In this document: positions 1 to 64,000 of the stretch, piece after piece
Position numbering within the stretch: position 1 is the first letter of the stretch
Layout: every line of letters starts with the position of its first letter
Source: Branchiostoma floridae
Lineage: Eukaryota; Chordata; Leptocardii; Amphioxiformes; Branchiostomatidae
Assembly (NCBI RefSeq): GCF_000003815.2
Contig: NC_049989.1
Coordinates: 1,787,644-1,851,643, forward strand
Length of the DNA: 64,000 nt
Reading direction: 5' to 3'
The notes under the pieces: model-generated
What the model saw: the letters and a program-made list of their open reading frames with translations, nothing else
Told to the model about the DNA's origin: nothing
The model's database searches: none
Translations under genes and position numbers: made by a program

Positions 1-127
1 TTCAAGGTTCATATAATATACAAGGAAGGAAAGAAGGTGCCTCAAGCAAGTTAAAGGGGAAGGGATACAACATGTAGCAACCCCTCCCTGTGAAATATAC
101 CCTTAAAACAGGACAATGGAAACTTGC

Positions 128-475
128 CAGGCCTCGAAATTCATTTTTGGGATTAGGTGCACTGGTGCACCCAGCTTAAAAAATTGGGTGCACAAAAAAA
201 TTTTTGGGTGCACCACTTAAATTTAAGTATCAACCTAATAATAAAACTTAGTTACAAGCTATCAAATTCTTAAACAAGTACCATGACAGACATTTTTATT
301 ATCTTTCTAACACTTAGATGTCAAGAATATGATGTATACTAGTATACTTTGATATCTTTACGTACATAAACGTAAGAAAATGGGTGCACCCTGTGCACCC
401 GTAGAAAATAATTGGGTGCACAGCTTCAATTTTGGGTGCACCTGGGTTCACATGCACCCAGTATTTCGAGCCCTG
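128..475 (+). mobile_element. CAGGGCTCGAAAT-type TIR element, GGGTGCAC family, copy 1
   Basis: 348 bp, bounded by CAGGCCTCGAAAT and ATTTCGAGCCCTG. The 5-bp duplication CTTGC occurs at 123-127 and 476-480. The interior is built from repeated GGGTGCAC motifs. No coding capacity. TIR style suggests a hAT-like non-autonomous element with 5-bp TSD; Transib is the alternative. Confidence 0.85.
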
Positions 476-816
476 CTTGCTGTTGGCCCTATGCTTGACA
501 AGTACTGAAGTAGGCATGACAAGGGTCTGAACAAACACTTTTCAAAGATTTAGATTATTACATGTCATGTCATGCACTGGACAAAGCCCACCAATGCTCT
601 ATGAAGTATAATACGCTTGGCAACTCAAAGCATCGTGTGGCATCTAGTAGTTGTGTAATTCAGATTCATGCCACAAAAGTGATGTAATGGTTTTGAGACA
701 GCGGGTGTAGACCCCAGCCTGATCGCAATATTATTAATATATATCTATCGTGCAGGGATTCAGTTTGCCTCACAGTGTAAGCCCTGGAAACAGTCTGGCA
801 TCCAGGCTATATTGGG

Positions 817-1186
817 CAGGGTTCGAAATACACATACTTTACTTGCAATTTGCACATAATTTTCAAGATTTGCATATAAAATATTCTGAACTTGCAATCT
901 TGCACATTGAAAATACCTCATTTTTACTATAGGCCGGGCCTATAGTAAAAATTTAGACACCCTACTCTAAGACAGAACGTCATCTGGACGTCGGTCTTTT
1001 TCCTTCCTTGTTTTTGCCGATAACTTTCTCCGGTAGCTTGTAATCAAAATTTGCCAATTCATTCTTGCGATCCTCGTCAGGATCGCGGCTTAGTTGTATT
1101 TTGCATGTGAATTTTTCAAATTGCACATAAAATTTTTGACAACTTGCAATTTTGCATGTAGCAACAAAAAAGTATTTCGATCCCTG
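817..1186. mobile_element. CAGGG-type TIR element, TTGCAC family
   Basis: 370 bp, starts CAGGGTTCGAAATAC and ends GTATTTCGATCCCTG, with perfect 5-bp duplication TTGGG (812-816, 1187-1191). The interior has TTGCACAT-type repeats and a central GGCCGGGCCTATAG palindrome. Ends are shared with the GGGTGCAC family but the interior is unrelated. Confidence 0.8.
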
Positions 1187-1757
1187 TTGGGTGTTAACAT
1201 TTTCATTTCACTTTATTCATATCGTTGTTTCCAAGCACACGATTCATTTTAGACCATTATTGCAGGGTAGCATGTAGTTGTACAGCTGTTAGGTTACAGT
1301 CTATTTGTCCTCCACTGCCACAAACACAATTGAATGTAATATTAACTCTCATAATTCCTCGGACTGCCACATTTTAAAAAGATATGAAATAGAATTGCAA
1401 ATTCTTGCCCGTGGGCAGATTACAGGTAACATGAAATGCTACAAACAGTGTACGATATTGCAAGTATCTCCTATAGTCTGAACTAATTCTATGGATATTT
1501 CTACAGAATTATGGATAACTGGGTTGAAATAGAAATAAGGTGAATTGATTTACCTTTTCAGCTCCTGCATGTGGCATTGTACTTCCTACACATCTACAGA
1601 ATAAAGAAGCATTTTTCAAATTCACCTTTCTAGAAAATAGACAGGAAGATATAGGGCTTCAAAATGGGATGGAATTAACTTTTCCCATCGCAAAAAACAT
1701 TTGATTCCTTGCAGTTTCCTTTTCAGTTAATGATGCTTCCAAAGTTAAGGATGTTTC

Positions 1758-2087
1758 TGTTGGGTTTTCCTCTTTGCAGCATCCGCTATGTGTTATTCTC
1801 ATCTACATGGAAAATATTGTGCAGAGTTAAGCTGAGTTTGAATTTTCCTCTTTACACTACAGCATCCGCTATGTGTCATTCTCATCTACAAGGCAAATAT
1901 TGTGGTGAGTTAAGCTGACTTTGAATTTTCCTCTTTGCAGCATCCACTATGTGTCATTCTCATCTACATGGCAAATAATGTGATGAGTTAAACTGAGTTT
2001 GAATTTTCCTCTTTACAGCAGCCGCTATGTGTCATTCTCATCTACAAGGCAAATAATGCGCAGAGTTAAGCCGAGTTTGAATTATTT
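1758..2087 (+). repeat. Tandem array of ~78-83 bp units with acceptor-like TTTCCTCTTTGCAG
   Basis: Four units with CATCCGCTATGTG-like starts at 1780, 1863, 1941 and 2019. Each is preceded by a pyrimidine tract and CAG, as a 3' splice site would be. The following 30 bases vary little. No matching exon is recognised. Confidence 0.75.
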
Positions 2088-2215
2088 AGGAACCTTGCCG
2101 GCTAAGCCCATAAAGAAGACTTTGTTGTCACACTTGAATCAAAACTACTGAAATGGGTGTAATGTTTCCTGACACCTGGGGACACACAGTTCCGTCAGAT
2201 GTCATTAAAGCTCCA

Positions 2216-2229
2216 GTAGCCATGGCAAC
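2216..2229. promoter_or_regulatory. Perfect RFX X-box motif
   Basis: GTAGCCATGGCAAC fits the X-box consensus GTNRCC-N2-RGYAAC exactly. No gene start is visible nearby, so it may be chance or a distal element. Confidence 0.25.
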
Positions 2230-2710
2230 CGTACCACGTTTTTGTAAACGTTGATAAACATCGTGTCATGCTACTAGTACCACTTGTGCCAGGAGTGTGT
2301 TCAGGTTGGTACAACAGAAAGTCCTTGTTTTTATTCAGAATATTCCTGGTTGAGATATGTACACTGTAATATTTGATGAACTGTAATCAGTGTTCCATGA
2401 TGCTTCAAGGATATAGAATGTGCTGCATGAATATTGATGTGAATGTGTGTGTGATGCATTGATTCGAAAGGCCTGTCTTCAATATTCATACGTATGAATC
2501 ACTTCTTGTGAAAATGATGAGTTGCCAGCAATTTTGAAATTCAAAGTAAATCAATAGAATTACATGAATATGTTATTGAATTGACATCCTTCTGTCTCGA
2601 CTGTCGAGAGAAAATTGTCAATGGAGTAGGCAAACAGTCACTTGCTGACGTGAGTTTGGCAACCTGTTTGCCTGGCCTGCACACCACTTTTTACGGTTAA
2701 GGAGGGGTGT

Positions 2711-3071
2711 CAGGGCTCGAAATTTATTTTTGGGATTAGGTGCACTGGTGCACCCAGCTTAAAAAATTGGGTGCACCGAAATATTTTTGGGTGCACCACT
2801 TAAATTTAAGTAGAATGTCAAAAAAAAAACTACTAACAAAACTTACTTACAGGCTATCAAATTCTTAAACAAGTATGAAATAACATGACAGACATTTTTA
2901 TCATCTTTCTAACACTTAGATGTCAAGAATATGATGTATACTAGTATACTTGATATCTTTCCATGCATAAACCTAAGAAAATATTTGGGTGCACCCACTG
3001 AAAAAAATTGGGTGCACAGTTCCAATTTTGAGTGCACCTGGGTGCACATGCACCCAGTATTTCGAGCCCTG
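2711..3071 (+). mobile_element. GGGTGCAC-family TIR element, copy 2
   Basis: 361 bp from CAGGGCTCGAAAT to ATTTCGAGCCCTG with perfect 5-bp duplication GGTGT (2706-2710, 3072-3076). Same orientation as copy 1. Confidence 0.88.
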
Positions 3072-3473
3072 GGTGTGCAATTCCTTCTCCACCCTCTCGT
3101 CTACTGGCACTCATAGTCCCACAGGTGCAGGAACTGCCACATGTATAAAATGGTCCCACTCAGATGCAGCTTTGTTGTTTGGAGTATCCGTCTCCTAGGA
3201 GGACTAAATCTGACAAGGATGTAAGGGGTTCCTCCTACCCTTGACTTGTATTTATAGCCGGTGTGTATGTATCATCACTGTAAAAAAATTGGTCAGCTAC
3301 ATCAGTACTGTCCATAAGGTAGAAATTGAGCCACAGCAGATCAAACATCTTTCATGATGTAATCATCACCTCCATGAAATATGTAGGTATTATTTTTGGC
3401 ATGTCTTTCTGTGTATGTGCCCTTTTGGTTTTGTGGACATTTGTGGTCAACAAAAACTGATAAGGAACAGCTG

Positions 3474-3660
3474 GATGAATTGGATTGGATTGTAGTGATA
3501 TTTGATATACGGTTTGTGGGTAGGTCCTTGAAACACCAAGGTAAAGGTCAAGTTAGGGCCTCCTGACAGCTAGCCTTGTTACTGCAGCAGAACTTCTGGT
3601 TTTGGTATCTTTTGTCCTGGATATGCTGTGGTCTTTGTTTAGTTTTAACTAGGATTATTA
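3474..3660 (+). repeat. Dispersed repeat with GGATTGTA...CTGCAGCAGAACTTC signature
   Basis: Fragment of a family also seen near 20990-21190, 36130-36480 and 39220-39350: a line about a recent 'ATGGATTG..GGTATGTGGGTAGG' block followed by TACTGCAGCAGAACTTC and a GGACATGCTG end. Fuller copies start with AAGGTTATGTTTT and a TG-rich tract. Confidence 0.6.
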
Positions 3661-3731
3661 GATAGATGCTAGCCTAACTAATAAAATTTTAGCAGCCTTT
3701 CCACTGATCTGGGAGGGGCTCCATATAGCCA

Positions 3732-3824
3732 GGATACCAGACCCCAGCCCGATCTCAAAAATATCTAAATTGTTCGATATTTACGATAGATATTTATGAG
3801 ATCTGGGGTCTGGTATCCGGGGTA
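3732..3824. repeat. 93-bp inverted repeat
   Basis: GGATACCAGACCCCAG at the left pairs with CTGGGGTCTGGTATCC at the right around an AT-rich centre (ATATTTACGATAGATAT). Probable small MITE or foldback; a part-copy is near 695-745. Confidence 0.6.
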
Positions 3825-4508
3825 GGCTCCATACAGCACTGAATAGGGAAAGTTTGTATTAGTGTTACACAGACAACTTCTACAATGTCTCAGTTCCAAA
3901 ATCATATCCAGTTGCTTGAGTAATTGCTATTTGATGTATCTTATTACCTGGATGTCTAACCTTTATCGACAAACTACTTCGTTGCCATTATAAATAGTCC
4001 CACCCTGCTTCTAGTTCTAGAACCCGAAGTTTCACCCACGGACTTCCTGACCAGACATTATATAATAACTTATCTTGAAAGCTTCCCGGACAGCAATTTT
4101 ATTGATTTGCCCTTTGCTGAACTATCTACCGCGATGATCTCCGAAGTCAAAATAGAAATGTTACCCATGGGGTTGTAACGGGCCCGCAAAACTGACACAA
4201 AGTTCTCCTGCAAGAGATGATATTCAGAAAGTAGATTACGTGTCATTATGATGACATATTGCGTATGTCCGCAGTCTGACATTTGAAATGTTTGGCCTGC
4301 AAATATTTGCCCTGTAGTATGGTTTTCCAATATCACCAGTCTGTCTTGTGTAAGTTGTGGTGTGGCCCGCTTGGTTCTCCATCGTGATCTCAAAACCCCA
4401 GTACAGCATCTACTTGCATCTCATGTCATGGCAGACTGTTCAAGAAAGTTAGACTAGTATTGTGAACACAATATCTCACTCAGTTCTAAAGAATCATCGG
4501 AAGGCAAG

Positions 4509-4571
4509 GCTTTAAATACCACCTGTATATGCAGGTTAGTGGAGGTATAATTGGAGCTGTGCAGGTATTTC
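4509..4571 (-). mobile_element. Fragment of TGCAGGT-family TIR element
   Basis: AAATACCACCTGTATATGCA and the following bases are the reverse of the end of the elements at 15830-16150 and 60200-60427. Only one end is present. Confidence 0.45.
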
Positions 4572-4577
4572 AGGTGG

Positions 4578-4801
4578 CAGGGCTGTCTGCAGGACCCATC
4601 CTTCTGTCCCGGAAAGGAAATTTGCTTGTTGGGACAGAAAATGATTTTACCCTATCCGTCCCAGAAATGACATCAAACTGTTGAAAACGTACTTTCATAG
4701 GCTTAGAATTATAGATTCGACCAGGAAAATCAAGAACGTGAATCTCAAACAATGAGTGGGACAGAAAAAAAAAATCTTAATCTAGACTAGAGACAGCCCT
4801 G
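4578..4801. mobile_element. CAGGGCTGTCT TIR element, GTCCC family
   Basis: 224 bp with perfect 11-bp inverted ends CAGGGCTGTCT / AGACAGCCCTG. I see no clean 5-bp duplication. The flanks carry an ATGGCAGACTG direct repeat (about 4428 and 4803). A reverse-oriented part-copy lies at about 55375-55440. Confidence 0.65.
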
Positions 4802-5918
4802 TATGGCAGACTGCTAGTGACCACAATGTCTCAGTTCCGGAGGATCATCGACACACAGCAACTAACAGTTCTTTTCAACCTGCTGTTTCCTGTTTGAAAC
4901 AGGTACAAAACTCAATGTGCCAGCAGAAATACAGAACATATCATTTTTGCTCAGTTTCTTCCTCTTCTTGTTCCCTCCCAAAACAAGTGAGGTTAACTAC
5001 CTGTACCAGACGGCTGTCACCATGGTTACCGGTTTAAAGTAGAAGACACCCTGTGGTGTTCAATTACATTTTGTAGCAAGTGGCAGGATATAGCTGGAGG
5101 GGCTGGTTTACATATAAATGAATTGTGTTTTGAGTAAGGCATGATCTAGACACGGTTTTTCCCGATAGCGGCGAGCCAACAACCTCTCGCCGACAGCTTT
5201 TTTTCAGCGTCTAGATGGAACTGCACTATTGCCATAAAGATATCGGGAAAATTTCTCCTGAAAGGTCCGGACCATTCTTACGTAGTGTAGATAAGCAGGG
5301 GTCCCCGACAGCTTCCGCGCGCGTGTAGATGTGTCCCGACTTCGGGATGGCTCATTAGCATACAACGCGGGCTCATTAGGCTATATAGCTGTTTATGACT
5401 GCAAGCGCCATGGGTGTCCCGCGGCCAACGTTCCAGATCCCTCCCGACACATCCACAGATATCGGTAAAACCTGTGTATAGATTGGGCCTAAGAGTAAAC
5501 AGAGCAGTAGTTTGGTAGGCTATGCAGACCATGTAAAGGTAATTGTTGTATTTGCTTGCAATATTACCATTTTGAGAAACTTTCAATGATCAATTCTACT
5601 GCCTGGATCATTTGTTACCTTCTTAATGTCAAATGTGCGGTTTTTTTTTCCTGCGACATTCATTTCTTTATCTGGAAGGAACGAAAATCAAAGGTAAGAA
5701 TTGCGCTGAAGGTGAAATGGTGTGCGCTGGCATTTAAGCCAGGAGCAAGGTAATTACCACACGGGGACCTGATACAGCTAAAGGGTGGAGAGAAGGTCAG
5801 GGAAGAACCCGGGGAGTGTAACCAACAAAATGCCAGTCGCAACATGCCGTCATTTTGCACGGTCGGACTGTGAATGGGTTGCACTGCAGGCGATTCCGAC
5901 GCTGCTGGGCTGCGACAT
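4802..5918. other. No gene recognised
   Basis: Unique-looking sequence between repeats. A 102-codon minus-strand frame (5278-5586) and others have no family features. An X-box-like GTCACCATGGTTAC near 5017 misses the consensus by one base. Confidence 0.4.
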
Positions 5919-8243
5919 ACATTCTGGTACAAACATGTGGCTGGAAACTTGTGCTGAAGTCCTGAAGTATAAATTACATTCTGGTACAAACATGTGGCTG
6001 GAAACTTGTGCTGAAGTCCTGAAGTATAAATTACATTCTGGTACAAACATGTGGCTGGAAACTTGTGCTGAAGTCCTAAAGTATAAATTACATTCTGGTA
6101 CAACATGCCGCTGGAAACTTGTGCAGAAGTCCTGAAGTATAAATTACATTCTGGTACAACATGCCGCTCATGGAAACTTGTGCAGAAGTCCTGAAGTATA
6201 AATTACATTCTGGTACAAACATGTGGCTGGAAACTTGTGCAGAAGTCCTGAAGTATAAATTACATTCTGGTACAAACATGTGGCTGGAAACTTGTGCAGA
6301 AGTCCTGGAGTATAAATTACATTCTGGTACAAACATGTGGCTGGAAACTTGTGCAGAAGTCCTGAAGTATAAATTACATCCTGGTACAACATGCCACTGG
6401 AAACTTGTACAGAAGTCCTGAAGTATAAATTACATTCTGGTACAAACATGTGGCTGGAAACTTGTGCAGAAGTCCTGAAGTATAAATTACATTCTGGTGC
6501 AAACATGTGGCTGGAAACTTGTGCAGAAGTCCTGAAGTATAAATTACATTCTGGTACAAACATGCCGCTGGAAACTTGTGCAGAAGTCCTGAAGTATAAA
6601 TTACATTCTGGTACAACATGCCACTGGAAACTTGTGCAGAAGTCCTGAAGTATAAATCACATTCTGGTACAAACATGTGGCTGGAAACTTGTGCAGAAGT
6701 CCTGAAGTATAAATTACATTCTGGTACAACATGTCGCTGGAAACTTGTGCAGAAGTCCTGAAGTATAAATTACATTCTGGTACAAACATGTGGCTGGAAA
6801 CTTGTGCACAAAGTCCTGAAGTATAAATTACATCCTGGTACAAACATGCCGCTGGAAACTTGTGCAGAAGTCCTGAAGTATAAATTACGTACATTCTGGT
6901 ACAAACATGTGGCTGGAAACTTGTGCAGAAGTCCTGAAGTATAAATTACATTCTGGTACAAACATGTGGCTGGAAACTTGTGCAGAAGTCCTGAAGTATA
7001 AATTACATTCTGGTACAAACATGTGGCTGGAAACTTGTGCACAAAGTCCTGAAGTATAAATTACATCCTGGTACAACATGCCACTGGAAACTTGTGCAGA
7101 AGTCCTGAAGGCCACTGGAAACTTGTGCAGAAGTCCTGAAGTATAAATTACATCCTGGTACAACATGCCACTGGAAACTTGTGCAGAAGTCCTGAAGTAT
7201 AAATTACATTCTGGTACAAACATGTGGCTGGAAACTTGTGCAGAAGTCCTGAAGTCCTGAAGTATAAATTACATTCTGGTACAAACATGTGGCTGGAAAC
7301 TTGTGCAGAAGTCCTGAAGTATAAATTACATTCTGGTACAAACATGCCGCTGGAAACTTGTGCAGAAGTCCTGAAGTATAAATTACATTCTGGTACAAAC
7401 ATGTGGCTGGAAACTTGTGCAGAAGTCCTGAGGTATAAATTACATCCTGGTACAAACATGTGGCTGGAAACTTGTGCAGAAGTCCTGAAGTATAAATTAC
7501 ATTCTGGTACAAACATGTGGCTGGAAACTTGTGCAGAAGTCCTGAAGTCCTGAAGTATAAATTACATTCTGGTACAAACATGTGGCTGGAAACTTGTGCA
7601 GAAGTCCTGAAGTATAAATTACATTCTGGTACAAACATGCCGCTGGAAACTTGTGCAGAAGTCCTGAAGTATAAATTACATTCTGGTACAAACATGTGGC
7701 TGGAAACTTGTGCAGAAGTCCTGAGGTATAAATTACATCCTGGTACAAACATGTGGCTGGAAACTTGTGCAGAAGTCCTGAAGTATAAATTACATTCTGG
7801 TACAAACATGTGGCTGGAAACTTGTGCAGAAGTCCTGAAGTATAAATTACATCCTGGTACAAACATGTGGCTGGAAACTTGTGCAGAAGTCCTGAGGTAT
7901 AAATTACATTCTGGTACAAACATGTGGCTGGAAACTTGTGCAGAAGTCCTGAAGTATAAATTACATCCTGGTACAACATGCCACTGGAAACTTGTACAGA
8001 AGTCCTGAAGTATAAATTACATTCTGGTACAAACATGTGGCTGGAAACTTGTGCAGAAGTCCTGAAGTATAAATTACATTCTGGTACAACATGTCGCGGG
8101 AAACTTGTGCAGAAGTCCTGAAGTATGAATTACATTCTGGTACAAACATGTGGCTGGAAACTTGTGCAGAAGTCCTGAAGTATAAATTACATTCTGGTAC
8201 AACATGCCGCTGGAAACTTGTGCAGAATTGCAGCAGTATAAAT
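5919..8243. repeat. 57-bp minisatellite array, about 41 copies
   Basis: The unit starts ACATTCTGGTACAAACATGT and ends GAAGTCCTGAAGTATAAATT. Because 57 is a multiple of three and the unit lacks stops in some frames, it gives long reading frames on both strands (LHSGTNMWLETCAEVLKYK on plus). Many units have a 1-bp deletion (ACAACATG, 56 bp) that shifts frame, so it is not a protein-coding array. From about 7200 a higher-order unit of 293 bp (five units plus an 8-bp GAAGTCCT duplication) repeats twice. Confidence 0.97.
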
Positions 8244-9350
8244 CAGGTTGTGTAAGTGTCATAAAGGGATGTTTGTAAAAAAAAATGTATGTGTAGTTGG
8301 AGATCTTGACTCAAAGTTACATGGAAAAAGTTGTCCTCATTGTAGTTGTACCAACTTGTACTATACAGAACATGAAAACTTCGGCAAAATATTTTTAAAA
8401 AGACGGTAACAACAGAAACTCATTTCAATACTAGTACTATGTATCATTTGTTTAACTTTTGGAATTATGGGTGCTGCGTCATGATCAAGTATTAACACAT
8501 GGCAAGGTTTTCAATGTCTGTAGCCGCTATGCATCAGACTATGATGCCTGTGGATGATTGATTGACTGATTGATTGATTGAAGTTTTTCAACCTGTTGCA
8601 AGTCCTTTAAGGTGCGTGTTGTAGAATTTTGATGCCGAGACTACATATGAGTTTGTAAGTCTCTATTCAGATTGTCAGTTGCAAGTAATTTTGAACATAG
8701 TAGTGTCATTTTTTTCACAATTCTAGCATTGTTAAACTACACAAAAGCGAGCCATGCAAGACCACATATTGTTCAGTAGCCTACAGAAAACTCCCCAGCT
8801 GTAAAATATTGGCCCAAATGACTGACAACTCAAGTAAAGCTAAGGGCACAACTGGCCGTACGTGCAAATACGTGCATATTTGAAACAATCTCACGACACA
8901 GCAAAGTTGCATTAGTATGCTGTGAATATCATTTTGCAGTAGATTTGCCATCAAAATACTTCTGTAATAAACACCAAAAGCTGCAGCAAACCCATAGAAA
9001 TAGCAAATTCAAAATAAATCCAGCCTGAAAATTTCAAGATTTTAGAATAAACATCTGGCATATAAGAGTAGCGTCTACATATACTACATACATGTACAAT
9101 CCTGGAGACACTCATTATTTTCATAGTATCGTAGTCATGTTTTACTAGATGAAGGATTTCATCTTTCATGTATTTGTGACATATTGACATTGATGTGTCA
9201 TTTGAGGTATCATAATGTGATACTGAACATCCAGCAAAAAAAAAAAAGAATTTTCTTGAGCTGTTTCTAAATATTCAGTGTCTTTCTAGATTTGTGAATT
9301 TGTGTTTTTCTAATTGAAACGTGGATACTCATCAGCCTGTTCCTTGCTGT
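8244..9350. other. No gene recognised, AT-rich
   Basis: Contains a short GATT repeat near 8555-8580 and nothing else I can name. Confidence 0.4.
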
Positions 9351-9359
9351 TTTCACAGT

Positions 9360-10325
9360 TATCCAAGTACTATGCATTTTTAGGGGAAGGGTTTAGCTAT
9401 CTGACCCTTGCGTCGGTAGTTAGTACTCTTCAGTTGATGTCTAGAATTTTCAGCACCACCCATTATCCATATGCTATGAGCCACTTATACTAAATCTAAA
9501 CCTGACATTTTTTGGTGTTTTCAAAGTTACCTAAAAAAATGTATGCATTTTTAGGGGGAGGGTTTAGCCATGCGAGTGTGACCCTTGCGTTAGTTAGTCC
9601 TCTTCAGTTGTTGTCTAGAATTTTCAGTACCACATGTTCAACAAGCTATTAGTATCTAAGGAACCTAGAGCTATGTATAGCAGATTAGAAAACATTAGTA
9701 GCAGACATGAGCACAGCACTCGTCTTGCGACAAGTGGTGGTTTTAGATTACCTAAGCCAAGAACTGCGGCCTTGACAAGGACCTTCTTGTATAGATGCAC
9801 CAAGTCATATAACACTTTCCCACCACAAATGAAAGCAACCTCACCTTCCATTTTCAAAACACACATTGTGAATTGGATCCGGACAAAAATCAACACAAAC
9901 AAACCCTTGCAGGATTGGTGGTAGACGAATTTGTATGTTGATATGATGTAGATAATTGACTTGTGTTGTGGATATTTTCTTTGTTAATTACACCCATTTG
10001 GTTATTTTATTTATGGTTTCTACGATTGATGTTTTGTTACTTATGACCTCTGACCCCTCCTCATTACTTCTGTTTACTGAGTTTATGTTACATTTTTGTA
10101 ATCAATTCACTTCAGTTTTTCTTATGTCATACAGTATACATGTACTTTTGTTGACTTTATGTTATTTGATGGTTTTAATTTGTAATGTTGATGGACGACT
10201 CCAGGAAGAATAGAGTTATGATAATAATTGTAACTCTAATTGGAGATCGAAATAAACAAACAAACAAACCCATTATCCATATGCTATGAGCCACTCGTAC
10301 TAAATTTAAACGTGACATTTTGGTA
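9360..10325 (+). repeat. Two tandem copies of a ~170-bp segment, second split by a LINE
   Basis: ATGCATTTTTAGGGG, GGTTTAGC, TCTAGAATTTTCAG and CCATTATCCATATGCTATGA occur in order in both copies. In the first copy they are continuous (9373-9515). In the second they are split by the LINE at 9633-10268. Confidence 0.85.
9633..10268 (+). mobile_element. 5'-truncated LINE, reverse-transcriptase C-terminus and 3' UTR
   Basis: A 96-codon frame (9634-9924) has the pattern of the last part of a non-LTR retrotransposon ORF2: HEHSTRLATSGGFRLPKPRT, FLYRCTKSYNTFPPQM, SIFKTHIVNWI. It is followed by ~300 bp of 3' UTR and an AAATAAACAAACAAACAAAC tail. The empty site in the neighbouring tandem copy fixes both edges. 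Confidence 0.8.
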
Positions 10326-10725
10326 ATAGATGTTGGAAATCCCACCTTCTGCCCCTGTATTAATTTGCTCTGGTCTACCGAGTCAGAAACATTCTGCTTA
10401 ATTGGCTGTCAGCGAGTGATGTGTACCCTGTTTCAGCCAGCGCTGCCACTGAAAGCCCGCGGATTCCAGGTTCGCTCTTTCCGTTTTAAGTCCAAAATTG
10501 ATCTCCGACACCATGATCAGATGGATGGCTAATGGAGTGGGCACTTTCCCTGTCTGCTCCAATGTTGTTACAGCTATTATGGATGTTTTACCAGAGAGCC
10601 AGGCCTACCTCTGACCTTTAGGTGTGCTATAAAATGGTATTTTGATAGGAGGGAGATCAGTTTTCAGTTGACTCTCTGATCTGTCAGGGGCAAGCCAGGC
10701 AGGAGAGAACCTGCAGCTGAGTAAG

Positions 10726-11980
10726 GTAACGTTTACGTTCTGTGTATGTGATGCTTTAAATATGTGTGTATGTAGATACACGTACAGCATTGCTTGTTGT
10801 GTATCTGGGGAAGACTCCATTAGTACATGAAGTTACATTTATATTATATAGATGATGTATTGTGGACTTGAGAAGGTTATGTTTCTTTTTCATTCAGGTA
10901 ACGTTACAGCTGTACATTCTTTGTATATACTGTACATGGCATTGCTTGTTGTATATCTATGGAAGACTCCTTTAGTACATTGTACATAAACTTGATGAAG
11001 TTTCATTTGTATCTACATTAGATGATGTTTAAGTATTGTGGACTGGTGAAGGTTATGTTTCTTTTTCATTCAGATAACGTTCCAGCTTAATGTACTTCAC
11101 ATACTGTGTATGTGACATTTTGGATATGTGTACATTCTGTTTATACAGCATTGCTTGGTTTGTATATATCTGGGGAAGACTCTAATAGTATTCTGCCCGT
11201 TAGTACCTGAAGGTACATTTGAATGTACAGTGTATAAACATTGGATAATGTTCATTGTCATGTATTGTGGACTGGATAAGGTTGGTAATGCGTTTCTTTT
11301 TCATTCAGGTAACGTTACAGCTTTACATTCTGTGTCTGCATGGTCTTAAACCTGTATATATTCTGGATATACAGCATTGCTTCTTGCATATCTGGAGAGG
11401 ACTCTCATAGTTTTCTGCACTTCCTTAAGACTCTTAGAGTATAGATGAATGATGAAGGCAGGGATAAACAAGTCCACTAGCCCTATTGTCCAGGGCAAGT
11501 GAAAGTGCTGTTCGGGCAAGTGCATGTCCTACCCAATTGTCCGATCGGGCAAGTAAGATTTTTCCATTGATTTTAGTGAAATTTTGATATACTTGTTACT
11601 TTTTACAGTCATGACATCAAGCAATTGTCTACAGAGAATTCCATTGCTGGAAGTGAAAATGCATATACTAGTAACAGTGACATTCGAATTTTGGGCAAGT
11701 GAAAAATTGGTTTGGGCAAGTACATTTTTTATGTGCTTGCCCGATAGGACAAGTGGATTTTAGAAAACTTGTTCAACCTACATGCACATCAGATTTCATT
11801 CAGGTAACGTTGCAGTTGTACATTCCGTGTCTTTGGCATTTTAAAGTGTGACTTTCTATATTCTGCAGAATATACACACTTTTTATATATATATACAGTA
11901 TTTGTTCTTGTATATCTGGGGAAGACTTTCATAGTTTTCTGCACTTCTATAGACTATTAGATTACATAAAGCTATACAGG
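10726..11980. repeat. Degenerate tandem array, 171-236 bp units starting GGTAACGTT
   Basis: Units start at 10726, 10897, 11073, 11309 and 11803. Each has CATTGCTT, TATCTGGGGAAGACT and a final TTTCTTTTTCATTCAG before the next GGTAACGTT. The fourth is enlarged by an inserted GGGCAAGT element (11459-11790). Confidence 0.85.
11459..11790. mobile_element. GGGCAAGT-family element inside the tandem array
   Basis: Starts CAGGGATAAACAAGTCCACT and ends with a decayed inverse (AAGTGGATTTTAGAAAACTT). The interior repeats GGGCAAGT. The left end matches the CAGGG style; the right end is too worn to read a duplication. Confidence 0.55.
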
Positions 11981-12289
11981 TATGCATTGGTTGATATACA
12001 AATATTGTATAATGGCCTGTTAATGAATAATCTATTTAATATATCCTGCACACTGACTTGTTATTCTGTGGTCATGCCAGCTGTAAGATTAAAAAAATGC
12101 TATTACAGTTTTTGGCACGCGGTGGTTAAGGCCATGTTTTATTCAGTGCAGAGTTACTAAGAGCACTCTAACGTTGGAGGCTGATGGGGAAGCGTTGGTA
12201 AATTTGTGAGTTAGAAGATATTTGATACTTTTGACCTTGACAAATTCAGATCAGGTGGCCAGGTACATGTTGTCAGGTTAATTCTAATA

Positions 12290-12560
12290 AGGGCAACTAT
12301 TTCACACCATAGGATAGTGGCATATAGAATACAACACGGTGTATTCCGTATCACCCGAGGTACCAGCCCGACTGCGGAAAGGATCGCCCGGTAATCCAGT
12401 ATTCGAATTTTCTACCATGCCGTATTCGGCCCCTTTTAAATAGTTCGATTCACTCGAGGGAAGCCTGTGTGATACAACTTCCGAACCTGTGTGATTCGGA
12501 AAGTTATCACACAGTCTGGAACCCCGGTATCGAATGTTTTCACGTCACGGGTATGACATA
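12290..12560. repeat. Dispersed repeat with GTATCGAA / ATGTCATACC motifs
   Basis: Shares GAAGCCTGTGTGATAC, a GTATCGAA-type motif and GGTATGACA with 29255-29345 and, reversed, with 62615-62705. Elsewhere these motifs form the tail of a tRNA-headed SINE. Confidence 0.5.
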
Positions 12561-13724
12561 AATAGGATTTATCATGAATGTCTTGGGAAAGTGTATATGG
12601 AACTAAGATCATTCTTCCTGGGGGTATCCACTCCAACAACCATCTTCTCCAAAACCCCAACACCCCCTCCATTCGTTCAGAAATAGCCAGCCGTTGGAGC
12701 TTTTTTTTATGGAGATGTTCTATCGTACTGGTATAAGCTGTACATGTATGGAACTAGGTATAGGATCATTCTGTATGGCTGGATCCACTCCAACAACCAT
12801 CTTCACCAAAACCCCATCACACGGTGGTCAAAAAGGCCCTCAAAAATCCTCACTCGCAAATCATGCATATGGATGAGGAAATCAATGTCAATCATCCATT
12901 TCACTACTGGCAACAATAGCTGATTGGTTTACGCCGTTGTAGGCGGGGATTACGTTTGTTTTGATCGCTCCAAGTGGAGCTATTTTTTGACGCGAACTTG
13001 CTCCTTTGATATGCGCGCCTTTTCTCCTCCCCCCATTGTTCTCCGCTTACCAAGTTAACAATACCTGAGCTTTTCTGTCGGCCATTCTCACGCTGGAGCT
13101 CGGCATTGAAACCACCGTTTTAATTCTTTCTGAACTATATATTTGTCTATATATTATATTCACCCAACATGCTAAAACTAAACCTTAGGTGAGCAAAGAT
13201 CGAAGGAGTTACCGTCACTCCCGGGTCACGCTTGGGACGGAGCAGTGGCCATCGTTTACAGACACAACCCGGACAATTATCCTTGCCTTTTTTACACACA
13301 CACACACACTCAATTGCAACCTACGTGTTTTGATAAACGTGTTCTCTCAAATAGCAAACTCCTTATATTCTCGTCATTCTGTAAATGAACTAGGTCCATA
13401 CCAGCGCTTGACGGACGTGGCGAATTTATCGATATCGGTAGTACGCTGGGCATTACATGGTAAACTTCAAACTGGCGTCCTTTGCCCCGCAATTTTCTTT
13501 GTTTAAATTATGCCTTATACTATAGAATGGATTTGAAGTAGTAATAAAACGCATGGTAACACGGACGAAAGCATAGCAACCGCAACACCATGAAAATTCA
13601 CCCAACTTACCGTGACCGGCGTCATTGCCGGGCGCAGATGCAAGATTCAGCGGGGGCGGCGTAGAGTCCGCCCGCCCGCCCGTAATATAAACACAACCCG
13701 GCCTTTCCTACGGAAGTCTAATAT

Positions 13725-13755
<31 letters not shown>

Positions 13756-13793
13756 ACACGCGCACACACACACACACACACACAATTGAACGA
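13725..13793. repeat. (TC)n followed by (CA)n microsatellite
   Basis: CT dinucleotides to about 13750, a short bridge, then CA dinucleotides. Lies within the CACTA-like element. Confidence 0.9.
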
Positions 13794-14729
13794 CAGAACA
13801 CCAGTTTAGTTTCTCGGTGAAGTGAAATCTATATTTTGAACATTTGCACGGAAGCTTACCGCACACGGGAGAACGTAATACACACTGACCTCTCGACAAA
13901 GTGCGTCTTCAAATAAAGATTCACGAACCGGCGTGTCTAGTCCTGTCCTACAAAATAACTAAAAAATGAAGAAAAAACTTCGTTCTCCGCTATTTGTAGA
14001 AACAATTTCACATTGCCGTGAATTTTGTAACAGAATCTGCAGTTCGCAATTCACTAGGCTTCGTAACATTACACACCCAAGCGTTTGATGTGCTATCGGC
14101 TTGCATACGCTAGACGAAAAAACTCAACTTTTGGCGCCCTTGGTAGAAAAATGAAAACGGTTCAATACTACAAAGAAACTATCAAAGAAGCACAGTAGTA
14201 GATCAAACTTTTGTGAAGTAGGGGGTCAGATATGTAGTGTTGTTACCTGACAGCGGAACCGGATGAAACCGGTTTTCTCTTTTGTTTACAAAAGACGCCA
14301 TTTTACTATTGGGACCTCGTTCAAAATTTCTAAAACAATCTTAACTAAGGGAGAAAGTGCAGCTGCGAAAGTGCACTAAAGATCTTGTAGAATTATTGGT
14401 AGCTTAAATCTTGCAGACACAACAAACTGTACAAATAATTTGCTACAGCCGATTCTCTCTCAAATTTCGCGCCCGGGACGACAACAATGGGGCCACGCCA
14501 GCTCATTTCCATATCACTGCCGTCCCAGGTAAGATGTTGTTGTAAGGACGTACGGAGGCGAGAAAAAACCACTCTGATGTTCGCCGACAACCTAATTATA
14601 AGTCTAGAGCATAGCCATTCTTCCACGTGAAAATCTTAACAAAACGTACGATTCGTATTTTGAGCCATATCTACCGATAGTTTATACTTAAGCTGACCAG
14701 AAAAACTTCATCGTGAAGAAAAAACTATC

Positions 14730-14742
14730 GCCGCCATCTTGG
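14730..14742 (-). promoter_or_regulatory. YY1-type motif inside CACTA-like element
   Basis: GCCGCCATCTTGG is a consensus YY1 site; on the minus strand it overlaps an ATG. It lies in a CG-rich part of the 2400-bp transposon, not in a host promoter. Confidence 0.3.
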
Positions 14743-15785
14743 AGAAAAATCAATCGATTCTCTTCCATCGCTGTGGAACTATGGGACAAAACGTAGTGAA
14801 AATGTGACAAAATTAGCTAAAAAGTCGTAGACACTTAAAACTGCATAAGGTGGAATATTCTTAGAGGTCCTAAAGTCTAAAGCATAGGTCAAAGCTTTGC
14901 CAGGTGCGTAAAATACAGCATTAAATTCAAAGTTCAAAGTTCAGTGACCCAAAACGACCTCCAATACGCACATGAAACAGCGGGCGATTTGAAGCGTTTT
15001 GCACATGGTCATCCCAAATAATTGAGATCTTTTTAAGGCGAACTAATGTAATTTTCGTGTGCATATAATTTTTTCCTGATGTGATAATCATATCGTGCGT
15101 TATGTTGGATGAAATTTGTGTTGTTTTTTTCACACCGCCACGGCTCGCGCGGGCCGAATTGTGGGCGGAGCACTCTGACCTGGCAACGCGGATAATACCC
15201 TAGCAACGTGACCACCGTGTCACAGTCTCCATTCGTCCCGAAATAGCCAGCCGTTGGAGCTCTTGTTTTTGGAGATGTTCTATCCTATAAGCTGTATGTA
15301 TGGAACTAAGATCATTCTTCTTGAGGGGATCCACTCCAACAAACATCTTCTCCAAAACCCCACCACACCCTCCATTCGTCCTGATATAGCCCAATGTTCG
15401 AGCTTTTGTTTTTAGAGGTGTTCTACATGTATCCAATGAGCTGTATGTATGCGACTAGGATAATTCTAAATAGGGGGATCCACTCAAACAACCATCTTCT
15501 CTAAAACCCCAACACAGCCTCCATTTTTCATGAAATAGCCCGCCATTAGAGCTCTTGTTTTTGGAGATGTTCTATCCTATAAGCAGCTGTATGTATGGAA
15601 CTAGGATCATTCTGTATAGGGGGATCCACTCCAACAACCTGATCTTCTCCAAAACCCCATCACACCCTCCATTTTTCCTGATATAGCCCAACGTTTGAGC
15701 TCTTGTTTTCGGAGATGTTCTATTCCTATAAGCTGTGAGCATCAATCGGTACAGCCTGGAGATGGAGTCTGAAAGCAGAGAGCTG

Positions 15786-16200
15786 TTGTCTGGATATCTG
15801 AAGTGGAACCAAAAAGGATTCTGCCTTAAGGGCTCAAAATACTTTTTTCTATATGCACTGGTGCAACTAGCATTGAAAATTTCCTGCACCACTCTGAGTC
15901 TGAATTTAGGAAGTATGGATCATACTGAAATTGTTCAGGTCACCCATTGGTATTTTTCTTTTATACTTTATAGTTGCTAACAGTCAATGCAGCTAAAAAC
16001 AATCCATATATACCTACATCATAGGACATTTATGAATAAAACCCAGTACATGGACCCGTGCAGGTTAGGTGCAGGTAGACATTAAAAATATCTGCACAGC
16101 TTCAATTTTACTTGCACTAACCTGCATATGCAGGTGGTATTTCGAGCCCCCGTTTTTGTCTGGATATCTGAAGTAGAACCAAAAAGGATCCTGCCTTGAG
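15786..16200. mobile_element. TGCAGGT-family TIR element with 45-bp flanking direct repeats
   Basis: The element (15830-16150) starts GGGCTCAAAATAC and ends GTATTTCGAGCCC. Its right half (ATAGGACATTTATG..., TGCAGGTTAGGTGCAGGT) recurs at 60240-60427. On both sides lies a 45-bp direct repeat beginning TTGTCTGGATATCTGAAG (15786-15830, 16156-16200) with three differences, much longer than a normal target duplication. Confidence 0.7.
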
Positions 16201-16399
16201 TGCTGACTGCAATCAGCACTCCCCTGCCCCGGGGAGCCAGAGAAAACAGCTCCGCGTTGACGTCAGAACTCGTATGGAGAGACACGTGGAGGATGTCCTA
16301 CATGCGGGTTTCAAACGCTCTTCATTAATGCGGATGATGCGCAGGCAACACTTCAAGGGGGCGAAAAAGGCACGAACAACGTTGTGGAATGAAATGTGA
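16196..16399 (+). CDS. Possible coding fragment, unrecognised
   Basis: A 67-codon open frame without an ATG at its start, basic and coding-like in composition (RTRMERHVEDVLHAGF, MRRQHFKGAKKARTTLWNEM), ending TGA. It may be a gene or transposon remnant or chance. No homology recognised. Confidence 0.2.
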   Translation: MSADCNQHSPAPGSQRKQLRVDVRTRMERHVEDVLHAGFKRSSLMRMMRRQHFKGAKKARTTLWNEM

Positions 16400-18600
16400 C
16401 GCATGTAGTGCAGTTCTGCGGTTTCAGTTCAATGTGTTTTTTCAGTCAGAAATGATGACTTGTAAGAAGAATCATGCAGAGAAATAGCTGGATCAAATGT
16501 GAAGGTAGTACATTAGTAATGCAAAATAGAGAGTCAACAGACTTTTATCTTTGCTACACTCACACAAAAAGTGCAGAAACCTTAAGATGATCTATTATAT
16601 TTCCATTATTACTTTCCATCATCGATTGAATTGTTTATTGAATTGTTTTACATGTATTATCATTGAAAAGCTTGTACCTGTTCTCTAAAAAATTAAAACC
16701 ATAGCATGCCCAGAACAGGAGATATCAAAGCTGGAAGTTCTGCTGCAGTACCATAAGAAGCCCAAAATCTCACCACTACACGGTCTCATCAGGACCTACC
16801 CACAGACCAAAAATCATGCCAATCCACCCAGACATTCTGGAGTTATCACGTTCACAGACACACGCACCTGGAAACGTAACCTTTCGGGCGAAAGTAATAA
16901 CGATATTTTGGGTAAGTTATATGCCATAAATCAGTATGTAGGTCACACGCCAGCCCGACAGAAAAGACCAAAACGAAATCTTTGATTGCCCGCTACAGGG
17001 AATTCATTTTGCTCTAGTGTGTATGCTAATAGCCCCCCGAAGGCCTTTGGCATTTACCTGTGGCCGCGGCTATATGTGACAGGTATTAGCGCCTCAGCTG
17101 GCCAGCCATGTTCACATAATCCCCGACCTTTTGTCAACTCGATCCCGGCAGTTCCCACAGAACTCCTGTGTACCATTGTTGATACTAGCATATCCTACTG
17201 GAGCAGCAAGAAGAGGGAACTCCTAGCAAAGGTGTGGGCAAGGTACATTGGCTACTAAGTCACATTTTCTTCATGTACTATCAATCAGATTTTTTATAAT
17301 ACACTTCAGCAGAGGAGCATATGCTAAGCTAGAATATTGTTTATACCGTGGATGTTTCGCTGGAGGGCATTACTGTTATTCTAACAGCTTTGCTCAGTTG
17401 CGTTTGTCTCGTAGCATATAGTGTAATAAAGGCTATTTGTAATGGATACAAAGGCTTTGCTTAGTTGCATTTGCCTTGTTGCATGTTTTGTTAAAAAAAT
17501 TGTAATAGATACAGAAACATGCATGCAATTTTAAATGGGCAGCTCAGTTACATTTAAGTGTCCCAAACATAAGGAAAAGTAATCTGTGTTAGAATCAACA
17601 GTCTTTAGGAAGCGGTGGGGATGAGTAATTATTGCATATGTTATGTAGAATTCTTTTCAGTGTGTTTGGCTGGACATATGTGAGCACAAATTGATTTCTT
17701 TTTGTAGCATGTCAGTGTAGACTAACGTATGGTGTAGGAACACCTAGTATTCATGGATGTGGAAGACTTCATTTTGTGAAGAGATTTTCTTATTTTCGGG
17801 ACAGTTATTTGATTGTACCCCCGGTACATGGATATAACATGCTTGTTAACTTTCCCCTATGCCTGCTGTTTAACCCTGTATCCAATAGAAAATTTAAAGA
17901 GGTCCTTCATCTACTTTAAAGAAAATCAGTGAAAAACTTCTTTTCATTCCCTACTGCCTCTTACGATACATTCAACATATATGTTCAACATTAGGCCTTA
18001 TTGTGCAACAATTGTACAAGGTACAAATGTACAAAGCATGGCATCTACTGATACATAACTACAGTTCTACAAGACTAATCTACTTAATACAACGGTGCAT
18101 AGTATGGGATGAAAATGGTCTTTTATAATCATTGGAGGGACTTCTAGCGTCTATACATTCCTCAATATATTTTCCTAGTATGTATGCCATGCAAGGGTTG
18201 TCACATGTCATAATGTATTCAAATTTACTATTTATGTCCATTGAGTGTTTTCTATTACAGTCCTAGAAAAACTAGGTTTGGTACATGTATAGATAGCGAT
18301 GCTCTTTTGTTACATTTCAGTTGTCAAGGTAACGAGGTGAACTGCGTTTGGTGGGTCTGTTTATATTAATATCGCCATTTCTATTTCAATGGAAATGAGG
18401 AGAACTTGTCGGAAAACGATCTGAAAACACTGATCCATCAGATGGAAAATTTTGTGTCCTTTGGCAACAAAAAAAGGGGTTGGCAGTTTTTTTGGCATGG
18501 TTTGGACATTTTTTTCTTCAACTCAGCCTTATCAACCGGATTATCTTTTCTGTGACTTTGGCTCCGCCTCCCACAGAAAGTGAATGGATTATACTCTTAC
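16400..18600. other. No gene recognised
   Basis: Mixed sequence. A CG-richer patch (16980-17260) has an open frame without family features. A short open frame at about 18392-18480 reads NEENLSENDLKTLIHQMENF but lacks good splice sites. Confidence 0.4.
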
Positions 18601-18604
18601 TGAA

Positions 18605-18967
18605 CAGGGCTCGAAATACTGGGTGCATGTGCACCCGGGTGCACCCAAAATTGGAACTGTGCACCCATTTTTTTTTCAGTGGGTGCACAGGGTGCACCCA
18701 AAAATTTTCTTAGGTTTTTGTATGGAAAGATATCAAGTTTACTAGTATAAATCATATTCTTGACATCTAAGTGTTAGAAAGATAATAAAAATGTCTGTCA
18801 TGTTACTTGTTTAATAATTTGATAGCTTATAACTAAGTTTTGTTATTAGTTTTTTTTTTGACATTTTACTTTATTTAAGTGGTGCACCCAAAAATGTTTT
18901 GGTGCACCCAATTTTTTAAGCTGGGTGCACCAGTGCACCTAATTCCAAAAAGGAATTTCGAGCCCTG
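18605..18967 (-). mobile_element. GGGTGCAC-family TIR element, copy 3
   Basis: 363 bp, reverse orientation, with perfect 5-bp duplication CTGAA (18600-18604, 18968-18972). Confidence 0.88.
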
Positions 18968-19975
18968 CTGAATGATACTCTTAAATCAGCCCTTATCAGA
19001 GAGAGACACAGTGTTGTTGCACACTGAGCCAGGCAACTTGTAACCACGGGTAGCAGAGCTATTTTAAGCATAAAAGGTTCGCGATAATTCATCAAACTGT
19101 AGCCGACATACGTTTAATCTTCAAATACATATGTATCTTGGACACCAGCTGCATAGTTCCCAAATAGCCTGAAACACTAAAGCGTGTCTGGCTAATCATA
19201 TTCAATGCTATCAAGTTCCACACGAAATCAAAGCTTAGATAAGCCAAAATCACTTTGCTCAAATCAAATGAAAGCCTGTATTAGCCTAAATCACTTTGCT
19301 GTCAAGCACAAAAAGTACCCAAATCCCACTGGCGCGACTTGCAAGCCTTGTTTTCAACTTCAAGGCTACACAGTAATAATGATGAACTTGATGCTTTTTA
19401 TTTTGTTTTATACATGTATGTACACATACACAAGCATTTAAAAAAGAGCACAAAGTGAATACAATGTAGAAATACTTTGCTCACAATTTTATTTATTGTT
19501 TCTCGAATTTTTTCAGAAAAGAATTGTGTCGGTTGGTCGAAAAAAATCTTTAAAAACTTTTGCAAAAAAAGTCGGGGGTAGGAGAGATTGAGGGGCTTAC
19601 TCAAGTTACAAAACAGAAATAACAACATTTCAACATTTGGGGAGTCCCTGTTAGCAAAGTTCAACGTTTGAAGAAAATAGATAAATTTACTGTCCAAAAT
19701 AGGCACATACAGCTACTGGAATTTGAGGCCCATAGTTAATTTGAGAAAGGAGAGGCACTGAAAATTTGTCAACACAAGGTGTAGCCTTCAATTTGAAAAG
19801 TTTTGTTTTTTTTCAACTTGGAAAAAATAGGGTCGGGAAATCCGAGAAACAACAAATTAAATTGGTGTGGCCTAAAGTAACAAAATCACAACAGAAGTGG
19901 ACTGATAATTACAACTATAACATACAAATCCAGATGAAACAAAATAAGAAATCAAAATAGTTGAACATAATTTTT
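18968..19975. other. No gene recognised, AT-rich
   Basis: Short frames on both strands, none with recognisable features. Confidence 0.4.
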
Positions 19976-19979
19976 TATA

Positions 19980-20162
19980 TACAGTAGAAACCGTTTAATT
20001 GTACAGCCTATTTGCCAGCGTATTTCATGTACATTTTTGTAGTTATCTGGCTGGTGCAATAATGCAAAGTTATCCAGATATCCGGTTTGAGATTTTGGGA
20101 TTCCGTGCAATTAACAGAAGTATGATTAATCCGTTTTGAAATTAACTGGCTTCTACTGTATA
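19980..20162. mobile_element. MITE with TACAGTAGAAACC / TTCTACTGTA ends
   Basis: ACAGTAGAAACCGTTTAATT at the left is the imperfect inverse of the right end (AATTAACTGG...TTCTACTGT). TA flanks fit a Tc1/mariner-derived element. Confidence 0.6.
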
Positions 20163-20837
20163 ATACATGTATAACACTGCTGGAAACAAAAAATTAAAGT
20201 CTTCCAACATGTGAAATAAAGTAAAAAATGATGTCTAAAATTAGTAAAAATGTGGAATTATGGTAGCGCCAGGGAATGCCTTGAAAGTTTTCCACAGCGT
20301 CTATCTGTACATGAAATCAATATGTTCACTAAGTGGCATTCCCCACCACCCTCCCCCATGTTTGCCATGATGAATGTTCCTGTCAAAGATAAACACACAA
20401 CGAGGATTTATCAGACCTAGCAGGGAGGCTATCTTCTGTCAGTTTCCCCCCCGCCATAAACATTGTTCATACCATAAAACCTGGGCAAAAGCCTTTCAAA
20501 GGTAATCCCTTTTTATTAGAGTTGGAACGGGTTTGATCAGGCGTATATAGGGGGTCCACAGTAACTGATATTATCACTACTTGCAGGTACATATAAGTAC
20601 TTACAGTCTGTATTGTATTGTGTCAGCAGGATTCTTGCTTACATGTAGAACATACATTGTGAAACAGGAACCAGGTAGGTGACTGCGCATTTTTCAGTTC
20701 CTCTGCAGTCTTTTTAGTTCCTCTTCCCACTCTTTGTGTACCAGACAAATGTTCTGCCTCAGCCTCTAGAAAAGTGCTTCAAATCGAATATTCTTGGACC
20801 ACAGTTACCTTCATGATAAGTGGAGGTGTTGCTTTTG

Positions 20838-20888
20838 GTATGTGTGTATGTTTGTATATGTGTACATGTACGAGTATGTGTGTGTGTG

Positions 20889-20919
<31 letters not shown>

Positions 20920-21185
20920 TTGTATATGTGTACATGTACGTGTGTGTGTGTGCGTGTGTGTGTGTGTGTATGTTTCTTAATATTTATGGTCAGTATGATG
21001 TAAGAAACTCTGATGGATTGTATACAATATTCGGGTATGTGTTGAGAAGACAAAGGTCAATGTTAATTTTGGGCTTCCTCTTGTGTGAACTTGATTGGTA
21101 CTGCAGCAAAAAATGTTTTGTATCTTTCTTCCTGGACATGCTGTCCATGAACTTGGCACTGTTGTTTCCATGATACAACCATACT
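20838..21185 (+). repeat. TG-rich microsatellite within a dispersed repeat copy
   Basis: TG dinucleotides with TATG and TACATGTACG interruptions (20838-20971) run into a block with GATGGATTGTATACAATATT, GGGCTTCCTC, TACTGCAGCA and GGACATGCTG. These are the hallmarks of the dispersed family also seen at 36130-36480. Confidence 0.7.
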
Positions 21186-21569
21186 ATTGTGATAACCGCA
21201 ATCTTTAATTGCGTACGCCCCATTTTTTCCCTACCGCAAAATTAAATCCCCATAAACTTCTTGTTCAAGCCATTTATAGTACTAGTAGTATGTCTGTATG
21301 GTTGGAGTTGGATGCATGGCTGGGTCTGATCATGCAGTAATAATGATATTTGTAGTTGGTGGGAAAGTTTCTACAGGGATCGCTTCCAGTTCTATGAATT
21401 CTGCTGTCAGCTTGTATCCACAAATTACCTCTCAAAGACTAAGCCACTGGTGTGGAAGAGATGTGGAGTTATTGGTTTTATATAAGGTGCTATATAAGGT
21501 GAGCCAAAGCTGATTTGGATGGTCAGGTTTTGTGTAGGAGGTACAGCTGCAAATGGATGAGGAAATTTT

Positions 21570-21670
21570 CAAGCAGTGCTCAAAATACGCATATTTTGCT
21601 TAGCGCAACTTAATTTGAAACCCAGCTAGCAAAAAGCACTACCTGAAATTTTGCAGTTAGAATGCTGCTT
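21570..21670. mobile_element. Single end of another CAGTGCTCAAAATAC-type element
   Basis: The end resembles CAGGGCTCAAAATAC, and the following GCATATTTTGC / TAGCGCAAC is a different interior. No matching right end found. Confidence 0.35.
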
Positions 21671-22104
21671 TCCCCCACCAATTAAATGCAAATTTTTTGT
21701 ATTCATTTCTTGATGAGGTAAAACATATTAAGTAGTTACATGTAGCTGGAAGAAAAGGTAATGGATAAGTAGCTGATTTTAAGAAAGTAATAACTCAAAA
21801 GTGCTGCAACCTGAAACGTTGATGGCACAACCTGGCACTGTCAAGGGGAAGAGCTCCTTTTAATATGATATCTCCCAGAATGGCATCTTGTCCGTTCCCT
21901 TTGACATTTGTACGTCCTCTCTTTCAGACAGTGCAAAGGGCTTGGCATTTCCCAATGCATTACCAGACCATATACAGTATATAATAATAGAATTGTAACC
22001 TTTCTCTTGTAGTATCATGTTGGCTGGCACAGAAATCCATGAACCGAGAAATTGAATTGTTTTAGCTTGACAAAACATCCAGCATGTTGCATAACAAGCA
22101 GTAA

Positions 22105-22360
22105 ATCATTATACTGTAATTGCATTCATAAAGTTTGCTGGGACTTAATCTTGGGGTAGCAATAAATTGAGTGTTTTTGGTGGTTTGGATTCCGCGATAG
22201 CACTAATAGTTGTCATACACAGTGTAATGCAAGAATGGTTGCCGTGGTTTTGGGTTGGTGGTGATGCGACCACCGCAAAAAAAAACTCACAAACATAAAA
22301 CCACCGCAAAGATTTCTGCACATGAGATATCTTCTTTACCTCTAGCTCTTTTGACAAATC
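22105..22360. repeat. Relict of the ACTGTAAATGCA MITE family
   Basis: ATACTGTAATTGCATTCATA at the left and CACCGCAAAGATTTCTGCA at the right match the ends of the copies at 24400 and 60535; the centre has diverged. Confidence 0.5.
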
Positions 22361-23423
22361 TTAGGATAGGTTGATATTTAATATGGGCACACACAAAGTT
22401 ATAGATACGTCAATGAAAGTTAGACATCCAGGTAATAAGACACATAAGAGAAGCTGCTCTTTGGCAGTTATATATAGCTATGACTTGTGAGTTCATTCAC
22501 AGATGTCTTTGTATTTATGCATATCTCTCTGGGCTGACATTTCTGATGGTGTCTACATGACTTGCTTGGAACCAAAGCTTTTCTGGGAGAGTTCGTGACC
22601 CTGCTCTCCCGATCCGGTCCCACGGTTACACAATGTGAGACAACAGACCCCTCAGGTGATCTAGGTGGGCTGAGTTACCAAGCACAAAAGTGGACACACT
22701 AAATGTTCTGCACGTTATAGACCAACCCTATACAGACACAAAACCAGTCTAGCAGCTCCGTCAAACAACTGAACAACAGTTAAAGAAGGGCCCCACCCCC
22801 ACCCTGTCTTAAAATTAGTATAGATCCAAAACATTGCACATGTTGTATACCTACATGTGTCTTTGCTGCCTTTTACTACATTTCTGAAGCAAGAAGCTGT
22901 GAGTAGACAGGTGAAAGCTCATCACTGAAGGCAAGAATCATACGAAGATTATTTGAATGTATGGATCTAAGCATGGCTTTTTCTATATGGAAAACAAATT
23001 GTATGGGGCGTTGCCAGGAAGGGAAGAAACTGAGGGAGGGGAATGGTGTGGTCTGTGGGTTTTGGAGGATCTTAAGTTCTTAACTGTGAGGTCCAGAAGA
23101 GGTCCAGTCTTTAACCCTTTACCCCTAGGCCTGTCTCAGGGATCCCAGCTGCAGTATAATCAAACAATGGATAGTGAGTGATATATATGTATGCTGGATA
23201 TATCAGAGCTTGGCAGCTTAAGGGTCAACCTCTGTGAAGCCAGCCCATTGTGATATTTACATTGTACATGTATATTCACAAATGATTATAATCAAGTCAA
23301 AGGAAAACTGGATTCATGTTACAAGTGATATTACTGCCAAGCCCAATACAGGGGAAATGATGTTGTGTCAAAGGTTATGGTTGGTAATAATCATGCTTTA
23401 ATAATAATGTTTTATTTGCACAG

Positions 23424-23874
23424 GAGGAGTACCTGGCGCTTGTGGCACGACTCATCTTGCATGTTCGTGACAGCCGTGAGTTTTGCTCATTATTCTTTTC
23501 ACTTGTCATTTTGGTTCTTTGCTACATGTGTATGATTAGCACAGAATCACATGTATTTGGTGGTTGTTAAGGGTAATTCTGTCGAACTTGAGTCAATAGA
23601 ACTGTATGTTAAGTGTAGCTTCCAAAATACTGTCGAGAATTAGTCAAACTGTTGATTGTAATGCAACAAAGTATCTCTTATAGAAAATCACTGTATCATA
23701 TAATCTATATATACATCTATACTATGATTCTTTTAGATTTAGATACCGGTAAGGATGCAATGTCATAATCCTTTCTTGCTTTTAGAGATTCAGTTGTTAA
23801 AATGTATTTCATTTCTCTTGTTGTCTCAGAAACCAAGAAAGACCAACAGAGACAAGGCGGAGGTCCTCAACAAG
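23424..23874 (+). CDS. MED15: MED15 KIX-domain exons (two)
   Basis: Exons 23424-23475 and 23830-23874 encode the last helix of the KIX activator-binding domain (EEYLALVARLILHVRDS) and the start of the Gln-rich part (KKDQQRQGGG). The first exon begins in phase 0 after a TTTGCACAG acceptor and ends at GTGAGT. The second ends at GTAGAA, a weaker donor. The preceding KIX exons must lie further upstream. Confidence 0.9.
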
Positions 23875-26800
23875 GTAGAAGACACGCACGTTTGTAAAAT
23901 GTTGATAAAAAGGTCTCAAAACGTAAATTCGCAAGAGTTACAGATATGTTATCTTAGTACCTGTATTAACACGTGATCTTGCGGATGCGTGACGTAGGTA
24001 ATTGGTCGAAAGCACCAGGAAGTTTATAATGCCCACCCTCTGTAACTCTTGTGAGTTTACGCTCTGAAGTGATTTGTCATCCATATTGATCCTGAAGAAG
24101 GCAACAGTGGTCGTTGAAAGTCCATGTATACTTTTGTGTTGGAAGAAAGTTTTGCGTTGTGTAAAAAATGTAACCTGTTCTTTTTCTACCCTTCCTTTAG
24201 ACCCGATGAACGCACTACAGAACCTGACCTCCCTGTCCCAGGGACAGCCTTCCCAGCAGGCCATGCAGATGTCACAGCCTTCCCAGCTTGCCTTGCAGAG
24301 TCAGCTGGCCCAGTCTACCCAGCAGGCCATGCAGCAGCAGATGTCCCAGCAGCAGCAGTTTCAGGTTTGGAATTTGTTTTGACCCCCCGCCTGGCCAAAT
24401 ACTGTAAATGCATTTAAATTCGCACAGATTTAATTTCGCGGCAGCAGGAAAAAGAACTTTTCGCGGTAGCACCATGCACTGTGGTCTCTTACTGCCATGG
24501 AAAAATGTTCGCGGTGGTTTTAAGTTTGCGGTGAAGCGGACGCCGCAAAAACTGCGAACATTAAACCACCGCATACATTTCTGCATTTACAGTAGTTCCT
24601 AAGAATCACCAGAAAGACCCAAATCACAGGTTTTCCCTATGGTTTTGGCTCCAGATTTTCGGCTATTGCCATAGCAATGTATGATCTTTTATTATATTTC
24701 CCCTAATGCCCATTGTTCATAGCGTTTCTTTGTGCCTTTTCGACGTTAGAAATGTACCCCTTTACTTATCAAACAGAGAAAATGTTGACCTTCATTGCCA
24801 TATTAGTCATCATCCCATTCATATGACGCCATCTGTGACGTCATTAATCAGGGGTGCCTAAGCATTTGCACGAACCCTATGAGATTCGTACGACCATTAT
24901 GTGATACGCACGAATCACTATGTGAAAATGCACAAACCTTATGAAATCACTCGAATCACTATGCGAAAACCTACGAGCCTTATGTGATTTGCACGAATCA
25001 CTATGTAACACACAAGGACCTTATGCGATTTGCACGAACCTTATGCGCAACCGGCCGACCACTGCCGGGTCACGTAACATTACGTCATTCGCATAAGGTT
25101 CGTGCAAATCGCATAAGGTTTGTGTGTGTCACATAGTGATTTGTGCGTATCACATAATGTTTTTACGAATTCCATAGGGTTTGTGCAAATGCTTAGGCAC
25201 CCGTGTTAATTAACTTTGTATGGCTTATGCAGCAGCAGCCCCCTCCGCAGCAGTTCCAGCAATCCCAGCAGCCCTTTCAGCATTCCCAGCAGGCATTTCA
25301 GCAGTCCCAGCAGCCGTTCCAGACTTCCCAGCAGCCTTTGCCACCGCAGCCACCACAGCCAGGGGGCCAGGCAAGAATGGGTCCCACAATGCAACAGCAG
25401 CAGCAGCAAGGTACAGAGTTGTACATATTTGAATGAAAGTTTAGTAGGTTATGTGACTGTATTAACAGCTCCCTGTCCACAAGAGATTTGTGTACATATT
25501 GCTCAAAGAATGCAGTGGAAAATGAAACACATTTTATCAGTCAGTTTCAGTTTCAGTTTCGGTTTATTTATTTTACCAGGAATACATCTCAGGTCAGCGT
25601 TGACCTGTTTTTCAGGCAATCCTGGGCACATGCGCATACATAAAAACAACACAATAACAATAAATAACAACATACTGTAAAAATAGCGTTACTAAGCCAT
25701 TAGGTGTAATTGGCGCCTAAATGTCCTGAAATGTCCTGGACTGAAGTCAGTGTACCCACTATGAAACTGAAAGAAACACATTATTTCAAACAGTTGTCAC
25801 TATTTCACCAAGCTTTTACCACCTAAGTGATCACCAAAAGACTATATTTCTACTAAAAGCACAAAATCCCACCATCATACAGAACGTGGGAGTTCATTAA
25901 CCACTGCCTTCAACGAAGAAGTCAAACCTGACAATAATATTCATAGTATCATGTACAGTGTGTATAGTTGCTAAGACATTAGTTTTATGTATCACTCTTT
26001 TACTTCTCTTAGTTCTTGAGACTGTATATGCAATTACTGAATTAGCCCTCTGGCATGATTTTGCAAATAAATATTGTCGGCATTAACATCAACGATTAAA
26101 AGAAGGTTCGAAGAGCTTTACATGGATAAAGTTCTTGGGATATATGTGTCTGTTAGTTTTGCTTATAGGAGGTTTAAGTCCCACATGCCGGCAGGAACTG
26201 AGGAGAGAGAAATGGTTTATTGACATTACTGACATCAAAAACTCTTGCAGCACATGTACAAAAGGCTGAATTGTGTTCAGCCTGAAATTGTATTACACCG
26301 TTTCCAATTGGACATCTGAAATTGTCTTCATTCATAGTTAGAGTATAAAAAACCTGTTTCTTCCAGATCACTTCAGTGTCACTGACGAAAACTGGTGGAT
26401 TCCAGTTGAAACGTCTGACCGTCTCCAAAATCATATCCAGTTGCATAAGTAACAGTTGCTTTTTGGCATAGCTGAATTGTGTTTTTTTTACAGTCAGCAT
26501 TTCCCAACTTGACAGAGTTTTTCAAAAAGAATTGAGCGACAAGATAACATCTAATTGTTTACAATAATTGATTTGTTATTACACAAACAAATGTTCACTA
26601 CTGTACACAAATTACCCGTCCTGGTTCAGGAGTACGTTAATGTGCTGTTAGCAAAACCGGAAATGAGAGAATTTGTCCTTGTTTCTTGGTGTTCTTCAAA
26701 CTTTATGAAGGGATGCGTGGTGTCGCTTATTGTCCGCTGCAGCTCACAGAGAGAGGCTTCATGTTGCCGGGGGTGCAGCGTGGGGAGTGGCATTCTCCTA

Positions 26801-29800
26801 CGCAGAGGGACCACAGTCGTGTCGAAACTCCTTGTGGTCACCTCTGCTGTCTGTTGCACTCAGATCAGTTACTGACCGCCCTGATTATGAATATTAATGA
26901 GCTTACCCTTATATGGGCAGTCAGCCGTTGGGGATCAAGCGTAGGAGGATGGAGCTATGTAAGATGTAACATGATTGGCTGATAGCTTCCCAGCGGCCTT
27001 TTGCGAGATGGCTTTTGTAAACAGAAAGCCCAAGAAAGGCCTATTCTCTGATTGGCTGACAGCTAGTAGTTTGTTGCGACGCTCACAGTAACTGCTGGTG
27101 GGCCACCAGACAGCAGGGCTCCATTAGGCAGTTAGCTAGCCATTGGGACCGTGCGTAGGAGGATGGGGGAGTAGATGATGTTTAATACCAATGATTTTAC
27201 AACAAATTTTCCTTTTCCTCTGACAGCCCAGTTCCAGGCTCAGCAGAGGCAACAGTTCCAGGGCCAGACTCGTGCACAGCTTGTACAACAACAGATACAG
27301 CAGCGACTACAACAACAGCAGCAGTTACAACAGCAGCAACAGCAACAACAACAACAACAACAGCAGCAACAACAACAGCAACAACAACAACAAAATCTGA
27401 TGCAACAGCAGTTACAGCAGCAGCAGTTACAACAACAACAACAACAGCAGCAGCTACAACAACAACAACTACAGCAGGTGAGTTGTAAGGAATAAAGGAT
27501 ACAAGAGAATTCTTTTATACAACCAGTTAATACTCACTTTTGCTTACGTTTTAATGTCTGTTAGACACCTTCCTCAGAGCTTCTAACTGGGGTTCTGCTT
27601 CGGGCCACCATGTTAAGCCAATGTAGGTGGCGCTTTTGTGGCGAGAACACACTCAGTTCTGTTACAAAGTTCTTTCCTACACCCAAAATTTTGACAACAG
27701 TTACTAAAGAAATGCTGCTCACCTCGGTTCTAGCAAAAGCAACTACAGAAACAGAAACAGCAGCAGTTAGTTACAACAACAACAACAAAATTTTAGTTTC
27801 TGCCACTTAGGGCACATCTGTAAGCTGACTCAGTTCTTTTGCAAAGTTCGTTTCTACACCCAAGATGTTAACTAAAAAGACACCGCTCACTTCAGTTACA
27901 GCAGAAGCAACTCCAGCAACAGAAACAGCAGCAGTTACAACAACAGCAACAACAGCAGCAGCAGCAACAACAACAACAGCAACAACAGCAACAGTCACAA
28001 CAACAGCAGATGATGAAACAGAGACCAGCTCTACAGAGACAGCAGAACATAGGAGGGCTGCTGTCTCCCAGTCAGCAGCTACAAGGCCAGAGTCCCGGCT
28101 CTGTTCAGGTAAGGGTAGACCTATTGCAAGGAAAGGTATCTTGGGTAGTCTGTGTAACACAAACTCTCCGTACTCCCTGTAAAGCTGTATCTGGCCTCAC
28201 CGTGCTAGGATGCCAGCAGATGTTGGGCGGGCTGCTATAAGCGAGATTTAGTCAGGCTATATCTGGGGTGTTTCAGCTCCATTTCAATAGCCTTTGGGCC
28301 ACACAACTTTGTGTAATTACTGTAACAGGTGGCCAGTCAGTTGGTAATGACATGTGTTCAACAACCATACACTTTCCCAAATGCTGAGTGCTGAGCAGAG
28401 AAAGCAGCATGTACCATCATTAAAGCCTTTGATATGACTCAGCTGGGAATCAAACTCGCCACTTGGCCATTTCACAGGTAATGCAATGTACAGTAGGTAG
28501 ACAAAACCTGCAATAACTGCCATCTCCGACAGGTGGCGTCCCCTGCCTAGAGCAGTGCCATGCAGCTGCCGGTGGCCTCCTCCATGCAGACTAGCTCTTT
28601 AGTATGACTCAGTTGGGGATCAAACTAGCTCACTTGGTCATTACACTAGTTACAGATACAAAATGTACTAGACAAAACCTGCAATAACTGCCATCTCCAA
28701 CAGGTGGCATCCCCTGCCCAGAGCAGTGCCATGCAGCGGCCAGTGGCCTCCTCCATGCAAACTAGCTCTTTAATATGACTCAGTTGGGGATCAAAATCAA
28801 ACTAGCTCACTTGGTCATTACACTAGTTATAGATAAAACCATTAGTTATACACAAAACCTGCAATAATTGCCATTTCCAACAGGTGGCATCCCCTGCCCA
28901 GAGCAGTGCCATGCAGCGGCCGGTGGCCTCCCCCGCGCAGACGAGCTCCATGCAGAGGCAAGTGGCGTCTCCAGCCCAGACCACCACCATGCACAGACAG
29001 GTGGCGTCACCTGCGCAGACCGGCTCCATCCAGAGACAGGTGGCCTCACCTGCGCAGCCTGGCTCCATGCAGAGGCAAGTAGCATCTCCCGCTCAGCCCG
29101 GGTCGGTCCAGAGACAGCACACGCCACAGTCAGGGTAAGTACTGGTAAAGTGAATTCATTTACCTTTGAAGGTTTATTTTGCTGGTGGCTGGGGTTTGGG
29201 ACTGAACACTGATTTAAATTTTAGTTGCCAAACTACTGAAACGGATAAAATTCGATGGAAGCCTGTGTGATACCTGGTCCAGAACACCCGTATCGAACGT
29301 TATCGCTGCCCAGGTATGACACAATGCCCGGTATCGAAACCGTGACTTCTCAATGTTGTGTGTTCACAAGCCTAGCCACTCGGCCATTTGATGCCTCTGA
29401 AAAAGATGTTGACACCTCCACTCCATCTTTTGACGTTTTTGGTTTGACCTTTGAACTGTAAATCAAGGAGGTTTTATCTGATGAAAGCTTATTGGTGAAA
29501 TGGACACTGATTTTGTTTTGACGCCTCGGTTTTCATGTGATCTACTGTATGTTGTCCACCGGTGTCTTAACTTTGACTGAATGTAACACGTTTTGTCTTG
29601 CATGTATGATGGGCCCCCTTGGAAACCAACTTTCAAAAGTTGTAGGGGCCACCCACCTGTTTTGAGATTAATAGATAAATAAATAAAGACAAGCACAAAT
29701 GTTCTGCTCCATCTCTGCAGTTCTCAGTCCGCGGCTTCCCCAGCGACCATGCTGCCCAGCCCGTCCCCCCAGCCAAGCATGGCCCCCTCCCCGGCCAGCG

Positions 29801-32800
29801 CAACTGCTCGCACTCCTGCTGGGGTCCAGTCTCCTGTTTCACTCAATACACCTGGTGAGTATATCTAGACCTTCACCTGCTGGATAACATTTTGTGTTTC
29901 CTTATACTGTTGGGGGTCCAGTCTCCTGTCTCGCTCAATACACCTGGTGAGTATATCTAGATCCTCAGCTGCTGGCTAGCATTATTCTACTTACATTCAT
30001 ACCTGTCCTGTAATGTTTGCTGATAGACCAACATTTTTTTTTCTTTTGAAACAGAAGCTTTCTTTAAAGTATCGCCCAAATTTACTCTTCAGGTCTGAAA
30101 AATGTGCATAAATCTGTACTTTTCGTTAAATTCATTTCAGTTACGATTTGAAGAATATTTAGTGAATACCTTCTCATGGAGTGGCAATGGATGTATGATT
30201 CAGCTTCTTTAAGAGATAACATTTGAATTTACGCTACTGTAGGAGACGTGTAACTGATAAAACACTTGCGCTAGGTAACCCTGGATCTGTGGGAATGGCG
30301 GCTAGTCTGTCTAGGTTTCTTTGGAATATTTTGAAAAATCTAGTTTTCAGAGCTGAAAGATATGTGCCTAGATCAATTTTAGTGCCAAACTCCTCATAGT
30401 GTGATTTGAAAAATTGAATAATTCATCTTACTAATATGTATACCTAGTCCACTGAGTGTTGAAGATCTGTGACTTATGTGAGATTTGCCAAAAGCAGTTA
30501 CTCAAGCAACTGGATATGACTTTGACCAGTGACACTTAGGAAGAGCAGGTTTCATACCCTACCTATGCAAGGAGACGAAGACAATTTTGATAGCCCAATG
30601 GTAACCAAAAGTAAGACAAAGTCACGACAAGTATTAACGTAACTTATGAGAGACACTTGTGTTTAAGGTAAGACAATAATATTATTTTGATAGTCCAATA
30701 GGAACCAATAGTAAGCCATGTCAAGACAAGTATCAACATAACTTATGAGAGACACTTGTGTTTAAGGTAAGACAATAATATTATTTTGAGAGTCCAATAG
30801 GAATCAAAAGTAAGACAAAGTCACGACAAGTATCAATGTAACTTATGAGAGACACTTGTGTTTAAGGTAACCCCGGATCTGTGGGGATGGCGGCCAGCCC
30901 TCGCAACCCGACTGAGGAGCAGGCATACCTTGAGAAGTGGAAGCAGCTGTCCAAGTACATCGACCCGCTGCAGAGGATGATCAAGAGAGTCAGCAACACT
31001 GACGGTGAGAATATCGTTGAAGAGGTTCATCAGTCACGTATGGATACAGTTATAACAATTTTCTTCAATCTATGACTGTTTTGTAAAGGTACAGTACATA
31101 CCTCCCAAATGTTCGATGTCTACCAGCACATCTTCGTCAAGGGGGTTCTTTTGCGAGAACTGAGACTAGGTCCCCCCCCCCCCTGTACCTTTATAAAACA
31201 GTCATTGATTGAAGAAAATTGTTATAACTGACGGTGAGAGAAGAACGAGAAACACTCACTCACTCACTATCCGGTTTAGCGTCCGTTGTTCCCTGTCTGC
31301 CAGGGGTTGGACATTTCGGTCTGATTGCTGCCCTCCATCTGCCTCTGTAAAGGGGTTTGGCTTTTTTGCATGTGCAGTTTTCTAATATGCTCATTGACAC
31401 CGTCTACCCATCTTCTCTTGGGGTGCCCACACGGGTTCTGGCTGACTACAGACCAGTTCATGACCTTTCTTGGCGAGTTGTCGTGGAAAGTGAAAGGGAA
31501 AAGTAAGAGTGATCCCGTTAAGCTCACTGAAGAGCTTATCTTCCACTGACAGTGACAGAGAAGACAGGCGCTATGTATATTTTTCACAGGTTTATTGTAA
31601 TGGGGAAATTCCCTAAGCTCTTTTATTCTATGTACAGTTTTCACAGGTTCTTTGTACTGGGGAAATTCCCCCAAGCTCTTTCCAACACTTAGCACAAAAA
31701 ACAGCGGACCAGAGATTAACAACCTGCAACCCTTTCCAGTAGCATATATGTCAAGGCGACACAGCAAGGATTTCAAATCCTATTACTATGATGTAATCCC
31801 AATACTATATAAGGAGTGCAGTGACACATAACCTGACTGTCCAGTCTTTGGAAACATCCGCACCGCCGAGAAGTGTGGTTTAGGTCGGTCCCAGAGTTAG
31901 AACAGGGGGGTATAATAGAGAGTATGGGATCTTCTTGGGGATGGAAGTAAGTTTATTTTTGTTCCCCCCTCCCCCCCCAGTCAGCTTTAGGAAGCTGATT
32001 TGCAGGGATTGGCCTTACCACGCAACTCCGGCACTTTCCCCATAACTCATTAAGGATGATCCAATGATTGCGCAGTGTGAATGGTATTCTTCTTTATCCA
32101 GAGGCACTAAAGTGGAACAGCCGGCTCAAGAGAAAACTACTACCTTCAGTCCTTCTTGTTCTAATGTCTTATTGCTCTGCCCTTCTTTAGAAAATCCCCA
32201 AAGTACTTTTTAAAGCCCCTCTCAGAGCTTGCATTGGTCAGTTCAAACCATGTGACTGTTTAGCTGTAACAGTAAGAGTTGTAAGATTCAAATTCAGATA
32301 AGTTACACCTGTGCTGTCTTCTTGCTTCTTCCCGACAACAGTATTAAAATGCACTCCACTGTCCCTGGGGTGTTACAGGGCTCGAAATTCGCTCTTTGCA
32401 AAATGTGCAATGGTGCACCTAACCTGAAAATTCACAAACACAGACAACTTTTGGCAATAGGCTTATTATTTTTCCTGACACATACAAGTGCCAAAATATG
32501 CTGTATACCATAGTTGTACAGTTTAAGCTTTGTTCCAGCACAAAGAAAGGAACCCACCATAAATTGTCGGTCCAACTCGCTTCACTGACGTTCCGGAAGT
32601 CCGGAAATGACGTCAGCAGCGAATCATTGGTGGTGGGAACATCAGTGAAACGAATCAGACATCTGAAGAAGGTTGATGAGTTTGACCAAAAATTTATGAT
32701 GAGTTCCTTTCTTTGTGTGGAAACAAAGCTTAAACTTTACAACAGTTGGATTCTACGAACACAGATGAGCTTTCATTGGAATGCTGTATGCTAGTGTACC

Positions 32801-35800
32801 TTTCAGTTTGTAACCTAAAACAATATCCAGGTGCATCAGTGTACCCACTGTAAAACATTTGGTGCATATCTTCAATTTTGGGTGCACGAAAGTATATTAT
32901 GTACCCAGTATTTCGAGCCCTGTGTGTTATGATATGTTTACTTGACCTCTTCTTTTCTCAAAACACAGCCAGCACGGATGGACAGGCCCCATCTACAGGT
33001 AAAATATTGCCTCAAATACATCATTCTACTGTGCAAATTCAAAGGCTCTGCGTTAAAGGCTTGAAAAATTGTGCATGGCACAGCCAAGGGTCCAAAGAAT
33101 GGCATTTCTGTAATGATCTAAGAAAAATTAAAGAAGAAAAGCACTGTCTTGTTAAAAAAATCATTTACACTCTATGAAGATTGTACTTTATTTTGGCAAA
33201 ATGCTATATCTCTTGTCTTTGTGCAGACAATTGGTGAATGACATTTATTTGATACTTTCATACTCAAATTTTCCAACATCTTTGTCCAGGAAAACATGTG
33301 GAGAAAGTGTTTTTTTTTATATGACTATTTCAAAACAGCCCAGATATTTGAAAGCTTTATATACAAATAATGTATGGGTTCCCTTTACAATGCATTTTAT
33401 CTCTCAAGTCAAAATGAGGACTTAATCTGTGTCAAATTGTCAGTTTTCTTGCCAGACCTACGATTTGGACAAACTAGCTGGGCCTCGTATAAACTCTAAC
33501 AAAGGAAATCATTCAAAATCGCAAAGATATGTCGGGATGAATGTAAAGATGATGTAGGATGTGAAGGTACAAAGTTTAGCATTCTAATATATATAATGGA
33601 GCAAACACATGTGACACATACTTAGTAATACAGTAAATGGGCACTCAATAGCAGAAGCTTGTATAATCTTCTAAAAGACCACATTCTTATGAATACAAAG
33701 TCACCCAAATTTGTAAAAAAAAATTCATCACAGAACTGTGTAATGCTTTCGAATGGATTATAATGCGGTTACTGAGTCTCCCCCCATACAGACCCACATG
33801 CAGCGCATGTTAAGTATTGGTCCCTTTGGGATAATTGCTGAAGATTTAGGTAAATTTTTGTCTCAAAACGATAGAAAAAGTAAGTTGCTAAGGCAGCAAA
33901 TTGATGACTTACTATTCACACATGCACTACAAACACTTGCCCCTGAACTTGAGTTCCCCTTTAAACTTGACACTCTCCTGTCCAACCATTCTTCTCTCTA
34001 AGTGACCTTCCAGTGACCTCCAGCTCACCTGAGTGGGTTACAACAATGCTGGGTGCTTCAAGGCCAAGAGGCTGAATCTGAAGGTCATTTAATGTCAAGG
34101 TCGAATATGAATGTGGGTCTGTTCTATTTCTACAGAGCACAAGAAGGATCTTAGCAAGATGAAGAACTTGTTAGAAATTCTCACTGACCAAAAGAAAAGG
34201 TAAGATTTTTAAAAAAAATATCTACAGTATGTTTTAAGATTATGGTGTGTTTGATTGGCTGACTGTAAATGTTGCAAATGAAACAAGAAATTGACATTAT
34301 CATGCGTCAATAGAATGTTTGTTAAAGGTTTTTTTTTTTTAATTTCTGTTTTTCTACCGGCATTCTTTATTGAATGTTAATTTTTTTATGATTCTAGTAG
34401 TGCATGTATTGTTGTGAGAGTATCTCTGATCATGATATGTTTAAAATGATAGTATGCATTTTCCCAATGGCTTGTGCCTTTGGGTAAAGGCACTAAACGT
34501 GACTTTCCTCACTCTACCCAGGTGTAAAAATGGGTCTAGACTTGGGGAGGTAAAAGGCAATGACGGAGAGGGTTGGTTCTGCCTCCCTATACCGTGCCCT
34601 AAACATACAATATAGTGGACAACACCCACTGTCCCAAGGTCATCAAAAAGACCATGGGACTACATTTACCTTTTAACATGTTTCTGTTTGTTATTGATCT
34701 GTTTACACACACAGGGCTCAAAATACTGGGTGCATGTGCACCCAGGTGCACCCAAAATTGGAACTGTGCACCCAATTTTTTTCAGTGGGTGCACAGGGTG
34801 CACCCAAATATTTTCTTAGGTTTATGTATGGAAAGATATCAAGTATACTGGTATACTAGTATACATCACATTCTTGACATCTAAGTGTTAGAAAGATGAT
34901 AAAAATGTCTGTCACGTTACTTGTTTAAGAATATGATAGCTTGCTACTAAGTTTTGTCATTAGTTTTTTTTTTACATTATTCTTAAATTTAAGTGGTCCA
35001 CCCAAAATTTGTTTGGTGCACCCAATTTTTTAAGCTGGGTGCACCAGTGCACCTAATCCCAAAAAATAATTTCGAGCCCTGACACAACACTCCCAACCTT
35101 CTGAAATTATGCTTACCCCGATTGTGTACTACCGGTTTGGCAATGGGTTAGGGTTTGTTTAGTGTAAACCAACTTATCCTGTAGTCCTCACATGACACTT
35201 CATCATGCCACTAATACACTAGACATGGAAATGTGTGTGATGCAAGAACATGCAAAAAACTTGTAGCCTAGAAGGGTAGAATTCATGAATTTGTGTGAAA
35301 ACATTTTTGTGAATGACAGAAAATAGTTTTTGTTGTTGTTGTGGTGGTGGTGGTAATGGTTCTCCTTTTTAAATACAGACAGCACTGACTACAGTATGTA
35401 ACATTCTAGCCTGACTAAATCAGGCTTTTAGCAGCCCTTCCACTTGTCAAGAGGGGCCGAATCAGCCCCTAGCAGCAAGTGATTGACAACTAATATTTTA
35501 TCAGCCATAGATTTTGAAATGATTGCTGAGGCAAATGTGAATTTTTAAAAAAATCTTTACTACATTTCTAATTTTTAGCGACGCCTGATGGGCGAGCTTA
35601 ATAGTATAGTGTGGAACCGTTTCGAAAGTATTCTAAAAACTGTACAGGAATGTCAGGAATGTCAAAAGTCCGCGCGTGCGTAGTTGCATCATGCCGGACG
35701 GTACCATTACCTCCACGGGTAAGCTTTCCAGTCGCAGGACACATACCGCGGTACCGATATACGTGTGCACAGCAGTGTTTTCCGTATTCGCGCAAGGCGA

Positions 35801-38800
35801 TTTTTGATTGATAGCCGTGCAAAATTGAGAAAAGCCTAGGACTTCAGACGTACCCGAATTGTAGTATGTAGTATGGTGGTCATGGAAATGTAAATATTTG
35901 AAATAGGGGGTAAAAGATTGTTGAAATATGTTTCTCGAAAAATGACCTGTGAGTCGTGGAAATCACTTCCGGGTTCGTTCGTGGTTTATGTGTCCAGGAG
36001 TTTGGAAAGTTTGGTGGCCTTCTTCACCCTTAATATCTTTGCTTCAAAAATACAAACTGATGTGTGAAACAGGCATTGTTTGAGCTTAAAACATGTGGGG
36101 GTTGTGAGATAGCGATGTGATAGTTACCTTCGCCAAGAAAGTTATATTTTGGCTAGCGTTTGTAGGTGTGTGCCGGTTGTAGAAGACCACCATAGCTTAA
36201 GAACGCCTGGATGGATTGTATTGATATTCGGTATGTGGGTAGGTCTTGTTGAGACCTGGAAACGATAAGATTTTTGGCTTCCTATTGGCCTGCTACGGTA
36301 CTGCAGCAGAACTTCCTGGTTTGATACCTCGAGTTCTGGACATGCTGCGGCTATGAATCTTAAGTGGTTGACAGCTCTTGATGCTGTAAGTAAGTGGTAT
36401 AGGTTTGGGCCCCCTAGCGGCTTATTTTGGAACTGCAGGACATGTGACTTATGTGTCAGACTATTAAAGGGAATAGCCAAAGGGGTTGACGGATTGTTAT
36501 GGTTTTTGATATGTGGATAGGTTACGTGATGGTTAATATAATTGCATATTAATTATGAAGAATTATGCAGAGTGGAAGCTTATTTGCATAATAAATTGGG
36601 AAATTGTCTAAACATGCTCAGCTCAATTAAAGGACCATTACAACATGTGACCTTTGTAACTGAGAAAGAGAAGAATATTGATAGATAAATACCTTATTTG
36701 CATAATTAATGAGAAAATGCTAACATATATTGCGCATGTCTGTTTGTTGGAGATGATCAAGTTATATAGTTTATGCAAATGAGGGCCTTATTTGCATAAT
36801 TCATGACAAACACAATTAATTCAGTAGAAAAATATTTTTATCTATCTATATATCTATATGATATTGATACTGGCCGAAACCCTTTTTTTAGCATATTGTT
36901 ATTTAGCTAGAGTAAAATGAGGCCCTGATTTGTAAAATCGAAGCATTTACATTAGTTCACCCTTCACTCACAAGGGACCCCCTTTGACAGCAATGCTCTA
37001 TGAACATCCATCGCCAGACGAATGGAATACGACTATTAAAACCCATTAACAACAACAATCTATAAAACTTATAAACATTAAAACCGTCGCTATGGCAATA
37101 ATTTTAATTGCCACACTTTTTGTTGTTGCTTTTTACAGACTTCAGTACCAAACATTGCTGAAATGTGAGCAAGTACTCGAGAAGCTGGAGCTGCAAATGA
37201 AAATGGTAACTTTCTTTTATTTCCTTATTTATCTACAAGGCACCTACATGGCTATTATGCAACACTAGCTTTGCTTTAGAATTGCATGATAGAAAAGTGA
37301 AATCTCCGTACATACACTTAGAACTGTCATACCTAAAAGAATTACAACAGGAAGTAATAGAACTGCTGTCTGATTACTTTTTAAAAAATCTCAATCAGCC
37401 CTTTACATGCTATGAGGTTTAAAAATGTTCTTGAAATAGTTGAACTGTAATTTCCAACACAAAAATTGGACTCACCCAAATTTTCGAATGCACAGCATAA
37501 GTCTTTGTCAAGGAATGAACAATCCACTGCTGTTCACTGCCGAGTCCAATTTTTGTGTTGGAAATTACAGTTCAACTGTTTCAAGAATGACTTCTACCAA
37601 CACAGATGAACTTTCAAGTTAAGGTTTACAAATGGGTTGGCTCACTTCAGTTGGGGAGGTAAAAGGTGGAGGAAGGAGAGGGTTGGGCTCAGCATTCTAA
37701 TACCTCACCAAGACACAGTGGGCAGTTAACAACCCTCTACCTCTACAGACTTATATGTGTCTTGTCATCTGACAATGTCTATCAGCCGTCACGTGACAAC
37801 GAAACTCCAAGATGAGATCTACCGGGTTGATAAAGGGACCCGGTGCGTCTTGAAAACTTCCCAAGCTATGAACTGTAGTTGTATGTATATGTTGTATACA
37901 TTTCTGTCAAAAGACTTATATGATTAACCTTTACTTTTTGTTTACAGAGCCATACCACAAGTACAACCACCACCACAACAACGACCACCCCTGCTCAACT
38001 GCCCAAGTCCCAGCAGCACATGTGCCAACCCCTGCTTGACGCGGTAGCCAGCCAACTCGGATCCCCCATGCTAAACCACACCCTCAAGAGGACGTTTGGA
38101 CCAGCACTGACAGCGCTGCATGGGCCACCTATCTGGTAAGGACCCAATAAGTACAGGTAACATTGGGAGAGCAGGATCATTTTGAAAACTTGGAATGGTG
38201 TGAAAAAAAATCCCTGAATCCCCATACCACACCCTGAAGAGGACGTTTGGACCAGCACTTACGGCGCTGCATGGGCCACCTATCTGGTAAGGACCCAAAA
38301 AAATACAGGTAAAATCATAATAGTAGGGAAAGATCATTTTGAAAACTTGAAATGGAATGAAAAAAGATCCCTGAATCCCCATACCACACCCTGAAGAGAA
38401 CGTTTGGACCGGCACTTACTGCGCTGCATGGGCCACCTATCTGGTAAGGACCCCATAAGTACAGGTAGCATTGGAAGGGAAGGATCACTTTGAAAACTTG
38501 AAATGGGGTGAAAAAAATCCCTCAATCCCCATAAAGTTAAATTTAAAGTTGCCCATACATCTGTAACAGATGCTTAGGGGTGGCGTCCATCTCCATTTCT
38601 GTAGCCCTTAGGCCACACATTTGTGCAAGCCACTACAGCAGGGGACTAGTCCACTGGTATGTGTGTTTAACTCCCATACTCAATACTGCTAGTGAAAGTA
38701 TTGAGGCAGCGGTCACTACGGAGGATGGTACGTAGGCTATAACCCTAATGCTTATCCATCTTGTTGTCCATCCCTGCAGTTTTCCAGGCCCCCCACCCAA

Positions 38801-41800
38801 GCGGCAGAGAATCATTCCCCGCCAGGAGTGCAGCATCCCCAACATCCTCCAGGGGGAGGTCGCCAAGCTGGACCAGAAGTTCAAGGTCAGCCTGGACCCC
38901 ACCCAGAACAACATCAGCACCTCCGTCCATCTCGTCTGCAGACTGGGTGAGAACCACTTTTCTACATGTTTGTAAGGGTTGGGGCTAGGGTTAGGGTTAG
39001 GGTTGGGTTAGGTTTGGGGTTAGGACTGGGTTAGGGTTAGGGCTGGGCTTAGGGTTAGGGTAAGGGTTAGGGCTAGGGTTGGGTCTGGGGTTGGGGTTAG
39101 GGTTATGGTTATGGTTGGGTTTGGGGTTAGGGCTAGGGTTAGGGACCCCACCCAGAACAACATCAGCATCTTCGTCCACCTTGTCTGTAGACTGGGTGAG
39201 AACACCCTGTTTTTGTTTGTGTGTGTTTGGCTAGTATAACTCAAGAACCTCTGGATGGATTTGTTATTTTGGGTATGTGTGTGGATATTGGGAAAATGTC
39301 TAGGTCTAGGTCAATCTGGGGCCTTCTACATTCCCTGTAGGCCAGATGGACAAGAAATGAAATTTGGTGTAAAACATATTTGTTTCTTTGTTTGCTTGAA
39401 CCATTATTTATTCATGAGAAGCTCAAATCAGCCTGCAGGCCACTTTTTACTGAGGTTATGAGGGAAGTACATGACTTGTAAGAGTCAGATAAAATATAAC
39501 AGAGGTACAAATTACATAGAGTCATAATAAATCTATCAACATATATCACTACATGTACATGGTACAAAACATTAACAGAGCAAATGCTCAGCGTCCATAG
39601 TCCATGTGCATTCATTTTGGTCATTTCTTTTATTTCAAGAGTCTCTTAAAGACCTCTTAAAGGTCAGATTTGGGGCTGTACGTGTGTCTGGCGGTATGTT
39701 ACTCCAGACATTGGGTAGGCTGTTGGTCATCTGAAGGTCTCTCATTTTGGGACAACCAGCTGACTATTCTTGTATCATTTCCTCCCCCTCCCCCCAGACG
39801 ACAGGTCCCTTCCCAGTGTGCCTCCCATCTTCGTGGTCGTGCCTGAGCAGTACCCAGAAGAAAGCCCACAATGCACAGCAGAGTCACATGATTATGGTAA
39901 GTCTTTCCATGGATAGGCGGAAGTGAATGCTGAAGTTCTTTGTAACACCCATGACTATTTTCATCAGTACACAATCAGAGAGTGAATATCTAGCCAACAT
40001 TTTGGTGACCATCCATATTTTGTTCCAAAGATTTTCAAAGGAGCATGAAAAGAAAAACACAGAACTAACTTAAGCAACATGTACTGCAGTTTCTGTAACC
40101 CAAGTTGTCTCTAGTTGTTAAGTTTAAGCTTTGTTCCAACACAAAGAAAGGAACTCTTATATTTTCGGTCAAAATCATCGACCTTCTTCAGATGTCTTAT
40201 TCGCTTCACTGATGTTCCGGAAGTCGGAAGATGACGTCAGCAGCGAATCGTAGATGGTAGGAAGACAGAACCTGCCACCACCACAGTTCAGAGAGGGTGG
40301 ATGCACCCTTATGTCATTCTCCTACGCAGAGGAACCACAGTCGTGTCAAAACGCCTTGTGTTTACCTCTGCTATCTTGTGCACTCAGACCAGTTAGGGAC
40401 CGCCCTACTTATATATATTAATGAGCTTGCCCTTATATGAAATTGTATTACACCGTTTCCAATTGGACATCTGAAATTGTCTTCATTCATAGTTAGAGTA
40501 TAAAAAACCTGTTTCTTCCAGATCACTTCAGTGTCACTGACGAAAACTGGTGGATTCCAGTTGAAACGTCTGACCGTCTCCAAAATCATATCCAGTTGCA
40601 TAAGTAACAGTTGCTTTTTGGCATAGCTGAATTGTGTTTTTTTTACAGTCAGCATTTCCCAACTTGACAGAGTTTTTCAAAAAGAATTGAGCGACAAGAT
40701 AACATCTAATTGTTTACAATAATTGATTTGTTATTACACAAACAAATGTTCACTACTGTACACAAATTACCCGTCCTGGTTCAGGAGTACGTTAATGTGC
40801 TGTTAGCAAAACCGGAAATGAGAGAATTTGTCCTTGTTTCTTGGTGTTCTTCAAACTTTATGAAGGGATGCGTGGTGTCGCTTATTGTCCGCTGCAGCTC
40901 ACAGAGAGAGGCTTCATGTTGCCGGGGGTGCAGCGTGGGGAGTGGCATTCTCCTACGCAGAGGGACCACAGTCGTGTCGAAACTCCTTGTGGTCACCTCT
41001 GCTGTCTGTTGCACTCAGATCAGTTACTGACCGCCCTGATTATGAATATTAATGAGCTTACCCTTATATGGGCAGTCAGCCGTTGGGGATCGGGCGTAGG
41101 AGGATGGAGCCATGTAATACGTAACATGATTGGCTGATAGCTTCCCAGCGGCCTTTGCGAGACAGCTTGCGACAACAAAAAGCCCAAGAAAAGCCTATTC
41201 TCTGATTGGTTGAAAGCTGGTTTGTGGCGACAATCATAATAACCATTGATAGGGCATGAGATAGCAGGGCCCAATAGGCTAATGCCATAGGGGACCGGGT
41301 GTTAGGAGAATGCCTTATGTATATGGTGTTTAAGCTTTGCATTGGAACAAAACATTAAACTTTACAGCTATGGGTTCTACCAACACAGATAAGCTTTCAT
41401 TCCAAGTTGTCTCTGTCTCCAGACTCGACATCATTTCTACAGACGGTGAAGAAGTCTCTGGATCTGAGGTTGCTAAAACTGCCCGACCAACATTCACTCA
41501 CACAGCTGTTAGGGGCATGGGTGAGTTATACATCATACTGTAAAATACTTAACGGTGTTTTTGTTAAAAAGGAAAGGAAAAAGGAAAATGATATTGATCC
41601 AGTTTCAGCTCATTGGTGGTGACAGAGAGGTAGCGTGTTTGTGAGCGACACAGCCGGACTCGAACTCACAGCTTCTAGTTCCAGAGGCATGGCCACTAAC
41701 CACTGGACTATGCACGCTACCTTATTTTATTGTTGAAACAATTTTGTAGTACAATATATTGCAAACACATATTTGCGTGTAATCAATATGCGACAGAGAG

Positions 41801-42225
41801 GGCATGGCAAAAATAAAACCACTGTGTGTGAAAGTTTTGAGTAGCACCCTCACACATAAAAGTTACCCGGTGTGCTTTTGATTTATTTCTGACACTTTCA
41901 TGCAGTTAAACCATTGTGATGAGGTACGTAGTTAAGATTTAACCAAGAACAGAAAAAGAATCGACTATCACAAAATCAGACTACAAAATATACATTTAAG
42001 ACAAGCTTGAGATGCATATATAGTAAGCTGTTGGTTTCAAAAGCTAGGTCATTCTAGGTCATGTCATTCATAGCAGGTAAAAGGTCAAGGATCAAGTGTA
42101 TTGCTGACTGCCTTGGGTAGAAATTCTTGGCTGTTTTCTCTGTTCTTACATTTCTTGTTCTTCTTTTTTTTCAGGAAATGAGTGTTAGACAAGCCTGTAA
42201 GGAGGCTGTAGCCATCACTACCTGA
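23424..42225 (+). CDS. MED15: MED15, Mediator complex subunit 15 (17 exons, 5' end missing)
   Basis: Encodes the tail-module Mediator subunit that links activators to RNA polymerase II in the nucleus. Exons: 23424-23475, 23830-23874, 24201-24364, 25233-25410, 27227-27477, 27902-28108, 28884-29134, 29721-29854, 30867-31004, 32969-32998, 34136-34199, 37139-37205, 37948-38135, 38780-38946, 39798-39896, 41423-41520, 42175-42225. All have AG/GT flanks, phases join without conflict, and the sum is 2184 bp (727 codons plus TGA). Domain order follows human MED15: end of the KIX domain (EEYLALVARLILHVRD), DPMNALQ, long Gln-rich tracts, Ser/Pro-rich linker, QLSKYIDPLQRMI, KKDLSKMKNLLEILTD, HMCQPLLDAV, LHGPPI, ILQGEVAKLD, SLPSVPP and LLKLPDQHS. 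The first ~60 residues are not found in the window. With them the protein would be ~790 residues, close to the human 788. Several exon edges sit in tandem arrays. Confidence 0.95.
23919..24066. repeat. Inverted-repeat element in MED15 intron
   Basis: ACGTAAATTCGCAAGAGTTACAG (23921 on) is the near-perfect inverse of CTGTAACTCTTGTGAGTTTACG (ending 24062). Small MITE. Confidence 0.65.
24201..24364 (+). CDS. MED15: MED15 exon, DPMNALQ and start of Gln-rich region
   Basis: Begins DPMNALQNLTSLSQ, the same junction that follows the KIX domain in human MED15. It continues with SQQAMQ and SQLALQ-type repeats and ends in phase 0 before GTTTGG. Confidence 0.9.
24398..24600. mobile_element. Tc1/mariner-type MITE (TACTGTAAATGCA ends), copy 1
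   Basis: TACTGTAAATGCATTTA at the left, TGCATTTACAGTA at the right. The interior has FFFRGGT-like TTCGCGGTAGCACCATGCAC and CGCGGTGG motifs shared with 60535-60745, and TA flanks. Confidence 0.75.
24849..25205. mobile_element. Hairpin TIR element next to MED15 acceptor
   Basis: 357 bp, starts CAGGGGTGCCTAAGCATTTG, ends CTTAGGCACCCGTG, perfect 5-bp duplication TTAAT (24844-24848, 25206-25210). The two halves are inverse arrays of a ~20-bp motif like TTGCACGAACCTTATG, so the whole can fold into one hairpin around CCGGCCGACCACTGCCGG. The insertion lies 27 bp before a MED15 exon. Confidence 0.85.
25233..25410 (+). CDS. MED15: MED15 exon, Gln/Pro/Phe-rich
   Basis: Encodes degenerate FQQSQQP repeats followed by PQPPQPGG and a short Gln run. 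The acceptor (AG at 25231-25232) lies only 27 bp downstream of a hairpin transposon that ends at 25205, so the transposon may have supplied or altered part of the upstream splice signals. Confidence 0.88.
25545..25690 (-). mobile_element. LINE 3' end (CR1/L2-like)
   Basis: On the minus strand it reads GCCCAGGATTGCCTGAAAAA, GACCTGAGATGTATTCCTGG and TAAAATAAATAAA, then a short CTGAAA repeat: a truncated non-LTR element end. Confidence 0.6.
26283..26936 (+). repeat. 654-bp segment identical to 40438-41091
   Basis: I found no difference between this segment and the one 14155 bp downstream, in the same orientation. Homology continues past the right end at clearly lower identity. Both copies lie in MED15 introns. 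Confidence 0.9.
27227..27477 (+). CDS. MED15: MED15 polyglutamine exon 1
   Basis: Starts AQFQAQQRQQFQGQTRAQ, which resembles the same region in human MED15, and becomes almost pure Gln with scattered Leu. The tract mixes CAA and CAG codons, so it is not a pure triplet expansion. Donor GTGAGT; phase is kept with the exons on both sides. Confidence 0.9.
27650..27801 (+). pseudogene. MED15: Ghost copy of MED15 polyQ exon 2 edge
   Basis: AAAGTTC, TTTCCTACACCCAA, GCTCAC and AGCAAAAGCAACTACAGAAA parallel 27838-27920, the real intron end and exon start. The ghost has an in-frame TAG and a worn acceptor (CTAG). Confidence 0.7.
27902..28108 (+). CDS. MED15: MED15 polyglutamine exon 2
   Basis: A second Gln-rich exon ending MMKQRPALQRQ, NIGGLLSPSQQLQ and GQSPGSVQ before GTAAGG. 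A degenerate copy of its 5' edge, with acceptor-like sequence and an in-frame TAG, lies upstream at about 27655-27800. Confidence 0.88.
28433..28883 (+). repeat. MED15: 170-bp tandem array ending in MED15 acceptor (two ghost exon starts)
   Basis: Units start TATGACTCAG at 28433, 28603 and 28774. Each has ACAAAACCTGCAATAA, an ACAG acceptor and GTGGCATCCCCTGCCC. The first ghost has an in-frame TAG (CCTGCCTAG). The second is open until just past the homology. The third is the real exon. Confidence 0.88.
28884..29134 (+). CDS. MED15: MED15 exon made of 12-residue repeats
   Basis: The exon is about six copies of a 12-residue unit of the form RQVASPAQxxSM, that is a 36-bp coding minisatellite. Its acceptor and first codons are preceded by two ghost copies in a 170-bp tandem array (28433-28883). 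Phase 0 in; two bases of the next codon out (GTAAGT donor). I know of no equivalent block in vertebrate MED15, so this is probably a lineage-specific expansion. Confidence 0.85.
29255..29405 (-). mobile_element. tRNA-headed SINE
   Basis: On the minus strand AATGGCCGAGTGGCTAGGC is a good tRNA box A and GGTTTCGATACCGGGC a box B-like motif. The tail TGTCATACCTGGGC...CGATACGGGTGTT...CACAGGCTTCC also occurs at 12450-12560 and 62615-62705. Confidence 0.6.
29600..29697 (+). mobile_element. LINE 3' end with AAAT tail
   Basis: GATGGGCCCCCTTGGAAACC, GGGGCCACCCACCTG, then AATAGATAAATAAATAAA: a typical truncated CR1-like 3' end, 23 bp before a MED15 exon. Confidence 0.6.
29721..29854 (+). CDS. MED15: MED15 exon, Ser/Pro-rich linker
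   Basis: Encodes MLPSPSPQPSMAPSPAS, ATARTPAGVQSPVS and LNTP, clearly similar to the human MED15 SPSPQPSQSPVTARTP region. Its last 34 bases and donor are repeated 92 bp downstream as a ghost. Confidence 0.9.
29913..29946 (+). pseudogene. MED15: Ghost copy of MED15 Ser/Pro exon end with donor
   Basis: Thirty-four bases plus GTGAGTATATCTAGA repeat the real exon end 92 bp upstream. The two differences (GTT/GTC, TCA/TCG) are silent. Confidence 0.88.
30275..30307 (+). pseudogene. MED15: Ghost copy of MED15 QLSKYI exon start
   Basis: GGTAACCCTGGATCTGTGGG and the next codons repeat the real start at 30867 with four changes, all silent (CCC/CCT, GGG/GGA, GCC/GCT, AGC/AGT). A CTAG stands at the acceptor position. 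Confidence 0.8.
30590..30866 (+). repeat. MED15: ~100-bp tandem array ending in MED15 acceptor
   Basis: Three units each end ACTTATGAGAGACACTTGTG TTTAAG at 30667, 30766 and 30866. Ghost units continue GTAAGACAAT, which reads as a donor; only the last continues into the exon. Confidence 0.85.
30867..31004 (+). CDS. MED15: MED15 exon, QLSKYI segment
   Basis: Encodes EEQAYLEKWKQLSKYIDPLQ followed by RMIKRVSNTD, matching the conserved start of the MED15 C-terminal domain. The upstream intron carries three copies of a ~100-bp unit that ends in the acceptor, and an isolated ghost of the exon start lies at 30275-30307. Confidence 0.92.
31041..31240. repeat. Inverted repeat after a MED15 donor, with ghost exon end
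   Basis: GTTATAACAATTTTCTTCAA...GGTACAG (left) pairs with CTGTACC...GAAGAAAATTGTTATAAC (right). Right after it, CTGACGGTGAGA repeats the last bases and donor of the exon at 31004. A C-run lies at 31173-31185. Confidence 0.65.
31251..31780 (-). mobile_element. LINE C-terminal fragment with (TGAG)n tail
   Basis: On the minus strand the frame contains CGHPKRRWVDGVNEHIRKLH, a typical end of a non-LTR reverse transcriptase, and stops just before a (TGAG)n tail at 31268-31251. Confidence 0.6.
32376..32922. mobile_element. CAGGGCTCGAAAT TIR element with nested foldback
   Basis: Ends CAGGGCTCGAAATTC / GTATTTCGAGCCCTG with TGCAC motifs. The flanks TGTTA / TGTGTTA match only if 2 bases were inserted. 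Inside, 32520-32795 is a foldback (GTTTAAGCTTTGTTCC...GGAACAAAGCTTAAAC-like) related to 40121-41410. Confidence 0.65.
32969..32998 (+). CDS. MED15: MED15 30-bp microexon (probable cassette)
   Basis: Thirty bases between AACACAG and GTAAAA encode ASTDGQAPST. It is flanked by phase-1 introns on both sides, so it can be included or skipped without a frame change. There is no clear human counterpart. Support is splice signals and phase only. Confidence 0.6.
33753..34001 (+). CDS. Unrecognised 82-codon frame in MED15 intron
   Basis: Coding-like frame (RMLSIGPFGIIAEDLGKFLS, LLRQQIDDLLFTHALQTLAP) ending TAA. Could be a worn transposon or retroelement ORF. No family recognised. Confidence 0.25.
   Translation: MDYNAVTESPPIQTHMQRMLSIGPFGIIAEDLGKFLSQNDRKSKLLRQQIDDLLFTHALQTLAPELEFPFKLDTLLSNHSSL
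34136..37205 (+). CDS. MED15: MED15 exons 34136-34199 and 37139-37205
   Basis: The two exons encode EHKKDLSKMKNLLEILTDQK and LQYQTLLKCEQVLEKLELQM, the conserved helical segment of the MED15 C-terminal domain. The 2.9-kb intron between them contains a TIR element with 5-bp duplication (34712-35081) and a dispersed repeat with TTATTTGCATAA motifs (36480-36800). Confidence 0.92.
34712..35081 (-). mobile_element. GGGTGCAC-family TIR element, copy 4
   Basis: 370 bp with perfect 5-bp duplication ACACA (34707-34711, 35082-35086). Same orientation as copy 3. Confidence 0.88.
35400..37130. repeat. MED15 intron: dispersed repeats, no other gene
   Basis: 35590-35830 is CG-richer unique sequence. 36130-36480 is the fullest copy of the GGATGGATTGTATTGATATT / CTGCAGCAGAACTTC family. 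36480-36800 repeats TTATTTGCATAATTAATG-like motifs. Confidence 0.5.
37433..37595. repeat. Foldback element in MED15 intron
   Basis: GAAATAGTTGAACTGTAATT...AAAAATTGGACT at the left pairs with AGTCCAATTTTT...AATTACAGTTCAACTGTTTC at the right. The following ACCAACACAGATGAACTTTC links it to the foldbacks at 32520 and 41330. Confidence 0.7.
37948..38135 (+). CDS. MED15: MED15 exon, Thr-rich spacer and QPLLDAV/HGPPI block
   Basis: Starts with a run of Thr, then QQHMCQPLLDAVASQL and FGPALTALHGPPI, matching human MED15. The last 60 bases plus the donor are repeated twice more downstream (38227-38286 and 38384-38443), with only silent changes. Confidence 0.93.
38076..38560 (+). repeat. MED15: 151/157-bp array of MED15 exon end plus donor (two ghosts)
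   Basis: Real exon end 38076-38135; ghosts 38227-38286 and 38384-38443, each followed by GTAAGGACCC. Ghost 1 differs at three bases, ghost 2 at five, all third codon positions and all silent. Ghosts lack a convincing acceptor. Confidence 0.93.
38780..38946 (+). CDS. MED15: MED15 exon, ILQGEVAKLD block
   Basis: Encodes PPPKRQRIIPRQ, SIPNILQGEVAKLDQKFKVS and SVHLVCRL, the best-conserved C-terminal segment of the family. Its 3' edge is duplicated 249 bp downstream (39145-39195), with a telomere-like tract in between. Confidence 0.95.
38975..39144 (+). repeat. Interstitial telomere-like (TTAGGG-variant) tract
   Basis: GGGTTAGGGTTAGGGTTGGG and variants (GGGCTAGGG, TTTGGGG) over 170 bp, between the two copies of a MED15 exon edge. 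Confidence 0.85.
39145..39195 (+). pseudogene. MED15: Ghost copy of MED15 ILQGEVAKLD exon end with donor
   Basis: 51 bases matching 38896-38946, followed by GTGAGAACAC. Five changes: three silent, two amino-acid changing (Thr/Ile, Ser/Phe). Confidence 0.9.
39405..39570 (-). mobile_element. LINE 3' end
   Basis: On the minus strand, CCCTCATAACCTCAGTAAAA, GTGGCCTGCAGGCTGATTTG and TTCTCATGAATAAATAATGG form a truncated non-LTR 3' end. Confidence 0.5.
39798..42225 (+). CDS. MED15: MED15 last three coding exons
   Basis: Exons 39798-39896 (DDRSLPSVPPIFVVVPEQYP), 41423-41520 (TSFLQTVKKSLDLRLLKLPD and QHSLTQLLGAW) and 42175-42225 (EMSVRQACKEAVAITT, stop TGA) correspond to the end of human MED15. A foldback and repeat complex (40121-41410) and a tRNA-like sequence (41630-41720) fill the introns. 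Confidence 0.93.
40121..41410. mobile_element. Composite foldback/repeat complex in MED15 intron
   Basis: Bounded by GTTTAAGCTTTGTTCCAACA (40121) and GTTTAAGCTTTGCATTGGAA (41329), with two internal copies of CATTCTCCTACGCAGAGG...GACCGCCCT (40315, 40946). Contains the 654-bp segment shared with 26283. Confidence 0.6.
41630..41720 (-). tRNA. tRNA-like sequence, probably a pseudogene or SINE head
   Basis: On the minus strand 8-bp ends GTAGCGTG / CACGCTAC pair, ATAGTCCAGTGGTTAGTGG is close to box A and GAGTTCGAGTCC to box B. The region after the T-arm is about 16 bases too long for a normal tRNA, so I do not assign an amino acid. Confidence 0.45.
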
Positions 42226-44250
42226 TTGTTCAACACATGGTCAGAGATTTTCAACCCAAAGTCCATCTGTACAACCCAAGAGGCTGCATCAGCACTCACG
42301 TTCAATTGGCACACCATAGTACCAAGTCTTGTTACAGAAATGTGACGGCTGGATCCAGTAAGTTCTGGAGGAAATATTTAAGTGCTGCAGCTATGATTGT
42401 GCCAACTCATGCCACAGTCACAGTCCAAAACGTTTTCAAGGAAATGCCAGTGCAATGGAGCACTCAAGCGACAGTTTTTGTGAAAGGGAACCCAAAATAT
42501 ACATTTGTAATAGGGTGGCCACTGGCCAGGGAAGAGCTGAATATGGCCAGTTTTTACCATGTGGATACTTCACCTCCTTTGGTCACTAGTCTTCAAATTT
42601 GCACTGATCCCATGGCCCCAAAGTATCTCTGCCAGTAATGTGAGTAGTCTGGATTGAGAGATACTTCTGTTGTTTCTAAGATGTTTGTTTCCACCAAGAG
42701 GTGGAGATAAAAAGTGCCTCTCTGGATTATGCAAATGAACTTCCGTGCTAAGAGGAACTTTATTGTTGTCATCAACTTAGTAAGCTTTCCCAAGAATTCA
42801 AAGAAGTATCTTGTGTTAAGTTATTGGGTTACATGTCATGTATATCTGCCACTTTGAAAAACAGTTTTTTTTAAAGAGATCTCAAGTGCAGCACCTCCCA
42901 ATTATGCATAATTTAGATATTATGCAGGAGCTCATTATACTGTGGGATGTTGCATCAGAGATATCTTCAGTGCGCAGATATATGTGACTGTACAGAATTA
43001 TGACAGTAGACGTTATATTGTCTGTGCAATGGTATACATTGGAAAATACATGTCAGTGAAATGGTCTGTGGATGATAAGTGTTTAAGTTTCAATCTTGCG
43101 ATGTTTCATAAGACATAAGCGAGATGCATAAGATTATACATTAATCACTCAAGTTTTTCCCAGTCACAATGAATGTACTTGAGTATAATATGCCACTGTT
43201 TGTATGACAATTATTACAAAGGGATGGACTGGGAACAACACACAGTATGTATGATGTGTGAAAAATGAAGAAATTCTTCACATAGGAAGGAAAATGTGAA
43301 AATTAGAATTTTCACAAGAGTTATATGAAACTAACTTGAGCTGACTTATTTTTAAACTCTCGTACTAGACGTGGTCTACTTCTCTCATAGAACATTTTTG
43401 TGGATGTTAAGATAAATGAGGTGAAGTCTACAGTCTACTGCAGTAGTGTGCTTCAGCCTCTGAGGCTATAGTACATGGTACTGACTTTTTGTAGTGGACT
43501 TTGACTTCTCTTTGCACCCAGAAAAAAAGCTGTAGTCTGCGGGAGAAGTAGACTACAGCAGTTTAAAAACAAGTGTAAAGCCTGTCTAAGCAAAAATGTC
43601 TACACAAAAGTGTCCAGCAACATTTTCACATATAAACCTGTGCATTATTCCTTATTTGTCAACATTAGACCTTCTCAATCATTCTGATTGACACAGTAGA
43701 TGTTCGACCAATGGGCAGAAGTACCATGTGTCAAATACCATGGCTGCACACAATGTAAGACAAGTCTCATGCTTTGTAAGCATCATTATGTTTTTCTACA
43801 TCTTCTGCCCACTTATGTATAGATTGATGTGCAAACAGAATTATTATTATAATGAACAGTGTCCAATGTCAATTCTTTGCTAAGAAAGAAAACTTCACAG
43901 TGGTTGATTTTGTTCTTGTCAAGAAGGATTATGTTGCCAGTGAAATTTTCCAACATGTAATGATATTCCAGAACATGTACACTGTATATGAATGAGAATT
44001 GTCACTCTTTTGTGATTGAGCTCAAATACATGAAAATGAACAACTTGACTTGAAGCTAGTGCAATTTTTGCTTTTTTCTTGCCATACAAGGTAGTAATGT
44101 CTGAAACACTAACCCCAGCAATAATAGTAGTATAACCAACAAGAGCATGGCTAAATGGTGATAAAATGTTTGCCTTTATAGCTCAGTTCTGTAGTTTTGC
44201 CGACTATTTCTATGTTTTGACCTATTACAACCAGTACTTAAGTCGTGCAG
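42226..44250 (+). other. MED15 3' UTR and intergenic stretch
   Basis: AT-rich sequence with no recognisable gene. It opens with a 133-codon reading frame (42237-42638) just after the MED15 stop, which I take as chance. I see no canonical AATAAA close to the stop, so the 3' end is not placed. Confidence 0.4.
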
Positions 44251-44299
44251 CTCACTCTTTGTGTGCAGTATGAAAACAATGCGCATGATGGCGCTGCTG

Positions 44300-44960
44300 C
44301 ACATGACCTTACCAGATACAGCATATGTGCGTCCTACCTATCATTATCATTCGGCCTTGAAGGTTCGACTCCAGAAGTTAGTGTTATTTGTTTTTCGAAA
44401 ATATTCCAAGAATGGTTTGGATAGAAACTTTCTTGAAGTTATGATGCCTCCTTTGCGCGACTCAATGGCGCCAAATTCATCTATTGCCCGGACACCATTC
44501 ATAGTTTACGGAGACGTGTTTTAAGAGGGACTAGAGCAACACAGATTGCAATGAATCAGCTTGTCCGCGAACATACCTTTGATGCCTTTGAACACACACA
44601 GCTGAACGCCTACAGAAACTGAATCGACCCCAGCGTATCCCTTAACTGTAAAACGTCGGACAAGGGAAAACACAGAACACTATCTGTACCACTGCACTGT
44701 GTAAGATACGAGAGAGAGCGGCATCAGCTACTGAATGAAGTGGACAACATCTACCAAACATACAGTATAACGCAGGAGGAAAGAGCAGTGGATATTATAA
44801 CACTGGCGGGGATGAGGGAAGGGGGACTAAGTAGCAGTGCAGAGGACAAGCACCAGTGAAAATATGACAACTACTGTACGAAGCACCATGCAGTGAGAAG
44901 TACCAAAGGTCCATGTCTAGCGGAGAAATAGACGTAAAAAAGAACATCATCAATTCAATG
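44300..44960 (+). pseudogene. Decayed LINE reverse-transcriptase end
   Basis: Pieces in shifting frames: ALKVRLQKLVLFVFRKYSKN, RGTRATQIAMNQL, and EHYLYHCTV then RYERERHQLLNEVDNIY. The last is the usual H-C finger end of non-LTR ORF2. Stops and frameshifts break it. Confidence 0.5.
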
Positions 44961-45009
44961 AGAAAGTTGACGTACCTTTTAGCGCTAGTTGCAGAACTGT
45001 AGAAAGCGT

Positions 45010-45267
45010 TCAATTCTTCCCGTACGCTTGGTGCTTTTGTCCTTTCCTACCTTTGGGCGCTACACCTTCTTCCAAAGCCGACGATGATGAAGAAAAAAGA
45101 AGAACCTTTTCGAGGGCATCTTCTTTGGTTGGCTCAACATCCAGTTGTTGGTCTCGTTTCTGTGCTATTCGGTGACCAACGCAGTTCCTGGCAGTGTCCA
45201 TTAACCAAACCTCATACGTGGAGGCCGATAACTTGCCCGTAGCAACTGTAAACATCTCGGTAAACAA
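45010..45267 (-). CDS. Unrecognised small reading frame, minus strand
   Basis: 85 codons, coding-like: TGKLSASTYEVWLMDTARNC, VGHRIAQKRDQQLDVEPTKE, then a Ser run and a basic end. A GT donor-like AAAGGTAGGA occurs inside. It may be a first exon of a minus-strand gene or a remnant. Confidence 0.3.
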   Translation of the reverse strand: MFTEMFTVATGKLSASTYEVWLMDTARNCVGHRIAQKRDQQLDVEPTKEDALEKVLLFSSSSSALEEGVAPKGRKGQKHQAYGKN

Positions 45268-45269
45268 TG

Positions 45270-46784
45270 ATAATACTTATTTGTTCTAGAACAATGCAGG
45301 CGATCGACAATAAACTGATTTCTTATGACATGGGATGGACTCGAATGCTCGGACAATGGCAACTGGTTTACCGGTAACATTATATTTTACAGGGAGCGCT
45401 TTACAATGTCCTGGAAGTCTTGGAATCTAGGATTCTTGTTCATGTTATGGGGACTAGACAACATTTGTACGTGTATTGCTTTCATTCTTAGATACGTGCG
45501 GTTCTCTTTTGAATCGTTTATTTTTCGTCATCAAATTGTTAGTTTCTGTAAGAAGTGGGCAGATGTTGTGGCCCCGGGTTCTTATTTGGAATTGCTGCCG
45601 AGAGTCTAAGACTGAAGGGAAGAACAACACGCAGGGACACAGGCCATTTTCCGCATACACACGGACTGCTTGCTGGAGAGCTACATCCTCGTGTCTACAC
45701 TCCACGCACGACTCAAACCAACTGATCTCTCTCTCTCTCTCTCTACCAGCAAGCTTGTCCTGTTTTATTCATACAAATTCACGTATTCATACATACTATA
45801 GAGGTGACAATGCTTTTGAAGTCTCTCTGTTGTTCTAGATATCAAAGGCTGGGCGACTACCGTGTATGTGTTAGTTCTGTCTATGGCTTTGGTGTGAATC
45901 ATTTACACCTGTCACATGCGGAGACGAACCTTCGTCTCCAGACGACAGTAATCAAAATGCAAATCTCCATACTTCTCACTCTGGCTACAGCTCTGTGGCA
46001 CTAATCAAAACAACAACATACTTAAGCCCTACCAAAGTGATACCAAATAATACATACAAAGTATAAAACACAGTGAAGTTCATTTCGCCCTACTTACATT
46101 TCGAAGGAGGCTTCTGTAACCACGGTACCATGGCAATAGAACGAACAGAACCGACAACATGGCGTTCCTAGCTGACTGAATCTACGGAAATAAACAACAA
46201 CAACAACGATATTGCGCTGTTAGTTGATACACTAATGACAGGAGTTGCTGGTTTCTCTTGCCGAGACGTGAATAGTTTTCAACGTTTGTGTACCCCAGAA
46301 ATACTCCCAGTCCAACTGCAGTAGGCAAAGTAAGTAAGGTAGTTGAGTGAACTTGTCAACATATTGTTACATTGCTTTGTCCGTTTTGAGCGATAGAAAA
46401 TCCGGAAACGCATGCATGAAACTTTATGTTTTTCGTGGCTAAAACTCATAATTTCAAAATGAGATTATTCAGACGAAAAACTAATTTGGAATTTTTTTTA
46501 CAGTTTGAAATACGTTTCCGCATAGATCATCCATATGTAACATGTCACACACACGGTGTGATATATATGCCAGGGCGGAGATTGCGCAATCACTTTTTCT
46601 GCCGGTAGATCATACATAGAGTCTATTAAAGACCATCCCAACACTATCCCTAGCATCGTGACGGCCATTTCTCTCGACAGAGACTCCGATCACGATTTCT
46701 ACCGGTAGTTCTAAGCAGGTATTCCTACACTCTTCCCTGACATTTGGAACTGTACATCGCCCAAAACCAGCTGAAGACTCGGAC
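45270..46784. promoter_or_regulatory. Upstream region of the unknown gene
   Basis: No exon recognised. An X-box-like GGTACCATGGCAAT lies near 46128-46141 and a (TC)n run at 45724-45743. Probably 5' flank. Confidence 0.3.
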
Positions 46785-48601
46785 ATGGAAGGTTTGATAG
46801 ACTTACAAGACGTCAGGATACCCCCCGCAGCGGCCATGCACCTGGCCATAAAGGAGTACCTGGCCGCCGCCAAGCTACCCACCTTAGACAGGCTGCTGCA
46901 GGGTACTGGGTTCACTCTGGACACCCTACAGAAGAGACTGGTGAACGCGAGTTTGGACGGAGCACGTCCTGAAAGGTACAGTTACTTCGTTTCTTTCTTG
47001 GGGGAAGGAGACAGTCGGGATTGGAAAGAAATCACCTTCCAACATTTCGAAAAGCGAATGTGGCTCTGGTCAATTTCGTCAAATTACAAAACACGTGTAC
47101 CATATGCACGTACAGCCTCATTGACGAAATAAAAAAATACATATTGTACGTACTAGACACCATACAGTATTATGATAGATTGCAGGCACCTGTTACGGCG
47201 CAAGCACAATTGAACACAAACCTGATGTTCAAACATTCAACACATATCTGAATCCATAAGTATTTCAAGTAAGTCAAAGCCTTTTGATCACACCAGCACT
47301 GTCGAAAGTGACAGTTCTGTCTGTTTATCCCGCCGTTGCCGAGTCGCTAAAAGGTGTACGAGTGGTTTCCGACTGGCTTACCGCAAAGGCACCGATGTTT
47401 CCATTATACATTATCGATCGCGAACTCAAAAGACAAAACCACCACGAACGCTCCATTCTCTCTTTACCTCGAAATTAAATCACAGCGAAATGCAGTTACG
47501 GCGCTTTCAGCCTACTGTATGTCGTCAGTTTTACTTTCCAGGGTGGTAGCTGCCGCACAGATCATCAAGTTCACGCTGAGGAGATACTCACTCATTCACT
47601 CACTCACTCACTCACTCACTCACTCACTCACTCACTCACTCACTCACTCACTCACTCACTCACTCACTCACTCACTCACTCACTCACTCACTCACTCACT
47701 CACTCACTCACTCACGGCCCGTAACCTCAGTGGTCGTATAGGCTCCACGACATCCCTCAGCGGTGATCTTTGCCCATCTCGTTCTGTCCTCTGCCCCTCT
47801 GATCAGTTGTTCCGTGCTTAGGCCAGTCCAGGCCCTTATGTTGTCCAGCCACGTCTTCCTTGGTCTACCTCGTTTCCTCCCTCCTGCTACTGTGCCTTGA
47901 AGTATGGTCTTAGCGAGGGAGTTGGGTCGGCATATGTGGCCGAACCAGTTCAGCTTCCTGCGCTTGACCTCGGAAGTGGTTCTTGCTTTTCCTATAGTTA
48001 AGAACTTATGTTGTATCATGCATTGTTGTTATTTTGTGACCATGTATATGCTATTTATGTCGGAGTGAAGTTTGATGTACCATCGTCTCCTGAAAATCAG
48101 GGCGCCCGCCCTGAGTGAGCACACCTGGCTAAATAAATAAATGAAATGAAATGCCTCTGCTTGCTGACGTACTGACCTGTTTGTCCTCCGTTGCAGGTAG
48201 GAGATGCCAAGGAGGGCAAGGAGGAGATAGTACTTTCAGCTATTTTACATTGTTGTACTCTACTTTGCAGGGTGATATCAGCGGCACAAATCATCAACAT
48301 GTACCGGTACGACACTGCCGAGGTGCTGTTTTACCTGAGCGCCGATCTGTGCAAAATCCCTCTCAGAAACTTCGGACCAGCTTACCACGAGCTACAGAGG
48401 GCCTACATTGAGGCGATGGCCATGATCCCGGAGGCTCCGGACATCCACGCGTCCGGCGATTCTAACTCGAGGATGGAGACACTGATGGAGGAAGAGGATG
48501 GAGTGGAAGATGAAGATGAAGAGGAAGGTGAGGGAGATGTTGAGATCGAGGACTGGGCAGAGGCTGAGGAAGAATTCGAAATAGAAGAAGCACTGGAATA
48601 G
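46785..48601 (+). CDS. Unrecognised two-exon gene, 173-residue protein with acidic tail
   Basis: Exon 1 (46785-46975) starts at an ATG in ggacATGgaa and ends AG|GTACAG. Exon 2 (48271-48601) follows a pyrimidine-rich CTTTGCAG acceptor and ends at TAG. The joined frame is 522 bp. The N-terminal half looks helical (MHLAIKEYLAAAKLPTLDRL) and is faintly LisH-like, but I would not assign a domain. The middle has AAQIINMYRYDTAEVLFYLS. The last ~45 residues are mostly Glu and Asp. Codon use and splice phase support a real gene. The 1.3-kb intron holds a duplicated and broken exon 2 edge (47542), a (CTCA)n tract and two LINE fragments. Function unknown. Confidence 0.7.
47542..47587 (+). pseudogene. 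Duplicate edge of exon 2 of the unknown gene, cut off by LINE tail
   Basis: After a TTTCCAG acceptor this stretch reads RVVAAAQIIKFTLRRY, in the same phase as the true exon 2, which reads RVISAAQIINMYRYDT. Most differences in the shared first 11 codons are silent or conservative. Homology stops where the (CTCA)n tract begins, so a LINE insertion appears to have truncated a duplicated or alternative exon. The frame stays open through the microsatellite. Confidence 0.5.
47588..47715. repeat. (CTCA)n microsatellite, about 32 copies
   Basis: Nearly pure CTCA. It abuts the 3' end of a minus-strand LINE, where it reads (TGAG)n, so it is best seen as that LINE's expanded tail. Confidence 0.95.
47708..48019 (-). 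mobile_element. LINE reverse-transcriptase C-terminus with (TGAG)n tail
   Basis: The 103-codon minus-strand frame has RRKLNWFGHICRPNSLAKTI, GRKRGRPRKTWLDNIRAW and EDRTRWAKIT, the standard C-terminal signature of many non-LTR ORF2 proteins. 5'-truncated. Confidence 0.85.
48006..48150 (+). mobile_element. LINE 3' end with AAAT tail, abutting the opposite LINE
   Basis: GGGCGCCCGCCCTGAGTGAG, CACACCTGGCTAAATAAATA and AATGAAATG form a CR1-like 3' end; a related end lies at 62440-62500. Confidence 0.6.
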
Positions 48602-49024
48602 CAGGTTGACTGATAAATCTACACTGATGTTGTCTACATTGGTCTACCGTACTGCCTGTATGTAGAGCTATGTATAGATTATGAGTTTTGGTGAATCACG
48701 TATTGAAAATACTTATGAGTTATACATGAGTTCTTCGTGCCAGCCAAAAAGGACATGTACAGTGCGCTGTGGTCGACGTACGGTCGGAGATTGCTTTCGA
48801 TGATAATCAAAGGCTGGCAAAGTGCTCGTCTGGCTAAAAATAGGAGAGTATATAATATGAATGTGCCTTTGCTGTATAATCAAATGTGAGACAGTCTTGG
48901 AGGCCGTCGGACATGAATTACAACTAGAAAGGCCGGTATTTGCTTAGGAGCAAATTCAGCTATTTTCACTCCGCTCCCCCCCTTTATGCAAACATGGACT
49001 GTTCCAAAATTGAATTTGAAAAAA

Positions 49025-49030
49025 AATAAA
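49025..49030 (+). terminator. Candidate polyadenylation signal AATAAA
   Basis: An AATAAA lies 424 bp after the stop codon of the unknown gene, the first I noticed there. Position is plausible for its 3' UTR end. Confidence 0.35.
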
Positions 49031-49166
49031 TCCCATGTGAGAATGACGGAACTACGCTGCTACTATACTATTTTTATTATGTATACGGTAATCCAATTTT
49101 TATTTCTTGATAACAACACGCACACAACATGCTAGTGTTTCACACATTAACAAAGAAGGCACCGTT

Positions 49167-50093
49167 CACCCCCACCTAACTCCTTCTGCTTTTCCCCCTA
49201 CCCGTTCTCCTTTTCCCCCGGACTTCTCCTTAACCCCCGCTGTACTTCTGCTGTGCCCCCGTCCTTCTTCTTGGCCCCCGGTGTACTTCTGCTTGCCCCC
49301 CGCCCTTCTGCTTAACCCCCAATGGCCGCCGTCAACCCGAATTTCACGTAGTCGACACGAAAATCGTTCAGAAAGCAACAAAAACGGTCGCGCCACGGAA
49401 CATGAAATAGCCTATTCTCAATGACACATTCTGGGCCACCTTTCTGCAAAGTGGCGTTTCACAACTCCTTCCCAGCGGTTTGGAGAGAGCGAGCGGTAAC
49501 AGCTATCGCCAGAATTGCGCAATAGTCCATATAGCCACTCGAGCCGTCCATGATCCAAGCCGCTTCTCACCCGAATTTGCAGAAGTGTTCTCGAGATTTA
49601 GCGCGATTTGTACGACGCCACTTGGTAGAGAGGTGGCAAAGATTGTTTGCCAGACCATAGGCTATATGAGACCGTGTATCGTTGCCGTGCAGGGTGTTTA
49701 GGCACGACTTTCGTGTGAGTACCCGATGCTGACGGGGCGGATGCATACGCCCTTCACCGAGAGGGCGAGCCTTTGAAGTAAAGACTGGGAAGGAATTGTG
49801 AAACGCCACTTGGCAGAAAGGTGGCCCAAAATTTGTCATTGATAATAGGCTATTTCATGTTCCGTGGCGCGACCGTTTTTGTTGCTTTCTGAACGATTTT
49901 CGTGTCGACTACGTGAAATTCGGGTTGACGGCGGCCATTGGGGGTTAAGCAGAAGGGCGGGGGGCAAGCAGAAGTACACCGGGGGCCAAGAAGAAGGACG
50001 GGGGCACAGCAGAAGTACAGCGGGGGTTAAGGAGAAGTCCGGGGGAAAAGGAGAACGGGTAGGGGGAAAAGCAGAAGGAGTTAGGTGGGGGTG
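49167..50093. mobile_element. 927-bp element with 309-bp near-identical terminal inverted repeats
   Basis: Arms 49167-49475 and 49785-50093 start CACCCCCACCTAACTCC and are identical over at least 230 bp. Five-base duplication CCGTT at 49162-49166 and 50094-50098. The outer part of each arm is an array of CTTCTGCTTAACCCCC-like motifs. No ORF spans the 309-bp centre. Superfamily unclear; a 5-bp duplication with CAC ends allows Transib. Confidence 0.88.
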
Positions 50094-50099
50094 CCGTTT

Positions 50100-51880
50100 T
50101 ACTTCAAGAAAAAAGGTTTTATTTCACAAACGGAAATTGTGTTGTATTTTTTCTACAGATGCGTTGACACGTTATGCGACCCTAAACGTAAGTATTACGT
50201 ACCCACAGCAGACAATAGCGTGGTTATGATTAAAGTTTTCCTGCTTATTTACACAAGGCAAGGGCAATTACTGCACTTATTCAAGGTTGTCACAAGCATA
50301 ACTAATCTTCATACAAGCAGACCGGTACCTCTTCAAACAAACTTCACTACACTTTTAACTCTTTACCAAGATATGCTTATTAGCCGTTTTTAGCAAAGTG
50401 CATTTAAAAAAAAAATCCAGTTGGATATCATGGCTGAACTGCAATGACATTATCAGTACAAATACATATAAAGTTATGCACATTGTATTCAGACAAAAAG
50501 GATCACATTCCGTTTTTATACCTAGAGTTAATCAGGTAATACATTATATTGATGAACAAAGATTATTAGCCACCGTATGTTTGCACGAAGTCTGTTTCAT
50601 ATATCTAAATGTTTTGTATGCTTTTTGTCTAAAAGGACTCAGCAATTGCAGTAATTATACGTCTGTTATAACCTTAAAGTTCCATTTATTTTTCACATAA
50701 ACTAACAGATCTCGAGAACCTTATTATGCGCGGCACTGCGCACGTGATCCACTAAGTAGTACGAAGTCTTTGCTGATTGGCTACCGAGACAATTCAATTA
50801 GCAGACCGTGAACCCGCCGCACCTGTCAGCTGCGTGTTCAAGGACCCTTTTGTCGGCTTTGTTTACCACAAATGGTGAAACGTAGGAACGCGTTGAGCGC
50901 CGCTGAGAATACTGTAGTTGCAAGTTAGGAATTTACGTGTTTGCAAGCAAAAGTCAGTGAGATTTCTGAAACAACAGCAGTTCCGTGATAAACGGAACCT
51001 TCTCAAAAATAATAATTCAACGCTAATACATATGTCATTATTTTTTTATGTGATCATGTGTACATGTGGCAGCAAGGCGACCCGCGCGGCGGTTGATTAG
51101 CCACTACCAGACTTCCGCCTGGTTGAATAGAGGACTTTTGCCAAGTTCAAGGAATAAAAGCCTAGTATATAACCTTCTTGGTTGGAGTTAATTGGCCTAT
51201 AAGTGTTGGCCGGCCTGGCAAATTGCAAGTCGCAAACTATAGTCCTCGGCCATGTGACGTTAACTTATCTGGCGTGTTTTCTGTCTTTTCCTGACCAATT
51301 TCTTCTATTTTTTTGACGCGGAGCGGCTTTTAATTGTGGACAGTGTAACAGCGGGGCTCAAGCACCGCCAAATCGACCATGCCAAACAGCTCTGAGCTTT
51401 AGGCGTTGTGGTTTTCGCACTGGGATTGCGATATTGTTTCTCTCTGTTGTTGATGACTTGTTCTGTGGTGAATCCTGCACTTGAAATGAATCCTCTGGCC
51501 GGCCGACTCTCCTAGCATACTATTGACTCTATTTGTCCACTTTCTACAATTAGACCACCGATCCGTGGAGCCTGGTAGAGGCTACACTTGACTGAGGGTG
51601 GCATCCTGTCTAAAATGTGCCTACGTATCTTGTGCTTGCGTCTGATAAAAGCTCCTTGTTGCGTAGAGGTTTGTGACAATAAATTTGATTTGAATTGGTG
51701 ACAATAGCACTGAGAACAATGCCCTCACACCGTGTCATTATTCGTCGTTCATGAATTTGATAACAGCAGATATTCCAACAACACCCGCATTCGCCGGATG
51801 ACGACGCGTGTTCATGAATATTAATTAGAGCAAGCAGGGGTGACCGCGTGCACGGCCGCCACCTGGTCATACCACAGGGA
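50100..51880. other. No gene recognised
   Basis: 50100-50700 is AT-rich with open frames on the plus strand but no recognisable protein. 51655-51700 (GTGACAATAAATTTGATTTG) looks like a LINE 3' end. Confidence 0.4.
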
Positions 51881-51894
51881 AGGTGATTACGTCA

Positions 51895-52267
51895 TTTACC
51901 ATATATGGTGAGACGCTCAGAGGCGGTGAAGACGAAAACGCAGACGAAAAACCCCGCCAAATTGGCTTATAAATCATTTTTAAGTGATTTTGTGCCAAAA
52001 ATGATAACAGGGTTCTTTTAGTAAATATCTCATGCACTATCATACCAAATTTCGGGTCCCTTGGGTTTAATACCTGGGCACGGGAGGCACAATTATACAG
52101 TTCGGTCAAAACACCACCTAAAAACATCCATAAAATCATTTTAAAAGTATCTATCAAAAAACCGAAGAAAACGTCTGAGGGTATTGACCCAAGGTACACT
52201 TGTGCCAAATTTCAGGTCATTCGAGCTAAGAACGACGGAGAGGAAACACTTTAAAGGTCGTGACAGG

Positions 52268-52302
<35 letters not shown>

Positions 52303-52370
52303 AGAAACGGTACGAAAACAACATTTTCACTCGAAGCGTACCTTCGGTACGCGGAGTGAAAATAAATACA
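51895..52370 (+). repeat. Dispersed repeat with (GAAA)n and terminal hairpin
   Basis: Two similar blocks (ACCAAATTTCGGGTCCCTTG; GCCAAATTTCAGGTCATTCG), then GACAGGAGAAAGAAAGAAAG up to 52306, then a perfect hairpin at 52323-52363 (GCGTACC ttc GGTACGC inside ATTTTCACTC/GAGTGAAAAT). Confidence 0.65.
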
Positions 52371-52587
52371 GAGTATTTATTTGAAAATATCAATGTCGGA
52401 CTCTGAAAGGGAGTGAATCTCTGCTTTTTCATGGAATAAAAATGGTGTTCTTTCATATCGAATCATTGTCTTCACTTCATTCCTCGCGAATGACGATCGT
52501 CCTAAAGCCAACAACTTCTTCAGATGTAGAGACAAAACGTATAGCTCATAGAGATGCACTGTAAAAACGCACGAGAGTACTATTACT

Positions 52588-52742
52588 GTAATCTCCAAGT
52601 CGAGATCTTGCGTGGCATAAGATACATACTAGTAATAGTAGTATCATAAGCCGGCAGAGGAGTTAACTCCTTTGCCGGCTAAACTCGCTTTCCCCAGCTT
52701 CTGATAATATCTTATGCCACGCAAGATCTGCTTGGAGATTAC
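52588..52742. repeat. 155-bp inverted repeat upstream of ESS2
   Basis: GTAATCTCCAAG...CTTGCGTGGCATAAGATA pairs with TATCTTATGCCACGCAAG...CTTGGAGATTAC. A second palindrome sits inside: GCCGGCAGAGGAGTTAACTC then CTTTGCCGGC. Possible MITE. Confidence 0.75.
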
Positions 52743-53085
52743 TATAATGTCTATTACTGATCCCTTTAATACTTATATTTAATACTCACACCAAGTGCGT
52801 TTGCATTGTTCAATGTAATTGCAGACCGTACCACGGCGACATCTGTCAACTTTGGATAGTAACTGCAGTGCTGATTTGCTTTGCATACAACTTGTCTTTT
52901 CAGTTTGGAAACAAATTTGGAAACAAACATAATCCTATTGTCACTGTTAGCATTAGAAGTTATAGAAACCGTCGTTGTGCCATATAAAGAGGGGGATATT
53001 AATATCTCCGGATTTCATTGACGGATTTCACTCATTTAAAGTTTCACCGTGATGCAGGGTCTCACTTGTCACAGTAAAGGCCACA

Positions 53086-53093
53086 TGACGTCA
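53086..53093. promoter_or_regulatory. Palindromic CRE (TGACGTCA) upstream of ESS2
   Basis: A full palindromic CREB/ATF site 191 bp before the ESS2 start codon, in sequence without repeats. Functional role is inferred. Confidence 0.5.
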
Positions 53094-53127
53094 CATACGT
53101 TCCCTAACCTTTGACCTAACTCATCTT

Positions 53128-53136
53128 ACTTCCGGT
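53128..53136. promoter_or_regulatory. ETS/GABP site (ACTTCCGGT) upstream of ESS2
   Basis: A consensus ETS-family site 148 bp before the ESS2 ATG. CRE plus ETS is a common pair in promoters of housekeeping genes. Confidence 0.45.
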
Positions 53137-53283
53137 TGCGTTGTTGTGACGATTTGTCTTGGAACGATGCAGTTTTTTGTCGTGTAACTCGTGATATTTA
53201 CGACTTTGAAAATCATAATAGCACCAGAACTAAGGAGAGTTATTGAATTGAGCAAGAGAGTGAACAGAGGTGAACTGTAAGCC

Positions 53284-53400
53284 ATGGCGCTCGTGAAAAA
53301 GGACGAGAAATCCATGGCTGTTTCTACCACAGACGGTGGGGAGGGGGGCAAAGCAAAGAAGCCTCCTAAGAAAGTATTGGACGAGGACACCTATGTGCAG
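53284..53400 (+). CDS. ESS2: ESS2 exon 1 (start codon)
   Basis: ATG in gccATGgcg, a good initiation context. Encodes a Lys-rich N-terminus ending KKVLDEDTYVQ, then GTAAGT. The conserved LDEDTYV is where family alignment begins. Confidence 0.92.
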
Positions 53401-56400
53401 GTAAGTTGTACATTGAAGACTCATAGATTCTTCCAGACATCTGGGATTTGTCACTTTTTTGCAACCAAATATTAAAGTAGGAGTGTGGGTTTGTAGGAGA
53501 AATTGAGAGGACGATAAAGTAATTAGAGCTTGGTAGAACTGTAGAACTGTATGAAGGGTAGATGTTCTTCCCTGGTCTTTGGGAATACTGCTAAGATGAG
53601 AGTTCATCACAGAGAGTGTAACGTAAGAAGTACGGATGGACAATAAGAATTTACACTTCTGGACGCTTCCGATTTCTTTATTGAACGTGCAAACAGTTCA
53701 AATGTCTCATCTGCAAACAGATGCTAACGTCGCATTGAAGGGTTGATCACGCTCATAGTTTCAGCCATCAAATAGCCATCATCTTAGGAATGGCAGTCTA
53801 CCAACTGATGGATCAGTCTTAGAAATACAATAATTCACCTGTTTTTACAGAACTCTAAGCAATAGACATGTAACGAAGCATGGTTTTATAGACAAGATTT
53901 GTTCACAAGTTATGGGCCTTCACCTCTGACCTCTTGCACTGTATTATTGTCAATGATATAATTATACAAAAATTGGACTGCATCAAACAAGTTCTTCTTC
54001 ATCTTCCTCAGGACCTTGAGACGATCATCCAGCGAGACTTCTTCCCGGACTTGACAAAGCTGAAGGCTCAGCAGGAATACCTGGAGGCTGTGGAGACCAA
54101 CGATCACCAGAAGATGAGGGAGTTGGCCATCAAGTACGGGTCCACCCGTCTCACAACCAGGCTGCGCACAGAAACACCAGGGGCATGTAAGCAATCATTT
54201 ATTCCTTTATTCAATTTACCACATTTGTGGAAGGATTGACCAACGATCACCAGAAGATGAGGGAGTTAGCCATCAAGTACGGGTCCACCCGTCTCACAAC
54301 CAGGCTGCGCACAGAAACACCAGGGGCATGTAAGCAATCATTTATTCCTTTATTCAATTTACCACATTTGTGGAAGGATTGACCAACGATCACCAGAAGA
54401 TGAGGGAGTTAGCCATCAAGTATGGGTCCACACGACTCACTACCAGGCTGCACACAGAAACACCAGGGGCATGTAAGCAATCATTTATTCCTTTATTCAA
54501 TTTACCACATTTGTGGAAGGATTGACCAACGATCACCAGAAGATGAGGGAGTTAGCCATCAAGTACGGGTCCACACGACTCACAACCAGGCTGCACACAG
54601 AAACACCAGGGGCATGTAAGGATAAGGAATTGTTTCATACATGCATTTTTTTTAACGAGATTGTTCAGAGCAAGCTCTTTAGACCACTTCAATGAAATAA
54701 AGGAAGAAGTTGGAAATAATTGTACATGGAGGTAGCGGTGGACATTTGTTTTGAAGGCTGATACATGTAACTTGTCGTCAAGAGAAGTCCACAAATTGGC
54801 TGTCCGGGGAAAGAAACTTACTGTACAAGGACTTGGAAATGCCCTCTTGCCCTTTTGTAATAGAGAAATGAAAGGCCTCTTTGTTGGGTTTGAATATGTA
54901 CTTGCAATCTATCATATTGAAAGACTGTGTACTTCAGCTTCTATTGACTGTAGATGATTGGAAGATGGATTGCAGGCTGAAATGTTTGTTTCTAGGCAAG
55001 GCCTGTCTCCAGCTTTTAAGTTTCTTTTCATCCTACTCATTGTTTGGGAGCCAACATTGTTGATTTTTTTTAATCTGTTGTTATAAGCTTATAAGAACAG
55101 GCACAGGTAGATGCAAGACCAATATGGCAAAGTGGGGTCTCAGCCCAGATAGACAGAGTGCCTGTGACCGGGACAAGAGCAGCTTCTTGTCTGCCCCTTC
55201 CCTTCCATGCACCAGGGAAGATCTGGAAGCTTTGACCCCCAGAGGAAGGGAGTGTGTGGAGTACTGGATCAGAAAATTGTAGTGATAACACGACGAAGAA
55301 GAAGCTTATAAGAATACATCTTCATCAGTTTTTCTGTCACCAAGCTCTGATTTTTGGTACAGATGTGGTGGAATATTTTTCTGTCCCAACAAGTAAATTT
55401 CCGTCCCGGGACGGAGGGACGGGTCCTGTAGACAGCGCTGACATAAGCGCTTGGTCAGGACAAATTTGGTGTACTGGGTATATTATATACTTTAGGTCAA
55501 AGGCGTTTTATGCTATAGAACTTTGGAAAGTCTGAAAGATTAAAGACAGTTACCATTAATATGTTGTGTTTTTTTTTAAATTTTTTTATTGGGTTTTCAA
55601 ATAAACAAAAACAAAGAAAAGTTGGGGAACCATCCAACAAAATGACAGCAGGAATAACAAAAATGATTTCAATATAACCATGACAATAATGAACTTAGAT
55701 TAAAAAATGATATAACTGAGATCTCAAACCATAACAATAATGAATTTAGATTTAAAAAAATAATATGAGATCCTTAACCATAACAGTAATGAACTTAGAT
55801 TCAAAAGTAATATAACAGTAATATGTTGTGTTTATTTCATGTCCACAGATACACCAGCTACGTTTGAGACACCGGACGTGGACAGCTCCAGAGGACGGGA
55901 CTCCCCGACGTCTCACCGCTCAGCTGTCAATCACAGCCAGCAGGAGGGCGACGGGCCTCCAGAGAAGAAAGGTACAATAATGTCATTTGCTATCAATATT
56001 CTATTGATGTTAGCTACGGCCGTGTGGCGCGTTGATACACCCAATCCCCTCAATCTCGGAAGTTAAGCAACGTGCAGTACGGTCAGTACTTAGTACTTGG
56101 ATGGGAGACCACCCAAGGATGGCTGGATGCTGTAGCCAGGCCAAGAATTCACGAATTTGTTTTTCAGAGGGGATGTAAATTCAGAAGGGATGTAAAACGG
56201 GGGTCCTGTGTTCAAGCTGGTGCCTCGATCACGTAAATCAGCCTCATAACTCAAAGACATAAGGTACCTACTGGCTGTAAATATGCCGGATATACATGTA
56301 TTTATATATTTATAAAACACAGGAAAAATATAGATATTTCAGCAGCGTCAAATTTTATTTGTATAGTTCAGGGGCCCACTGAGGTCAATCACTGAACTGT

Positions 56401-59400
56401 GCAATCCTGGATAAAAAAATTACAGAAAATAGATAATATGAAAATAAAGCCCGGAAAGGCAAAAATTTCAGAATATAGGAGGATGCCTTTGCTAGTTCTG
56501 TTTTTTTCCCGATAAGAGTTGTTATAGTTTTGTACTTCAAGTTCAAGGGAAAGTTACAGCCCTCCACCCCCCGCATGGTTTTACAAATGGTATTCAGCCA
56601 AATTTCACATAAACTCTAGTCTGTATCATATTCTAATCTTGATAACAGATATTCTGTGGAAATGGGTAAAGCCAAGGCCAGGTTTGTACTACATGAAACA
56701 TTCGCATTGGTTTTATTTTTGCAGTTTTCATTTTGACCTTTCAACTGTGACTTCATGACACTGTAAACATGCATTTACAATGTACACTATTACTACTCAG
56801 TACTGTACTACAGAATCATTTCAACTGCGAACTTAAGACACAGCAAAAAACACCTTTCCCCTTTTGCTGTGAAAATATGTGCAAGTCCCAGCAAAAATAG
56901 CATCTTCTGGTATGTTAGTAGAGTAGGTACAGTAAAGTTTTTATTAGTTATTATGAAGTTTTGTTCATCAATCCTTTTTATAGATTTTTTTTACCTGTAG
57001 TCGAACACAAGAATTCACCTACAGTCCTACTGTATGAATTGTCTTCTTGCGGTATCTGACATTATATGGCTATGAGCTGGGAGTTAAGTGCTAAGCCTTG
57101 GGCCACACTTGCTCCGAAACAGGTCATCCCTTTTGGGTACTGTGTGTTGAGAGATAAGGATCTTGTGCTGTGATTGCTCCATAAGTCTTGTGACAACCAG
57201 CTACTAGTAGTATGCTTACTGTAAATCTTTGAATGTTTCGTTCGTTCGTTCTTTCGTCCCATAGCCTTTTAATCAGCCATAGGCTGATTAAACAGCCGTA
57301 GGGGCAGCACAACATGTTGTGCTGTGCTGTATCAATGGGCATTTTAGTCCCCTGGCGACGCCTATCTCCTCTCCGGGGCATGGTGAATGATGTAAATCAC
57401 CGTGAATGTTTGTCATGCTTTTATTTTTGTTGGGACCTCTCCATTTACAAATCGCAACTCCTCAAATATTGAATTTTCTCCTAAATCCATTGTTTAAACC
57501 ATGAAAACTTCCTTTTCTCTACTTTATTAAGTCTTTGCAAAAATGAAAATAAGTGAATCTACGGTGACTAGTACTGCGTCTCTAGTGTCCTTCAGCAGAA
57601 TTCTCCCTGTCTTTAATCTTGCTGCTTTGCAGGGAGTCTCCGTGAGATCCTGAGTTATCTCTTCATTTCCTCCGGGGCTGCAAAGCACTAAATCACCTCT
57701 CCTTGGTCCCTTCATGCACTCAAGGAAACATGTAGTACCTCAGTGTCTATCAACAAGTTCTTCCCTCATGGCAGAAATGAAGAATTGTGCTGTCTCTCGG
57801 TGGAATAGATTTCAGGATGTTAGCTCACACACTGCGTAATACAACATGGATCAAGAGGCTGAAACATTCTACAGTTCTCTACAGAGTCAAATGTTGCTGA
57901 CAGCATCCGGTATCTTTCATCAGTGACTGGTGATTATAACGATCATCAGCGACATTCTCAGTGTCAGTAATGAAAGGTAGAGGATGCTGTCTTAGACATC
58001 GGGCTGTTTTGAGAATATATCTAGTTGCTTGATTTATTTGGTATTACTATTAGTATTAGTATTAGTATTACATAACATTCTTCCTGGATGTCTATCCTTC
58101 ATCAACACTCGTAAGTTGATGTGTGAGTTGTTTTGTCAGTAATGAAAGGTAGAGGATGCTGTCTTAGGCATCGGGCTGTTTTGAGAATATATCTAGTTGC
58201 TTGATTTATTTGGTATTAGTATTAGTATTACATTGTACATAATATTCTTCCTGGATGTCTATCCTTCATCAACACTCGTAAGTTGATGTGTGAGTTGTTT
58301 TGTCAGTAATGAAAAGTAGAGGATGCTGTCTTAGGCATCGGGCTGTTTTGAGAATATATCTAGCTGCTTGATTTACGTTTGTACTTGGTGTTATGCAACA
58401 TTCTTTCTGGATGTCTATCCTTCATTGTCACTCTAAGTTGATGTGTGTATTTTTTTTCCTTCTCAGTTAACCTGGTTATGCAGAAATGTCTAAGATATGA
58501 CTGAGACCAAATTTATATATTAGCACAACAAAGCAAGGCATTCTACCTCAGTACTTGGATGTTCAGTCTTCATTGACGCTCAAAGTTGATGTGATGTGTG
58601 TTTCTTTTTTCATTTTCACTGTACTTGGTTGAGCAAAAATGTCTAAGACAAACTAAATGTTCAATATTTCTACAGCAAAACAAGACATAGACCTACCCTT
58701 GGGCAAGTACCTTGCTAAGAACACTAGTGTCTTAGACATCTGGCTCTTTTGAGAATATATCTAGCTGCTTGATTTATTTGGTTTTACATAACATTTTTCC
58801 TGGATGTCTATCCTTCATATTAAGTTGTTTTGTTTTTTCACTTTACCTGGTTGTGCAAAAATGTCTGAGACTGACCAAAGTTTTTAATATTTCTACAGCA
58901 AAACAAGACATAGACCTACCCTTGGACAAGTACCTGGATGTCTAATCTTCGTTAACACTCTAAGTTGACATGCTTTTTTTTTCTTTCCACTTCAAATGCT
59001 TGTGCAGAAACGTCAGAGACTAATCAAATCTATGTAATTCTACAGCGAAACAAGACACAGACCTACCCTTGGACAAGTACCTCGCTAAGAACACCAGTTT
59101 CTTAGACTGGTTTTACATAGACATTTTTGCACAACCAGGTAAAGTGAAAAAAAAAAAAACACAACTAAATATGAAGGATAGACATCAGGAAAAATGTTGA
59201 GACTGACCAAAGTTTTTAATATTCCTACAGCCAAACAAGACATAGACCTACCCTTGGACAAGTACCTGGATGTCTAATCTTCGTGAACACTCCAAGTTGA
59301 CATGCTTTTTTTTTCTTTCCACTTCAAATGCTTGTGCAGAAACGTCTGAGACTAATCAAGTCTATGTAATTCTACAGCGAAACAAGACACAGACCTACCC

Positions 59401-61854
59401 TTGGACAAGTACCTGGATGAACACTCTAAGTTGACATGCTTTTTTTCTTTCCACTTCAAATGCTTGTGCAGATACGTCCGAGACTAATCAAATCTATGTA
59501 ATTCTACAGCGAAACAAGACACAGACCTACCCTTGGACAAGTACCTTGCCAAGAACACCAGTGAAGACAACGCGTCCTTCGGCACCATCATGGAAGTGAC
59601 AGAAGAAAAGAACAGGCAGAAACATGCGTGGCTCTACGACGCCGAGAAGGAGCACTCAGAAAAACAGAAGGAGATCCTACAGCTGAAGGGTCCTGAGCAG
59701 CTGGCGATAGAGGGCTCCACTTCAAGTGTGGACACGTGGAGTTATAAAGCCAAGAACGCACTAATGTACTACCCTGAAGGTAAGTTAGATTCCACTGGTA
59801 GATTGGGGAATGCAAAAGAGGAGTTAGGAGGAATGCATCGTCTTTTTACTGAGCAGTGCCTGTTGTCAACTGCTTGCGACCGTTTCCCAACAGGCACCAA
59901 AGTGTCACCTGAAAAGTTTAAAAATTGCAATTGACAAAATTGGTTCCCCTTCAAGTGTGGACACCTTAGTTATGATATAAAGGAGTTATAATATAAAGCA
60001 AAGATCACACAAATGTACTACCCTGAAGGTAAGTTAGATTCCACTGGTAGATTGGGGAATGCAAAAGAGGAATGAGGCAGGATAAGAAAGAGAGAGAATG
60101 ATTTATTGCAATGTCTTTTGGATATCTCACTGGGCTGCACCTTGTTTGCGACTGTTAGACAACAGGTGCCAATTTGTCGCCTGAAAATTAGAAGAAAAAA
60201 TCACAATTGGTAAAATGTTGCAGATGCTATTTTTTCTTGTATACTTTATAGGTGGTAACAGTCAATGCAGCTAATAACAAATTATGCACCTACACCATAG
60301 GACATTTATGTATAAAACCCAAAACATGGACCAGTGCAGGTTAGGTGCAGGTAGACACCAGAAATACCTGCACAGCTGCAATTTTACCTGCACTAACCTG
60401 CATATACAGGTGGTATCTTGAGCCCTGTGGATACAAACTACCCGACAACAGGTGTAATCACTGCAAGTCTCTTGATGAATGATGGAATGATATGACATCA
60501 TGGGTGCTGTCATTTTGTTTGTAGAGTTCGCATACTGTAAATGTATTTAAGTTCGCGGGGATTTAATTTCTCGTTAGCGGGAAAAAGGACTTTTCGCGTT
60601 GGTTTTAATTTCGCGGTAGCACCATGCACTGTAGTCTCTTACTGCCATGGAAAAATGTTCGCGGTGGTTTTAAATTCGCGGTAAAGCGGCCACCGCGAAA
60701 ACCGCGAACATTAATCCACCGCAAAAGTTTCTGCATTTACGTGAGTGAGATATGGGCTTTAGTATTTTATGTGAAGTCTGACGTATACTCTTGTGAGGGA
60801 AATATGACTTTGACAAACCTCCAAACATTCATAGATGGACCACTCTTGTCACAACTGATTGTTTTTTCTCTTCTGTAGGAATGTTTTAGTATTCTGTACA
60901 AAGTCTGACTTTGTCAAAGTCAAGCATAATTTCAATTCATTTCGTAGTTCAAGGACAGTTTCTGGTGATATAAATTTGCCTTTGCAGGCACCCACATCCA
61001 GTCACAAGCCACATCAAAGCAATTCTGTCCATTTTTCCTCAGTACAGCATTTTCTCTTACGCACCCCGATTAGAATATGCACCCCTGATTTGGGGCAAGT
61101 CTCAGACAGATCAGTGGGACCGAAATGGAAAATGGAAAAACTCAAATAAAGTATGCACCCTTCTCCACCAATTTTGAACAAACCTTGAACTGAAAATTGA
61201 ATTCAAATGTTTTCCCCAGGTTATTTTGCATAAATCCCCACTGTAATTGTCTCTTTAAACTTGTTAATTGCCTGCTGCAACTTATAAAAATCACTCAGAA
61301 TAAACTGGTAGAACAAATCAGCTAGTACATCTAACTGACCTCAAACAACTTATGCACTCCAACTTTGGCAACAACTTGTAGCACCTTTTCAATTTTGAAA
61401 AGTTTTAAAAGTGTGTACTGTATTATTTAAGAAAATAGGGTATTATTAACCATTTTTCATCATTCCTTTGAGTTGTTGCTGAATCAGTTATTTCAGTTTG
61501 ATGCCTTTTTACAAAATGTGTTTGATTATAATGTTACAGGTACCGAGTCAGCAGAGGATGTGTTCAAGAAGCCGCGAGAAATCCTCCACAAGAACACGAG
61601 ACTTGTGAGAACCCCATTCGACTCGGACGTGGCCAGGTCGAGACTGCAGCAAGTAGCCGGAGTCAACGCACAGATCAAGAAAGGGAAAATAGGGCATGAT
61701 GGGAAGGAAATTCTGCCGGAGGACACACCCAAGGTCAACGGCTTTGGTTTTGTGGCGACACCGTCACCTGCACCTGGTACGACACAATGAGTGTTTGATA
61801 GTTTTTATTACCTTTGTGAAGAAGGTTATGTTTTTTGTACCGTTTGTGTATGTA

Positions 61855-61912
<58 letters not shown>

Positions 61913-63607
61913 TGTGTGTGGTTTGGCTGAATCCTCATGGTATTTGGTAGGTGTGATGAGTTTTTGTTGCCTTTGCCAAGAGGGTTAGGATTTTTGGTAC
62001 ACTTTGTGTGTGTGTGTGTGTGTGTGTGCATGAGTGTGTGTGTGTTTGTGCATGTGTGTGTTTATGTGTGTTTGTGTGTGTATGTGTGTGCACACGAGCA
62101 CATCTGTTTGCTTGCAAATGTTGCCTTTAAAGTTAACTATATCATTCTCACCAGTTGGGTGGAATTGCATGCTTGTTTTGCATTAATTTGTTTTGCTTAA
62201 ATTGTCTTTTTTTGTGCTTAAATTGTCTTTTTTTTGTCCCCCCCTCCCAGGTGTCGATGAGTCTCCCCTGATGACCTGGGGTGAGATAGAGGGCACACCG
62301 TTCCGACTGGATGGGTCTGACACACCCGCACCAACCACACCCGGGTTCAAGGTACGTGAGCTGGGCACATTTGTAGTAGCTGATATTAAAAACCATCGCT
62401 TCATTTTCTGCCTTCTCTGAAATCAAATTGTTGCTTCGTGAGGAAAATGTCGTCAGGCCATATGCATTCACCCGGGCTAAATAGAGAATAAACAAACAAA
62501 CTAACAAACATACAAAATGGCAGGCAAAACATCAGTTTGACAACATCCCCTCATCCACATTCTTCATTTGCATGCTTTGTAAAATTTGAAAGATAGCCCC
62601 CAACCTGTATTTTGATTTATGTCATACCTGGGCTGCGATTATGTTCGATACAGGTGTTTTGGACTGGGGGATAACTTTCCATGTCCCACAGGCTTCCGTC
62701 GAATAATTCTAACATACTCAGTACATGCCGAGTGCAGCATGCTCGAAAATTCTACTACCTGATTTGGAGGTCTGAATTTCTGCTATTACAATTGTTTGTT
62801 TGTGGACACTGAAGTTTCTTGACTTCTATTTTTCTCGTCGTCTTGTCTCTCTATTTTTCTCTGTGTACAAATCCTCTTTGTAGTTGCCCATGAATGAAAC
62901 CCTTCTTTTGATGTACACATATATGTACCCATGTGGCTTGCATCTTACCATCATAATTAAGGATTAGCATTACTCGTTATGCATGTCGGATTTGTAGTCC
63001 TTTGATTATGTTGACATGAACATCAAAGTTATCTAGATGAAAGGCATTGAAATGTAGCTTTGTTATTTTACGCTGGCTTTGTAGATTTGTAGCACAGAAT
63101 GGTACAGCTAGAGTAAAAGTATTGTAAGGATTATAGTATTATTTATTGTAGATTTTTCTAGAGTGTTTGTATTGTGGAAAATGCGTGTGTTGACTTTCTG
63201 AGTTTGCAATATATGGTTTGAATGAAATGGCATGTTGAGCCATACCACGGAGTACTAGTACAGGGCTCAAAATACTGGGTGCACCCAAAATTTGAGCTGT
63301 GCACCCAATTATTTTCTGTGGGTGATTATGCTCATGCTAGGATCCCTGACACGGGTAGGCAGCAGTTGGCTAGTCTTTACACCACGCTCGCGCTTGCAAG
63401 CGGCGCTGCCACTTACACCACACGATCGCCACATTAGTACGAACATTAGCACCAAACCTAATCTGTATCACGTGTGTGTTGTTTGTTACAGATAAATGAG
63501 CCGAGGAAAAGGGAGAGATTAGCCCGAGGGCTGGTGGAGAAGATTGGCAAGAGCCACCGCGCCAAGAAAGAGGAAGCACTGAAGAGGATGACAGCATCAT
63601 TTGCAAG
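53284..63607 (+). CDS. ESS2: ESS2 (DGCR14), spliceosome-associated nuclear protein, 3' end outside window
   Basis: Exons: 53284-53400, 54012-54186, 55849-55971, 59510-59779, 61540-61776, 62251-62351, 63492-63607 (ends AG|GTGATA). The frame stays open through 379 codons with consistent phases. Matches to the family include KKVLDEDTYV, IIQRDFFPDLTKLKAQQEYL, TPATFETPDVD, TSEDNASFGTIMEV, HAWLYDAEKEH, YKAKNALMYYPEG, FKKPREILHKNTR, VNGFGFVATPSPAPG and SPLMTWGEIEGTP. Human ESS2 has 476 residues, so about 100 C-terminal residues lie beyond the window. ESS2 family proteins are found with late spliceosomes and act in the nucleus. The donor of exon 2 and the acceptor of exon 4 are embedded in tandem arrays. 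Confidence 0.96.
54012..54186 (+). CDS. ESS2: ESS2 exon 2
   Basis: Encodes DLETIIQRDFFPDLTKLKAQ, QEYLEAVETNDHQKMREL and AIKYGSTRLTTRL. Ends CAT|GTAAGC. Its last 91 bases and donor are repeated three more times at an exact 143-bp period. Confidence 0.95.
54096..54621 (+). repeat. ESS2: 143-bp array of ESS2 exon 2 end plus donor (three ghosts)
   Basis: Real 54096-54186; ghosts 54239-54329, 54382-54472 and 54525-54615, each followed by CATGTAAG and preceded by TTTGTGGAAGGATTG. The period is exactly 143. Six variable exon sites: five silent (TTG/TTA, TAC/TAT, ACC/ACA, CGT/CGA, ACA/ACT), one Arg/His. 143 is not a multiple of three and ghosts lack a good acceptor. Confidence 0.95.
55557..55833 (-). 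mobile_element. Retroposed insert with 15-bp target duplication
   Basis: TAATATGTTGTGTTT stands at 55557-55571 and 55819-55833. A T-run at the left marks a minus-strand poly(A) tail. The interior is AT-rich with a ~64-bp unit (CATAACAATAATGAATTTAG-like) three times. It ends 15 bp before ESS2 exon 3. Confidence 0.7.
55849..55971 (+). CDS. ESS2: ESS2 exon 3
   Basis: Encodes YTPATFETPDVDSSRGRD, SPTSHRSAVNHSQQ and EGDGPPEKK. A retroposed sequence with a 15-bp target duplication sits 15 bp upstream of this exon. Confidence 0.92.
56013..56137 (+). rRNA. 5S rRNA-like sequence, pseudogene or SINE head
   Basis: GCTACGGCC at the start, ATCTCGGAAGTTAAGCA, AGTACTTGGATGGGAGACC and GATGCTGTAGCC at the end match the 5S rRNA plan, including most of the internal promoter. 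The middle is diverged, with an extra TTAGTAC-type duplication. Probably not functional. The following ~130 bp could be a SINE3-type body. Confidence 0.7.
57963..58460 (+). repeat. ~170-bp tandem array in ESS2 intron 3
   Basis: Units begin GTCAGTAATGAAAGGTAGAG at 57963, 58135 and 58302. Each has GAATATATCTAGTTGCTTGA and TTCCTGGATGTCTATCCTTC, motifs of a dispersed family also near 3900, 22430 and 30490. Confidence 0.85.
58461..59509 (+). repeat. ESS2: Array of ESS2 exon 4 acceptors (five ghosts)
   Basis: TTCTACAG followed by (C)AAACAAGACATAGACCTACC-like exon starts at 58676, 58899, 59046, 59231 and 59378, before the real exon at 59510. Homology to the exon runs 30-55 bases, then breaks. Four silent and two replacement variable sites. 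A piece at about 59125-59200 is inverted relative to the other units. Confidence 0.92.
59510..59779 (+). CDS. ESS2: ESS2 exon 4
   Basis: Encodes AKQDTDLPLDKYLAKNTSED through HAWLYDAEKE to NALMYYPE|G. Its acceptor and first ~20 codons are preceded by five ghost acceptors (58676, 58899, 59046, 59231, 59378). Its 3' edge and donor have one decayed copy ending near 60029. Confidence 0.95.
59940..60130 (+). pseudogene. ESS2: Decayed copy of ESS2 exon 4 end with donor
   Basis: CTTCAAGTGTGGACACC, ATAAAGCAAAGATCACAC and ATGTACTACCCTGAAG|GTAAG repeat 59718-59779 and the start of its intron (GATTCCACTGGTAGATTGGG) with indels that break the frame. Confidence 0.85.
60200..60427 (+). mobile_element. TGCAGGT-family TIR element, second copy
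   Basis: TATACTTTATAG, GGTAACAGTCAATGCAGCTA, ATAGGACATTTATG and TGCAGGTTAGGTGCAGGT match 15960-16150. The right end is GTATCTTGAGCCCTG. The left end is unclear. Confidence 0.6.
60535..60745. mobile_element. Tc1/mariner-type MITE (ACTGTAAATG ends), copy 2
   Basis: Same interior as 24398-24600 (TTCGCGGTAGCACCATGCAC, TTACTGCCATGGAAAAATGT), in the same orientation, about 85% alike by eye. Confidence 0.75.
61540..62351 (+). CDS. ESS2: ESS2 exons 5 and 6
   Basis: Exon 61540-61776 encodes TESAEDVFKKPREILHKNTR, the LQQVAGVNAQ segment and GFGFVATPSPAPG. Exon 62251-62351 encodes VDESPLMTWGEIEGTPFRLD and GSDTPAPTTPGFK. The intron between holds two (TG)n tracts. Confidence 0.95.
61800..62097 (+). repeat. 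Two (TG)n tracts, each preceded by AAGGTTATG-like repeat starts
   Basis: TG runs at 61857-61914 and 62003-62095. Both follow a GCCAAGAGGGTTAGGATTTT-like or GAAGAAGGTTATGTTTTTTG block, the start of the dispersed family at 36130. The microsatellites are thus part of a repeat family, tandemly present here. Confidence 0.8.
62440..62705. mobile_element. LINE 3' end and SINE tail
   Basis: GCATTCACCCGGGCTAAATA then AATAAACAAACAAACTAAC is a non-LTR end. 62615-62705 (GTCATACCTGGGCTGCGATT, CGATACAGGTGTTTTGGAC) is the tail of the SINE at 29255. Confidence 0.5.
63262..63330 (-). mobile_element. GGGTGCAC-family TIR element, truncated copy
   Basis: CAGGGCTCAAAATACTGGGT and three GTGCACCC motifs, then homology stops near GTGGGTGATT. 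One end only. Confidence 0.7.
63492..63607 (+). CDS. ESS2: ESS2 exon 7 (last in window)
   Basis: Encodes INEPRKRERLARGLVEKIGK and AKKEEALKRMTASFAR, matching the basic helix before the C-terminal tail of the family. Donor GTGATA. The rest of the window (63608-64000) is intron. Confidence 0.92.
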
Positions 63608-64000
63608 GTGATATATGAACAATCATTTCTTATCTCTAGTGTTACATGTATCATGTTTCCCAAATGAAAAACAAATTGTTTTTGCTGGTGTGATTTCTTC
63701 CTTTCTTTCTTTTATCCTTAAACTTGCTTAACCTCATTTTTAGAGAGGAAAGTCATGTTCAAGGCCTTTCTCAAGGGCAATATCTTCTTCCATTTCTTCT
63801 TTTCCTTCTTCCTTTGTCAGGAACCAATAAGAGCTTAAAAATGCAGGTATTTTAGCTGTCATAGCAAATATGAAAGAAAAATTAGCTATTACAGGGAACT
63901 TGGACAATTACAGTAAAGTGATTCAACAAATATAGATAAAAAATGTAAAGATAAAATTTGCCAGCACACTGGTCTTCTCAATATCATTTATTCATCAGAT

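Follow-up and report, generated by a model that had tools for sequence, protein, structure and literature searches.

In a 64-kb window of the genome of the lancelet Branchiostoma floridae, by which we mean the whole stretch of DNA that was analysed, nine tandem arrays cross exon edges of the neighbouring genes MED15 and ESS2, and the exon parts of their intronic copies, here termed ghosts, vary predominantly at silent sites. The same bias recurs in globin and myosin genes outside the window, where a pair of myosin copies provides direct support for units changing between the working position and that of a ghost. These properties are probably a consequence of unequal exchange, by which units would pass again and again through the working position and there have their replacements removed by selection.

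The exon edges were set independently of the arrays via protein joins. MED15 (27902..41520, plus strand) contains exons b (27902-28108), c (28884-29134), d (29721-29854), e (30867-31004), g (37948-38135) and h (38780-38946), besides f, i, j and one small exon near 34156, and its joins match a MED15 protein of B. belcheri with 97% identity across the searched part. The B. belcheri MED15 record P0127 (378 aa), which contains unrelated stretches, was set aside as evidence. ESS2 (53284..63607 in the window, plus strand) comprises exons at 53284-53400, 54012-54186, 55849-55971, 59510-59779, 61540-61776, 62251-62351 and 63492-63607, with an eighth located past the window. Its joined exons form one complete frame of 493 aa, alignable over the full length to lancelet ESS2 proteins (93% for B. 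lanceolatum and 91% for one recorded under B. floridae x belcheri). The remaining matches among those listed show about 47-54% identity, as fits a cephalochordate genome. The two lancelet ESS2 models bear three additional residues close to where exon 2 ends. In both genes, the protein models use the exon-proximal splice sites, and their exon joins support a scenario where only the unit connected to the rest of the exon would be used.

Four of the arrays are located on the acceptor side and five on the donor side of an exon, where an initial annotation of this DNA had claimed eight or more exon edges. All seven arrays named there were recovered, either exactly where they had been placed or a few bases away, and A (27734/27902) and I (59743/59992) were added as further boundary arrays. 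In MED15 (all on the plus strand, with silent to replacement variable exon sites as ratios), array A at the acceptor of exon b (27651..27954) consists of a ghost (27651-27787, with a TTCTAG acceptor before 27734) and a working unit (27828-27954, exon from 27902; 2:1, counted before a 4-bp insertion). Array B at the acceptor of exon c (28427..28948) contains ghosts at 28427-28596 and 28597-28767 and a working unit at 28768-28948 (exon from 28884; 4:5), its distal ghost carrying a stop codon, as had been noticed initially. At the donor of exon d, array C (29821..29983) pairs a working unit (29821-29891, exon end 29854) with a ghost at 29913-29983 (2:0). Array D holds a ghost of the start of exon e (30274..30312; 4:0 across 33 nt), whose homology fades past 30307, whereas the working acceptor and exon start at 30867 (30584..30904) terminate a 99-bp intronic array (30584-30870) with units that repeat the acceptor-like sequence. 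The donor of exon g is found in array E (38075..38533; working unit 38075-38225, exon end 38135; ghosts 38226-38382 and 38383-38533; 5:0) and that of exon h in array F (38894..39203; working unit 38894-38954, exon end 38946; ghost 39143-39203; 3:2). In ESS2, equally on the plus strand, array G at the donor of exon 2 (54095..54620) combines a working unit (54095-54237, exon end 54186) with ghosts starting at 54238, 54381 and 54524 (5:1). Exon 4 is flanked on both sides, by array H at its acceptor (58604..59563; working unit 59439-59563, exon from 59510; five ghosts with exon parts from 58676, 58899, 59046, 59231 and 59378; 4:2) and by array I at its donor (59743..60082; working unit 59743-59832, exon end 59779; a decayed ghost at 59992-60082; 1:3). 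The units are spaced by 92 bp in C, by about 132-180 bp in A, B, E, G and parts of H, by 249 bp in F and I and by 592 bp in D.

Together, the nine arrays contain 30 silent and 14 replacement variable exon sites, after trimming of array D at its homology end (which removed two silent and three replacement sites from an untrimmed total of 32:17), of A before its insertion and of the truncated H units after TACCT. Neutral ghosts would predict 10.4-14.3 silent among the 44 sites under five mutation models, ranging from equal rates up to kappa 6 with CpG x5 and including kappa 2.1 with CpG x10 (P 4e-10 to 1e-6, as all P values on the assumption that sites are independent). The count of about 23:5 initially made for six arrays was reproduced exactly, and upon inclusion of array B the count becomes 27:10 rather than about 28:9. 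The accompanying expectation that unselected copies should show roughly the reverse proved too simple, since the exon also accumulates silent changes. A null model in which the exon freely acquires silent changes of its own predicts 16.7-21.5 silent sites of 44 (P 4e-5 to 0.008). The bias is also apparent at sites differing among the ghosts of the window (13:5, with 4.4-5.8 silent expected; P 2.5e-5 to 6e-4). Pairwise dN/dS amounts to 0.18 between exon and ghost, well below the value of 1 that would have spoken against constraint, and to 0.21 between ghosts, at a silent divergence (0.167 and 0.118) comparable in magnitude to the divergence of the intron part (0.142 and 0.215).

These values bear on the possibility that ghosts are neutral and that the bias originates from the mutation spectrum, from third-base composition or from silent changes in the exon alone. 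The exon does contribute such changes, and arrays A, B and I taken alone (7:9) lack a clear bias. However, when all arrays inside and outside the window are pooled, the sites differing between ghosts amount to 41:21 compared to 15.9 silent expected. In the window units, the variable sites of the exon parts hold codon phase (P=0.0002), whereas those of the intron parts show none (P=0.98). Moreover, B. floridae has a CpG mutation rate raised by no more than about twofold (PMC12862219), and the signal is retained at CpG x10. We regard neutrality as very improbable.

The initial annotation had offered two alternatives, the first of which assumes that ghosts are translated in some transcripts. They would then serve as alternative donors, acceptors or mini-exons, and selection would act on them directly. 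This idea draws on the intact splice dinucleotides in 24 of 24 counted ghosts (12 on either side, a count that leaves aside the myosin acceptor units, whose search pattern itself held AG), on the retained codon phase and on an acceptor-like site near the start of four of the eight donor-side ghosts, the best of them in array I (79% pyrimidine). It is opposed by the consequences of read-through. In all eight donor-side ghosts, translation continuing past the exon would encounter one to four in-frame stops before it reached the ghost donor, five of the eight spacings also shifting the frame, and in all nine acceptor-side ghosts translation starting at the ghost acceptor would meet a stop ahead of the exon. 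Four candidate mini-exons (47, 47, 26 and 73 nt) all shift the frame, as none is a multiple of three, and the compared lancelet models (two for ESS2, one for MED15) contain no long insert derived from ghosts. Because read-through meets a stop in 17 of 17 window ghosts, their translation appears unlikely on the basis of the sequence, and as a source of the bias we grant it a very small probability. The same stops and frame-shifts distinguish the window ghosts from alternatively spliced or mutually exclusive tandem exons, where acceptor, donor and frame are combined.

Outside the window, six variable arrays, two in globin and four in myosin genes, contain 44 silent and 20 replacement sites. The globin arrays (9:3 and 8:2) both fit published cases, whereas the myosin arrays show ratios of 13:9, 10:5, 2:1 and 2:0, with one further myosin array being devoid of differences and another, beside a myosin exon in L053, left out of the counts. 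In the 15 variable arrays combined, 74 silent and 34 replacement sites compare to 27.9 silent expected, with silent sites prevailing in 13 of the 15, a total for which the silent-site share was preset to 0.27 in two small myosin arrays and which includes two myosin copies (L055 and L057) whose shared ancestry makes their counts not independent. The resulting ghost dN/dS is about 0.16 (bootstrap 95% 0.10-0.22, 15 arrays), and the nearest ghosts (0.10, n=16) tend to be more constrained than those farther away (0.17, n=15), a trend drawn from dependent comparisons. The previously noted clustering in two neighbouring genes is real here, since 9 of 30 counted edges bear arrays compared to 5 of 80 in a myosin sample (Fisher P 0.002), but the window was chosen for its clustering. 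A frame-free scan for coding-phased repeats in 160 kb on four other chromosomes and in 40 kb adjoining the window detected no clear boundary array and, as it ran without exon annotation, yields no prevalence.

Since the species is highly heterozygous and allelic differences are biased towards silent sites, two haplotypes erroneously placed in tandem by the assembly would turn ghosts into mere alleles, and PMC3087553 reports a globin array that had been misassembled in a previous draft. Such false duplication may still apply to arrays with only two copies, among them C, F and I. However, 73 of 108 variable sites reside in arrays of at least three units, beyond what two haplotypes could provide, some units carry stops and indels, and the divergence exceeds that of alleles. 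Additionally, the published arrays were reported from two haplotypes, RT-PCR and re-sequencing (PMC3087553, PMC3902484), and the same myosin arrays are found on two chromosomes, in copies on C10 (L055) and C1 (L057). An artefact is therefore, in our judgement, quite improbable.

The functional exons of these two myosin copies differ by 12 silent and no replacement changes in 209 nt. In a tree of seven units and 130 columns of this one gene pair, the working unit of L055 is the sister of a ghost of L057 (support 96/96) and a clade of both working units is rejected (p-AU 0.0087). The signal resides in the intron part (2/47 vs 10/47 differences), whereas the exon part hardly discriminates (5/82 vs 6/82). 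This change of position would have to be added as a later event if each ghost went back to a single unequal crossover between haplotypes that had captured a divergent allele once, with allelic silent differences and no ongoing recycling. Lancelet alleles do differ mainly at silent sites (dS 0.070-0.075 and dN/dS 0.067-0.089 in the Chinese lancelet; PMC4284660), and array G splits into two allele-like classes. Its sole replacement, R to H, corresponds to the residue of another lancelet ESS2 record, the only such match found by eye among the ghost replacements of ESS2 and MED15, although as one CpG change it might have recurred by chance. Conversely, array H contains six units, and the silent divergence between exon and ghost (0.17-0.23) is 4-6 times the silent diversity of 0.0397 in B. 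floridae (PMC12862219). We consider one-time capture unlikely.

For the recycling of units, the second of the alternatives initially proposed, the six outside arrays, the myosin sister pair and simulation provide backing. A unit of such a minisatellite-like array encompasses the first or last tens of exon bases, the splice site and some intron, and unequal crossing-over or conversion between units, including those on different haplotypes of a very large population, would keep shifting units between ghost and working positions. While a unit is working, its replacements would be weeded out and silent changes would pass, so that ghosts, as former and future exon edges, would diverge mostly as if under exon constraint. 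Units that cease to exchange would decay, as might have happened to one globin unit, one myosin unit and units of A, B and I, where a stop, indels or numerous replacements are seen. The rate, partners and direction of this exchange we infer from the patterns described. In first simulations (N=150 and N=200), where haplotypes explicitly underwent unequal crossing-over, dN/dS decreased to 0.25-0.32 between exon and ghost and 0.43-0.49 between ghosts at the top rates, stalling at 0.43 because, in our view, turnover of the working position stayed low, and exchange within a single simulated chromosome caused no steady fall. The whole-unit model subsequently adopted gives 0.53 and 0.93-0.96 without exchange, and 0.16-0.19 and 0.20-0.28 at a 2Nc of 15-40 per unit, the lower figure of which by arithmetic needs some 2e-6 to 4e-6 exchanges per unit and generation at an Ne of about 1.7 million (PMC12862219). 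The high silent divergence also counts against recycling, for which the simulation yields only about twice the published diversity. Similarly, the identical intron parts in three units of array G, whose exon parts differ silently, are unpredicted by whole-unit exchange, and PMC3087553 reports that homogenisation did not extend to the units at the boundary of a globin array, which argues against easy exchange with the working unit. In a search of the assembly for a second ESS2 haplotype, only one full copy of the locus was found, and recycling in the window itself is thus something we infer from the wider evidence.

The finding is of relevance since very probably untranslated intronic sequence nonetheless exhibits a dN/dS of about 0.16. 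Gene prediction can be misled by ghost exons, and where exons bear such arrays, their silent diversity may mirror the history of an array rather than mutation or selection. If recycling is true, the arrays would offer a natural readout of minisatellite exchange, with ghost dN/dS telling the time out of work. More tentatively, a lancelet exon edge could be viewed as a small population of interchangeable cassettes, with ghosts as a standing store of tested edge variants, which might be swapped in at an evolutionarily relevant rate. Such exons would thereby gain in silent diversity, and an entire splice edge could be exchanged harmlessly.

The exchange envisaged here resembles two general processes, concerted evolution among tandem repeats and conversion between a gene and its non-functional copies, in that it would homogenise units and let selection on one copy shape others. 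It would differ from these in swapping an exon edge together with the splice site, the copies without function residing in an intron of the same gene. The window arrays are lancelet mirages, minisatellites known from Adh3, the globins BflGb6 and BflGb9, TnC and PGBD5, with units of 10-72 bp in Adh3 and 150-160 bp in globins (PMC3087553, PMC3902484; unit lengths from the former). Variation of unit number among haplotypes and in somatic tissue is a further mark of mirages. The amphioxus Adh precedent mentioned in the initial annotation was hence right in kind, and the spanning of boundaries is not new, because mirages are already published. Like these, the arrays consist of tandem units across the donor or acceptor boundary, many of which keep AG/GT signals, and in the published cases splicing is described as undisturbed and BflGb6 units as showing features of concerted evolution. 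Duplicated exon edges also serve as raw material in the model of intron gain by AG/GT proto-splice-site duplication outlined in PMC3087553, unlike which the copies observed here remain intronic and no new intron is seen. In the passages of the two mirage reports covered by the analysis, MED15 and ESS2 are not named, and neither a silent bias of ghosts nor a switch between working and ghost position in gene copies is described. This bias, which had been proposed as new, thus apparently constitutes a previously unreported property of mirages, of which nine are assembled here in two genes of a single window.

The exon parts of the arrays in MED15 and ESS2 carry an excess of silent changes, a signature of selection that is real at the level tested and that recurs outside the window. 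The window, which is located at C11:1787644-1851643 of a genome of 513.4 Mb in 431 contigs, contains nine local arrays at exon edges, with A, B, D and H on the acceptor side and C, E, F, G and I on the donor side. These occupy 9 of 30 edges counted by hand, comprising MED15 exons b to i (minus one small exon near 34156) and 14 edges of ESS2, one of them beyond the window, with further MED15 exons in the window standing outside this count. The eight ESS2 exons form a single complete frame of 493 amino acids, with identities of 93% to ESS2 of B. lanceolatum and, for a B. floridae x B. belcheri record, of 91%, and the joins of the MED15 exons match a B. belcheri protein (97% over the part searched).

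Every variable column of the exon parts was classed by the codon of the working exon, after exclusion, ahead of counting, of the final stretch of D (with 2 silent and 3 replacement sites), of A past an insertion and of the tails of truncated units in H. The resulting 30 silent and 14 replacement sites (in MED15 A 2:1, B 4:5, C 2:0, D 4:0, E 5:0, F 3:2; in ESS2 G 5:1, H 4:2, I 1:3) compare with 10-14 silent sites of 44 expected for neutral ghosts, the extra intronic copies of an exon edge, and with 17-22 if the exon were free to change at silent sites. The bias is also found at sites that vary among ghosts (13:5 vs 4.4-5.8 silent expected), and the recount reproduces the 23:5 previously estimated for six of the arrays, while A, B and I pooled amount to 7:9. 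In a control that is independent of the codon table and asks whether variable sites fall in one shared phase, 31 of 44 sites of the exon parts share the best phase (24.0 expected under the null; P=0.0002), compared with 41 of 105 in the intron parts (44.9 expected; P=0.98; A, D and F omitted for containing too little intron). Silent divergence in these arrays is similar in magnitude to the divergence of the intron parts and replacement divergence is about fivefold lower than silent, with a dN/dS of 0.18 between exon and ghosts and of 0.21 among ghosts.

Outside the window, globins were picked prior to any counting since published mirages, minisatellite-like arrays spanning an exon-intron boundary, exist there. 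Among nine exon matches fetched, one locus contains a donor array whose units are spaced by 157 bp, as in the published description of BflGb9, and another an acceptor array of four units, as in that of BflGb6, with silent to replacement counts of 9:3 and 8:2, the latter stopping where the distal unit has an indel of one base, past which three units add one silent and one replacement site that are uncounted. At a further globin locus (L037, 1205-1401), a repeat with the donor-like sequence TGGTAAGTCC begins right past the exon end and includes almost no exon sequence. For myosins, 20 neighbourhoods covering 40 of 142 listed myosin-head matches were fetched blind to the presence of arrays, which span an edge in 3 of 40 matches and at 5 of 80 edges, one further array (in locus L053) being left out of the counts. 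These show 13:9, 10:5, 2:1 and 2:0, the last without its first two codons (2 silent, 3 replacement), which lie beyond the local match, and one array without differences. The six variable outside arrays together yield 44:20 vs 16.3 silent expected, and all 15 variable arrays 74:34 with a dN/dS of 0.16 (bootstrap 0.10-0.22), in pooled statistics that assume independent sites, two myosin acceptor arrays having common ancestry.

The initial annotation had considered that ghosts might be translated in some transcripts, which would expose them directly to selection. An acceptor-like site is found near the start of four donor-side ghosts, one of them, in array I, being fair, but none of the four candidate mini-exons (47, 47, 26 and 73 nt) would preserve the reading frame. 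Read-through from the exon encounters stops ahead of the ghost end in all eight donor-side ghosts, and read-through from the ghost encounters stops ahead of the working exon in all nine on the acceptor side. Judged from the sequence, translation of ghosts thus appears unlikely, and we would grant it a very small probability; that the arrays are an artefact of the assembly is hardly more plausible.

The signature is best explained by units being recycled through the working position. For the bias to arise, units must be under exon constraint for most of the time in which they diverge, as would be achieved by whole-unit exchange among positions and haplotypes. Duplication within a single lineage is ruled out as source of the bias, because ghosts then collect neutral changes from birth, and simulations without exchange result in a dN/dS of 0.53 between exon and ghosts and of 0.93-0.96 among ghosts. 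With simulated whole-unit exchange at 2Nc of 15-40, the respective values of 0.16-0.19 and 0.20-0.28 are near those observed in the window. Based on an Ne of 1.7 million reported in PMC12862219, a 2Nc of 15 implies that, per generation, each unit undergoes about 2e-6 to 4e-6 exchanges. Earlier simulations of explicit crossing-over between haplotypes never fell below 0.25 (exon-ghost) and 0.43 (ghost-ghost), and exchange confined to one chromosome did not lead to a steady fall in dN/dS.

A more direct sign of exchange is provided by a myosin exon that is present on C10 (L055, 1-887) and C1 (L057, 1-917), with common acceptor and donor arrays at both copies. Further upstream on C10, sequence matching the acceptor unit extends to about 21154162. 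Over 209 nt the working exons differ at 12 sites, all of them silent, and both were therefore under constraint. If position defined the lineage, the two working units would be closest to each other. Instead, in a tree built on 130 columns from seven full units, with two partial ones excluded, the working unit on C10 is sister to a ghost on C1 (support 96/96) and a grouping of both working units is rejected (p-AU 0.0087). It is the intron part that carries the signal, since there the C10 working unit differs from this ghost at 2 of 47 positions vs 10 of 47 for the C1 working unit, compared with 5 of 82 vs 6 of 82 in the exon part. Tree and rejected grouping thus argue for a change of position since the split of the copies, with a unit having most likely switched between working and ghost position. 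As a raw trend, constraint appears strongest in the ghosts nearest to the exon, with a dN/dS of 0.10 for the 16 nearest vs 0.17 for the 15 farther ones, and 0.06 vs 0.17 within arrays containing several ghosts. The proposal that units are repeatedly converted with the functional exon has gained support from the variable arrays outside the window, from simulated dN/dS and from the probable change of position in myosin. No second ESS2 haplotype was found in the assembly, and splice-site usage and current exchange in MED15 and ESS2 are inferred.

Other observations fit less well. The silent divergence between exon and ghosts (0.17-0.23) is 4-6 times the silent diversity of 0.0397 stated in PMC12862219, whereas the simulation predicts about twofold. 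In array G, the intron parts of three units are identical, yet their exon parts contain silent differences, and a passage of PMC3087553 reports boundary units of a globin array as excluded from homogenisation.

Several further features are present in the window. The intron part of the G unit (54197-54240) looks partly like a dispersed repeat, because 12 other genome sites match it over about 35-50 bp. The sole replacement in G, an Arg to His between 54166 and the ghosts at 54381 and 54524, introduces the residue that ESS2 has in the B. floridae x belcheri record, and two other lancelet ESS2 records are longer by three residues close to the exon 2 end, at a site (54174-54186) within the part repeated in G. 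Upstream of the studied MED15 exons lies a large satellite (5918-8243) with 57/114-bp units, amounting to about 41 copies of 57 bp. MED15 introns harbour a near-identical dispersed repeat twice (26174-26875 and 40371-41030, with several identical ORF translations). The units of a 99-bp intronic array (30584-30870) repeat the acceptor-like end TTTAAG/GTAA, with the boundary after AAG, as found where MED15 exon e begins, and a telomere-like array of the (TTAGGG)n type (38975-39144) separates exon h from its ghost. Inverted repeat copies of about 140 bp (49182-49320 and 49940-50055) contain identical open frames on opposite strands.

In the literature searched, whose coverage leaves out most subscription journals, no report of a silent bias in ghosts was recognised. 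The arrays themselves are new instances of an already known structure. Boundary-spanning minisatellites of lancelets have been described as mirages, and the precedent of such elements at an amphioxus Adh locus is borne out in kind by those at Adh3. As far as described in sections of PMC3087553 and PMC3902484, mirages reside at Adh3, globins, TnC and PGBD5, to which the arrays of MED15 and ESS2 add further lancelet examples.
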